From the NCBI RefSeq assembly GCF_030463565.1, contig NC_134656.1, positions 1,493,001 to 1,557,000 of the forward strand: a stretch of 64,000 nucleotides of DNA, read 5' to 3'. A program made the translations under genes and the position numbers. Positions 1 through 64,000 of the stretch are shown here, in pieces; positions within the stretch are counted from its first letter, which is position 1, and each line of letters opens with the position of its first letter. The DNA comes from Pelecanus crispus. Taxonomy: Eukaryota; Chordata; Aves; Pelecaniformes; Pelecanidae. The notes beneath the pieces are model-generated. The model saw nothing but the letters and a program-made list of their open reading frames with translations, had not been told where the DNA came from and did not search any database.

Positions 1-400
1 CGCCGCGCCGCCATAGAGCCCGCCCGCCCGCCGCCTAGAGCGGCCCCGCCCCCGGCGCCGGCCGCCGCCATCTTCCGCGCTCTCCCCACCCCGCCTTCTG
101 CCTGCCCGGCCCCGGCCGCCATCTTGGCACCGCGCCGTTGCCCGGGAAACGCGGGGCCGGCGGGCAGGGGGCCGGCGGGCAGGGAGCCGCCGCCGGGGCC
201 GGCCGTATCGCCCGAGCGGCCCCTGGGGCTCCGGTCCTCACCGGCTTTACCCATTTCTCCGCCATTTATAAGCCCGAGAAGCGCGGGGCCTGGCCGCAGC
301 CAGCCCGCCCAGCCTCGGGTGCGTGGCCCAGTGCAGGCCGCTGCGGAGGCCCGGGGCTCCAGCGCGCACCGGCCGCACGGCCCGGCCCCAAAGACTTTTA
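1..400. promoter_or_regulatory. CpG-island promoter at left edge
   Basis: This is a very GC- and CpG-rich stretch with motifs typical of TATA-less housekeeping promoters. GCCGCCATCTT-type YY1 sites are seen near 62-73 and 115-126, and on the minus strand AAATGGCGG lies at about 257-265. An RFX X-box-like element, GTTGCCCGGGAAAC, is at 137-150. The island probably serves a gene leaving the window to the left and may be bidirectional. Which transcript it drives cannot be told from this window. Confidence 0.6.
242..265 (-). CDS. possible first coding exon of a leftward gene (partial)
   Basis: On the minus strand an ATG at 265-263 sits inside a YY1-like AAATGGCGG element, a common arrangement at vertebrate start codons. 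It opens MAEKWVKP, followed directly by a good splice donor, CCG|GTGAGG, at 242/241. The exon would end in phase 0 and the gene would continue beyond base 1. The base at -3 is T, so the Kozak context is only fair. I do not recognise the protein from eight residues. It could also be 5' untranslated sequence. Confidence 0.25.
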
Positions 401-3229
401 ATTATTTCCACAGTTCCCAAGAGTAGGCTGTACCTAAATTGAGAGCATCGGTCACATGCAGTGACAGCAGCCAGAGAGCAGATAAGCTGCTGGTTTATAG
501 GTCTCTGTTAATGCTGCTCCTCACCAAGCTGGCGGAGGTCAGCGCCGGCCCCGCGTTGCTGGGGCAGGTTCAGCAGAAAACACGCGGGTTTGAACAATCC
601 GACGCTCAAAAGGCTTTCTTCTGGGAACAGCAGCAACTATTTTCTTTTTTGGTCAAAAAAAGAATCGCTCCAGGCACAGGATTTTTGCCTCAAAAGCGTC
701 CTATTTCCTTACTTCAAGGAGATGAACTTGTGTCCACAAGGGAACAGAGAAGTTCCAAGGACAGCCAAGAGACTCATAAAGCAAGTGCATTAAAATGGGA
801 CAGGAGGAGGCTCTTAAAATAACAGATAATGGGATGAAGCAAGTTTTTAATTGCTTCTATTCCTTGCTTGCATCTTTTAAATCCTGAAATACCAAGGGTT
901 TGGGGATTTTTTTTTTTTTTTCTTGATGCCATAGCGTTATTTTTTATGTTAAAGCTGCAACACACAGATGGTGCCTGTGGTCTCCGACTTTCCACGAATA
1001 CACCCGACTGCAGGGCAGGTGTGTGAGGCCCGGAGTCAAGATGAAAAATAACGGGGGAGAAAAAGGGGCATGCTCTCATCCCTCCCGATTAATGCTGTCT
1101 CGGTGAAAGGCTGGGCCTGCTCTCCCTACAAGGGCCAGCGATAAACAAGGATCTGAAAGGGGAAAATACTGCTCGATGTATGCCCACGCGAGAGCCCTTG
1201 CCATGCTGGCGCAGGCACGCTTGCACACATCGGGCACTGCAGCCTCCTCACGGCTCTCACCCTGGGTGGGGTGTTTCGGTTTTTAACTCCCTGGCGTAAC
1301 CTGCTCATCTTACCCGCAAGCAAGGCCACTGCAACAACCAGTACTTCGACAGGGGCGAGGAGTTCGGCCAGGTTTGACCACCCCTCAACTGCTCAGGGTC
1401 CAGCTGGTCGAGACCCAGGAAAGGTTCAGGTCAGATGCTGGTGTCTTAAGCTCTGGAGAAAGCGCAAAGGCTTGAAAACAACTGAATTCTGCTTAAACCG
1501 CTCCCTCCCCTCTGGATCATCTGCTGGCAGAGCTCACAAAATAAGAAATACCAAGAGGGAAAAGCGTGACCATCCGGATTTAATAGTCTACAAAATAAAT
1601 GGGACGTGATTTAATATACAGAAGCGCCACGGCAGGCAGCAGCGGGGCTGGCAGGCACCGCGCACGCCAGCAGCTCCTCCCTGCTCTGCGGTGGGTCAGG
1701 TCCCACGGCCTGTGCTGCAGGTTGGGAGCTCCAGATCAAGCCCACTCCTCTGTCCCAAGGAGCCTTTGAAGATAATTCATGCCTTCTGCAGGACTTTAAA
1801 TTCTCAACAGAGCGTTTCCTCAATGCTGAAAGGCATTTACTTGTTTGTAAAGCCAGAGGTGGTCAAGGCTGAAAAGCAATGCGGTGGCAGAGGGCAGTGC
1901 ATCCCAACACCTGGCCGTGGGCTTAATCAGGCAATCGCAACGAACATCCTTCACACTCCAGAAAGCAAAATGACCAAAAAAAAAAAAAAAAAAAAGAGGA
2001 AAAAATAAAGGAGGCCCTTTGTGCGTCTGAGAAATTGTTCTGAATCTGGGCTGCTGCGACGATCCTGCAGGTACCCTGATGCAGCTCTAAAACACCATCT
2101 CCCCCACTGATCGCAAAGTTGCGCCACGAGACTTCAGGCTTCAAATTAATTCCGTGCACAACTGGGGAGTCATTTGCTCAGATCCTGCCAGTGTGCACCA
2201 GACTGGAAAGCTGCAAGGTCAACCAACGGTCAGATGCAGCTCTAGCCCTAAAAATAACCAGCCTTGCTCTCTGCCTCTGCACAAGGCTGAACGCAGCTCA
2301 GCGCTACCAGCCGCGAGATGGCCGATTTCTGCCGTCTTCCCCCCCGCTGCCCCCTCACTGTTGCCAGGAGAGATGTGGGGGTGCCGAGCAGCTCTCGCAA
2401 GATGCTGCTGTGGGAGACCTAGCTCCAGGCTGCGATTGAAAAGCGACTTGGCTCTTCTTGACATTCATTTGACACTTCTGCCATTACCTCCCGACCTGGC
2501 AAAAACCAGAACAAGCTGCCGGAAACCCCACCAGCTGCCTGACCCGAGGCAGCGCAGCCCATTTCCACAGCCTCTTGCGCGGAGAAGCTCCTGGCTCCCC
2601 AGAAGTGACGCAGCTAACAAGGTTCATGCAGACGGACAGAGCTGCTGCCAGGTGTCATTCTTTCTGCACACGCTTTAAAACACTGCCAGCTTGAACTTCA
2701 CCCTTGTTCAAAGAAATCCTAAACCTTTCCCTGTGAAAGGGCAGGCTGAGCACAAAGACGTGCGCTCTCTCGGCAGTGTTTTTCCCTAAAAACTGGTCAA
2801 AAATAGTTTCCTCTCAAAAACAATCCATGTGTTCTTTACGCACGCATTCCCAAAAGGTTAAAGTGACACCTCCGCACCCCAGCGTGTGCAAGAGCAGCGC
2901 TCCGGGGCTGGCGGGGGCCCTTCCTCCCCGGCACTGCGCTCTCTCCCAGAAGGAGAGCGCGGATCTGCCTTGCCCAGATCTGTCAGGACCTGCCAAAAGA
3001 CCGGGGAGGCCAAGCCCTGGAGAAAGCAGCTCTGGTGCAGTGGCAGGGCTGGGGCTGCAGCAGGACCCCCTTCCCCATCCTGTGCCTGCCAGCCGGGAGA
3101 GGGAGGGGGTCAGGATGCAAAACAAGCCTTTGGGACATGGGAACAGGAAGCAACAGGAAGCAACGACTTTCCCTGACAGCAGCACATCCTGACAGCGCAG
3201 CAAATCCGCGTCCTTCCCGATGAACTCAC
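401..3229. other. intergenic, no gene recognised
   Basis: Only short unrelated open frames are seen on either strand, with no family resemblance and no consistent splice signals. There is an A-run near 1977-1994 and a T-run near 908-921. If the island at 1-400 starts a plus-strand transcript, its untranslated or intronic sequence could lie here, but nothing in the sequence shows that. Confidence 0.5.
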
Positions 3230-4933
3230 TGCGGTGGGTTGACCCTGGCTGGACGCCAGCTGCCCACCAAAGCCGCTCCATCGCTCCCCTTCTCAGCTGG
3301 ACAGGGGAGAGAAGACGTAACGACAAAGCTCGTGGGTCGAGATAAGGACAGGGAGAGATCACTCAGCAGTTACCGTCCTTCCCCCAGCCCCACCAAGTCA
3401 CCACAGAAAGACTCAACTTGGGGAAAATCAGTTTAATTCACTGCCCATCAAAACTGAGGAGGAGAGAGGAGTGAGAACATGTGTAGGGTAATGAGAAATA
3501 AAACCAAATCTTAAAACACCTTCCCCCACCCCTGCCTTCTTCCCAGGCTCAACTTCACTCCCGATTTCTCTCCCTCCTCCCCACCAGCGGCGCAGGGGGA
3601 CGGGGAATGGGGGTTGCGGTCAGTTCATCACACGCTGTCTCTGCCGCTCCTTCCTCCACAGGGAGGGCTCCTCACACTTCCCCTGCTCCAGCGTGGGTCC
3701 CTCCCATGGCAGACAGTCCTCCATGAACTGCTCCAGCGTGGGTCCTTCCCACGGGCTGCAGCTCTTCACCAACTGCTCCAGCGTGGGTCCCCCACGGGGT
3801 CCCAATTCCTGGCAGCAAACCTGCTCCAGCCTGGGCTCCTCTCTCCACGGGGCCACAGCTCCTGCCAGGAGCCTGCTCCAGCCTGGGCTTCCCACAGGGT
3901 CACAGCCTCCTTGGGGCACATCCCCCTGCTCCCCCGTGGGTCTCCCCGGGCTGCGGGTGGGTATCTGCTGCACTGTGGGTCTCCACTGTGTCGTGGTTTA
4001 GCCCCAGCCAGCGGCTCAGCACCACGCAGCCTCTCACTCGCTCCCCCTGCCCCAGTGGGATGGGGGAGAGAATCAGAGGAGTAAGAGTGAGAAACACTCC
4101 TGGGTTGAGATAATGTTCTTATTTAATAATTGAAATGAAGTAAAATAGTAGTAGTAATAATAATAACAACAATAATAATGATACACAAAGCAAGTGATGC
4201 CCAATGCAATTGCTCACTGCCTGCCGACCGATGCCCAGCCCGTCCCTGAGCAGCGATTGCTCCCCCCACCAACCCCCCCCCCCCAGTTTCTGTACTGCCC
4301 ATGACGCCGTATGGTATGGAATGGCCCTCTGGCCAGGTTGGATCAACCGTCCTGGCTGTGCCCCCTCCCAGCTTCTTGTGCCCCTGGCAGAGCATGGGAA
4401 GCTGAAAAGTCCTTAACTAGCGTAAGCACTGCTTAGCAACAACTAAACCATCAGTGTGTTATCAGCATTATTCTCATACTAAATCTCATACCAGCTACTA
4501 GGAACAAAATTAACTCTATCCCAGCTGAAACCTGGACACATGGGTGCAGGGGCACAGCTGCCTCACCATGGTCTTCACCACGGGCTGCAGGGCAATCTCT
4601 GCTCCACGCCTGCAGCACCTCCTCCCCTCCTTCTGCGCTGCCCTTGGTGTCTGCAGAGTTGTTCCTCTCGCGTGTCCTCATTCCTCACTCCAGCTGCAGT
4701 TTGTGTCCCGGTGTTTTGTTTTGGTTTTTTTTTTTTTCTCCCCTTCTTAAATATGTTATCCCAGAGGCGCTGCCACCATCACTGATGGGCTCAGCCTTGG
4801 CCAGCAGCGGGTCCGTCTTGGAGCCAGCTGGCATTGGCTCTGTCAGATGTAGGGGAAGCTTCTAGCAGCTTCTCACAGAAGCCACCCCTGTAGCCCTCCC
4901 GCTACCGAAACCTTGCCACGCAAACCCAAGACA
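3230..4933. mobile_element. solo LTR of an avian endogenous retrovirus, interrupted by a second LTR
   Basis: The element begins TGCGGTGGGTTGACCC and ends CAAGACA, giving the TG...CA termini of a retroviral LTR. It is flanked by a 5-bp target duplication, CTCAC, at 3225-3229 and 4934-4938. Its own length without the nested insert is about 1.15 kb. The middle (about 3670-3970) carries tandem subrepeats around the phrase CTGCTCCAGCGTGGGTCC. I recognise the sequence type as a common dispersed LTR of neognath birds. There is no internal retroviral region, so it is a solo LTR left by recombination, a fossil. Confidence 0.8.
3989..4538. mobile_element. solo LTR nested inside the older LTR
   Basis: This 550-bp LTR starts TGTCGTGGTTTAGCCCC and ends CCTGGACA, with an AT-rich microsatellite-like segment (about 4130-4185) near its middle. 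It interrupts the LTR at 3230-4933, so it is the younger insertion. The same family occurs at 58589-59144. I could not see a clean target duplication at this copy. It is an avian LTR fossil without internal genes. Confidence 0.8.
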
Positions 4934-4954
4934 CTCACCCACTTCAGCCCTGGG

Positions 4955-4960
4955 TTTATT
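4955..4960 (-). terminator. candidate polyadenylation signal of the MFSD2-like gene
   Basis: AATAAA on the minus strand (TTTATT on plus), 246 bases beyond the stop codon at 5206-5208 and just outside the LTR that ends at 4933. If used, the 3' UTR stops short of the LTR. Confidence 0.4.
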
Positions 4961-5205
4961 CTTGGCTGCTGCACTGTACCTGATGCCTGTTAAAAGGAAC
5001 ACGAGTGCTCATGAGGTCTGGTGTGAAGTCAGCAGCCTCCAAAATACCCCCAAAGCCCTACAGGAAATGTGGCCCTAGAGAGGATCATAGCCCAAGCACG
5101 GGAGCTTGGCTGGACACACGCAGGCCACATTTCTGTGTCAGGCTAGGACCAAGGCGGACACCCAGGCTCATGCTCGGTGACCCGGCTCCTTCAGGGAGCT
5201 TGAAT

Positions 5206-8200
5206 TTACCCCATTGCCTCCATCTCCATTCCCATCTGCTTCCTCCTGTCCTCATTGATGGGGTGGAGGCAGAAGGTGACTATGGCAATGAGCAGCAGGC
5301 TTATTGGGACTGGGGCCATGAGCAGATGCAGGGTGAGGATGACGGAGGGGTTGTACATGCAGTCTCCAGCACGGTAGCCTGCAAAACTAAAGAGGAGAAT
5401 GGTTTTCCTTCCCCCAGCCCCACCGGCTCACCGCAGAAAGGCAAGCAGGCACCTCCGTTGCTCTCCTCTAGAGTCTGATATCAGAGACCCAGTTTTGGGG
5501 AATTCCCACTCCTGTCTGCTCCTTTTGCTCCCAGTGATGTTGGAAAGGCAAATTTGGATACCCCTGTCGCTCATTCCAGCATCTCCTATCAGACACTTTA
5601 GAAAACAGCAGTAGAAGGTGCCTGTGCTGGGCTGACAAAATAGGGGAGGTAGTGTTTGGGGCTTACTGTAAACTCAGTGTCGATACCCCCACGGCAAGGC
5701 CACCTGCAAGCTTGTTGAAGAAGACATAAAACGAGTAGAAGAGAGCCTCCAAGTTGAGGCAGCTGGGGTTCCTCAGCATGAAGTCATCCACCGTATCTGG
5801 CAGCATGGACCTGGGGACAGACAACCCCACAGACACGTCTGTGACACCCACGCCAGCGATGGCTGAACTCAGCTGCAGCTGCTCCAAGGCCTCTCCAAGC
5901 AGCAGAGAGAGACAGAAACCCCTTGCAGAACCCCACTCTGGAGACCCTTTTGTGCCTGTCCTCTGCCTTAGGCAAACAGGGCAGAGAGCGTCCTACGGAG
6001 AGGGTGCAGCAGCTGCTTTGCAAAAAAGAGAAGAAAACCGGTGCCTTGCACAATGACTGGTGTCCTGCTGCCGAACCTGAACGCAGACTGAACGGTGCTG
6101 CTGGGGGACCGTGGATCACATCCGCATCCCTTCCCAGTCCCACCTCCACAGGTCCCTCTGCAGCCCAAAAGCTGCTGTATTTCTTGAGCAAATGGGCGGT
6201 CTTAGCACTTGGTAGTGCTTTCCCGATAACCTTCCCCTCCTCTCTGCCTGACAACTGCCTCGGAAGTGCCTCTGCTCACCATGGCAAAAGGTAGAGCACA
6301 GCCATGCTGCAGCCTGCCACGATCACCAGGAAGACGAAGGCCAGGAAGTTGTGCGTCACCTGGGTGACTGCTATCAGGGCTGGAATGATCAGCTGCAGCG
6401 GCGAGAGGAAGAGGAGAAACAAAAGGACATGGGTTCTTCCTGCTGCTCGCAGGCAGCGTCCACCGGTCTGCCCCAACCAAAGGCCACACGCTCCCCAGAC
6501 ATTTCATAAATGGAACTGCACACACTTCATAAACCTATGCAGTGCAGTGCGGATGCCCTGGGCGGGCTGACACTGGCAGCAAAACCTTCCTCATGGGTAA
6601 AGAAGGGATGGCTATGGAGGGCAATGGAGCCATGTGGTTAAACTGGAAAGCTGGATCTGCTATGGCTGCACCCAGTGTCTGTGAGGAAGGTATCTGGAGA
6701 TAGATCCTCAATGGGATTTGAGGACCTAATTCTGAAAAAAAGCCAAATGGGATTTCCTCGCTGACCTGCCGAGCCAGGCAGCAGCCGAGACGTGTCTGAT
6801 GAGCAGGCTGTTTCCCAGCCACTGCCAAGTATGGTGCACAGCCCTTCCTTCCCTCCCCGTGCCTCTCACAGAGCTGGATGGCAGAACTCGGATCGCTTGC
6901 ATCAAGCATGCAAGATCCTGGAGCAGGACAGAGGCCACAGGGCGACGTTTGCGTGTGCGCGGGACACTGGTGCATGGGTACAGCCTCTGATCACACGCTG
7001 CTCACCAGATCTCCAGCTATGGAGTCTCAGAGCCCGAGCCCTTGTTTGGGCGATGCTGCAAAAAAATCATTTCCCCACTGTCCCAGGGATGGTCCCTCGG
7101 CCTCCCTGCACCTTACTGCAAAGCTCTGCAAAGCCATGGCCACTGATAGCAGCAGTGGCCAGACACAAAGGAGTGCAGAGCTGCCGTCTACTACTAGCTT
7201 ACTCCTGGTCGCCTGCAGTGCAGAGGACACCGTGCTCAGGGCCACCCGTAGCTGCCAGCCAGCTCTTCTCCTCAGACACCATGAGCAGCTGGGGGCAAGG
7301 CTGTCCCCTCGCAAGGTTTGTCAGTCCACAGCCACAACCATGGGCAAACTCACCGCCAGGCCCAGTGACACTGCTGTTTTCTTTCCAAATCTCCCTGAAA
7401 ACCACTGCCAAAAGGGAATAGAGAGCAAAGCTGTGACCTGAAGAGAGAACCAAAGGGGAGTCTCAGCAACATCCCCCAGGACTGCCGGTCTCTGCCTGGG
7501 TGACATCCTTGCTAACGGGCAGAAGCAGCAGCGCGTGGCTCCATGAGGCCGAGCTGCCCATGCTCGAGGGATCCAAGGATCCACCCCTCCACCAGGAAGG
7601 TCTGCCTGGGGCTCACTTACCAACATGATAAGCACTAAATGGTGAAACTTCCCGGCCAGCCCTGCGGCATAAGTACAGAAGAAGGCAAAGATCCCCTGTA
7701 TGATCTGGGAAAGCAACACGGAGACGTTCATGGCTGGGGGGTCCGAGTTCACTGTCCGGATAACTTGCCTGGACATCTCGTCCCCCAAGCTCTCCTCCTG
7801 CCGCGGCAGGTCTCGCACCTGGAAGGCCAGGGATGCAAAGAGGAAGCCACAGAGCAGCCGGGTGTAGGGCTTGTGTCCCATGATCATCCTCAGGCAGCTG
7901 GTGAAGGGCAGTTCAACCTTCCCCAGGGGACTGAGGGGCCCTGCGAGGAGAGACAGCAGGGCTGGCGCTGGAGCTGCCAGAACAAACACGATGGGGTGGG
8001 AGGGACAGGGGAACCGCGCCGCTGTGTCTGGGGTGCAGCTCAGCTGGGTGAGGAGCTATCGGAGCCTGACGTCTCAGTGCAGAGACAGCAGCCGTGGTGT
8101 GAGCTACCGGCAGGATTTTCCCTCTTTACACTGCGCCCGTGGGCTGGCCTGCGTAGCTCTGCGGGCTGCGTGTTGGTGAGACCTGCTCAGTGTGAAGCAG

Positions 8201-11175
8201 CGAGCTGCAGACCCTGTCCCGGGCCCACGGCTCCCTGCAAGAGCCCCCAGGCAGCCTGAGCCTTCCTTCCTCCAGAGCATCTCCCCTCTCCTCTGTGGGA
8301 GCAAGATGCTGCCAGCACAAACCAAGGAGGGCCTCAGCATCCACGGATGTGTGCGTTTCTGAGCCCCACACCTGGAGAGCCATCCCCTGCGTAGCAGCCC
8401 AGCTCCCTCCGCCTCGCACCTTCCTCTGCAACCCCATCCTCACCACCCACTGCCACCGGGCACCCTCCAGGTTGGATCTAAATGGACCTTACCAGGCTTC
8501 TCGCTGACTCCGAAGACGAGAATCAGACAGGACAGGCAATAGATTGAGCTCAGGGCCAGGGATGCAAATACATAGGCCCTACGCTGGAAAACGAGAGACG
8601 GGGCACAGTGACAACGCGGTGCCACGCACAGAGCTGGCAGCACGGCCAGCACTGCCTGCCCCAGAGCTTCCAGGAGGAGCAGGGGTCAGACGAGCGAGCC
8701 CTTACCGTGTTCTTCAGAGAGTCCGTGAGGCTGTAGGTGCTGGTGTTGTGCAGGCTCTCCTTTGACATGTAACAGCTGTTCATCATGTGGGCATGGTAAC
8801 TGCCCACAATCTGCCCCTGGATTCCTGACCCGAGGAGCGCGCTGAACAACTCCATCCCCATTCCTGCCAGGACCACCAGGAGAGAAACCTCAGTCCCACT
8901 CCCTGGCTGATGGGACACATCCCTCAGGGTAAGAGACCAGCTTTGGGAATGGAATTGGAGGCACCAGCATCCGGAGCTCCCTCAGAAGAAGAGACCTGCT
9001 ATTTCTACCTGCTCTGATTTTTTTTCCCTTGGCTCAAGCATTAAATGCTCTAATGTTTGGAACCACTAAGTCTGGGTCCTGAGTCCCCTAGGGATGAAAC
9101 GGATCTAAGAAATGTTTCTGCGGGTAAATTCTTTGCAGAAGATGACTGGTTTCATCCCTGTTTTCATATCCCTGGTTTACCCCATCCACTCTGCAGCCTG
9201 ATCAAAGCCAGAGGAACTTATTCACCTCTCCTCTGGGGAGGGTCTCCCAGGAACGCAGGCAGCCGGGGGTTGTAGGGGCACAGACACTTACTGTAGGCAG
9301 TGGCTGAGTCACGGTCTCTCTGGGTTCCTCCCAGGAACATTGTCAGGGAAGAGTACGGCACGTGGTGGCACTAGGGAGAGCACAGTTCAAACACAGCTCC
9401 GGCTGCTGCTTCCCTGGTTTGCTAGCCACGACCCCCCTCGTCCCTACACACAGCGGATTATGCTGCCTTCTGTGCCACCCCTGCACGCAGGTGGCTTTTC
9501 ACCTTCTTCTTCTCTGATTTGCTCTGTTCCCACAAACCGGTGATGGAGAAGTTCACATCACCATATCCAGGCAGCCCAGCCGAATCCCCAGCATGAAAAT
9601 GCACTGCTCCGTCTCACCATCCCTGCAGGGATGGTCTGCAACATCCCGCATCCCTCACTGCTCCCCAGCTAAAGCTCTCCCAGGCTCCGCTCCAGGTCCC
9701 TTCCTGGAGAGGCTGGGGCTCCCCAGCTGACCGTGTCCCCGTTCCTTGCAGTACAGGATGATGTGTAAGACAGTCAGCCCCAGGCACCATGTTCCTTACA
9801 GTCATGCAAATCTGGAAGGAGTTGTACATGAACAGGTACCACAGGAACTTCAGGGAGGTGGGGGTGGCATCCGAGAGGGTGAACCACACCATGCAGTAGC
9901 AGAGCACCCCGAATGGCATGGACCACACGATCCTGGGGAGGAAGTGGAGGTGGTCAAGATGTGACCCTCGGAATAAGGAGGTCACGCTTCTCATTGCACA
10001 AGCAGAGCTCCGCAGCACAGCCTCCTCCCCAGCCGCCAAACCACAGCACAGCTACTGCAAGATCAAGACCTGCGAGAGGAAGCAGCTTTGCTCAAGTGAG
10101 TGTCCATCAGTCAGGCTGGGGCAGGGCTAAATGAGAGAAAAAGTAACGTCTAAGTTGTCCAACATTTCTTATTCTATTGCCTAACTACTTCAAGTCCTTG
10201 CCCTGCAGCAAAACCCTGGAGGCAGCGGTAACCCTCTACGTGCAAGATCTGCCCGTGGTTAGAGCCTGGTGAAGAGCTGCCGGCACAGCTGACTATCAAA
10301 TTCTGTATGCGCCACCACACAGGACTCTCAGAGCACCGAACCCCACAGCCTTGAAAATGTGAGGCTCCAGGGAAAGAGCAAGCGTACAAGTTTGCAGTAC
10401 ATTCCTCTTTCACTGCAATGACATATGGACCCCACTGCAAGTTGTGTTATCTTTAGTGTCCTTGTGATGTTATGGTTTTGCAATTCTCCGTAAGCCACGA
10501 TCACATTAAGCTCCCGGTGAGGCAGCCCAGCTACCTCCTTGGGCTAGCACTGAAGGAATTTGAGCCCAGCAAAGACCCTCCTGAGGCTCCAGCCCAGACA
10601 CTCACCATGGGACCAGCTTGCCACATTTTCTCTTCGGGCTTTTGCTGACCAGGAAGCCAACAGCAGGGTCAGTAACCGCATCCCAGGCTCTTCCAAGGAA
10701 AATGATCAAAGAGGCATTGAATGGCTCCAGCTGGGGGGAAACGGAAACCACAGCTCGAAAGCGAAAGAAGTCCTGGCGAAAAGCTGCAGTCAGCATGATG
10801 CAGCTTGCTCTAGCCACCGTTTCATCTGCATCCCCTGGAGACCACTTCAAGCCTTGAAGCGTCCCAGAAACACCTCCTGCGCGCCCACCAACAATATTTA
10901 CACGATGCGATTTTGATCCCGTCTGAATGCCTAATTCTGATGAGCAGTTCCAAGGGCTTTGGCCACCCACCAAATTCTACCCTTGCCCCAGTCTGCTGAG
11001 CTTACACTAAGCCCCTTTGCACATAACCCCATCTCACGTGGTCACTCACCTGCACAACGTCCAGTAGGAAGATTTGGAAGAAGAACCCAAGGGCGTTGCC
11101 TGTCATCTGGTAGGGAATGCCCCCGATAGCATAGCAAACCTTCCTGCAGAGCAGCAGTCCTGGCTTCTCCTGCAA
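5206..11175 (-). CDS. MFSD2-family sodium-dependent lysophosphatidylcholine symporter-like (first exon not found)
   Basis: Twelve minus-strand exons encode about 479 residues of a 12-pass major-facilitator transporter of the MFSD2 family, which moves lysophospholipids with sodium across the plasma membrane. Exons: 11050-11175 (or from 11169), 10606-10730, 9800-9932, 9292-9370, 8706-8863, 8493-8583, 7819-7940, 7621-7704, 7354-7437, 6280-6392, 5667-5810, 5206-5386. Phases agree throughout and there is no internal stop. Family marks include VCYAIGGIPYQMTG, GRAWDAVTDP with the two sodium-site aspartates, QRDRDSATAY, IQGQIVG, RFGKKTAV, SMLPDTVDDF and FYVFFNKLAGG with the conserved lysine. An N-glycosylation site (HNTS) lies in the large loop, as in MFSD2A. 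Two cysteines (NSCYM and AGDCMYN) sit where MFSD2A has its disulfide. It resembles MFSD2A more than MFSD2B. The C-terminal tail is shorter than in mammals. The exon with the start codon was not identified, so the 5' end is open. Confidence 0.88.
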
Positions 11176-14100
11176 CTGAGACACCCGGGAACAAGCCCAC
11201 CTGAGAAGTGATACGCACCTCTGGCTGACAGCTAACCTCCAGCCGCTGCTTAGCCCATCGCGGGGTTCTCCGGGGCCGATTTAAACCCCAAGTCATATCA
11301 TAACCCCCGCACGCACCCACCCAAGACACACATACCTGTCCTTTGGCCGGACATCACTCCACCTGAGAACCACAAGCAAGGTGGACGTGGCAGTTGGAGT
11401 GTTGTAGGGTGCTTCTCCATCTGCAGGTAATCTTGGTGGGCCAGGGCACAGTGCTTTCTGCCTACAGCCTGCCCTCGGGCAGCAGCCTGGCTCGTGACAT
11501 CCTGCTCAGCAGAGCTTCATATTCTTCATAAGCCCTCAGGGTCTCCTGCACAGCCGCCCGGAGGGGCCGGGCATGCCAACAGCCTCTCTCCTCGCTCCAG
11601 CCCACCAGCCCACATCCACTCCTCGACCGGCCAAAGCCCCAAGGCAAGGGCTGATCAGTGGGCACCTGTCTCATTTGCTGGTCTTGGGCTTGACTTGTCA
11701 CCAGGGCCACATCCCTGGTGTTTCACCTGGATTCTCCTCAGAGGCGTGTTTGCATGAGATCGCAGGCTGATAACGTAAATGAGATGCATACCTAATGCCA
11801 GACACAGAGCTAGCTGTTGAGCTGGTCTAACATTGTCCTTTCCTATTCTATTGAGCCACAATCCAGTGGTTCGAGTTCTTTAATATTAAAAAGTACAAAC
11901 TGCATCAGGGTTAAAGCGACTGTAACGGAGGCAGTCGGAGGAGAGAGACTGCAAAGGCCAGAGCCCAGGGGATTTCTATAGATCAACAGGGAAAGCACAA
12001 GGAACGTTTCAGTGTGCAAGAAAAGGGCTGATGGCAAAGCCTCTATTTTATTTGGATGTGGCTAGCTTCGGTAAATACCGTACCAAGCTCCAAGCATCTA
12101 GCAAGTTCCCAGAGGCAACCTACAGCACTGACTTCTTCCCAGCTCCAAAGTGAATTTGCTGTCTAGCATGATACATCTCTGCATCGCACAAGACCAGGAG
12201 CATACTGCAGAATACAGGGTGAGACCACGCAGAAAGCAGACGGCCCGTTCGGGCTCGGCTTTCCACTTGGCTGAAGCAGTGCGTGGCCTTGGTCGCAGCT
12301 TGGCTCTCCGATGAGCAGACCATTGCTAAAGGTAATTTCTGCTGGGATCGCGGTGCAGAGGCCTGGAGACCAGGGCTGACCTCCCATCTCGGCACAGGCT
12401 GCCTTGGATGATGCTGAGGGCTAACAGAGTCATCAGCGACTCAGGTTCCTGTAGACTCAGGTCTACACAACGTTTCGCCTTTCCCGATCACTGAGCAGCT
12501 CCAGCGCAGCTCAGAGCGTGGCAGGCAGGTTGTTGTCCTGCACCCAGTAAATACACAACCCTTTCTGGAAAGATATGGAAAGCTCCCCTGCTCACACAGG
12601 GCAGAGGGCCATCCCAGGCGACAGGCCTGGTCCAGACATGCCTATAAAAGGCTACGAGTTCCTCCAGCAAGAGCTCCGCAGAAGAGCAGAGGGTGAGGAG
12701 GGATGAACGCTTGGCACGGGGCAGCAAGACGCTGGGCTGAGGGACAGACTGCAGGGTCACATCGGCAGCCGGGTAACAGGGAAATCAAGTCAGGGATCGC
12801 TTCGAATTCCCACTTGCCCTCGTTTCTCGTGGGACGAGGGGGCAACCTGCCGGTTCCCCAGCCTGTTTGGGCTGGAGATGGCTTGCTGTGCCGCTAACGT
12901 CAGTCACGCTGACAGCCACCCTCGAGGGATGACAGACCTTCATTGTAACGGTACTCGAGAGCGGCTTCTGAAAACACAGGCACAATCCCAAAAAGCAGCA
13001 TTCCAGAACGCACTGAGCGCGTTTCCCTCGCACAGCGATTAGCAATAACTCCTCCGCAGCCCGTAGCACGGAAAAAGCAGCAATGCTGCTGTGTCCGCCA
13101 GCCCGGAGGGCCCAGCCTCTTCCTGCACACCCAGCAGAGCAGAGTGCCTGCTTCTGAGGTGCCAGGTAGCCTCAGCAGCCCGCTCGTGCCTCTCAGCTTC
13201 TGGTCCCAGTTTACTTTCTGCCTTTTACAGCACACAGCGAGAGTCAGGTCCCTCGCATTTCAAACTGCAGACCGAGCTTGTCCCGCAGGGATGGCTGAAG
13301 CATTAGGCTTGCACCACCGCTGAGGAGCACTTACTCATACAACATCTTGCTTCCACAGCAGTTCTGTTTCTAAAATTACAAAGGCATTTCTCTCGGCTGT
13401 AGGGTTTTGTGGCAGCTTTTGTTGCCTTTATGCTCTCAGCAGGTAGGACAGCGCTCTGCACGTCTCTGCCCATTTCACTTGAAAGTCAGCAACAACAACA
13501 AAACGCAGAGCCTTGCTTTAACAATGTTCTTGAGCTTGAGTCATAAACACTTCGAAACACCCCCACAGCCTGCGGCTGCTCGATCCGGGTAGGCTCTGCG
13601 TGGGTGTGCACTCACGGGAAATGCATTTCTGCGTGCGAGAAAGAACCACCCTGGGACACCGGTCTTACCTCTCTGCAGTCCACTCTCCTCTGTGGGACAG
13701 CTCCTTCCTGGGTTAACCCCTGCAGCTCAACACCTTCGTGACCACCTGGAAGCATGAGTGCAGGCACGAGCGCGTCCTTCAGCGTCAAAGAGCACGCCAC
13801 AGGCGTGGATCAGAGCTGGATGGAGATTTGACAAGTGAAGACACAAAATCTGCGGGGCCCTAGAGGGAGCGGATGGAGGGGAAATGACCTCTGTGAGGGA
13901 GGAGCATCACCAGACCCTGCCCATGGAGTCAAGAAACCTGGCAGAGCTCACAGTACAGCATCTACCAGGGCACTAGCTCCCAGGCTCTCTGCAGTCAAAC
14001 GGAGAAACTGGTGCTCTTCAAAAGTCAAGTTGGGTTCAGCACTTCATCCCCCATGGCTCCTGCCACACTGAGATCTTAGGGGTGCGGTGCAGGAGTCCTT

Positions 14101-14437
14101 TGCCTGAGCTCCAGACCACCGCAGGAACACACTCAAGCCACCCCAGGACTCCTGCCTCAGCGCCAGCAACCACCAGCTGCAAAGAACCAGCGTGCAAAAC
14201 CCAGAGCGGGCAACCAAATGGCTGGAGCAGCCAGGGAGAGGACAGCAGGAACAGGCAGGTTCTTGCCCTGCGTCATTCCCCAACAAAGCCGCTCTCCTCC
14301 AAGGCAGTCCAGGAAGACCAGGAGCCCAGCCCCGGTTCCTTATTTGGGGCTGTGGAAATCCTCTGCCCCTCTGCCATGCCCTCTTCTTAATGGGTGCAAG
14401 GTGTTGGCACTGCCCTAGCCCAGGACAAGCGTAGGAG
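11176..14437. other. upstream of the MFSD2-like gene; no exon recognised
   Basis: The missing first exon of the MFSD2-like gene should lie in or beyond this stretch on the minus strand, but no convincing ATG plus phase-0 donor stood out. A minus-strand open segment at 11462-11545, behind a fair acceptor and ending in a stop, is discussed in the findings. Otherwise only short, unmatched open frames are seen. Confidence 0.4.
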
Positions 14438-15218
14438 TCATGGGATACATTTGGCCAAGAAGGCCAACAGCATCCTGGCTTGTATCAGGAATAGCGTGGC
14501 CAGCAGGAGCAGGGAGGTGATTGTCCCCCTGTGCTCGGCGCTGGTGAGGCCGCACCTGGAATGCTGTGTCCAGTTTTGGGCCCCTCACTACAAGAAGGAC
14601 ATTGAGGTGCTGGAGCGTGTCCAGAGAAGGGCAGCGGAGCTGGGGAAGGGTCTGGAGCACAGGGCTGGTGGGGAGCGGCTGAGGGAGCTGGGGGTGCTCA
14701 GCCTGGAGAAGAGGAGGCTGAGGGGAGACCTGATCGGTCTCTACAACTGCCTGAAAGGAGGGGGCAAGGAGGGGGGTGTTGGGCTCTTCTCCCAAGTAAC
14801 CAGCGATAGGATGAGAGGAAATGGGCTCAAGCTGCGTATGGGGAGGTTTAGATTGGATACTAGGAAAAGTTTCTTCACGGAAAGAGTGGTCAAGCATTAG
14901 AACAGGCTGCCCAGAGAGGTGGGGGAGTCCCCATCCCTGGAAGTGTTCAAAAAACGGGCAGAGGTGGCACTTTGGGACATGGTTTAGTGGGCATGGGGGT
15001 GTTGGGTTGATGGTTGGACTGATGATCTTAGGGGTCCTTTCCAACCTTAGTGATTCCTAGTTTGTACTTTCATTAAAAAACAATCCAGCCACCAAGGCAG
15101 GAAACATGAAATGATGACTCTACCCTTAATTGGTTTATTGGTGGACTTGGTAGTGTTAGGTTAATGGTTGGACTGGATGATCTTAAAGGTCTTTTCCAAC
15201 CTAAATGATTCTGTGATT
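14438..15218 (+). mobile_element. CR1 LINE 3' end with doubled terminus (copy 1)
   Basis: CR1 3' sequence in sense orientation, 5'-truncated. It carries the phrases GGCCAAGAAGGCCAACAGCA, TGGTGAGGCCGCACCTGGAA and GGTTGGACTGATGATCTTAG. After the first terminus (CCTTCCAACC-type end near 15035-15060) comes a spacer containing AATCCAGCCACCAAG (about 15062-15130). Then a second CR1 terminus (TTGGACTGGATGATCTTAAA, about 15140-15218) follows. The whole doubled unit recurs at 16834-17028, 18909-19336 and 21274-21424. Confidence 0.85.
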
Positions 15219-16833
15219 TTCCTTTCTCTATTAAGCAAGATCTGCAATTTTCAACCTCTTTCAGTCTGGGAGCTCCTGAGAGATCTCCCATGGCAATGCA
15301 GACCCCACACAGTATATTTTAGCCTGGTGACAAGAAACGTGCTTTTCTTAGCCCCCTTTCACAGACCCTTCATCACCCATAGAGCCCAACAGTCTCTGTG
15401 TCACAAACCAAAAATTACACCTACGTTAAGAGCAGTAGGAGCCCAGTTACTCAGTGCTGGCTGTGTGGGAGCAGCCGCATTCCCAAGGCAGCGGTGCTCA
15501 CAGCACGCAGCCAGTCACCGTTACGAGCACTTGGCAAAGCAAAGGCAGAGGGAGAAATCGGCTTCAGAGGGCAGAAGGCACACAGCAAAAGGTTGGCAGG
15601 CAAGGGATCGCACCGCCGCTCTGCCCGGTAATCATCTATTTGGCACGTCTAGCCTCATCAGGCAGCTCTTCAAAAACAGGCTTCTCGAGCTAGATCAACC
15701 TCGGTCTCCAAGACTGAACTTATATGCAGCAGCTGGGGCAGAAGAACGCAGGCAAAACCCTCTCCCTGCGTTCCTCCCAGGTTATCAAGAGCTGCTGGGA
15801 GCATTAAAACCGTGTTAGTGTCTCTGTACCACCCTTACCCAAGGGGAATGCAAGCACCCGTTCTGCAAGGTTCATTGCGACGCTGTTAGAAAAATGTGTC
15901 ATCTTCAGCTCAGCCTTGCCTTGTCCACTGGGGGTTAATCTAAAAAAAAAAAAGAAAACCCTGAATTTCACAGGCCGAGTCAGAACTTGACAGAGTCAGC
16001 GGCATCTCTCTTCACTGCTATTTTACCGACATCCCAGATAACAGATATCACTCACGCTGGACCACAGCCAGCGCAGCGGGAGCCAAATCCGTGTCTCCCA
16101 CCAGCATATCTAAGCATACATCTCTATAAGAAAGCAAAATACAGCTCTCCCCACCCAAGAGGAAAGGGAAACTTAAAAGGAAATACAAACACCTGATTTT
16201 TGGTTTTGTTTTTTTTTTTTCTAGGCCATTTTGTACCCACTCACCACACACAATTACATTTGGACAGACACAAAGTACCTTTGGAAACTGTACTTGGCAC
16301 TTAATCCTCTGGCTCTTTGGCACTCATTTCCTCTCCAGGTGCAAATAGCTGCATTTGCTGCTCACAGACTAGAAAGATGACCAACAGTTACCTCCCAGAG
16401 TGGCTGTGTAGCTCTCGCTCCCTGGCTAGTTCAGTGCACAATTATCTTCAGCACAGGAAAGCTTTATTTCTGCTCCGCTCAGATCCTCCCAAAGCCTTTT
16501 GTCATGTTGCTCAGTGCCTTACAGAAGACAGCATCACCCGCTGGGTCTGGACAGGGTGTCACGATTGCTCGTGCAGCACGGGGAGCTCTCAGCCCGCCTC
16601 TGCGCAAGAGCGGGGTTCAGCTTTGTGCTGGAAAAGCAGATTCCGGTGAAAAGCACCAATCTCACTGCTAATCGCTGCTATACACTGGGCTACTTGCTGC
16701 AAGCAATGAGCTTTCTAATAACGCCGTGTGCCCAGGCCTGAAATCTAACCAAATCAGCTCGCTGTACACTGCGCACACCAAGAGTCTGGAGCTAAAGGAG
16801 GGTGCCTCGTCCGTTGCTACGCTGATCTTCTGC
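15219..16833. other. intergenic, nothing recognised
   Basis: Unique-looking sequence of moderate GC with short A- and T-runs (about 15943-15953 and 16208-16220). No open frame matches a family I know and no repeat or RNA gene is apparent. Confidence 0.45.
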
Positions 16834-17028
16834 TATCATAGAATCATCGAATTGTTTAGGTTGGAAAAGACCTTCAAGATCATCCAGTCCAACCATTAAC
16901 CTAACACTTCCAAGTCCATCGCTAAACCAGTTAAGGGCAGGGTAATAATTAGTTTCATGTTTCCTGGCTTGGTGGCTGGATTATTTTTTAACAAAAGTAA
17001 AACTAGGAATCATGAAGGTTGGAAAGGT
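16834..17028 (-). mobile_element. CR1 LINE 3' end with doubled terminus (copy 2)
   Basis: The inverse complement of the doubled CR1 terminus. The distal end reads TAGAATCATCGAATTGTTTA on the plus strand. It is followed by the spacer (complement of AATCCAGCCACCAAGCC near 16965-16980) and about 20 bases of the first terminus (AACTAGGAATCATGAAGGTT). The element is 5'-truncated inside the first terminus, so the doubled unit moved as one piece. Confidence 0.85.
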
Positions 17029-18908
17029 GCTTAGAAATAGGTTTTGAAAGAATAGGGAAAGCACTCGGCAACGCTGCAGCTACACCCATTTTTCTGTGGC
17101 ACAAATACTCGGCAAAAGGCTCAGAGAAGCCAAAGCTCTGCAGTTTAAGGAACAAGGTCGTGTTGGAGTTTAGTCACTGCAAAGGAAAGGTCCCTTCCCC
17201 AGAACTCCCTTCTCCACTGCAGAAGCACGAGATCTTATCTCTCAAGGCAGCCCAGGGCCCAGGAATGCACGATACAAACAACTCCAAGCCATGCTGGCTG
17301 AACAGCTTTTCTCAGGGTACTGTGACCTAGAGATGGGCTGCTCAGGCGAGGGAGCCCCATTGGAGGGGGGGGGGGGGGAAGTCTAAAGCCAGCAAATGGG
17401 AATTTTTTGGCACAAAAGCAAGCGGCAGCATTTGGATGAGTTCCACTAGCAAGTCCTCCAAAGGTTTACCCCTCCTTGACTGCTCTAAGCACGGCCAGCA
17501 GCTCTCGTGTTCCCCTCAGCACAGCTGCCTCCGCTTGGTGCAACACGAGTCGTGATTCAAAAGCCACCAAGATGGATGAGACAGGAGAAGAAGAGCTGTT
17601 GCTGCGGTAATCCCTGTAAGCCAATAAAGAGTTAATTTAATGAGGAGTCATGAAATGTACCTGAGTAAATAAGAACATCTGGAATCTATTCAGGAACTCC
17701 CAGTGCTGGGACAGACAGGCTCAGTGCAGACAAGACAGAACAGCAAATAAGATAAGCATTTAGGAATGTAGTAAATAAGTCAGAAAATGATAAATTAGTA
17801 AATCGAGAGGTGCTTGACACAGGAGCTGTTCAACTGCCAAAGATGTGGGCCTATCGCATAGTTAGTATTACACCGCGCTCTGTAGAAGCGTGTAATTGGG
17901 AAACGTGGGACTCATTTGGAAAAACTTTTGCTAACAGGTAACTAGAAAGGCTTTCCCTTCCCGTTTCAGCTGAACTCTGCGGGATCCCTGCTGACAGCCA
18001 GCCCGATCACCTGGCCAGCAGCTGCAAGAAGCCGCTACCTTGCAATCTTTAGGCAGCGTGCGTTTGCTTACTTGTGCCGTCAGCGTTGCCGCAGGAGCCC
18101 AGTTAGCGCCTTGGCAGCAGCCAACAGATGGAAGTCCCCAAGCAGTCTGCAGCGACACACGCTCCACCAGCTCCCAGAGCCACTCACACCATCGTGCCTG
18201 CCGCGTGTTTATGCCACGTGGCACAGCACGTGCCTTATTTACCAGAGCAAAAAGGAAACTTGCAGCTGAACTCTCAGCAGGCATCAGCTACCTTTAGGCT
18301 CTCCTCCTTCCTAAAGTAAAGTGAAATTGCCTAAAACACACCGTGGAAGCTGGCAGGGCGATCGTACCTCGTTAACAAGGACTGCAGGTGAGGAGACCCA
18401 GCTCTGCACGATTCGGCAAGTGAGTGCGCGCGCAGCGGCCGATTCCCTTCGCGCCAGGCAGAGCGCCGACGCGCACGTTCCTCGCCGCTGTGCCTGAAGG
18501 ACAGGTACGGAAGCACGCAGCTCGGAGAAGTCTGGTCTGAGTCTCAAAGCACGAGAGGAGCTGAAACGCTTTTCTTCCACTGGGGATGCAGCTGGGTGGC
18601 CAGGAGAGCACACCTGGCAGCAGGCACGGCTGAGAACCGCGGGCTCCGGCTTCCCAGCTCTGCCTCGAGTGACTGTCAGACACCCCTGGATGATGCCAGG
18701 TGTTTACCATGCAAACGCCAATGCAAACCCACAGCCTGGTAAGAAAAACAACTTTGTTGCTTGATTAAATCTGGCATTTAAAGTTACCAGTCTCCCTCTA
18801 TAAACAGTCTGGTTCACCAACAGAAACAAGACCATTTAGAAGAGGTAAGGGAGTAGCACCGTCTTGCTTTCAAAATCTAGCAGTTCTTCACACGGGCTTA
18901 TCTAACTA
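17029..18908. other. intergenic, with a small CpG cluster
   Basis: No gene is recognised. There is a run of 14 guanines at 17365-17378. A small CpG-dense patch (about 18405-18680) contains several GCGC and GCCG steps in otherwise CpG-poor DNA and might be a minor promoter. No start exon could be attached to it. Confidence 0.4.
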
Positions 18909-19336
18909 GAGATAGGACAAGAGGAAACGGCCTCAAGTTGCGTCAGGGGAGGTTTAGATTGGGTATTAGGAGAAATTTCTTCACGGAAAGAGTGGTCAGG
19001 CATTGGAACAGGCTGCCCAGAGAGGTGGGGGAGTCCCCATCCCTGGAGGGGTTCAAAAAATAGGCAGAGGTGGCACTTTGGGACATGGTTTAGTGGGCAT
19101 GGAGGTGTTGGGTTGATGGTTGGACTGATGATCTTAGACGTCCCTTCCAACCTTAATGATTCCTAGTTTTTACTTTCATTAAAAAATAATCCAGCCACCA
19201 AGCCAGGAAACATGAAATTAATTATGACTCTCCCCTTAATTGGTTTAGTGGTGGACTTAGTAGTGTTAGGTTAATGGTTGGACTGGATGAACTTAAAGGT
19301 CTTTTCCAACCTAAATGATTCTATGGTTCTACGATC
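18909..19336 (+). mobile_element. CR1 LINE 3' end with doubled terminus (copy 3)
   Basis: A sense copy beginning at GATAGGACAAGAGGAAACGG, with the first terminus ending near 19166. The spacer TAATCCAGCCACCAAGCC follows (about 19188), then the second terminus ends at AAATGATTCTATGG near 19325. It has the same order and spacing as copy 1 but is truncated further downstream at its 5' end. Confidence 0.85.
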
Positions 19337-21273
19337 TAGAACAGCAGACTCCTGCACCGACACCGGCTCCTGCCCAAGGATCTAATGCAGGTATCACAGG
19401 TCCTCCCCTCATGGTGGGGGGCTTTGAAGAAAGCCGTAAGCATCTTGTTTCATGTGACAGTGACACCAATCCCCCAAGCCAGTTTTCTGCTGTAACCACA
19501 GAGTCAGAAGAAACATCAACTCAAGGTCCCTGTTCTTGATAACAAAGGATCTGTAAAGCAGTGGTGCTTCCAAAAGAAAACCCTCCTGACTGAACTTCTG
19601 AAGAACATCCCAGGAGCAGAGTGATATCTTTTTAATCACTCCTCTAAATAAAGACACCAGAGAGCTGAAGACCCACCCAAGAAGCAGCCATGGCATGAAG
19701 GTCACTTTCTCCTTCTGGAAAGATTTAGTGTTGTCCAGCAATAAGGAGCAAAGACTAAATTAAATATAACTGAGTATAACCAAAGGCAACAAGAAAAAAA
19801 AAACAAACAAAAGGCCAAAATTTACAGTCATCCTCTTCTAGCTGCAGGTGTGTCCCCTGAGATTTCTTGCTCCCTATCTCTTGTCACTGCTCCCATTTAT
19901 CTGCTAGCTGCGCTACCCGAGTTTTGTGCCAAAACAAGCCAACCAGCTAGCTGCTCTGTGCTGCTAACGTTATTTTACCCGAAGAAGCAGCTGAAGGTAC
20001 AGCTACACCTAGAAATGCATGTTCCTACACCAGGATCACTGAAAAACTACTTGACCAAAGGCACCGGGATGGCAGAACCTCCTGAGGTAGGCAGACCACT
20101 GACCATGCAAGAAACAGGGACCAGGAAACATCCCATGGCAAAAGCAGCATTACAGAGTGGAGGCAAAGTTCCCAGGAAATGGTGTAAAATGCTATCAGAA
20201 AACACAGGAACTAAATCTTAGCAATGAGGACATGTGAAAAGGAAGAAGAGGAAGCAACGAACTGCATACAAAGGAAAAAAAACCAAGGAAGTCCTACAAT
20301 TACCCATCTGAGGAAGGGAAAACCGTTAAAATACAGCACTCAAAGAAAAACACTCAGATACAGTGAAAGACATCAGCCCCAGATAGGACAGCAGTCATAA
20401 AACTGGGCTGTATCTTATCACACAGAAATTGAAAAGTGAGTTTTCACGTGAGATGTGGAGCGCTGCCTTAGCACCAGCGTGCGAAAGACCGGGACGACAG
20501 GCAAGACTCCCCTGTGGAGGGAACAATCAGAGAAAAGAGAAAAAATATCAAAGTGAAACAATTCTCCAGGCAAAGGAGAAAAAGACGCTTTTTCACAGGC
20601 ATAAATGTCAGTTTTAGAAAAGCCCAATCTCAGCCTATGACTCTGTTAGAACAAAGAAATGGAATGATAAAGGAGGGAGATTTTACTAGAGGGAAAGTCA
20701 AAGAAACTCGCTAATGACCACCACAAACTATAGGAGTGTCAGAAACGAGCATTTACCTTCCGGCAGGGGCACGTCAAACACCAAAGAGCTGCACCAGTGA
20801 CAAGGAAGGTGATTTTTTTTTTTCCTTTTTCTTTTTTTGTTTTTTTTAAACAAAAATCAAGGTGTCTCTTTCCACCACCCGCTTTTTCCTGTTCTGGTAT
20901 ATTATCCCTTCCCCATTGCTTAGCCTGGCTGTCATTTTTGCTTTATAGCTTATTTTATAGTGAAACGTTTCACCAGCTCACAGGAGGAGACTGTTTAATA
21001 CAGGAGATTGCATGTATGTTGCTTCCAGTTTGTTCCACAGGCTCTTTTGTCAGCTTTGGAAGAAGATACGCCTATCTCAGTTACCGATACCGCTTCGGTG
21101 CTCTGCTCCGGCACACTTCAGATACCCTGGCGGCAGGGCAGAGCTGATCCTGCTCGCCAGGAGATAAGGACTGCTCATTACTTACAAAAACAAAAACCAA
21201 GAAAAGAATCAGAGGAAGAAGGAGTCGGCAGCGGCATCCCAGAGGGGCTCACAGACACACAGGAGCACAAGGC
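19337..21273. other. intergenic, nothing recognised
   Basis: AT-richer DNA with A-runs (about 19793-19812) and T-runs (about 20813-20848). Short open frames show no similarity I can name and lack splice context. No structural RNA or repeat family is recognised. Confidence 0.45.
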
Positions 21274-21424
21274 TCAATCCAGCCACCAGACCAGGAAACA
21301 TGAAATTATGACTCTCCCCTTAATTGGTGTACTGGTGGACTTGGCAGTGTTAGGTTGATGGTTGGACTGGATGATCTTAAAGGTCTTTTCCAACCTAAAC
21401 GATTCGATGATTCCATGATTCTAA
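21274..21424 (+). mobile_element. CR1 LINE 3' end (copy 4, truncated in the spacer)
   Basis: Starts inside the spacer (CAATCCAGCCACCAGACC) and runs through the second terminus to GATTCCATGATTCTA. The 5' truncation point differs from copies 1-3, as expected for independent LINE insertions of the same doubled-terminus source. Confidence 0.85.
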
Positions 21425-23740
21425 GGTGCAGCTCCCCACAGACAGCTGGCAGAGTTTCTCAGCAGGAGCCGTCGAGGCGGAGCGCGGCTTCTCTGCAGCA
21501 GTGCCACCCTCCGGGCTCAGGGGGCAAATTCGCTTTTCCTGGCAGAGAAGCGTCTCCGAGCCCAGAGCCCCTCCACATTTGGCACTTTTCCATCCCACTG
21601 CCAAGGAGAGAGCTGGGGGAGGAAACCTGGCTGTGAAACTTCCCATCGGTTAAATCAGAATCTGTGCGACACAATCCTTGAGGTCAGCAGCTAGACGAGC
21701 TGCTGTCTAGCTGCCAACACTTTTAATTTGGGGCCACCAATGTGTCCAGCTCATCCAGCCAAAGACCACGGATGCCAGCTAGTCACCACCTCAGTCCTCT
21801 GATGCCACTGGCTAACCAAGGCAAAGCAGGAGACAAATAATTTGTACTCTCTTAGATAAACTTTCTTTCTGGGTCTAAGGGCGCATCCCGGCCAGTGCTC
21901 TGGAAGACGTTGTCCCAGGTCCCCAAAAAAGCACGTGTGGAGAAGATCAGGATACAAGAACTCCTCCGGTGACCAATTAAAAAATGAGTGACTTCCCACA
22001 AGGCGACTATGTTTAGCTCTAAGGGAAATTCCCTTCCTGAATTCTCTCTGTACTGGTCCACACGGATGACTAAGTGGTCATAATATGCAACATCAAGTGC
22101 TGCAGGCAGGCAAACCCCAAGTTCACCTGTCAGAAAAGATCTTTAAAAATGCTGCTGAGATTTTTAATCTCATTTAGCTGAAGACAGCTCAGCGCCGGGA
22201 AGCCTGCTCACAGTGCAACCCAAAGCAGAAAGTGTAGACATCCACACGTACGTCATCCAAAATACGAGAATAGATGGTAGCCGTAATTAGAAAGGGTCAA
22301 ACGCCGTTTTCCTATTTTGCGGGCTTTTAATGGTATTTTTCACAATAATTTACAAATTTGCTGTTACACGCATTATATATCCATTTAGTAATGAAAAAAA
22401 CGTAAGTTAACTCAGCTCTCAGTTGAGAAACTGTTGTAAAAATGCCCTCGCTAAGGTCTGGTATCTACTCCCGCAGTTTTGTATTAATAGAGGCAGCCAA
22501 GCGAGTTTCTCATGCTGAACCTGCCCAACCTGCCAGCCCTCCCTAGAGCTTGCTCTCTGCTCTCACCAAGGTGAGGACCTGGAAGCTTCAGAGTGCCGAG
22601 GGGGGTGGACTTACAGCGCGGCAGCCGCAGGGCTCCGGCGTGACTAAGGCAGGAAGCGGACAGGGCACGCTCCAACCCTTCGCACGGCAGCAATCCAGCC
22701 TCTCCCAAAGGGATACCGCTGGGTGCGGCGCAGCTCCCAGTTAGCTGCTGTCTGGAGGCCCACGGTTCAGCACAGCTCGCGGTTCTGCTCCAAAGCCCTC
22801 GCTGCGGGTCGGCGCAAAGTGCCGCGGCGCAATGCTAGATGGCAACTCGTACGCGTGACGCTACACCAGCACTACCAGTCCCTCGCGTCCAGGCGTAACA
22901 AATTCACCCGCAGGATTCTGTTCAAAGGAAAGAAAGATATGGAGACCTGAGCCCAAAAGACAAACAGTGGAACAGACCAAAGCTGGAGAATTCCAGGTGT
23001 TCAGCTCTGTTAGTCCTCAGCAGGGGAGAGGAAATAAATCAAAGGGTACCACAGCCTTGAGTTTTCCCACCTGAGCTGTTTCCATCATCTCAATAATTCA
23101 CCTCTTAAAGCAAAACTTGCTTTCCAGCAAGACAGACTCCATTTGCCTTTTACTTTCAGTCATTTCAAGCCGATTCAGCTTTGTGTCTTCTTGGAAAGAA
23201 AAAGTCAGCAGCAGGGTTTCTCAAGAGAAATGCAATACAGCAAATTAAAACTGCAGTCAGCCTGGACCGCTGGAGAAAATGCAGGCAGGGCAGGCGGGTA
23301 CTGCAATGAACGCCCCTAAGAGTTCTGCTGAGGGAAGGAAAGTCAGGACTCTCTCTCCAGAAAAGCCCAAGAAGAGTTAAACCTTGCACCTACACACACA
23401 CATCGGAGTTTTCCCCACACCGAGCGACAGCTGTTTCACAAAGACTTCCCCCAGAATGCTTTTACAGCAGTGTGACCATTAGCCTGACAATCAGATCACC
23501 CATTCTCGTATAGTTTATATTTAATGTGCGAAAATAAAGGGAGTACTTTGCCAGCAGTCCCCAGAGGAGAGGGAAGAGCAAAAAGATTGTGATGAGCAGT
23601 CAGTCGGCAGGGACAGAAACTGCTCCCTGGGAGCTCCCTTCCCCCCCTCTCAAGAGTGCAGTAACGCAATCCACAAAGGTAACTGAACTCTCATGGGAGA
23701 ATTTGTGGCACAATAGGCTGCAGCTCCTTTCAAAACAGAT
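21425..23740. other. downstream flank of NSFL1C, nothing recognised
   Basis: No gene is recognised. A modest GC-rich patch (about 22580-22860) has several CpG dinucleotides but no assignable exon. The part nearest 23740 may hold alternative 3' ends of the NSFL1C transcript. Confidence 0.4.
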
Positions 23741-23748
23741 TCGTTTTG

Positions 23749-23758
23749 TTTATTTATT
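23749..23758 (-). terminator. candidate polyadenylation signal of NSFL1C
   Basis: Two overlapping AATAAA hexamers on the minus strand (TTTATTTATT on plus), about 200 bases past the stop codon at 23954-23956. They fit a short 3' UTR. Confidence 0.5.
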
Positions 23759-23953
23759 TTCAAGTCCACTGATCATCACAAAAAAAAAAAAAAAACCCCA
23801 TGGCAAATGCAACTAAAGAGAAAAAAGTCCAACCGAGACCTAAGAACCCAGAGCTACGAGTAGATGTGAGCCTGTGCTGCACGGCGCAGGTGCACGCACA
23901 GGACGAGACGACACATGCGCACTGCAGGCAGGCGTGTGGCGAGGTGGGTTCCT

Positions 23954-26900
23954 TTATATCAACCGCTGAACAATGACAGCATTGAGCAGGTTGGCTTCCT
24001 TCAGGGTTTGGTTCTCATCAGTCAGCTCTTTATTTGGGAAGGTGGTCATGAGGACGAAGCTGGTGGCGGCCATCGCTGGCCGAGCATCTACTATGAAGAG
24101 TCGGATGTCACGGATCCTGTCCAAAGGGATCAAACACACAAGGGTGATCCTGTTACTGAACATCCTGTAAAAGCGCATGGCAACAGCCTAAATCCATCCT
24201 TCCCAGAGCGTGCAACCCTGCAACCCTGCGCTTGCTTTTCAGCTAACAGCAGAGGCCGCAGCCAAGCAATTCCGATTTAACCTACTCCTCCGTAGGTTCC
24301 CATTTAGTGAAATACCACAGGCTGCTTTGTAGGTTAAAGACTTTCGGCTAAGTGTTCTTTTACACTGCCCAACTGGAACACTCGTGTTGTCAGGTGGCTA
24401 TTTGAAATTGAAGGCTTCTGAACCCTTCAAGATGAACAGATTAAGAAATTACTTGACACTAGCTGCTGTAAGTGACTGAGCTCATCACACACAGCACAAT
24501 CTAGATGATCTCGACTCCCAAGAGCAGCCACAACACCGACACTGGATCTATTTCCTGCACCTGATCGCAGAAGAAGGTTTTTGTAACTTTTTGCATCATT
24601 CTTGATTCTCTTACGGAAACTGGAGGAATGAGTACAAACAAATGGCCACGCTCTCCGAGATCAGGTAGGTGAGAAGGACTTCAGGAGAGAAGTCTAACGA
24701 AGCAGCAGGGTATATAAGCCAGCTTCGCTTGTCCAAGGGAACTGAACTGCTGTAAGAGCACTCCTTGGTGCTCCGTTCAGCCCAGGGAACAGCCCAGTAG
24801 AAAAGTCTGAATTGAGAGTCAGAATAACTGAACCAAGTTCCTTATTATCTGACAGTTTCTAAAGCCCTTAGAAGAGATTCAGGTTTTTATAGGTGACATT
24901 AAGGAAAGTTCTGCTGATAATGCTGAAGCTCCCAGGTGCAGCATCACTGGCTGTAACACATCACTATTTGGAAAGCAAATCCTATCCTTCCAACAGTTAA
25001 CGACTGCCTTAAAACCCCACAATAATTTCATTCCTCTTCACCTATACAGAAGGATCCCCAGAGCTCCCTTTAGCAGGCTAGCCAGGATGTTAACATCTGC
25101 TCCATCTGAGCACAGTTTGCAGTGTCATTCAGCCCTTCCCAGTTAGTAACCCGCATTTGTACCTGTGATTGTGGTTAAACTTCTGGACCAGTCGCCCGCC
25201 GTCAGCGAGCCGGATTTGGATGTTGGTGACGGGCTCCGACTCATCGATAGCGATGGCAGAACTGGCTTTGGCTTCATTCTCTGCCTGCTGGGCTGGCGAG
25301 CTGGTGCCCATCACCTGGGGCACAGTGCTGAGAACAGGGAGACACAAGGCGAGCTGTTAAAAACCAAATGACTCCCCTGGCTGCGGGGTGTCAGGAATTG
25401 GGCAGTGAGCTTATCGCCTGCTGGGCCCAGCTACCAGGGTTCCTAGTCAAGAGACACCAATGCAATTTGGAAGTGAGAATTTAGGAGCCTTGTAGTCAGC
25501 AGGAACTGGTCTAGAACCTCACCTCTACCTCTTCCCTTCATAGCACCACATCGTGGGTCTTCACAGGCCCACAGGAACAGGGACCGTGTAACTTGGGAAC
25601 AGTGCTTCTACGTGACATATCATGCTAGTTCCAAACTAGGGATCTGCCTCCCACCACGGAAAGACTGAGCCACCTCACAGAACACGCCAGCAAGCCTCAT
25701 CTCCTCTCTCAGAGGAACACCTCACATACCATAGGCACCGACTGCCTTTTCTTCAGAAAGATGAATCAAGAGGTTTAACCTAGCAAAACTCTCGAGCGAG
25801 TGTCTCGCATCACACACACAGCAAACCAGCGCTGCTGTTTTCTCACCTGCCCAGCTTCTGTCCTTCTCCAGTAAAAGCTTTGAAGACACTTTTAGGTTTC
25901 ACATACTCCTCATCACGATGATCCTCCATATCCAGGTTCACTTGTCCGCCCCGTGCTAACCTGCGCAGCTCTGCTGGGACTTCCCTGCAAAGAGAGTGTC
26001 CTAAGGCAGCTGCCTGAAGAAGCAAGTCAGGAAAGTGTGGAGAAAAAGTGCCAGCCACAGACCTCTGGAATTTCAGGAATCGCAGTGAGCTCTTGCTTAA
26101 TTAAGAGGGCAGATGCACACCTCCCCACTAGCACACACACAAATTAAAGGTTACTTTTCCCTGGCCCTCACCCAGAGTGACACGATGCGTCAGAAATTCT
26201 CAGCCCAAATATGAAAATCTGTTTGTTCCCTTCAAACTCCCAAGGCCCCGTACAAACCAAGGCCACTTTCCCGTTTATTTGAAGTAAATGTTCCAAGTCT
26301 GCCCTCCCATAGTTTCCCATATTAAGAATCCAGCTCTTACAAGAAAGCTGAGGTGAAATGTGCCATTGATTCGGCATCCTGAATTCCACAAACGCTTGTG
26401 TTTCAGAAAACAGCTATTCTTCCTCTCCCCTCTCGCTACATACCCTCTGCGGATATCATCAAGAAACTGGGCATTGGATGGGTCCTGGTAGCTCCTCAGC
26501 TCTCCGCTGTCCAGACTGAATCCACTCTTCCAGAGCTTCAGTACAACATGCACCTGCCACAGCCCCCAAACAACAATCAGCCTCACTGAAGCATCTTAGC
26601 AAGAACGATAACCAGACGCAAAGTGAAAAGTTCCTGACTGGTAGAGGAATTTCAAGGTGCAGAAAACATTCCAGCCAGCTTCTGCTGGGCTGAGGGAAAA
26701 GCCCAAAGCACTGGCTATGTAATGGCCATACATCAATACCTAGAAGGTGGCACCACAGACCCCTTTTTGATAATTATGGCTGAAGAGCCAGGAGTGTGCT
26801 AGACGAGGAGCCTAAACCAAGCTCCCACCATGGCCTAGATGTGTATTTGGTCACAAACCAAGCACGAGAGAATCTTGCATTGATGCTGTCACCTCCACAT

Positions 26901-29900
26901 CTCTTCAATGGATAAAGAAGAGTTAATCGCCCAGTGCTCTTTGTATACTATTTTTCACAATCTGCCCTTCTAACGCTCAGATTCTTAATTAAAAGTTCAT
27001 CAGAAAACCGCTTACCCAAGACCAAAGCATCTACTATTTTCTAATCAGAAATCCCACGAGAAGCAGGATTTACCATACTTCTGTCCTCTTGAATTTCTAT
27101 CAAGCTTTATAACTCTCTGGGCTCGCAAGCTGTGTAGCTATAGCAGAGAAATCCCTCGGGTGACATCTACAAAACAGAACAGAGAGATACTCACATCCTG
27201 AGCAGAGTTCTGTCTCCTCTCTCCTGCCACATAAGCAGACTCCTCCTCTGGAGTAGCCCCAAGGCGATACCCTCCCCCTGCGAAAGGCTGCAAGAGAGAA
27301 GGGTGGCCAAAGAAGTTACAGAGTGACACAAACCCCAGACAGCTCGCTTCCCCTTCCCCAACACCATTATGGACGAAGAGGGGGGCTTCGTGGCATCAGC
27401 AAGATCTGTTGTCCTGCAGGCACAGTGACCAGCTTGAACAAGTTAATAAATATGGCACAAGAAAATGGCTTTTCTTGCCACTGTGACACAGGAACTGGAG
27501 CTGCACTAGGAGAGAAGTCCAGACTTAGCCGTCCTTTTAAGATAATTCTAGGACTCCACAGTACCAAAGAGCTGTCACAGTGGGAGCCTTAACTGAAACG
27601 GGGAAGAGAAGGAAGAAGAACTCATCACTCCTCACTTTAGGCTTGCTAGTCTCGCCACCGCTCTTGGCCGTCCGATCAACCGCCACTGCACCGTGCTCCT
27701 TTGCTCCTTTGAACAGATCCTCCACCAGCTCATTGGGACTCTTCTTCCTCGGAGGACCAACGATCTGCTGTCCACTTCTCTCTGAGCCGCCGGCATAAAA
27801 CCTAACAGAAAGCACACGGCCTCTGGGTAAGACTGGACCGCTGCTTCTCCAGAAGATGCATGTGACAGGACCCAGCAGTTTTATATCAGGATTCAGTTTA
27901 TTTTTGTACAGCTTGGATCTACAAATATTAGCTAATACCAGTGGATCTCCTACTGTAGCCACTTACAAGTTCCTGTACTGCAGAGACTTTCTTTTTATGT
28001 CAGTTACTGTAAAATTATCCATTGATCAACAGCAACAAAGTGATAAAAACTCTCTCGTACCTAGCAAGAGAAACAGCCTAGACTGACAAGGCTCAGTTTC
28101 AAATGCTAGTACCAGCTGTCTCACCAAGCTCAACCAGACTGCCAGCAAGTCTCTGGCCTGTCAGACGGAAGGAGGTGGGCAACATCTAACTGGTATTTTG
28201 AGGGAAGGCACGCGTTCAGGCCACACTGAAAGATCACCTCACGCAGGACGGAGCTGAACTGGAAGCAATGAATGCACAGTCAGTGAAGCGCAATTAAGCA
28301 CTTCTGGAAGACTGGGTTCGTTAGCTTCCAGCTGGCTTGTAACACATACAGAGCAAGCTCACATCTGTTTGCAGCAGACCACACAGCCTACCTAGACTGA
28401 GCCACCTTAAGATACATCAGTTCCATTCAATTTACCTTGCCCATTAACCTTAAGGGTATTTAACTACTTACAGCTGACATCATAGATTACTTTCCCACTA
28501 GTATGCCATGCTCCCATTGGAAAGGGGACCTACATTTTTCTTTCCACCTCCACACTCCATTACATTACCCTTAGGCAGCACTTAAAAATGAAAAACCCTG
28601 ACCAAAAAAAACCCAACCAACCCCAAACCCCAAGCAGAAAGCAAACCAATCCCACATTTCCGTTCTCTACAGACACAAATGACGGTCTGGTCTTTCTTCT
28701 ATTCTTAGCCGAGGGCTTCCACATCCTACCTCAGGCTTTCACTCAACAGCACAATTCAGTGATGAAAACTGGTGTTTATACAGCAACGCTGAGCATGTGC
28801 TCGTGCACAGACTTTGCACTGACCAACCTTTCTGCGCCAAACCTGAGATTTTTCACTACAGGAATTTCATATCGACTTAAGTCTGCTTTTTAAAAAAACC
28901 CTGTACACAAGTGGTAAGCCATCACAAAAGGGCAGGGATACACACACAGGTTTTAAGTCTTTCAAAACTTACCGCTGTCCCTCCTCCTCTTCATCATCAT
29001 CCTCCTGCGCATGAACAAGGTCTCTAAACGATGTTACTCTATGGTCACTGCAAAAATCAATCAGAGAAGTATGTCAGCCTCATGACACATTTCAGCCACA
29101 TAAACAAAAGCTCCTGAACACAGCAGTTAGGGTGACCCTGTTCTACTTTTAGGATCTGATTCATTACTCTATGAAATGACAGGACAGCACTGGTGTAACC
29201 GAATGGTGAACCGAGCTCCTGGCCCTCTCTGCCAACTACACCAACAGAAAACAGGAGCGGGTGCATTGGAGGCGGCTCAGACGGCGGCTGCAGACACAGC
29301 AGAAGCCACGAGTCTTCGGTCGCCTTCCTTGCGTACCAGAAGATTCTGTTGCCTGTTTCCAAGTGCCGCCACTTCCGAACCTGCACAAGCCCAGGTTTCT
29401 CTTCCAGGCCCCAGCACAGTCCAGCCTCCACGTCCTTTTCCTCTTGTTTCTGCCAAGGCTGTTAGCTGTGATCCAAACTGAAACAGGGTTCTTCTGCAAC
29501 ATGGACTTTATTCACCAAAGCCTGAACCAAGAGCACTTTTCTTTCAAGATATAATCAGTAAGTCCTCTTTGAAACTGGACAGTATTTCCCTGCCGCACAG
29601 GGATTTGGTAAGGCGAAATTTAACTACTTCTTGTAAAACATTCGACCAGATCAGTCGTCACACAAAATTAGAAAGCACTTTTCCTGTGGAGATACAATCT
29701 GCTCAACTGAAAGTGTCACCAACCGATTGTCTTCTAACTTCAAAAGACAAATCAAGTTCTTCCTGAGCGACAGGGCAAGCTGTTCTAACTGATCTTTGGA
29801 AAAAACATCTGTGCTTGTGATGTATAAATGCTGATGTTTTCACAATTTCTAGAGAGCCATACGAGGTGAAACAGATCGAAACGCAGAGCTATTTCTCCTG

Positions 29901-31061
29901 AAAATTAACATACATCAATGCTTTAGATAGAGCTTGCATTTTTACAATAAATAGTCTTCACTATCAGGTTTACAAGCTGCCGATAAACAGATCGGCTTGA
30001 GCTGAAGCTCCCTCCTCACCTGGCTGCAGTGCCTCTGGATATAGAGCTGGGTGTTGGCTGGGGAAGAGTCAGAATGTCCTCATCACCCCCGTCCTCATAG
30101 AAACTGGCAAGCGCAATCTGGAAAGGAACACCACAGGAGCTTTTCAGGATGAGAACAAACATTCCAGAACAATGGAAAAAAACACACACACAAATAACAC
30201 AGCTGAAGCTTCCATCACACTGGGCCTCTTAAGGGGCATCAACGCTACAGACATTTCATGTCATTTTACCCTTTGGAGGTCCTAGCAAAGACGAGGCTTT
30301 GCCAACTTCTCATGTTTGGCTTTGTTATGGTAGGACACTCACCACTACAGGTATGCCAGAGCAACCTCCCCGACTGGAGGCCCTTATTGTGCAATATTTC
30401 TACAAGGGTAATGATAAAATTACTGTTCTGAAACAGCTGCTTTTGTGACATCCATGAGCAGACTCGGAGTTTAACACAGCTGGATCGCTTGAGGGGGGTG
30501 GGAGACAGGAGCAGGTCAGAGTGGTTTTTTAACACCCTTAATTTGGGGGTGCCGAGACTGCTGCTGACAGCACGGGCAGCAGAGCACTAATAACCTCGCG
30601 AGCATTCAAGAAAAACCTACGCAAACCCGGAAAAACCCAGACACCTCCCCCCCCCAGCTCTAGAAATTAGCTATGTTCAAATTAACGAGAGAACCCGGGC
30701 GGGCTCCGGCCCCAACCAGCCCACGGACCCGCGGCAACGGCTGAGCCCGACCCTCGCAGCCCGGCGACGGGCCGGGGACTCGGGAGCGGCCGGCGGCCGA
30801 GGCCTGAGCCTGCAGGAGACCGAGCTCCCGGCCCAGCGCTCCCCCACCCGCCACCGCGACGGCCTCCAGGGCCGCGGCCCCGCCGCCGAACCCCCCCTCA
30901 GCGGGCCGAGCCGGCGACGGGCAGGGCGGAGGGGAGCGGGGCGGTGACGGCGAGGTTACCTGCAGGTCCCAGCCGGCGGACTCCAGGAAGAAGCGCGCTC
31001 GCTCCTCCTCAACGCCGGTCACGGCCACAAACTCCCTCAGCGCCTCCTCCCTGCCCGCCAT
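23954..31061 (-). CDS. NSFL1C: NSFL1 cofactor p47 (p97/VCP adaptor)
   Basis: A complete nine-exon gene encoding 369 residues (human p47 has 370). p47 is the adaptor that brings the AAA ATPase p97/VCP to ubiquitinated cargo and to SNARE complexes during Golgi and ER membrane fusion. Exons: 30960-31061, 30020-30117, 28973-29047, 27636-27801, 27195-27287, 26444-26553, 25847-25984, 25163-25327, 23954-24116. All junctions have GT/AG and matching phase. The domains in order are an N-terminal UBA (from [16 protein letters not shown], residues 1 to about 46), an acidic linker, a basic GPPRKKSP nuclear-localisation patch, the SHP p97-binding motif FAGGGYRLG (about 149-157), a SEP domain (from about 180, [20 protein letters not shown]), and a C-terminal UBX (ITNIQ-like [14 protein letters not shown] to VIVQRLI). 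It is nearly identical to mammalian p47, so function is very likely conserved. Its position beside the SIRP genes matches human 20p13. Confidence 0.98.
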
Positions 31062-31250
31062 CTTGCCGCGGTGCAGCGCCCAAACCCCGCCGGGGCCCGC
31101 GCCAGCCCCGCCCCGCCCCGCCCCGTGTGTGCCGCCAACACCTCCCGGGCGGAAACAGCCGCGAGCGGCGCTCACCGCTATGCCCCGTCCGCAGCGGCCC
31201 CTGGCGGCCCGGAGGTGCGATGCGACGTGCCGAGCGCGGGGGGACAGCGC
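30660..31250 (-). promoter_or_regulatory. NSFL1C: CpG-island promoter of NSFL1C
   Basis: A dense CpG island around exon 1 of NSFL1C. An AAGATGGCGG-type YY1 element overlaps the start codon at 31061, and no TATA box is seen, as expected for a housekeeping promoter. Its upstream side runs into the minisatellite starting near 31246. Confidence 0.75.
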
Positions 31251-31648
31251 CGAGCCCCGGGGGTGCAGATCTGATACCTGGGGGTGCAGATCTGAGCCCC
31301 GGGGGTGCAGATCTGAGACCTGGGGGTGCAGAACCGAGCCCCGGGGGTGCAGATCTGAGACCTAGGTGTGCAGAATCGAGTCCCGGGGGTGCAGATCTGA
31401 GCCCCGGGGGTGCAGAACCGAGCCCCGGGGGTGCAGAGCCCAGCCCTGGGTGTGCAGAACCGAGCCCCAGGGGTGCAGATCTGAGCCCCGGGGGTGCAGA
31501 TCTGATACCTGGGGGTGCAGAACCGAGCCCCGGGGGTGCAGAGCCCAGCCCTGGGTGTGCAGAACCGAGCCCCAGGGGTGCAGAACCGAGCCCCGGGGGT
31601 GCACCGCCGAGCTCCGGGGGTGCAGATCTGAGCCCTGGGGGTGCAGCG
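31246..31648 (+). repeat. 22-bp minisatellite (same family as the array at 35.4-37.4 kb)
   Basis: About 18 tandem units of roughly 21-22 bp, based on GGGGGTGCAGATCTGAGCCC with variants GCAGAACCGAG and GCAGAGCCCAG. The array lies between the NSFL1C promoter and the 3' end of the SIRPB1-like gene. Several variant units, including a pair joined as GCCCAGCCCTGGGTGTGCAG, resemble units of the array inside intron 1 of the single-V receptor. Open frames across it on both strands follow from the repeat and are not genes. Confidence 0.9.
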
Positions 31649-31711
31649 CCGTTGGTTGGACTTGATGATCTTAAAAGTCTTTTCCAACTTAAACGACTCT
31701 ATGATTCTATT
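31649..31711 (+). mobile_element. CR1 LINE 3' terminal fragment
   Basis: About 60 bases matching the CR1 terminus: GTTGGACTTGATGATCTTAA, then CTTTTCCAACTTAAACGA and a TATGATTCTATT tail. It abuts the end of the minisatellite and lies just past the polyadenylation signal of the SIRPB1-like gene. Confidence 0.8.
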
Positions 31712-31722
31712 ATCCCGGTCTG

Positions 31723-31728
31723 TTTATT
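31723..31728 (-). terminator. candidate polyadenylation signal of the SIRPB1-like gene
   Basis: AATAAA on the minus strand, 124 bases past the stop at 31852-31854 and immediately before the CR1 fragment. It would give a short 3' UTR. Confidence 0.5.
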
Positions 31729-31851
31729 TCCAGGTACACACAACAAAGCCGACAGCGGCCGAGCCCCGGGGACCCGCTCCCGGCACCGCGACCCAAGGAA
31801 CCGGGAGCCAACGCAGAGTGGGATGGGGCGGCGGCCCCGGCGTTCCCCTCC

Positions 31852-33855
31852 TCATGCCTTCCCACGCTTGAAGAGGAAGATGAGGAGGCCCCCGAGGAGC
31901 CCCTTCTCCATCAGGATGCCAAGCCACAAGATGGGGCTGGACAGGAGGTGTGGACCTGTGGTGGGGACAGGGGACTTGAGTGGCCAGGGCTCAGGGACAG
32001 GTGGCCCCCAGCCGCCCACCACCCCAGGCACCCAGCAGCATTACCTGGCTGGGACCGGTCGCTCAGTCCCTCCCTGGCTGGGGCAGCAATCTGCAGCACG
32101 GCCTTCTCGACGACGGGACCCTGGGCATCGTGCATCATTTGGCAGGTGAACACGGACCCGTTCTTCTCCTCCGTCGCTCTGACCTCCACCAGGCTCCTCA
32201 CCCTGAACAAGCCCCGGGAGGTGTTCTCCAGCCGGGAGGTGTTCACCACCTTCATCTCCGTCCCGTTTTCCAGCCAGGCGACGGCCACGTCTCCCGGGTA
32301 AAACCCCTCCACGCGGCAGGTGAAGGTCACAGTCTTGTTCACCTCAACGGGGTTTGGTGGAGCAGCGACCACGCGGACCTTGGGGGCGACTGGGAAGAAA
32401 AGCAGCTCCTGGTGCCTGCGTCCCCCGGCTCCGCTGCCCGCGGGCTGCCCTGTCCCTGCCCCAGGACCCCCAGCCCCACGGGAGCCGGACGCCCCGAGCG
32501 CCGGTGCCCCCCCAGCCCTCACCTCGCAGGGCTTTGCCGAGCTCGTACGTCCCCCTCAGCGGGGCCGGCAGCGTGAGGTGCCGCACCTCGCAGGCGAGCT
32601 GCGAGCGGATGTCGTCCTCCTGCAGCCTCACCGTCACGGTGCTGGACATGTCGTAGGAGAATTTCGTCTGCCCGGAGGTGATCTGGGGCTGCTGAGCCCT
32701 GATCGGGATCCCGTCCTTGAGCCATTGCACGGCGATGTCTTCGGGGGAGAACCCTCCGGCCGTGCAGGTGAAAGACACCGATTGCCCCGGCCCCGCTCTG
32801 CCGTCGGGCCCGGACACAACCGGGGCGCTGGGTTTGGCTGCGGGGAGAAGCGTGGGGCCGTCAGACCGGGCTCTGCCACCCCCGCCCGGCCCCAGGGCTG
32901 CAGGGAGCGGGGTCTCCCGCGGGGGCACGGATGTGCCCGGGGACGGCCCACGGGATCCCGAGCCCCGAGCCCCTTCCCCGACCCCGCTCGCCCAGAGCAG
33001 AGCCCACCGGGACGGGCTGGGTCGGGACGTGCTGGGACGGGGGCTGCGCCCGGCGGGGCTGGTTCCCACCAGGAGCCCCACTCACCGTGCACGGACACCA
33101 CCGTGCCCTTTCCTCGCTGAAACACCGCCTCATCACTGATCCCCGATATCCTGAACTTCACGCAGTAATAGGTGCCGGCATCCTCGGGGCGAACATCGCT
33201 GATGCGGATGTTGAAATCCATGTCGGACCCATTCGCTACCCTCGTCACGCGGGGGAAGAAGCCCTTCTGCTCATAGATGGTCTCGTTCCCACTGCCCCAG
33301 CCCTTCAGCCACTTCACAGCACCAGCGGGACCTTCTCCAGACACGGTGCAGGTCAGGTTGAGCGTCTCCCCCGCTGTCACCGACACCTTGTCCTGGGGCT
33401 GGTGCAGCTCGAAGCCCCGGCTCGCCTGGGCCCCCGCACCTGGGCACAGCGACAGGAGGGCAGGGGGCTGACGAGGGGCTCCAGAGCTGGGGCACAGCAC
33501 GGGCCATCGCCAGAGCCCCGGCCCCGAGCCCGGAGCAGGGACACAGAGCCATCCCTGTCCCTCGCCCCCCTGGGGCAGCCGGCACCGCAGGGGACTGCGG
33601 GACGGGGAAGGCCCCCGGGATGTGATGGAGTAAAACAAACTCTTCGGCCGGGGATAGAAGCAAGGTAGAAGGGAGGCAGGGAGAGCAGAGCCCAGAGAGG
33701 CGCAGGCACAGGGAAGGATCGCCCTGCCAGCGGCGCGGGGGAGCGTGCCGTGGGGAAGGCGCTGGGGCCGCGTGGGGCCCCCACTCACCCGGGGCTCTCC
33801 GGAGCAGGAGCAGCATCAGGCAGGCAAGAGGCAGCGCCCGCGTCGCCGGAGCCAT
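31852..33855 (-). CDS. SIRPB1-like activating signal-regulatory protein (V-C1-C1, lysine in the membrane segment)
   Basis: A complete five-exon immune receptor of 394 residues. Exons: 33789-33855 (leader MAPATRALPLACLMLLLL), 33086-33439 (V-type Ig, with LTCT and DAGTYYC cysteines), 32523-32837 (first C1), 32045-32389 (second C1), 31852-31955 (membrane segment and end). All introns are phase 1 and the total is 1185 coding bases. There are several N-glycosylation sites (NETI, NGSD, NGTE, NTSR, NGSV). The last exon encodes a hydrophobic stretch of about residues 366-389 with E377-K378 inside it, then KRGKA and a stop. Such a short tail with a membrane lysine is how mammalian SIRPB1 binds DAP12/TYROBP, so an activating role is inferred. 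The ectodomain exons are almost identical to those of the SIRPA-like gene at 62463-63863. The gene is transcribed away from the single-V receptor at 35132. Confidence 0.9.
32045..33439 (-). repeat. inverted duplication, left arm (V-C1-C1 block)
   Basis: This block of three exons and two introns matches 62463-63863 in reverse orientation with very few differences. Over the compared coding sequence I see three residue changes in the V exon, none in the first C1, and one plus a changed end in the second C1. The introns are also nearly identical, with single-base changes and one-base length changes. Similarity stops at the V-exon acceptor on one side and a few bases past the second C1 exon on the other. 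Confidence 0.88.
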
Positions 33856-35131
33856 GGCGATGCCCACGTCCCGCTCCCCGACGGCTCAGGGCGGCTCGGC
33901 TCAGCGGGTGGCGGGCTCTCTCCTAGCAAAGGGGAAGGAAGAGGCTCGCTGCTGGCCAAGTTCCTCCAGGGACCACTTGCACAAGTCGCAGCCGGTTCCC
34001 ACCGTCTTCACACCATCTTGCGTCACGAGGCTGCTCCTCGCCGGTGGCATCAGTCTCGCTCTCCCTGCGCATTTGTGCCACGGCCACCGGCACCGGGCAG
34101 CCGGCCAGAGGGGCCCCGGATTGCCGGGGGGACACCCAGCCCTTGCCGGCAGGATCGGGGCAGGGGCCGGCGTCTCCGACGGGCCCGTGGCGCAGAGCTC
34201 GCCCAGGGCTTCGCCGCAGCCCACCTGCAGCCCACGCTCCGGGCCCGCTTGCCGAACCAGGGGGCTGAGCCGCTCCCCGGCCCCGTGCCCGGCGCAGCCC
34301 TCGGGGTCGGGGCAGAGCCGCAGACGCTTGGCCCTCGGGGGAAGCCCTTTGGGGATGAAGCCCGTCGGAGGTGAAGCCTTTTGGGGCTGAAATACTTCGG
34401 GGGTGAAGTCCTTCGGGGGTGAAGCCCTTTGGGGGTGAAGCCTTTCGGGGGTGAAGCCCGCCGGGGATGAAGCATCCGGGGATGAAGCCTGCCGGGATGA
34501 AGCCCGCCAGGGATGAAGTCCGCTGGGATGAAGCCCGCCGGGGATGAAGCCCGTTGGGATGAAGCCCTCCGAGGATGAAGCCCGCCGGGGGTGAAGCCCT
34601 CCGGGGGTGAAGCCCTCCGAGGATGAAGTATCTGGGGGTGAAGCCCTCCGGGGATGAAACCTGCCGGGGATGAAGTATCTGGGGGTGAAGCCCTCCGGGG
34701 ATGAAGCCCTTTGGGGATGAAGCCCTTTGGGGATGAAGCCCGCCGGGGATGAAGCCCGCCGGGGGTGAAGCCCTTTGGGGATGAAGCCCTTTGGGGATGA
34801 AGTATCTGGGGGTGAAGCCCTCCGGGGATGAAACCTGCCGGGGATGAAGCCCTTTGGGGATGAAGCCCTTTGGGGATGAAGCCCGCCGGGGGTGAAGCCC
34901 TTTGGGGATGAAGCCCGCCGGGGGTGAAGCCCGCCGGGGATGAAGCCCGCCGGGGATGAAGCCCGCCGGGGGTGAAGCCCTCCGGATCTCCCGTCGGCTC
35001 TGCCCGTGCCCCCCCCCGCCCCGGGGCAGGCACCACAAGCGTTAACAGCCCGCGGCCGCTCGCCTCCATTTCCTGTGCCGCTTCTCCTTTTCCTTCTCCG
35101 GGCGCCGGAGCCCAAACTTTGGGCAGCGCCC
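33856..35131. promoter_or_regulatory. shared upstream region of two divergent SIRP genes
   Basis: About 1.3 kb separates the start codons of the minus-strand SIRPB1-like gene and the plus-strand single-V receptor. It is GC-rich and CpG-rich, and its middle is a 16-bp minisatellite (34341-34985). No TATA box was evident at either end. A pyrimidine-rich run (CTTCTCCTTTTCCTTCTCC, near 35080-35098) lies 35-50 bases before the plus-strand ATG. Its complement is the purine-rich type bound by ETS factors such as PU.1, which is only suggestive. Confidence 0.5.
34341..34985. repeat. 16-bp minisatellite between divergent SIRP genes
   Basis: About 40 tandem copies of a 16-bp unit, GAAGCCCGCCGGGGAT, with variants GAAGCCCTTTGGGGAT, GAAGCCCTCCGGGGAT and GAAGTATCTGGGGGT. 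Because 16 is not a multiple of three, each reading frame on the minus strand cycles through three six-frame phases every 48 bases without meeting a stop. This produces long collagen-like open frames that are not real genes. Confidence 0.92.
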
Positions 35132-38100
35132 ATGGCTTGGCGCACGGCTGCGGCGGCTCAGCTCCTGCTCGGGCAGCTCAGCCTCCTCCCGCCGCGGCTC
35201 TCGGGTGAGTCCGGAGCGGGGGGCGGCGGCAGCCCCCCCGGCAGCTCTGCCGCTCCCCCGCCCCGCTGGCTGCGGCTGCCCCGGGGGGACGGCGGGGGAG
35301 AGGCCCGGCCGCCGCCGCAGATCGCTAAGGCCAGCGGGCCGGCAGAGGGGATCGCCGGACGGGGGGGCCTTCCTCCGCCGAGCACCTTTTTGGGCTGCGT
35401 GGGATGGCGGGGGCAAGGCGGGCCCCGGGGGTGTGCAGCGCCGAGCCCCGGGGGTGCAGCGCCGAGCCCCGGGGGTGCTGATCTGAGCCCCGGGGGTGCA
35501 GAGCCGAGCCCGGGGGTGCTGATCTGAGCGCCGGGGGTGCAGAGCCGAGCCCGGGGGTGCAGATCCGAGCCCCGGGGGTGCAGAGCCGAGCCCCGGGGGT
35601 GCAGATCCGAGCCCCGGGGGTGCAGATCTGAGCGCCGGGGGTGCAGAGCCGAGCCCCAGGGGTGCAGAGCCGAGCCCGGGGGTGCAGAGCCGAGCCCCGG
35701 GGGTGCAGAGCCCAGCCCCGGGGGTGCAGAGCCCAGCCCTGGGGGGGTGCAGCGCCGAGACCCGGGGGTGCAGCGCTGAGTCCCAGAGAGCGAAGCCCCA
35801 GGGTGTGCAGAACCGAGCCCCAGGGATGCAGAACCGAACCCCGGGGGGTGCAGAGCCGAGCCCCAGGGGTGCAGCGCCAAGCCCTGAGGTGTGCAGAACC
35901 GAGCCCCAGGGATGCAGAACCGATCCCCGGGGGGTGCAGAGCAGAGCCCCAGGGGTGCAGCGCCAAGCCCTGAGGTGTGCAGAACCGAGCCCCAGGGATG
36001 CAGAACCGAACCCCGGGGGGTGCAGAGCCGAGCCCCAGGGGTGCAGCGCCAAGCCCTGAGGTGTGCAGAACCGAGCCCCAGGGATGCAGAACCGATCCCC
36101 GGGGGGTGCAGAGCAGAGCCCCAGGGGTGCAGCGCCGAGCCCTGAGGTGTGCAGAACCGAGCCCCAGGGATGCAGAACCGATCCCCGGGGGGTGCAGAGC
36201 CGAGCCCCAGGGGTGCAGCACCAAGCCCTGAGGTGTGCAGAACCGAGCCCCAGGGATGCAGAACCGATCCCCGGGGGGTGCAGAGCCGAGCCGCGGGGCG
36301 TGCAGCGCCGAGCCCTGAGGTGTGCAGAACCGAGCCCCAGGGATGCAGAACCGAACCCCGGGGGGTGCAGAGCCGAGCCGCGGGGCGTGCAGCGCCGAGC
36401 CCTGAGGTGTGCAGAACCGAGCCCCAGGGATGCAGAACCGAACCCCGGGGGGTGCAGAGCCGAGCCCCAGGGGTGCAGCGCCGAGCCCTGAGGTGTGCAG
36501 AACCGAGCCCCAGGGATGCAGAACCGAACCCCGGGGGGTGCAGAGCCGAGCCCCAGGGGTGCAGCGCCGAGCCCTGAGGTGTGCAGAACCGAGCCCCAGG
36601 GATGCAGAACCGATCCCCGGGGGGTGCAGAGCCGAGCCCCAGGGGTGCAGCGCCGAGCCCTGAGGTGTGCAGAACCGAGCCCCAGGGATGCAGAACCGAT
36701 CCCCGGGGGGTGCAGAGCAGAGCCCCAGGGGTGCAGCGCCGAGCCCTGAGGTGTGCAGAACCGAGCCCCAGGGATGCAGAACCGAACCCCGGGGGGTGCA
36801 GAGCCGAGCCCCAGGGGTGCAGCGCCAAGCCCTGAGGTGTGCAGAACCGAGCCCCAGGGATGCAGAACCGATCCCCGGGGGGTGCAGAGCCGAGCCGCGG
36901 GGCGTGCAGCGCCGAGCCCTGAGGTGTGCAGAACCGAGCCCCAGGGATGCAGAACCGAACCCCGGGGGGTGCAGAGCAGAGCCCCAGGGGTGCAGCGCCG
37001 AGCCCTGAGGTGTGCAGAACCGAGCCCCAGGGATGCAGAACCGATCCCCGGGGGGTGCAGAGCCGAGCCGCGGGGCGTGCAGCGCCGAGCCCTGAGGTGT
37101 GCAGAACCGAGCCCCAGGGATGCAGAACCGAACCCCGGGGGATGCAGAGCAGAGCCCCAGGGGTGCAGCGCCAAGCCCTGAGGTGTGCAGAACCGAGCCC
37201 CAGGGATGCAGAACCGAACCCCAGGGGGTGCAGAGCCGAGCCCCAGGGGTGCAGCGCCAAGCCCTGAGGTGTGCAGAACCGAGCCCCAGGGATGCAGAAC
37301 CGATCCCCGGGGGGTGCAGAGCCGAGCCGCGGGGCGTGCAGTGCCGAGCCCTGGGTGTGGAATGTCGAGCCCCGGGGGGTGCAGAGCCGAGCTCCGCCAA
37401 GCCAGTGCTGAAGGTAGTGGGGGGCTTTGGGCAGGAGGGTTTTGGGGGCTGCGCTCGGCTCCGGGGCTGCACATCCCTGCTCAGAGCCAGCTCCTGGCCG
37501 CCTGCGCACAGTCCTGGGCTCTGAACCCCGCTTTCTCGCAGAGCCCCAGTAATCCTGGCTTGTGTTGTACAGAGCTGGGGCGTTAATGTTTAACAGCATT
37601 AGGGAGTTTTTCTTGCCAGGAATTCCCCTTGGCTCTCTCTGTACTTCTCTGGTCTGCGAGCACCCGCAGTGCCTCCTGTTATCAACACGACAGGGGCTGC
37701 GAATTTGTCCCTTGTTCATTTTGAACCTGGCTTCCCAGTGCCTGCGGTTTGTCTCTGCCACATCCAGGGATATTTCTCAGCCGCGCTGGCTGCAAACTTG
37801 GAGCGAGCAAGGGCTGCTCTGCCCGTGTGCTCGGAGTGAGTGGAGCAAGCCCTCGCCTCGCTCCGTCGCTCAGCCCCTGCCCTCCTGTCGCTGTGCCCAG
37901 GTGCGGGGGCCCAGGCGAGCCAGGACTTTGAGCTGCACCAGCCCCAGGACAAGGTGTCGGTGACAGTGGGGGAGACGCTCACCCTGACCTGCACCGCGCC
38001 CAGAGGCAGTCTCGCTGGTGCTGTGGAGTGGCTGAAGGGCTGGGGCGGTGGGAACGAGACCGTTTACGACCAGAAGGGCTCCTTCCCCCGCGTGACGAGG

Positions 38101-39409
38101 GTAGCGAATGGGTCCAACATGGACTTCAGCATCCGCATCAGCGATGTTCGCCCCGAGGATGCTGGCACCTATTACTGCGTGAAGTTCAAGAAATCGCTGG
38201 GCGGTGATGAGGTGTTTCAGCGAGGAAAGGGCACGGTGGTGTCCGTGCACGGTGAGTGCAGCCCAGTGGGACGCTGCTCCTGGGGACCCCATCCCCTGGC
38301 CCCCACCCTGCCCGTGGCGGGGTCCCGCGCTGCCCTGCACCCACCACCCTGTCCCTGCTCTGTCTTCTGTCTCCGCAGAGACAGCCCTGGTTCCCAGCGT
38401 AGTGGCTGCAGCTGTAGTGCTCTGCTTCCTCCTCGGCCTCTTCTTCGCCGTCTGCATGTACAGGAGGAGGCGCAGAGGCGAGGTGGAGAGCCAGCGCCTG
38501 GCCAGGCGAGCAGCCGTGGGCAGCTTCTCACCCGTCCCTCTGCGGTGCTGTGCAGGGACCCCCGGCACCCCGAGGTTTGTACCCACCACCTCTTCCTTCT
38601 GCACCCCGAGACGAGCGAATGGGCTTATCCACCTGCCTTATCCTGGTTTCCTCTCCCTCTGGAGCAGTAATTTTCCCCAGAACAGGTCCTTTACTCACAG
38701 GCACATCGCTGCGCTGCGTTGCTTCTCTCTGCGGTTCTGGGAGCGCGCGGTGGGGAGTGCCCAGCACCGGGGAGCTCCCTGCAGCCCCTCACCGTGGTGC
38801 CTGAGCCCAGTCCGGGCACGCAGACGGCACGTTGTCCCTCTCCTCTGCCTTCAGCGTGGGCATCGTGTGTGGCCATGTGCCGCAGAGCCCGGCTAAAATT
38901 CGGGAGGGGAATTGAGGAGGGCTGTGCTGGGTGGGGTGGGAAGGGGACCTGGCTTCCTTTAGCTCTAATGGCTGTTCTTCCCCCCAGCAGCGAAGTCCTG
39001 GACTCAGAGAGCTCACATCTGCCCAGCCAGGTAAGAGTGAGCCGTGAATATGAGGAAGAGCATCCCATGCCGATGTCCCGGCTTACAGGGACTCTGCAAG
39101 GCTCTGGAGCTGGGGTGGGCATTGGGGGAGCAGCAGCTGCCTGCATGCGGTCCCGGCACACTCCGCACCACGGCACGGGGCCGTCTGTGCAGTCGTGGCG
39201 CCGCTGGCTTGAACCTGCCATTAGGGTTATATTTGCAAGATTTTTCTTGTGACAGCATTCGCCGTTTGTGTGCACTTCTGCAGCAAAGCAGCAAGGAGGA
39301 CAACATCCACTACGCTGATCTCCAGCCCCTGCCCGCGTCCCCGGGGCACAGCAGGAGCCCCAGCGCAGCCTGCTCGGAGTACGCCAGCATCAGGGTAGCT
39401 GCCAAGTGA
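35132..39409 (+). CDS. SIRP-like inhibitory receptor with a single V domain and ITIM tail
   Basis: A five-exon model of 262 residues. Exons: 35132-35204 (leader MAWRTAAAAQLLLGQLSLLP), 37901-38251 (V-type Ig, [12 protein letters not shown] to DAGTYYC), 38379-38574 (membrane span and basic stop-transfer, LVPSVVAAAVVLCFLLGLFF then CMYRRRRRG), 38988-39030, and 39284-39409. The 789 coding bases close exactly in phase. The last exon carries NIHYADL (Y231) and CSEYASIRV (Y254). Both fit the ITIM consensus and resemble the tail motifs of mammalian SIRPA (TYADL and SEYASV), which recruit SHP-1 and SHP-2, so an inhibitory role is inferred. There is no C1 exon between the V and membrane exons. Intron 1 (2.7 kb) contains the 22-bp/86-bp minisatellite. 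The 3' end of exon 3 is the least certain point: a small extra intron in its second half is possible. Confidence 0.85.
35422..35800 (+). repeat. 22-bp minisatellite, irregular part
   Basis: Tandem 20-22-bp units on CCGGGGGTGCAGAGCCGAGC with variants ATCTGAG, ATCCGAG and GCCCAG, lying in intron 1 of the single-V receptor. It is the same family as 31246-31648, and both arrays are in the same orientation. Confidence 0.9.
35798..37395 (+). repeat. 86-bp higher-order repeat built of four ~22-bp units
   Basis: About 18 copies of an 86-bp block made of four diverged 20-23-bp units in fixed order: TGTGCAGAACCGAGCCCCAG, TGCAGAACCGAACCCCGG, TGCAGAGCCGAGCCCCAG and TGCAGCGCCAAGCCCTGAG. Blocks start at about 35805, 35891, 35977, 36063, 36149 and so on to 37271. 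A few are 87 bp. Variable sites (AACCCC or ATCCCC, CCCCAG or CGCGGG) are mixed among blocks, which indicates exchange within the array. Reading frames of 700-870 codons on the minus strand come from the lack of stops in the unit. Confidence 0.92.
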
Positions 39410-39841
39410 TGTGTGGCACCGCAGCCTGCAAGGCCAAAGAGCCCATTTCGGAGGAGGAAGCAGGAACAGTTCTGCAGGACGCAGTAAAGAAGTGGATCTG
39501 TTTGCATGGCACACCCCAGTCCAAGCTCGGCACGCCGCGCTCGGAGCTTGCAAAGCTCCCCTAATCCATTCCCGTCTCAGTGGCGGAGCCGGGCGAGGCT
39601 CAGGGCCCGACCTGCTGTGCCGGGCTCGACAGCAGCTCTCCCAGGACCCAGCAGCCACCTCAAACACAGGGTCAGGGCCACGAGGCTGAGCACCTCTGCC
39701 TTCTGCAAGCCGTTCGGTGCCAATTACAACAGGAGGACTTCGCGCACGCCTGTCTCCACCAGCACGGGCCACCACCGGCACTTTCCCAGCTCAGCAGGTC
39801 CATAATTTGTGTTAGATTTTCACTGCACCAAGCCCATCCTC

Positions 39842-39847
39842 ATTAAA
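39842..39847 (+). terminator. candidate polyadenylation signal of the single-V receptor
   Basis: An ATTAAA hexamer 433 bases past the stop at 39407-39409. No AATAAA was noticed nearer the stop codon. Confidence 0.35.
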
Positions 39848-40238
39848 GCCAGCAAACAGCCGTGCTGTCCAGTCCCGCTGTGTTCAGAGCAAGAGCGATA
39901 GTGCCGGTCCCACGGGGTCCTGGGAGACGCGTGGCCTCCGCAGCCCCGTGCCAGCTCACCCCGCGCCGCTGCCCAGCCCGTGCTGCCCGGCTCCCACCAA
40001 ACCCGCATCTTCCGACCGCGTGCGGGGCAGCTCTCGGGAACAGCCCTCGGTGCCGCTTTGCTGCAGCTCGTGGGCTGAGGCCCGGCACTCATCCGGCTTT
40101 CCCTGCCCTCCCGAAGGGGCCAGTGTTTGGGAATAGGGTTCATGATGCTGTGTTAAAACTGGGGCAGCTGGCACCAGCCAGCCCTTCCACCCCTTTTCCC
40201 TGATCTGTGCACAGCTCCTGTTCCAGCCCCAGGCAGTC

Positions 40239-40890
40239 CGTGCACATCTGCTCCATGCACATCCCCTGCTCCGTGCACACCTGCTCCATGCACATCCCCT
40301 GCTCCATGCACACTTGCTCCTTGCATATCCCCTGCTCCATGCACATCCCCTGCTCCGTGCACATCCCCTGCTCCATGCACATCTGCTCCATGCACACCTG
40401 CTCCTTGCATATCCCCTGCTCCGTGCACATCCCCTGCTCTGTGCACATCCCCTGCTCCATGCACACCTGCTCCTTGCACATGTCCTGCTCCTTGCACATG
40501 TCCTGCTCCATGCACATCTGCTCCATGCACACCTGCTCCATGCACATCCCCTGCTCCATGCACACCTGCTCCATGCACACCTGCTCCATGCACATCCCCT
40601 GCTCCATGCACACCTGCTCCATGCACATCTACTCCATGCACACCTGCTCCTTGCATATCCCCTGCTCCATGCACACCTGCTCCTTGCATATCCCCTGCTC
40701 CATGCACATCTGCTCCGTGCACATCTGCTCCATGCACACCTGCTCCTTGCATATCCCCTGCTCCATGCACATCTGCTCCGTGCACATCTGCTCCATGCAC
40801 ACCTGCTCCTTGCATATCCCCTGCTCCATGCACATCTGCTCCGTGCACATCCCCTGCTCCGTGCCCACGTGCTCAGTGCCCCACGTGCTC
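40239..40890. repeat. 15/18-bp minisatellite downstream of the single-V receptor
   Basis: About 40 units alternate between 15 bp (ACCTGCTCCATGCAC) and 18 bp (ATCCCCTGCTCCATGCAC), with variants TCCGTGCAC and TCCTTGCAT. Unit lengths are multiples of three, so both strands show long open frames (CSMHICSMHTCS-like on plus, MHGAGVHGAD-like on minus). These are shadows, not proteins. Confidence 0.92.
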
Positions 40891-43558
40891 CGAGGGGAGC
40901 AGGACGGTGGCTGAGGACGGAGCGTGGCGGTGGCAGGAAGCCGCGGAGTGCACGTTCCACGCCGGGCACCGCTGCAGCACCTGGGCGCACGCCGGCATGA
41001 CGTGCGCAGACGCACCCACCCGTGGCGGCAGGCGCTCCCATGGCACCGCGTGCCGCCACGAGCAAACACCATCCCTCATGGGCACGGGCTAAGGGCGAGA
41101 CATGCTTTTCAGGCAGAGGAAGCTGCTGTTGCTGCCACTGCTGCTGCCTGTAACCTTGAAAGCTGCTGCAGTTGCCAGTTTCCAACTTTTCTTTTTAATG
41201 TGAAAAAAGAGAAGTGAAACAAGACAGTGTGAAGTAGCAGCTCGTGTGTACCCAGGGGAGCCTCATCTGCCAGCAGAGATCATTTTTGGGAGAGAATTGT
41301 GATGGGGGAGAGGAGCCACTGCGGAAATTCATTTGCATGAGTGAATAAGCATCCCTCCCTTGCTCCAGCAGACATGCCCTGGGAACAGTTTTGGGTCATT
41401 TCTTTCTCAGGGACAGCTCTTTGGCACTCAGCACCCCGTGGGCACGGTGGCGGGTGGGGGGAGTTTGCAAGGGCAGGGGTCCATCACCGCTGCCCCCAGC
41501 ACCCGTCCCCAGCCTGGGCTCCTCTGCACCAACCCCAGCAGCAGCGAGGGGCCGTGGCGCGGGGGTGCCGGGGCGAAGCTTTCGGCGGTGCCAGGTCCCG
41601 AGCGGAGCCACGGCCGCACCGGGCAGCGGCCCATTTCCCAGCCGAGGCGGCGGCTGTTCCAAGCAGGACACACGGGTTGCCCAGCCTCTGCGCGGGGAGG
41701 ACACCGAAGCTCATGGAAAGCTCACGTCAGGTTTGTGAGCAGGAATATGTAAAATATGCGGGTGAGACTGAAACCGGGGATAGACCTCGTAGACAAGGGG
41801 AAACGAAATTCAGGGGGATTTAGGGCTTTTTAAGCACTGGGCTGCATCAGAAGGGGGGAAATACGGTTTGAATCAAGCGTATGCAAAGCGGCGAGCGAGC
41901 AGAGCACCGTGGAGCGCCCTGTACCTAGGAAAGGGCCCAGGTCTGCGGCTTACTGCCCAGGGGAGGGATTTGGGGGTTATTATAGGAAAATCCTTTAAGC
42001 CACCAGCCCGGGGTGTGCTGGCAGTGAAAGCACAAAGAAGCGCCCGAGTGTGGACACGAGGTAGGAGCGCGTCGGGGAGCACCTCGCTCGGGGGGCAGCA
42101 CCGGGCGACGCTGGGGTCGGGGATTTACCGCTCGTCTGCAGCGGTTTCCTGGCGCTGCTGGCTGTCACGTCCCGCTGAGTCACCCACTGGGTGCTCGAGT
42201 GAGAAACGCGGGCGCTTGCGCTGAGTCGAGAGCCGCAGCGGCTGGGGGGAGTGCAGGGCGATGCTGGGGCCGGTACCTGCCGCACTCCTCCTGCCCGCAG
42301 CCGGGGCCAAGCAAAGGCGGCTTCGCTGCGGTGCGGAGCAGTGGTGGCGGCTGGACGGGCGGTGGGGAGAGGCTCGGCGTCCCAGCCGGAGAGGGGACAC
42401 GCCAGCTCCGGCCAGGATTTGGGCTGTGTCCCAGCGTCGGGCCCCGTGCATGGACACCCCGGGGCAGTGCCGTGCCGGGGCAGGGGTGCAGCAGCCGCAG
42501 CGAGAAGCTCCGGGTGCATGGGTGGTGTGGGGGGCTTAGCCGGGCTTTTCCTCTGCGTGGTGTGTGAGCCCGCTGCTGGGACCTCGTGGGATGGCAAAGC
42601 CAAGCAAAAGGGGAGAGGCTGAGCTGGGCTGTGCCGTGGTGGGAGTCTGCGCAGACCCCCGCCCTGGGGAGAGGCAGAAAGCAGGAGCCAGGGAAGAGCC
42701 ACAGGATGCTCCGGGGATGCTCCGGCATCTGCTCCGCTCCTGGCCCCGGGAGGTGGGAAACGGCTCCTGGAGGTGCCAAGGCGAGAGGGCTGGCAGGGTG
42801 GTGGTGCGTGCCGTGCCGTGCCGTGCCGTGCCGTGCCGTGTCGTGCCGCGCCGTGCCAGGGAGCCAATGTGGGAGGCACGGGCTGTGCCAAGAGCCAGCA
42901 GGGAGCATGAGCCTCCGATGGAAAACATGGAATAAGAGAGCAATTAGTCCGGAGAGCGTCACTGATGGATGAGGCTGGCCCCAGCAGCGAGGCGAGGGGG
43001 AGCAATGATTTCATTAACGCCAAGGAGGAGCGTGGTCTCAGCTGGCGCATGGGGCTGGCTGGAGCAGGGGGCTGTGGGCGTCTCCCTGGTGTCCTGGGGG
43101 ACAGGAGAGGGCTGGCAGCGCTCGCGGGGGAGCGGGACAAAGCTGAGCTTGTGCTGGAGCCAGGGCTGAGTGAGGAGAAAAGGGGAGAGACGGGGATAAA
43201 CGCCTCACGCCCTGCCCCGGGGTGCTCCAGCTTGGCGGCGAGGAGCAGAGACCCCCCCAGACTGGCAGTGCCTCTCACAGGGACGGGTGCCCAGGGGCCA
43301 TCGCGTCTCCCGGGAGCCAGCATTGCTCCAGCGTGTCCCCTCCAGTGTCTGCCATGGCAGCGGCTCCAGCCCAGGCCCCGGTTTGCAGCTGTCTCTGTGC
43401 AAGATGCCCTTGCGCTCCTGTTCTGTCCCCATCCCTGTCCCCATCCCTGTCCTTGCCACTGCGAGACCGTGGTGGCCACAAGCCCATCCCCAGGGAGAGG
43501 CAGGCTGGTCCATTTGCACATCGGCGTCAGCCAAACAGCCACGGGTCCAAGAGCATCC
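40891..43558. other. GC-rich intergenic DNA, no gene recognised
   Basis: Very GC-rich and low in stops, so long open frames appear in many phases (for example on minus from 43785 to 41995), but none shows a known domain or splice logic. It contains a pentanucleotide microsatellite at 42808-42857. The first few hundred bases after 41100 are AT-richer and unremarkable. Confidence 0.5.
42808..42857 (+). repeat. (GTGCC)n microsatellite
   Basis: About ten copies of the five-base unit GTGCC, with two variant copies (GTGTC and GCGCC) near the end. Confidence 0.9.
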
Positions 43559-43755
43559 GATGCCACAGGGACCCCACAGGGCCCCCGCGATGCCACAGGC
43601 ACCCGGTGATGCCGTGGGGACCCCACAACGTTGTGGGGACCCTGCGATGCCATGGGGACCAGGCGATGCCATGGGGACCCTGCGATGCCATGGGCACCGG
43701 GCGATGCCATGGGGACCCTGCGATGCCATGGGCACCGGGCGATGCCATGGGGATG
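43559..43755. repeat. 19-bp minisatellite
   Basis: About ten tandem units of roughly 19 bp on GATGCCATGGGGACCCTGC, alternating with GATGCCATGGGCACCGGGC, and more diverged on the left side. The unit is unrelated to the 22-bp and 16-bp families nearby. Confidence 0.85.
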
Positions 43756-44056
43756 CCGTGCCAGGACAGCGATGGGGAGCAGCACGAGGAGCTGCTGGGG
43801 TGCTTTGAGGGGGCTGGAAAGGGTGAGAGGGTCTCAGGGACACTTGAATGTCCCCAAGAAATGCCATGGGGGTCTCGCCTGCGGCCGCTGACTGCCCCAG
43901 GCTGTGCTTCTGCCGGGAGAGGGAACGGGAGGGAGAAGCCCTGGGGTGCTGCGCAGCCGGCCCCTGCTCACGGCAATTCCAAACCCGCCAGCGCACCCCT
44001 TCGCAGCTCCCCATTTCCCAGGTTTTTCCTTGGAAAGCAAGGAATGAAGCCGAAGT

Positions 44057-44190
44057 AAAACTGTGACATGCTTTACGCTCTTTCTGATTTATTTCGCGTC
44101 TTACTTATTGAATCTTATTCCCCGGTTTCACAGTTATTGCGGATTTTTATTAAAGGGGATAAACAGGTCTGGGATTTGGGGTTGTCATAG
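44057..44190. promoter_or_regulatory. AT-rich island, possible conserved element
   Basis: An abrupt AT-rich patch in GC-rich surroundings, with TTATTGAATCTTATTC and GGGGATAAACAGG. It has the look of a conserved noncoding element, but nothing in one sequence can prove conservation. Confidence 0.25.
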
Positions 44191-45739
44191 GAACTGTTTC
44201 GGTGCCGCAGCCTCACCGCCAGCCTCATCCTCCCGCCGGGTTCCTGCTGCAGCAAGGGCTCTCGCCAGCACAGCGGACATTTCTGCAGCCCCCCAAGCAC
44301 AGCCCCAGTGAAAGCCGCCTTACGGGACAGCCGCCCCATGGCACCCGGGCGCCCTGCGGGACCCCCCCGGGGCGCTCCAGGGGGAGGTGGGTGCCCGGGC
44401 GCTGCCCGGCCATGCCCACGCTGCAGCCGGGCCCTGCGGCCACAGGGAGCTGAACCGGGACCCCCGGGCTGCGGTCCAGGGCTTTAAGCTGAGGAGAGGT
44501 GGAGGTGCTTGGAGGATGCTGCTTGTCCGTGTGGATTCTCTGGTGTCTAATAGGAGGTTGTGCTAGTGCAGCTATTGCTACTGGGAACCTCTCTGCCCGA
44601 CCTGGAATCATTTTCAGTAAATCCCTGGAGCTGAGGGGGCATGAGGCATGGGGGGCTGCCCTCCGGCCATTCCCCATCTCTTCTATTGCAGGCAGAGGGA
44701 GCAGGCAGTGAAAATGAAAGTGTCAAACACATTTCAAAGGAAATCCTTTGTGCCCAACGCTCCTTTGGCCCGTGCGGTCCTTCGCCGCAGGATGTCGTGG
44801 AGGCCAAGACTCTGGCAATGATTAAAGCGGGATTTCCAGGACCGTGGGACGAACAGGAACATCCAGTGCTTAAGAAAGACCCGCTTTGTGCTTTCGGTGT
44901 TTGACGGGACGTTGCTCAGGGACAATCGCCCTCCAGAGCCGGCACGGGGAGGGTGGATCCAGCTGCAGCGCTTGGTCCTGCCAGCATCTGAGAGAGGGTC
45001 CCAGGGCAGGCAGGAGGGGTGTCCTGCCTGCGCTGGGGATGCCCGGGGCTCTTCATGTTGGATCAATGTTGGTGGCACGTCGGAGTGGTCCCGGTCCCCC
45101 CGGCATCCACATGTGCATCGTGCCTGGAGCGAGCCGTGCACGCTCCCGGGGATGCTCCGGTGGGTTTTGTCTGAAGAAAAGCTCCAGGGGCTGCTGCTTG
45201 GGATGGGAAGACCCTTTGGGGATCTCCCCGAGGGTAGCGCAGGGCAGGACGCTGCAGGGGTCCCCGGGGCTCCCCGCTCCTCCCGGCACGGAGCGATCTT
45301 AGAGCTTGGCTGCGCTTGGCAGCGGCCCCGGCGCTGGCAGCGCCCCGAGCCCCTGGCACAAGCGTCCCTCTGAGGAGAAGCGCAGGGAAAGGAAAAAATA
45401 TTTCAAGAGGCAGGAGAAGGGGGAAAGCAGGCGCTGCGGGAGGGAGCCACGGAGCGGGCTGAAAGCGCGCTCTCCGCGGGCTTTTGTTCGCCCCGGACGT
45501 GCCCAACGGTGCTGCCAGCGCGGAGGGGCTGTGCCGGCGCCGGTGGCTCCCGGTGTGGTGCAGCCAGGCGAGCCCGGCGCTCTGGCAGCTTGCCCGGCGC
45601 CTCGGCCCCGGCAACGCGCCGATTCGCGGGACGCGGCTCCTGCAGAGCATTCGGTGGGGAGCTCCATCGCCCCGGCTGGGCTCGGCCCCTCGCTGCCGGC
45701 CGCGGGGTGGGCAGCGCGGCGGCATCGACAACACGCTCG

Positions 45740-46090
45740 CTGAAATAATTGCTTCTGACAGATCCATTTCTTCCGCAAGGTTCAAGCTTAATTTTATAAT
45801 GGTATCGGTAACTATGGCAACGTGTAAAAATAACGTATCCCCGAGCCCGGCAAATTCTCCGTAAACAGCTCCCGTCTCCAGGAGCCGAGGGAGGCCTCGG
45901 CCGGGCGGGCAGCAGCCCCCTGCCCGCAGCGCTGCCACGGCCGGCTGCCTGCGCCTGGGTTAGTGTTTGGGTTAGGATTCATGCGATGACTAATTAGCGG
46001 TGTTAACTGCTTACGCCTCGGGATGATGATTTCGTTTGCTAATCCTTCGGGCTAGGCAGAGCTCGCAGCGGCTAATTGGGTGGATATCGT
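45740..46090. promoter_or_regulatory. AT-rich island with RFX-like and homeodomain-like motifs
   Basis: Two AT-rich patches flank a GC-rich middle. The first (about 45738-45835) includes GGTAACTATGGCAAC at 45807-45821, close to an RFX X-box. The second (about 45958-46090) has several TAAT cores, such as ACTAATTAGC and GCTAATTGG. It is a possible enhancer, by analogy with conserved elements only. Confidence 0.3.
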
Positions 46091-46766
46091 TAATGCTGGC
46101 GGCCGGGGGCTGCTGCTAAAGGGCTGCGGTGCAATGAAGGCTGGCGTGCTTTGCTGCTGGCTCGCCGGGTTCCCTCCTGGCACCCGAGACCCAGCACCGG
46201 GCTGGCAGCAACTGGGGGCCATGCACGGCTCGGACCCTGCAGCATCGCCGGGCCGGCACCCCGCTTCGCACCTCCAGCCCCGTCCCAGAGCTGTCGCTGC
46301 TGCACGTGCATGCACACACATGCAAACACATGCAGGTGCACGCGTATGCAAATGCATGCACACGCAGAACAGGTTTCCCACATGCATGAACCCGCCTCAG
46401 CAGACATCAGCTGGTTGCCGACGTGTGTCTCAGCTCAGACGTCTCTGGTCACCGCTGCTAGTAGATAATCCCAGGCAGCGTTTTCTAAACCTGTTAGACA
46501 TCCCAGAGACCCTCTAAATCCCTCATCCCCCTCCACGGCTCTGGCGGTCCTCTGGCCCCTGGCCCAGTTGCCCGGTCCCGCACCGTGCCGGCCCCGCTGG
46601 CCTCAAAGCCAACCTCTGGGCAGGACGGCAGCATTTCGCAGCTCTGAGCTGCAGCTCCTTATCCGGGCCAGGCCAGACCCTTGGGACTGATGCAGTCACC
46701 CGGAGCGCGGGTGGATCTTGCAGAGCCGGAATTAATCCTCGTGCTTTTTATTGCCCTTAAGCTTCA

Positions 46767-46799
46767 TCAAAAAAAAGAAAAAAAAAAAAAAAAAAAAAG
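46767..46799 (+). repeat. poly-A tract
   Basis: A run of about 30 A with a single G. No retroposed sequence was recognised upstream, so it is listed as simple sequence. Confidence 0.8.
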
Positions 46800-47480
46800 A
46801 CAAAACAACACAAACCCTTTGCAGAAGCATTTTGCTCAAGCTCCCAGCAGCAGGACCAGCGTGGCCCCGGCGCCGCGGAGCTGGGAGTGCTGGGTCAAGC
46901 AGCACGGATGAGCCCGGTCTCAACGGGGCCAAAGCAAACAAACAGCCCCAGGCGCTGGCACGCAGCCCCCGAGCTGCCAGGCTGCTGCGGGGACGGTGCA
47001 GGGACGGTGCAGGGACGGCCACCACGAGGACAGCCCAGTGTCAGGGCTGGGGACGGCGCTGGCAGCGCTGGGGGCTGGTCACGACAGCAGCAACACCCCC
47101 CCCCAGGGCTGGGTCTGGCTGTTTTGAGGGGGCGCACCCCCCCTGCATCCCAGCTGCCAGGCAATTGCCATTTCCGCCGCGATGCGTTAGATACGGCACT
47201 TTCACAAATAACCTCGGTAAAAGCCCTCGTTGCCAGCCGTGCCGTTATCTCTTGGCACCCTCGGCACCAGCGCTCGGTAAAGGGTGACGTGGGGCTGTAC
47301 CAGCTCTCCCGCATTCCATGCGCCCAGCTCAGCCCTCTGCTGAGGCATCTCCCTGGCTCCGGAGGTGCGAGCACCCGGCCGGCCAAGGTCCAACAGCACA
47401 AATCCCTCCCCCAAGCCTGGGCTTCAAAGTCCTGCAACCGTCCCGGTGCCTCCAGCGAGAGCTCTGATGAGCAGGAAGCG

Positions 47481-47720
47481 ATAGGCTGAGATAGCTTAAC
47501 ATGATAAATCCCCCCGCGTTAGCATTTTTATTTTCATCTGCAGCTGCCACAGGACTTTATCAGGCAGCCCAGCCTGCAATGAGTTACAGCAGCCGTGCCT
47601 GGGAGCGCATAGAGCATTATCTGCTATTGCAGCGTTGGATGCGCTTTCATGATAACAATTTGCAATCAACAAAGAACTTTGAGAGGATGAAGGAAAAAAA
47701 AAAAAAAGGCAGAAGAAAAC
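47481..47720. promoter_or_regulatory. AT-rich island with five GATA motifs
   Basis: Within about 170 bases there are AGATAG at 47489-47494, TGATAA at 47502-47507, TTATCA at 47557-47562, TTATCT at 47617-47622 and TGATAA at 47650-47655. TTTGCAATC (C/EBP-like) and AACAAAGAA (SOX/TCF-like) follow. The cluster lies between two myeloid-type receptor genes and could be a blood-cell enhancer. This is inference from motifs. Confidence 0.35.
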
Positions 47721-50019
47721 CGAGATAATATCGCTCCTCCCTCGGCCAGGCTCCTCATCCCTCCATGGTCCTAGCGGTACTGCCAAGGGGAGACCAAGGG
47801 CTTCTCTAGCGTCGCTCCATGGGGCTGTAGGCTCAAAGGCACCCGCTGTTCCCAAATGCATCCCCACAGCCTGCACCCTCTCCACCTGCCTGCAGCACCC
47901 CGGGAGCCCTCAGCTTCCAGGCTGTCCCGCACGGTCCCCGGCCGGGCACGGGCACGGCACTGGCAGCCCCCAAGTTAAGAGCAGGGGCAGCCAGAGGAGG
48001 ATGAGCTGCACCCAACAGCAGCTCTGGCAGGGTCCTGGGTGAAGTAAATTTGTCTGGCATCAGCATGACAAGGCCTCCCATTAGCCCCTGGTACATAAAT
48101 TTGGCCGTGGGCTGGCGGGGGCTGCCTGTGTGTCGTGGGGATCTGGGTACCGGCACCGCCACCGTGTCCCTATGGGCCAGCGCGGTGCAGAGCATCCGCC
48201 TCTGGAGCGGGGATGGAGGCTTCGGCTCAAACAGCTCCCAGGAGCCCATCAACGATTAACACCCAGCTCCGAAATGTCCCCTGCGTGGCTGGAGCTCCCT
48301 GCCTGCCCTCCCCTCCCCTCCCTCCTCCACAGCACCGCTGCTCCCGGGGCTGAGCATCCCTTCCATGCCCAGCCCGGGGTGGGGAAGGGTCCCAGGGCCG
48401 GCACCGCTCGGCTGCCGCCGCGGCATCGGGGCTGCCTGCGGCTCTGGAGCCCACGAGAGCTGGAGCGAGCCCTGGCTGTGCCCCTCGGCCAGGGCGGGTA
48501 TCCCCACGGCCCCCGAGCCTTGCAACCGCTGGCAAAAGGGGTGCAGGATTGGGGCCACCCTGTGCCCCCCAGTGAGGTGCCCTGGGTGGGAGCTGCCTCG
48601 CGCCCCGGTCCCCATCCCTGCGCTGCGCACGTGCTGCGGGCGCAGGAGGCTGCAGCGTGGGGCTGCTCGGGCTTTGCTCACCTGCTGCACCCACAGCCAG
48701 CGAGCAAATCCTCCTCCAGAGCAAAGGGGCAGGATCCTGCCCGCCAACAAAGTCCATCACAGCCCTCCGAGCGCTTGCAGCAGCTCACCGGGCAGCACGC
48801 GCTGGCTCTGCCAGGTCCCATCCTTCCGAGCTGCCCCCCGCAGCCGGGTTTTCCCAGCCTGTCAGCAGCTTCACCCTAAACGCCCCCGTCCCTCGTCACC
48901 TCCAGGTCAGCCAGCGCTTCCAGGCCAGGCACAGGATATAAACCACCTTTCCTGCTCTGACACAGCCAGGAGGAATTCCCCCAGTCGGAAGCGTGCTGGG
49001 CTGCGTTAAGGAAGCCTGGCTGAGTTACCCGGCTTGCAGCACCTCGCAGGGTGCCGCTGCCGAGCGGGAGCAGCCTGGGAGCAGCCCACGAGCGTTGCAC
49101 GGCCCCGGGATGGGCAAGCTGTGGTGCGGATACGGTCCCCGCTGCAGCCCACACGCTTCGGGCGTTGCTCGGTGGTGGACAGCCTGATGCTGGCTTGGCT
49201 CTGCCGCCGCTGCCAAAGCCCAGGGTGACGGTGCGTGAACGCTGCGAGGGCACTCGGAGCATCACTGCACCCCGGCAAAGGCCAGTGCGGGGCGGGCAGT
49301 GCCGGCATCTCTCCCTTGTCCTCCCTGAAAGTCATTTTATGGGCTTGGAGGGGACCAGCTGATCCCAGCAGAGTGCTCAAGTGCCACTAAAATTAAGCGG
49401 GCTGCAATTAGGAGCCCGGCTCCCCAAGGAGGCTGCGGTAACAGGCGGTGGGTCCGGCCGTCGTGCACGGAGGCGGCTTCCTCGGAAAATCCCCCGCGCC
49501 GGGAAGCGCCTCCTCCCCGCTTGCCCCCAGCACCATCTGCACCACCGGGGCTTGAGAGCTCAGACGAGGACCTGAGATGTCTCGGCTCAGCCCTAAACGA
49601 CACGACAAAAGCTTGACCAAAGCAATTACAGGCAGTTTCCATGAGCCCCCCCCAAAAGGTAAGGGGCAAAGCCTGTGCACAGGCTGCTCACGCCGCCTCC
49701 GCAGCCCACCGCTGCCTTTCTTCTGGCAATCGCAGCCTTAACGAAGCACCTGCAGCTCATTAACCCCCCCCAGGGCCTCTCCCACATAAAGGGGTGGCCA
49801 GGTGCCCCCATCTCCAGCTGCAAGGGGTTCATGGTGGTGGGTGCTGCAGCAGCAGGAGCATGCGGTGAGCAGGCAGGTATGATATACACCCCAATTTTTT
49901 AAATCAGTGTTTGCAGGGCTGGAGTGCTCCTGCTGCCTTTATCCCTTCCCCGGGTCACGGTCCGGCTTGGCTCCCCCCGTGTGCTGCTCCTCGCAAACAG
50001 GCTGCAGGTCACTTCTTTC
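47721..50019. other. GC-rich intergenic DNA, nothing recognised
   Basis: Many overlapping open frames result from high GC. None has recognisable domains, and no RNA gene or transposon was seen. Confidence 0.45.
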
Positions 50020-50220
50020 CAGCCTCGCATTAACATATTGCTTGTTATAAGTTAACATCAGATAAACTAATTTAAGCTCCTTCTGTACTGGATGTCTTGG
50101 ATTAAATTGGCATGGTACCTAATGAAGCTGAAGCTCCATTTGTTGTGCTGGAAGCCCTAAATATCAGCAGTGTAATTGGTGCTACTATCTACTTTAGAAG
50201 ACATTTGTGTGTTTTTCTCA
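50020..50220. promoter_or_regulatory. AT-rich island, possible conserved element
   Basis: About 200 AT-rich bases in GC-rich DNA with GTTATAAGTTAACATC, CAGATAAACTAATTTAAG and CTAAATATCAGCAGTG. Its texture resembles a conserved noncoding element. No transcript evidence is visible. Confidence 0.3.
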
Positions 50221-53200
50221 CAGCTAAAAGCCCTGTGAGGGTACTGACTCCAAAGCCTGAGGGGTGGTGGGGAGAGGCAGGAGGGCTGTAAGATGTGTCC
50301 ACCTGGCTCGTAGGCTGGAGGGGGCTTGGAATTTGGCTTCAGAGCTGGAGGATGGATGGGGGGAGCGTGCACAGCCCCGTGCACGTGTTGCTCTCTGGCT
50401 GCAGGGAGGCTGCGCTGGCTTGTGTGCACGGGAGGAGACCTCGTGTGGGTGCTGGGCTCGGCTCTCTGATGTGGTTGCGCACCTTGTTTTGTTGTGGCGA
50501 GCTATGAAAGCAGCATCTCTCGGGGTGCGGGGACTGGGCTGGGTTGTTTTTGGGGCTGGGCCTGGGCCAGGATATGACTGGGCGGCTCTGAGCTTCCCTG
50601 GGCAGTGAGTCCCTGCAGCCCTGAGTGCCTCTGCGGGGGCGTGCGATGCGTTATTTGGGTTTGTTGTGGAGGGCTCCCGCAGGTGTTGGCTGCTCGTTGG
50701 TGCTTGGGCATGCACCCATGGCCCCGAAACAGCACTGCCAGATGTGGGCACGCACCCACGGCCCCAAAACAGCACTGCTAGATGCTGGGTTTAGGGCATT
50801 TTCTAGGCTGATGTCCAAAGTATTGGTATTTTTTTTATGTTTATCTCTCAGCTTTCCATGCTGGTTTGGGTTTTGAGGCTGCACTGAGCCCACAAGCCCT
50901 CCGGGACAGCTGCTATGTCCTGGTGCGGTGTGGCCGGTCGGTCAGGCCATAGGTAACGTTCCCACTGCGCCGTACCATGCTGGTCCGGGGCTGGGGAGTG
51001 GGCATCCCGAGGGGGAAAGCCCTGGGAAGGGAAAGAACTGCAGTCACCTCCATGTTAGTGAAATGTGGCTCATAACAGGCCCAGGTTTGGCTCTGCAGGG
51101 CGGCAACTGCAGCCTCTCCCATCACCATCCCCTGCGAATCCCCTTCCAGCAGAGTGAACCACCGCTGTCCCCATGGGCTGTTGGTGCTGGGAGGGCATCA
51201 GAGAGGCTGCTCATCAGGGGATGAAAGGGAAGTCTGGGCAAAACCAGTGCTGCAAGACTTGCAGCTGGGATTGTCCTGGCCAAGCTGTAATTGCCCCAGT
51301 TGGATGCTGCCAGGCTCAGACGAGAGGGTCTTTTTGGGCCCCTCCTAGGGATGGGGTGCTGCTGCCCTGGCCAAGGGTCCGCGTGCAGGGGAGGAAGCTG
51401 CCCACACAGCTGGTCCTGCTGCCCACGCAGAGCTGCCCAGCTAAAAATGGGGAAATGCAAAAGCACGCTGGGCCCCTGGTTCCTGCTGGGAACAGTGACA
51501 GCTCTGGCCAGAGCTTCTGCCCCCAGGAAGGGAACCAGAGCCCTCCAGCACCCAAACTTGTAGGGGTGGGTGAGCCTGGCCCAGACCGGCTGGAGCATGT
51601 GCTTTCCCCAAAAGGGTGCTGGCAGTGTGATGCAAGTTCCTCGCTGTGCCTTAAAGCTGTGAAAATCAACCCATTCTTGAAAAACTCTCCTGAAACGCTG
51701 TCCCGGTCCCCTGTGCTGGCTGCTGCATGGCTCCCAGGGCTGGGGAGACCCAGGCTCCAAAATCATCCCCGGGGGAGCAGTGGTTTTGAGCTGAAGCATG
51801 AAAATGCCGCGAGAGCAAGCGCTGCCCGCTGGCAGCACGGGGAGTCTGGCGGCACTGCCCGCCGTGCCAAACGGCGCAGCAGCCTCCTGCTCGCCGTGGG
51901 TGTTTGGTGCAGAAGGAAGCTACTAATGATGGCGTTGCACCTCTCGAAACGCCGCGCTCTCGCTCCGTCTTGGGCATGGGAAGGAGCGGAGCGCTCCTCT
52001 CCCCCGGGATCGTTGCCAGCCCACAGGGCAGGGGCTGCCCTCCCGGGATGCATCCTCCAAACCGCCCGTGTTCGAGCGGGCCCCTGCGATGCTGAGTGGA
52101 AGGGCCGTGGGCAGGAGGGGAGGCAGCTGAGCCTGCCCATATGCTTCCTAATGGGGAGCAATAGCAGCTCTTCCCGGGCAGCTCACGCTGCACCATCTGC
52201 TCTGCTGCGGTACCTTCTCTCGCAGAGCTTTTTTAAGCTCTAACTTTCCTTCCCAAGCGCTCTGCGGCGGCTGCTTGCGTACGGGCTGTCTCCGCTTTGT
52301 AATCGCCTCGAAACAGGTTGTCTGAACCTTCAATGCCGAGCGGGAGAACAGCCCAGACAGGCTGAAGTCGGCCAGGCCTCCAGGAACTGCGCTTCCATTT
52401 AAAAATAACCAGGAGAGAGGCTGCGAACGGCTGCGGCGTGTCCCGCCAGCGCCGTCCCCCTCGCCGGGTGCCTGCTCCCAGGCTTGGGCTGGGGGGGATG
52501 CACTGCCCGTGGCAGCGTAGCTGCAAGGCTTCCACAAACCACTGCTAACCCCGTGTCCCGTCCCTGTGCAAAAGCGATTATTTCCACGCTATGCTGCATG
52601 TGCAAAAGGCCAAAGGCCAAACCCAAGGGCTCCTCTGGGTCCCTGCTGCTTGCTCACATGCTCCCCAGCTGTGCAAAGGGGAAATAAAAATACTGGCTGC
52701 ACTGGGCTCCCCAGGAGCAGTGCTGGCTGCAAATTATCTTACAGTAGGAGTAGCACTGGCTGCAGGGCTTGAGGGCAGCCTCCAGCTGCCCGGGGGGGCT
52801 CCTGGAGGGAGGTGCAGTGCAGATGCCTGGGGAGGCCGGTCCTGACTCCCAGCAACGAAGGGAGCTAAATTAAGGCTGGATGCAACACATGGGCGTAGCT
52901 GGGGCTGGGGGGGGAGGCTGGCGGGGATGGGAACGCGCACAGGCTGACGCCGTGCGCAGATTGGCGGTGCCAAGTCACTTCAGCTATCTTTGCTGTTTGT
53001 TTGTGCGAAGCTCTAAATAAAGCCGACAGCCCCAGCGGCTGCCTGGGGAGGGAGGAGGCAGCTGGTCCCCCGGCATGGCACCCAGCGCTGCCCTCGGGGC
53101 CCAGCCCGGCGTGGGAGAGCAGTTGGGTGTGATCTGCGCTGCTGGGGATGCTGCGGCGCGGGTGGGTGCTGCTGGGCGCGCTGGGGCTGGAAGCCTGCGC

Positions 53201-54049
53201 TCAGCGGTGTGCGTACCCCATCGCTGGGTGGGGGAAAGGGCGGGTTTGGGACCTGCTGGAGCTTCCGCTGCCAGCATCGTGTCTGGCTGCAGGTGACCGT
53301 GCCTACCTGGGACACGGGGGAAGAAGCTGGTCCCCGTCCTGGCCTTGCCGAAGTGCCCACGGGCGGTGGGAGAAGCTCCAGCGGGCAGAGATGGGGAGGA
53401 CATGGCCTTGTGCCTCCCTGGGGAGGGATTTTGTGTCAGGGAGAAGCAGGGCGGTGCAGGGACACGCATCCCATGGATGCTCGCATCCAGACGCCCTCTT
53501 CCTCCTCCGCGTCCTCCCTCAGCCCCATCTCCCATGGCAGCTGCCTCGTCCTCAGGCTCTCACCTCCCTGCCACGGGCTCCTGCTGAGCCCATCCCACTG
53601 TGGGGACGTCATGGGGGTGTCCCCATGCTCCCAGGGTGCGTCTCCAGGACCCCCTGCAGAGAGGGGTGCAGGTATCTCCCCAAGCCCCCTCCAGCTGCAC
53701 CGGAGTCCCTCCCTTGCTCGGTGTGACCCCCACGGGCTGAGCTGGCCTGTCCACATGGCACCTCCAAAATGCTGCTTGTGCCCCTGCCGCGGGCTGCGCC
53801 AGCGAAGCTGCTAGCCCTGCACAGGTCCCTTGGATGGCACAAAAAGTCCGGCGTGTTCAGGAGCCCCAAGGTTGTGTGTCCCCGCCACCTCAGCACCCTC
53901 ATGCACGGGGACGCACCCCTAATTCCAGCACAGGGAAGGCGTGCCGCAGCGGTGGCCACGCTGGCCCTGGCACGGGAAGCCTGTGGCAAGCGGGGGGATG
54001 CCAGCCACCCTCTGCACAGCACTGGGGCCACTGAACCATCCTTCCTCTG
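50221..54049. other. upstream of the SIRPA-like gene, no gene recognised
   Basis: GC-rich with a two-copy tandem near 50697-50785 (GGGCATGCACCCATGGCC and GGGCACGCACCCACGGCC). No domain-bearing open frame or transposon was noted. Confidence 0.4.
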
Positions 54050-54830
54050 CCCCAGCTGCTTCCTCCTGCCCGCCCTGGGTGCGCCCTGCCCGCCCCGGGG
54101 AGCCGGGCACCGCTGCCACCCCCGGGGCTCCTCGCAGCCCTGCCCGGGGATCCCGGCACCGGCCCGGGGGTGGGTGCGGGGTCTCCCCCAGCCCACCTTA
54201 AGGCAGCAGCGCGGCGGGGGTGGGGGGGGTGACTTCGCAACAGCAAAGTTTGCTCCGGGCCGGGCGGTTGCTGGCTTCGCCCCCGGGGAAGCGACCTGCA
54301 AGGGGGGCTGCTGGGGAAAGGCGGGGGGGGTCGTCTGCGGTGCGGGGCCGGCCCCATCCCGCCCGGTGCCAAGGCAACGGAGGCGGGGAGGCGGGCGCGG
54401 CTCCGCTCGGCACCGGGGCATGCGCCCGCCCGGGGCCCCGCCGCGGCGGCCCGGTCAGCGGAGCCCGAGCCCCGGGGCCCGGCCAGGACGGTGCCCGCGG
54501 GCGGCGGCGGGGCCCTGCGTGTGCGCTGCCCGCCCGCAGCCGGGGGGAGGCGGGAGCCCAGCCCTCCTTCCTCATTTTGGGGCTGAGAAGAGCAAGCGAT
54601 TTCCTTCTCCAGCTGCAATTCTGCTTTTTTTTTTTTTTTTTTTCCCCTCCTCTTATTTTTTTTAAAAAAAAAAAAAAAGCAAGCAGCAAAGCCGGAGCCG
54701 CGCTCTGAAGCCACTCTGATTTCTGCTTCCCAGAAAGAGCCGACGATGGAGCCGCTTTCCCGCAGCCCCGGCCGCGCTGCCTGGCTGCTGAGCTGCCTGG
54801 CGCTGCTCTCCCTGCACGGCTGCCCAGGTA
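54050..54830 (+). promoter_or_regulatory. CpG-island promoter of the SIRPA-like gene
   Basis: A strong CpG island (densest at about 54140-54560) immediately upstream of the leader exon. It is followed by T-rich and A-rich runs (54627-54678) within 130 bases of the start codon, likely in the 5' UTR. No TATA box is seen in the island. Confidence 0.65.
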
Positions 54831-57800
54831 AGCCACGGCTCCGACCTGCCGCCTTCTCCTGCCACCCTCCTCTTGTGCTTTGCTTTTATTTATTTTTTTT
54901 TTTTTTCCCTTTTCCCCCTTCCATCCTCTTCTCTCTGCTGCCCCTCCTCTACGCGACATGATGCTGTCTCGCTGCGCACGTTTGGTTTGACCTTTCCAGG
55001 AGATGACCTAGAGCGCGGCGATGGCAGAGGGGAGCGGGGCGAGCTCCCGCAGGGCCCTCGCTCGGCTGCTCCTCCAGGAGCAAACTTCCAGGCAGACATT
55101 CCCCTTTCCAGCCAGGCGAGGGAATTAGGCAGGGACGTGAAGAGGCATGTTGTTTCCACCCGTTCGCTGGCACCCACTGCCAGCTATGCGAGAGGCAAAT
55201 CTCTGCAAGCAGCCGAAATTCCCACTCGGAGGCTGCCCGGCGATGGGGAGGATGGTAGAGCGGGCGAGGGGAGCCTGCGGTGAGGGCAGCCTGCCTCCTC
55301 CACTGGGAACTCGTTTTTCTTGCTCCCTCCTGCTTTACCCCCGACTGTATGCAGTTCTTGCTGCTCTACCCAACTGTTGAGCACCAAAGCAGTGGGATCG
55401 ACCCGTCCTCCCAGGCACCCTGTGCCACCCAGCCCTGCTGCGAGCGCCGGCCGTGGCTCACATGGGGCTCCTGCTGCTGGCCCCCCAGGTGCCCCAGCCC
55501 TCCCCGGGCTTGTGGCTCCGCCGCTTCCTTATGTAAAAGCCTGGGGATGCAGCATGAGAAGGGATGATGGGAGCGTGCGCTGCTCCCTGCCTGTTTCTCT
55601 TCCCTCGCTAGCAGCGGGAAGTTTCTCGCCCTACCAGGAACGAAGCCCTGTGGTGGGTGCTGCTTTCAAGGATGTTTTGTTTCGGTGCTCTTCGTCTCGG
55701 GTGATACTGCTAAGGAATCGCTCTCCTTCCTGCCCGGCGCTGCCTGCGCCTCTGGGGAAGGACGGGGCTTTTTGTACAAACCTCTTGGGGCAGTAGCAAT
55801 GCACGTTCAGGAGCATCTTGCTGCTGAGCTTTTTGCCTGCTCTGTCCAAATTTCACACCTTCTAGCCGGATCCCACTGCAAATAGCCCAGGCCAGGCTCC
55901 TCACGTGGGCATGGGTGAAACGCCGTCCTGTGGGGGGGAAAACCACATTCTCTCAGGCCCATCAGAAACGTTTACTGTCAAAGCTTTGCTTGGGCAGAGG
56001 GTTGAGTGCAAACTTGAGCAGAAAGCAAATGCTTTTAGCACAACACTCCTTGCTTTGAGTTGCCCGATCACAACTGAGAAGAGTTGGCCCCAAGCTGAAA
56101 ACTCCCGGCTGTGGAAAGCCAAGGAGGCTTTGGCGGCGAGTGCAGCTTCTCAGTGAGCCGCTGCGAATTCCTGCCACGAAAGAATGGCTTGAGCAAAGCT
56201 CTTGAGTTTAATTAAATGTGGCCTTGGAGTAAGAACCCCATTTTTCCAAGCCAGCCATGGGAAAAGAACCATCCTGGGGCAGCAAGCCCTGGGTCACGAG
56301 GTGGTTTGCATCCCTGATTTCAGATGCGAGCATGCAGATTTTTTTTTTTTTTTTTTTTCCCCCCCCATGCTGGGGAGACCCTGCGGTGAACCCTCCTGGG
56401 CCATGGCCCAAACTAAGCCTGAACTCTAGAAGAGCTGGCCCAGGCTCCTGCTGCCAGAGGGCAGCTGCTCCGACAGCACTTCTGCAGAAGCAAAGGGGAA
56501 ACGGGAGGGTCCTGCAGGAGATCTTCCTGTAGGGCAAAGAGGAGCGAGATTCTGGGAAGCCAAACTGCAAGGCCCTGTTGCAAAATCTGTGCCGTGCAGA
56601 ACCCTTCCCTGCAGGCGTTTTTTGACACAGGGTTTCAGCTGCGCTTCCCGGAGCCTCCTCTAAAAAGGAAATATGTTTGGTTGTGGGGCTCTGGCTTTCA
56701 AGCTGAATTTCTGCTAATGTTGTAGGAGGGAAGCTTGCAAATGATGGCTGCGTGTGATCCAAGGCTTCCTCTGATGTCACGTATGTAAAATATAGCCTTT
56801 ACTATAACCGGCCCCGAGCTGCTCCGGGATCTGCATAGCTCTCGACAGCTACCCCCGGCTCTCTCATCTTCCCCTGAACTGCAGATTCCAGGCCCTTTTT
56901 ATAGGCAGCACCTGTTAGTTTCCCCCCCCAGGCAGCCCCGCTCCAGGTGAAATTCCTGCACGATTATTTTGGGGCTTCTCTTGCCCATCGGCCCGTTCCT
57001 TCAGCGAGTGACTGTGGGGCTCCGGATGCCGGTGACCAGCTGCACGTTGCTTCTGGAGCATGCAGCCCTCCTCTCGCCATCCCGGAGCTCCTTACCCAGC
57101 TCCTTCAGAAGGGAGAAAAAAAAAAAAAAAAAAAAAAAATCTATTTTTATCGGGAAGCATCCAAGCAGCCTCTCCTGAATTAAACCCCGTCCTCTTGCAA
57201 TCTGTTTGGTATCAAATACTTCAAAAGGTGGAATACAGAAAAAAAAAAAAAAAAGTGTCACTGAGACAGAAAACTAGCACTGCAGTGGGAGAGCCAGGAA
57301 TTATTTTGCTCTCAAATTAAATGAAATAACGAGAGGGAGGCTCTGCCAGACCAGGCGCAGCACGACACCCCTGCTCGTGCCTCTTCTCCAGGCTGGAAGT
57401 GCTCTGGGTCCGCGTTGCGAGGGTGCTCCCACCTACGTAGGAGCTGTCAGGTGGTGATTTTTCAGGGCTCTGAAACCCTTTGCTAATTCTGGAGTGTAGG
57501 ACAGAGCAGATTCCAGGGTCGGAGCACCTAAACTCCCCTTGATCTTGGTGGTGAAAGGATTGCGCTCTGACTCTAGGTGGTTTGAGATCGAAGCCTGTGG
57601 TCGGGTGGCACTGTGAACGTGCCCGGGGGGAAGCAGGTTTGCACTGACCCGGCGCTCGCCGTGAGAAATCGCGGCGTGTCCCGCGTGTTTGCAGCACGGA
57701 GAGCCCCTGCATCCCGCTCCCGGTGCGCGAGCACGTCGCGTGAGCGTACGGGGCTCGCGCACGCCGCTGCCAGATACCTGCGGGGAGGGGGCTCGGATGG

Positions 57801-60800
57801 GCTCCCGGCCCCGCTGCTCCTTGGGGCAAGCGCCCAGAAAGGGGAAGGAGGAGAGACATCATCTGCTGGGTGCAAGGAGAAGCCGTATTCAGGGGGAAGG
57901 GAGGAAGGGAGCTGCAGTGGAAACTTTGCATTTTCTAACTTGCATATTCTGGGGTTTTCTACCAACTTCCCCTTTGTGTTTTCTCGCCGCGGGGGGGTTG
58001 GGGCATCGCTCTGCGTGCCGCTGCCGGAGTTCGAAGGCGTTTCTGAGCACGCGGTGGGTCAGGTTGGTCCCGGCGTAGGGCTGTTGGGTGCAGGGTGGGC
58101 AGGTGGAGGAGTCGGGCGGCCTGATGGGGACGTGCGCTCCTCGGCCGGGAGGCGTGAGCCAGTCTAGTTCAGGCGGCGTGGAGTTAACGCGGCCATATCG
58201 TGGCTGAAGCTCACGTATAACAGATCTCCTGCAAACCCCAAACGGGATGATCTGGAGAGCGCCGGCCAAGTGGCGCTGTGTGTGAAAGTCTCTAAAGCGG
58301 CACGGTGGCTCACAACAGACCACATGGAAAAATACCCCAAACCCACATTTTAGTCCTATCTGAGAGCCACGCAGTGTTTTCTGCGGTGACCCGAGAGACG
58401 GAGCGCTGCCAGCGAAGCCTTCTGGCGGGCGGCACTGGTGGCAGCACGAAGCCCTTTGTTCCCCGGCTGCTCTCGGGGAGCAGCAGCACCGTCGGAAAAG
58501 CCCCGCTGCTGCAGCAGCAGCAGCACCTCCGGTAGCGTGTCGCCGGACAACAGCGCACGCCCTGCCTGCAAATCCCTCGGTGCGGGGATGTCGTGGTTCA
58601 GCCCCAGGCAGCGGCTCAGCACTACGCGGCCGCTCGCTCGCTGCCCCTGCCCCGAAGGGATGGGGGAGAGAATCGGAGGAGTGAGAGTGAGAAACACTCC
58701 TGGGGTGAGATAAGAACAGTTTAATAATTGAAAGAAAGTAAAATAGTAATGATAATAGTAACAGTATAATAATGATAATATCCAAAGCAAGTGATGCCCA
58801 ATGCAATTGCTCACCACCCGCCGACCGATGCCCAGCCAGTTCCCGAGCAGCGATCACTGCTCCCCGGCCAACCCCCCCAGTTTCTATACCGAGCATGACG
58901 TTACGTGGTATGGAATGGCCCTTGGGGCAGTTTGCATCAACTATTCTGGCTGTGCCCCCTCCCAGTTTCTTGTGCCCCTGGCAGAGCATGGGAAGGTGAA
59001 AAGTCCTTGACTGGCATAAGCAGTACTTAGCAACAACTAAAACATCGGTGTGTTATCAACATTCTTCTCCTACTGAATCCAAAACACAGCACTGTGCCTG
59101 CTACTAGGAAGAAAATTAACTCTATCCCAGCCGAAACCAGGACAGGGGAGCAGGCAGTGTGCTCGCACGCCGCTGCCCGGCGAGGAGGTGATGCGGGCTC
59201 GGTGTACGAGGTGCGCAGAGTGTCTGCAGCCCGGCTGTAAATGCGGGCTCTCGGAGAGGCAGCCGTGCTGCCTGCAAAGGTGAATCCCCGTGACCGGGAG
59301 GGCAGGAGCCTTGTGCCGAGGCTGTGGTGAGCTACAGCCCAGCCACGCTCAGTTTAACTGCCCGGTGCTTTTGTGGACATTGCTGTGAGACCCCATCGCC
59401 GCAACCGAGAGATGTGCTTTGGGGTTGAGCGATGCCCGTGCTGCTCGCCCCGGCCGCGCTTCGGTGTTGGGGTCAGCTCTGGGACCCCGAAACAGGCGCT
59501 TCCCCCGGCTCTGTCCCCTCCGGCATGGCTCGTGCCTCGTGGGGAGATGGGCAGATGGTGAGAGGGAGGATGAAGAGGGAGCGCTGGGCTCGCTGCAGGC
59601 TGGGCTCGGATGTGCGGGGTGGTGCAGGCAGCTCTCCCTGGCGCGGGGGATCCTTGAGGCGACGTGGGGATGTCACCGCCCTGCAAAAATCTCTTTTACG
59701 CGGGATCGCAGAGGGGAGCCGTGAGCCACATCCTCCTCCCGGGGTGCAGAGCCCCTGCGGTGGGGCGGGGGCCCTGGTGCCCGGCCCCCCGCTTCCCACG
59801 GCCCGTGCTGCGTGGCGGTGCCACCCGCTAACGAGCGGTGAGGCAACGCGGGTTCTGCTTGCCCAACTTGGCGGAGCGAGCAACTAGCGACGCGGCCACC
59901 GCGGGCGTGCGAAGGGGCCGGGGAGGGCTGTGCGGTGGGTGGCTGGGCGTGCCGGTCCCTGTCCCCGGAGCAGCCCGGTCCCCTGTGTCACATCCCCGTG
60001 TCCCGCAAGAGGCAGATGATGAGAGGCGGGTGATGCTTCGGTGCCGTCAGACTTCCTCTACGCATTTCTCAACCGTCCCTTGCGAAAGGTCCGGGAGCAG
60101 CAGGCGATGGAGAAGCTCGGGAGATGCCGCAGCGGCGGAGCCGGCTGTGTGTGCCCTGTGCCACCACCGTGCTCTGCACATGGGGTGCGTCAGCACCCAC
60201 CGAGGGCAGGGGCTGCGCTCCGGGGCGCTCCCCCGGATTTGGGTGTCACCCAGGAAACATGGGCTCACCTTGCAGAAGCGCAGACCGCTGCTGCTCGGGC
60301 AGAAGACCGAGGCTCAGCCTGAACGACTTGGATGTGACGCAAACCAGGTTTCCGTCCTGCCATGCTTGTCTTTTGGGACAAACTTGTCTCGGTGTTGAGT
60401 GCGGCTCTGCGTTAGCCTTGACGTGGCTTTGAAGGGAAACACCAAGGGCTGAAGCTTTCGGCTGCGAGCGCCAGCTGTGCTGGGGATGCAGCAGACTGAT
60501 GCCCTGGGCAGAAAGCCTTTAACTTGAGGAATCTGGAGAAACCGTGCTCCTGGTAACTCTGATAGAATCATGGAATCGTTTAGGTTGGAAAAGCCCTTTA
60601 AGATCATCCAGTCCAACCATTAACCTACACTACCAAGCCCACGCTAAGCCAATCAAGGGTAGACCAGACTGAACCATGTCCCCAAGTGCCACCTCTACCC
60701 GTTTTTTGAACGCTTCCAGGGATCGTGACTCCCCCACCTCTCTGGGCAGCCTGTTCCAATGCTTGACCACCCTTTCCGTAAAGAAATTTTTCCTAATTTC

Positions 60801-63800
60801 CAACCTAAACCTCCCCTGGCGCAGCTTGAGCCCATTTCCTCTCATCCTAATCATTGAGATCGAGTAATTGCGCAGGCAGTGAGAACATCTGTGGGTATGT
60901 CAAATACTGCTGGAAGTCAGAAGGGATTAACAGCTGCCAAAAATCCTCTCTGGGCTCCGTGGGAGCCAGCGGTGGCCTGGAGGGGTCAGAGAAGCTCATC
61001 CGACAGCGGGTCCTCCTGGGAGCATCCAGCCAAGCACTTTGTCCCACCCTGGGGATGGCTGCGGGGGTACCAAGGGCAGTCTCGTTGCTGCCCTGGGTTT
61101 TTCTGGTGCGAAAGATGTGGGGTGCAGCTGCAGCCCTCCAGCCAACAACTTGGGGCCGCGTGCTCCCAAGGCCGCTCAGCTGCAGCAGGAGTTACCTGCT
61201 CAAACACCACGGGCTCTGCGTGGCTGCCACAGCAGTTCTGCGTGCCGCTTGCCAGCTCTGGGAGCGCAGCGCTCGGCAGCACCGGGCCCCTGTTATCGGC
61301 AGGAGGATTTAAGAGGTTCTCCCACCTCTCTCCTGCATCGCTTAAAAATGGTCCTTTAAGCAATGACCTGGATTGAAATCTCATTCAGTTCGGTTGCGAT
61401 AGCTATATTGGGCATGGCAAGCATTGCCGAAATTAACCCCTCGAGGAGCCGTGTAGGCTACGGGGCGGCTGTCTCTGCTGCGTTTTGAGGCAGCGGGGAG
61501 CAGCGGCATCGCCAATTCCCGCAGGGCGGCTGTCTCTGCTGCTCCGGCCATTTTTAGGCAGCGGGGAGCAGCGGCATCGCCGATTCCCGCAGGGCTGAGC
61601 CGGCCAGGTCCTGGCACATCACGCGTGTGCGGCAGCGAGATCGGAACCCTGGTTCCTGCCAGCTCCGGCTGCAGATCCACCCAAGGTGGATTTCGTTATT
61701 GCCTGCCCACCGGGAGAGTGGAGCCCCGGTGATTTTTTTCCTGGAGACCTCGGGAGTCGCTCCCTGCCTGACCGTGCGTGCGGGAAGGTGTGCCGGCACC
61801 CATGGGTGCGTAGGTGAGGGGGTGCTTGGGACGGCAGCTTTCTGTTTGCGTGGCAGGGTGCGACAGGGTCGGCTGGATTAGGGAGCCTTGTTATTGGGAT
61901 GCTTTGAAGGGGACTGCTCTCCTCTGTCGGCGACAAGCAGGAACGGCGTCTGCCTGGCTGGCACCGGCTTTGGCTAATGGCTGAGCTCCGCTGGAGCGAA
62001 TCGGGGCTTGGATTCAATGCGGAAATGGGAGCGATTCAATGCAGAAAACATGGTATTGCATCTGCAGCTGTGAGGGGAGCTTGCTTTTTTGGAGTGCCTT
62101 CTATTTTGTGGCCTTGTTTTCTCCTGACTGACAAAGCCAAGCGGCCACGGGAGGCAGCATGCCGGCAGGCGCGGGCAGCTGGGATTTGCTCGATGTTTTA
62201 GCTGTACAGAGCATGACGTGCGGTCGTGTAGCAAAGCTCTGGCCGGCTCCGCTGCCGAGACCTGCAGGCAGAGGTCTGTGACCACGGGCTCTCCCCCGGG
62301 CTCCCTGGGGCTGGCACAGGGAGCCAGGTAACCGTGGTGCAGCTAAAGCGTGGCCGCGGTGCCTGCGAAGCGGAGCTGAGCGCTCAGCCTGTCCCGAGGG
62401 CAGGCGGGGAGCCGGGGCCGGGGGTCAGATGCCAAATGAGACTCGGTCTGCTTTTTCCCCAGGTGCGGGGGCCCAGGCGAGCCGGGGCTTCGAGCTGCAC
62501 CAGCCCCAGGACAAGGTGTCGGTGACAGCGGGGGAGACGCTCAACCTGACCTGCACCGTGTCTGGAGAAGGTCCCGCTGGTGCTGTGAAGTGGCTGAAGG
62601 GCTGGGGCAGTGGGAACGAGACCATCTATGAGCAGAAGGGCTCCTTCCCCCGCGTGACGAGGGTAGCGAATGGGTCCGACATGGATTTCAACATCCGCAT
62701 CAGCGATGTTCGCCCCGAGGATGCCGGCACCTATTACTGCGTGAAGTTCAGGAAATCGGGGATCAGTGATGAGGCGGTGTTTCAGCAAGGAAAGGGCACG
62801 GTGGTGTCCGTGCACGGTGAGTGGGGCTCCTGGTGGGAACCAGCCCCGCCGGGCGCAGCCCCCGTCCCAGCCCGTCCCGACCCAGCCCGTCCCGGTGGGC
62901 TCTGCTCTGGGCGAGCGGGGTCGGGAAAGGGGCTCGGGGCTCGGGATCCCGTGGGCCGTCCCCCGGGCACATCCGTGCCCCCGCGGGAGACCCCGCTCCC
63001 TGCAGCCCTGGGGCCGGGCGGGGGTGGCAGAGCCCGGTCTGACGGCCCCACGCTTCTCCCCGCAGCCAAACCCAGCGCCCCGGTTGTGTCCGGGCCCGAC
63101 GGCAGAGCGGGGCCGGGGCAATCGGTGTCTTTCACCTGCACGGCCGGAGGGTTCTCCCCCGAAGACATCGCCGTGCAATGGCTCAAGGACGGGATCCCGA
63201 TCAGGGCTCAGCAGCCCCAGATCACCTCCGGGCAGACGAAATTCTCCTACGACATGTCCAGCACCGTGACGGTGAGGCTGCAGGAGGACGACATCCGCTC
63301 GCAGCTCGCCTGCGAGGTGCGGCACCTCACGCTGCCGGCCCCGCTGAGGGGGACGTACGAGCTCGGCAAAGCCCTGCGAGGTGAGGGCTGGGGGGCACCG
63401 GCGCTCGGGGCGTCCGGCTCCCGTGGGGCTGGGGGTCCTGGGGCAGGGACAGGGCAGCCCGCGGGCAGCGGAGCCGGGGGACGCAGGCACCAGGAGCTGC
63501 TTTTCTTCCCAGTCGCCCCCAAGGTCCGCGTGGTCGCTGCTCCACCAAACCCCGTTGAGGTGAACAAGACTGTGACCTTCACCTGCCGCGTGGAGGGGTT
63601 TTACCCGGGAGACGTGGCCGTCGCCTGGCTGGAAAACGGGACGGAGATGAAGGTGGTGAACACCTCCCGGCTGGAGAACACCTCCCGGGGCTTGTTCAGG
63701 GTGAGGAGCCTGGTGGAGGTCAGAGCGACGGAGGAGAAGAACGGGTCCGTGTTCACCTGCCAAGTGATGCACGATGCCCAGGGTCCCGTCGTCGAGAAGG

Positions 63801-63863
63801 CCGTGCTGCAGATCGCTGCCCCAGCCAGGGAGGGACTGAGCGACCGGTCCCAGCCTGATAACG
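54746..63863 (+). CDS. SIRPA: SIRPA-like signal-regulatory protein (V-C1-C1; 3' exons beyond the window)
   Basis: Four plus-strand exons: 54746-54827 (leader [20 protein letters not shown], starting MEP like mammalian SIRPA), 62463-62816 (V-type Ig), 63066-63380 (first C1) and 63513-63863 (second C1). All junctions are phase 1. The linkage of the leader to the V exon across a 7.6-kb intron is inferred from phase, strand, leader quality and lack of any nearer leader. SIRPA on myeloid cells and neurons binds CD47 through its V domain and restrains phagocytosis. Cysteines LTCT/YYC, FTCT/LACEV and FTCR/FTCQV mark the three Ig folds. Membrane and ITIM exons are not in the window, so the inhibitory identity rests on synteny (NSFL1C, SIRPB-like, then outward-facing SIRPA, as in human) and on the leader. 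The ectodomain is nearly identical to the receptor at 31852-33855. Confidence 0.8.
58589..59144. mobile_element. solo LTR (same family as 3989-4538) in intron 1 of the SIRPA-like gene
   Basis: A 556-bp LTR from TGTCGTGGTTCAGCCCC to CCAGGACA, with a 5-bp target duplication GGGGA at 58584-58588 and 59145-59149. It has no internal region, so it is a solo LTR fossil. It is highly similar to the nested LTR at 3989-4538, in the same orientation. Confidence 0.9.
60564..60858 (-). mobile_element. CR1 LINE 3' end, ordinary single terminus
   Basis: The complement of a CR1 3' end. The plus strand starts TAGAATCATGGAATCGTTTA, runs through CCACCTCTCTGGGCAGCCTG and stops near CATCCTAATCATTGAGAT. It has a single terminus, with none of the spacer seen in the copies at 14-21 kb. 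Confidence 0.9.
61464..61592. repeat. two-copy tandem duplication (61 and 68 bp)
   Basis: Units 61464-61524 and 61525-61592 share GGCGGCTGTCTCTGCTG at the start and CATCGCC(A/G)ATTCCCGCAG at the end. They differ by a short insertion in the middle of the second. It lies in intron 1 of the SIRPA-like gene. Confidence 0.8.
62463..63863 (+). repeat. inverted duplication, right arm (V-C1-C1 block)
   Basis: The counterpart of 32045-33439. Similarity begins exactly at the V-exon acceptor: the preceding intron here (CTTTTTCCCCAG) differs from the other two SIRP genes, which share CTGTCGCTGTGCCCAG. At the far end the second C1 exon uses a different donor (AACG|GTGCGT here, CCAG|GTAATG in the other gene). 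Confidence 0.88.
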
Positions 63864-64000
63864 GTGCGTGAGAGCTGCTGGGATGTGGTCCCTGCCGGGG
63901 AGGCTTTAGGATGTCACCCCCCTGAAAAAGCTCAGAGTCCCACCAGAATCTGGTTCAAGGACATGAAATCTCCATACTGGGGGGTGGGGGGTGTGATGCT
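63864..64000. other. start of intron 4 of the SIRPA-like gene
   Basis: Follows the donor AACG|GTGCGT. It is intronic up to the window edge, with no membrane-spanning exon yet. Confidence 0.6.

Follow-up and report, generated by a model that had tools for sequence, protein, structure and literature searches.

Near-identical V-C1-C1 blocks in an activating and a predicted inhibitory SIRP gene of Pelecanus crispus, probably kept alike by recurrent gene conversion

The window analyzed here, a stretch of 64,000 nucleotides from Pelecanus crispus (contig NC_134656.1, positions 1,493,001 to 1,557,000 of the forward strand), contains three SIRP genes, referred to as A, B, and C; positions are counted from the first letter of the window. 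The three genes adjoin NSFL1C, as do the SIRP genes of humans. Genes A and B encode one V-set domain followed by two C1-set domains, as expected of SIRPs, and gene C shows this organization in part, with the V domain only.

Gene A lies on the minus strand. The spliced model starts with a signal peptide exon at 33789 to 33855 (MAPATRALPLACLMLLLLRRAPG), followed by the V-set exon at 33086 to 33439 (alignment, spliced model, and Pfam V-set PF07686), with which the block shared with gene B starts. The first and second C1-set exons at 32523 to 32837 and 32045 to 32389 are supported by the spliced model and the domain search, and the transmembrane exon of the model at 31852 to 31955 encodes a Glu-Lys pair, a short tail without an ITIM, and the stop. 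The translation matches the NCBI protein "signal-regulatory protein beta-1-like [Pelecanus crispus]" (P0001) at 394 of 394 residues, which bears out the proposal of the initial annotation that an activating SIRP is located here. The C terminus, ending in LWLGILMEKGLLGGLLIFLFKRGKA before the stop, combines a charged transmembrane residue (lysine) with a short tail, typical of an activating member, and the receptor probably uses an ITAM adaptor. The top PDB match of gene A is SIRPα (2wng, E value of 2.2e-72), with 4i2x at 1.4e-71.

Gene B is located on the plus strand and begins with a signal peptide exon at 54746 to 54827, which encodes 27 amino acids of the bird SIRPA type and ends at the donor gtaagc. 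This exon was located by an ungapped BLOSUM scan; a search of the window with short exact peptides did not find the leader, and a profile search gave nothing usable. The V-set exon (62463 to 62816), the first C1-set exon (63066 to 63380), and the second C1-set exon (63513 to 63863) are supported by the gene model and the domain search, and the transmembrane and tail exons must fall past the window end. Judged by the leader exon, gene B is the predicted orthologue of bird SIRPA and of the inhibitory type, which supports its earlier designation as a putative inhibitory SIRP; its ITIM tail would lie beyond the window. Among the matches listed, most proteins with a bird-SIRPA-type leader give three to four matches to the Tyr-motif pattern, and the few with no match (P0058, P0179, and P0186) are incomplete models.

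Gene C lies between A and B at 35132 to 39409 on the plus strand and encodes a single V domain and two ITIM-type motifs. According to the gene model, exon 1 (35132 to 35204) encodes the signal peptide MAWRTAAAAQLLLGQLSLLPPRLSG, of a leader type common to other birds. The V-set exon at 37901 to 38251, identified by BLASTN, gene model, and domain search, is ∼91% identical at the DNA level to its counterparts in A and B. The transmembrane exon of the model (38379 to 38574) follows straight after V, without C1 exons, as in the partial P. crispus protein P0199; a tail exon (38988 to 39030) and a last exon with both motifs (IHYADL and SEYASI) and the stop (39284 to 39409) complete the model.

The V-C1-C1 exons of A and B and both introns between them form a block with 99.5% identity by substitutions, present in two copies ∼30 kb apart on opposite strands. 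A BLASTN comparison of the two regions gives one match of 1,411 columns with 99.1% identity (32035 to 33444, minus; 62458 to 63867, plus), and together with the base-by-base alignment, it delimits the block to 32047 to 33444 (minus) for copy A and 62458 to 63855 (plus) for copy B. The aligned copies differ by seven substitutions (gene A positions 33259, 33148, 33115, 33030, 32976, 32138, and 32088) and two indels of 1 base each, nine differences in total. Of the aligned bases, 5 of 1,012 in exons and 2 of 380 in introns differ, leaving introns as similar as exons and homogenized within the tract. The exonic substitutions comprise four amino-acid-changing and one silent change, too few for an inference on selection; three of the seven substitutions alter V-domain residues.

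The identity profile drops abruptly at the block edges. Steps of 50 bases from 62457 to 63856 show 48 to 50 matches throughout, and the flanking sequences are similar at chance level only: 58 of 200 shuffles reach the local score of the 300 bases upstream, and 43 of 200 reach the score of the 135 bases downstream. According to these shuffles, the 38 to 42 matches per step at 63857 to 64000 are end effects of the global alignment. The left edge lies in the acceptor, 5 bases 5' of the V exon, and the right edge lies within the final codons of the second C1 exon, with CCAG followed by gtaatg in A and CCTGATAACG followed by gtgcgt in B. The initial annotation had described near-identical inverted blocks with introns as similar as exons, differing leaders, first introns, and 3' parts, and sharp borders, and had suggested plotting identity in 50-bp steps; the alignment, the profile, and the shuffled flanks agree with this description in each respect.

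Outside the pelican, the comparison covered predicted proteins, from which the tract edges of those species are deduced. In the birds and the one turtle compared, A and B each have leaders and tails of their own type. In the ectodomain tree, A and B are sisters in 19 of 19 activating/inhibitory pairs (18 birds and 1 turtle), which were hand-picked among the matches listed, where others may remain. Support is at least 100/97 in 16 of the 19, with lower values for Mergus (100/95), Anas (99/96), and Aythya (94/93). With the addition of Theristicus, Hirundo, Pezoporus (A and B from two species), and Anas platyrhynchos, the count becomes 23 of 23, the two Anas species then showing support of only 64/86 and 61/62. 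A tree constrained to one clade of all A ectodomains is rejected (p-AU of 0.0002). The leader tree shows the opposite grouping: 16 A and 16 B rows form one clade each, with an SH-aLRT of 93 from only 28 columns, and 0 of 500 shuffles score as low. The ectodomains group by species or genus and the other parts by gene.

Several choices define these samples. The Haliaeetus pair combines A from H. leucocephalus with B and C from H. albicilla, and the C row of Falco is from F. rusticolus, with A and B from F. peregrinus. The A models of Anas and Chrysemys carry two V domains ahead of the C1 domains, of which the last V was taken. Pluvialis and Porphyrio have second A models, which do not enter the pair counts, and the Charadrius pair was left out since its A model has no full V. 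Numenius, Pluvialis, and Anas are absent from the leader tree, as their A models lack a clear signal peptide.

Median identity within pairs is 44% for the leader, 94% for V, 97% for the first C1 domain (C1a), and 96% for the second (C1b), compared to 54 to 59%, 61 to 62%, 61 to 62%, and 57%, respectively, between orthologues of different species. For V, 2 of the 19 pairs are exceptions, in which within-pair identity is not above that of every orthologue of the 19-pair set; C1a and C1b have 1 such pair each. The matched stretch varies by species: Pluvialis A and B share 75% in V, 100% in C1a, and 99% in C1b, and Phalacrocorax A and B share 94%, 97%, and 81%. Such variation is as expected from variable conversion tracts, unlike whole-gene duplication.

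The V domain is also common to gene C. The V domain of C sits with A and B of the same species or genus in seven of the nine species having all three genes, a count that sets aside the mislabeled Anas row P0286 (Anas acuta), which has an A-type tail yet is still in the tree. In the pelican, the BLASTN match between A and C extends 27 bases further 5' than the A-B block (33445 to 33471). At the V residues that differ between A and B, gene C resembles B at two (Ser and Lys) and A at one (Arg), a divided agreement that favors neither direction of conversion.

The grouping of ectodomains by species or genus and of leaders and tails by gene type indicates an old pair and recurrent conversion. A and B are therefore best read from these sequences as an ancient pair between which the V-C1-C1 block has probably been passed repeatedly by interlocus gene conversion, a reading to which we assign a probability of roughly 0.86. 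The initial annotation had suggested a recent conversion or duplication in this bird lineage. Conversion fits the sharp edges; a new duplication and an event special to this lineage do not fit the 19 of 19 and 23 of 23 sister pairs. The latest pelican conversion is recent, with ∼0.5% divergence between the two block copies, presumably of the order of magnitude of one to two million years under an assumed neutral rate.

If the block had been duplicated recently in the line leading to the pelican and the new copy inserted in inverted orientation, ∼0.5% divergence and sharp edges would likewise be expected. The insertion would have to hit exactly between a B-type leader with its acceptor and a SIRPA 3' part, and other birds already possess A and B with these leader and tail types; the gannet protein model P0122 spans C into B. 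This origin is improbable. Independent duplication in each species (birth and death), with leaders and tails added or retained by selection, yields the same species-wise ectodomain grouping, but it requires ∼19 duplications ending at identical exon borders, yet the A and B leaders form one clade each, which makes it a still more improbable history.

An assembly artefact, in which a single ectodomain block is written twice, draws on the fact that the DNA-level evidence comes from this one assembly and that no P. crispus B protein is among the matches listed. The nine in-block differences, the unique flanks on both sides, and the intact splice sites and frames stand against it, as do the A and B proteins of the 18 other pairs. 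In 17 of these, all but the two-species Haliaeetus pair, both proteins are listed with longest contigs of equal length; such an error is very improbable. Strong selection for the same ligand, keeping the A and B proteins alike without DNA exchange, is the least probable explanation and effectively refuted in the pelican by introns as identical as exons, and with V only 61 to 62% identical between orthologues, the surface is not conserved.

Conversion is the mechanism that we infer. The V-C1-C1 block would be copied from one gene of the pair to the other, and copying would end where homology ends, at the diverged first intron upstream and the diverged 3' part downstream. Ending at these limits would leave the ligand-binding half matched and the leader, promoter, and signaling parts distinct. 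The benefit, most likely, is that the activating copy continues to resemble closely an inhibitory receptor that changes fast. In birds, and probably also in the ancestor common to turtles, the SIRP V-C1-C1 region may be a module repeatedly rewritten between activating and inhibitory genes, with the V domain also common to the single-V ITIM gene. The inhibitory member would change fast (median V identity of 62% between sampled species) and the activating member would be kept in step (median of 94% within pairs), as the decoy or "counterbalance" view of paired receptors predicts, over the whole bird radiation; this wider reading seems somewhat favored.

The mammalian SIRPA/SIRPB1 pair shows the same V-C1-C1 ectodomain, in line with the PDB matches of gene A. 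Mammals have an inhibitory member with ITIMs and an activating member whose transmembrane segment is charged (PMC3533184, in part), a division that the pelican pair would share, given its predicted B tail. The sauropsid A tail reads LLSSPGLWLGILLEKGLL..., and the sauropsid set includes the third, single-V gene C with two ITIM-type motifs. SIGLEC11/SIGLEC16 of primates likewise combine inhibitory and activating partners with conversion over the ligand-binding exon region, in every primate examined according to the part of PMC5701461 consulted. They belong to another receptor family, and the comparison there covers primates, against birds and one turtle for SIRP, and glycan binding is measured there, whereas the bird SIRPs are known here from sequence. 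CD300A/CD300C of primates are also paired receptors, and gene conversion in several lineages has kept their extracellular parts similar (PMC12447643, in part). Unlike the SIRP pairs, which were chosen for both partners, the activating partner is described there as broken or lost in several lineages.

The literature compared on the upkeep and pace of activating look-alikes of inhibitory twins is mainly mammalian, and birds offer many natural replicates of one locus. As bird leaders and tails are type-specific and anchor orthology, the tracking rate, tract borders, and ligand-face escape become directly measurable. A 2006 article by Viertlboeck on the chicken SIRP, TREM, and CD300L families is, by its title, said to describe chicken SIRPs. 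No paper joining SIRPA, SIRPB1, and "gene conversion" was found in the literature searched, mostly without subscription journals, and priority is not claimed.

As proposed in the initial annotation, A and B might share one ligand and signal in opposite ways. One of the three V residues that differ between pelican A and B lies at the column of human SIRPα Lys96, where A has Ile. Lys96 is a hot spot in simulations with human CD47 (PMC10304963, in part). SIRPβ is unable to interact with CD47 according to a passage of PMC3533184; the passages of PMC5413580 are inconsistent, listing SIRPβ among the CD47 partners in one place and SIRPβ1 as nonbinding in the discussion. A general loss of CD47-contact residues in gene A was considered and rejected. 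At the column of human Gln52, A is off consensus in 4 species of the 19 pairs and B in none, a signal that is gone in a wider typed single-V set. This set derives from 318 database proteins among the matches listed, less 41 that are untypeable, 12 that have several V domains, and 2 B proteins without a V match, and it also includes pelican B and C. Gln occurs at the Gln52 column in 39 of 53 A proteins, 72 of 95 B proteins, and 100 of 117 C proteins, and Lys or Arg occurs at the Lys96 column in 49 of 53, 92 of 95, and 116 of 117, respectively.

Naming based on the ectodomain can confuse the SIRP genes of birds. The relatives of gene C are an example, being annotated variously as SIRPB1-like, SIRPB2-like, SIRPG-like, and PTPN substrate 1-like (SIRPA).

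The pelican window contains three SIRP genes. Gene A, of the activating type, lies on the minus strand (33855-31852) and encodes a leader, a V domain, two C1 domains and a transmembrane segment carrying a Glu-Lys pair, followed by a stop; its spliced model equals the NCBI protein "signal-regulatory protein beta-1-like [Pelecanus crispus]" across all 394 residues. Gene B, the SIRPA orthologue by its leader, runs on the plus strand from 54746 onward, with the leader at 54746-54827, a first intron of 7.6 kb, the V, C1 and C1 exons at 62463-63863 and the remainder beyond the window. The third gene, C (35132-39409, plus strand), has a leader and a single V domain followed directly by the transmembrane exon, no C1 exons, and a tail with the two ITIM-type motifs IHYADL and SEYASI. 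In all three models every intron is bordered by GT/AG, and the exon joins keep the frame. An NSFL1C (p47) peptide on the minus strand adjoins gene A (E 1.5e-31). NSFL1C is also the neighbour of the human SIRP genes.

The initial annotation described a near-identical, inverted V-C1-C1 block in genes A and B, and the alignment bears this out: over ~1398 bases the copies differ at 7 substituted positions and by two indels of 1 base each. Differences fall in both exons (5 of 1012 bases) and introns (2 of 380). Alignment of the blocks together with their flanks confines the match to the block; similarity beyond it is at chance level, the observed scores being reached by 58 and 43 of 200 shuffles. 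The V exon of C is ~91% identical to those of both A and B, and 27 extra upstream bases are common to A and C and absent from B.

The pelican match is one case of a larger, recurrent pattern. Relatives were taken from three protein searches, each listing the best 120 matches (of 668, 818 and 952), and 19 A+B pairs were hand-picked among those listed: 18 birds, the pelican included, and one turtle, all single-species except Haliaeetus, which combines two species. Maximum likelihood on V+C1+C1 (323 columns) places A and B of a pair as sisters in all 19 cases, and a tree forced to keep the A sequences in a single group is rejected (p-AU 0.0002). Four pairs initially left out and added afterwards (Theristicus, Hirundo, Pezoporus and Anas platyrhynchos) bring this to 23/23, with weak support in the two Anas species (64/86, 61/62). 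The leaders behave oppositely to the ectodomains, clustering by type in one clade for A and another for B (16 sequences each; SH-aLRT 93, on only 28 columns). Identity within a pair exceeds that to all orthologues of the 19-pair set for V in 17 pairs, for C1a and C1b (the first and second C1 domains) in 18 each, and for the leader in none. The extent of the matched part varies among species, covering the C1 domains and not V in Pluvialis and being stronger in V and C1a than in C1b in Phalacrocorax. Since the turtle A and B each carry a tail of their own type and group with each other, the A/B split is most likely older than birds and conversion active in the turtle line too, one turtle being thin evidence.

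Most likely, the block is copied by gene conversion between two genes lying 30 kb apart in opposite orientation, and copying ends where the partners cease to be alike, in the first intron and the 3' part. The resulting receptors would be nearly alike in their outer face and differ in their inner parts. Judging by its transmembrane lysine, gene A may signal via an ITAM adaptor, the general rule being given in PMC4788293; gene B is predicted from orthology to be inhibitory. SIGLEC11/16 (PMC5701461) and CD300A/C (PMC12447643) are known systems of the same kind, to which bird SIRPs are, within the literature searched, a new addition of unusual breadth.

As to a possible shared ligand of A and B, three of the seven substitutions change pelican V residues (Phe/Ser, Ile/Lys and Arg/Gln in A/B), with Ile/Lys falling at the position of human Lys96, a CD47 hot spot according to PMC10304963. 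No general loss of CD47 hot-spot residues in A is seen across the bird sequences compared. According to PMC3533184, SIRPβ does not interact with CD47; PMC5413580 is inconsistent on this point, and PMC3664923 and PMC5413580 propose activating partners as decoys for pathogens targeting the inhibitory partner.

Gene C orthologues occur in many bird orders among the matches listed, under inconsistent database names. With a mislabelled Anas row set aside, the V of C groups with A and B of its own species or genus in seven of nine three-gene species, Numenius and Morus having no clear placement. A single annotated protein of the gannet Morus bassanus (P0122 in our numbering of database proteins) spans C into B; therefore, the two genes seem to be adjacent there as well. 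In proteins P0037 (Bubo) and P0044 (Spheniscus), the leader of gene C is followed by an ectodomain and tail of the SIRPA type, reflecting either mixed gene models or genuine C-to-B splicing.

Among A-type proteins, the predicted models of the ducks Anas and Aythya (P0005, P0014, P0027 and P0286) contain two V domains, and P0286 lacks C1 domains. In P0121 (Theristicus) and P0123 (Hirundo), the entire V-C1-C1 unit is predicted twice, through either tandem A genes or fused models. In the pelican, related GC-rich minisatellites flank gene A at 31250-31650 and 35422-37396, the larger, latter one (86-base period, ~22 copies) lying inside intron 1 of gene C. A 16-base tandem repeat of ~41 copies (34341-34985) separates the divergent starts of A and C, and a tandem array with a 33/48-base period lies downstream of C (40237-40874). 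Two further repeated pairs, 14797-15218/18903-19328 and 3989-4550/58589-59154, are 91% and 82% identical, respectively.
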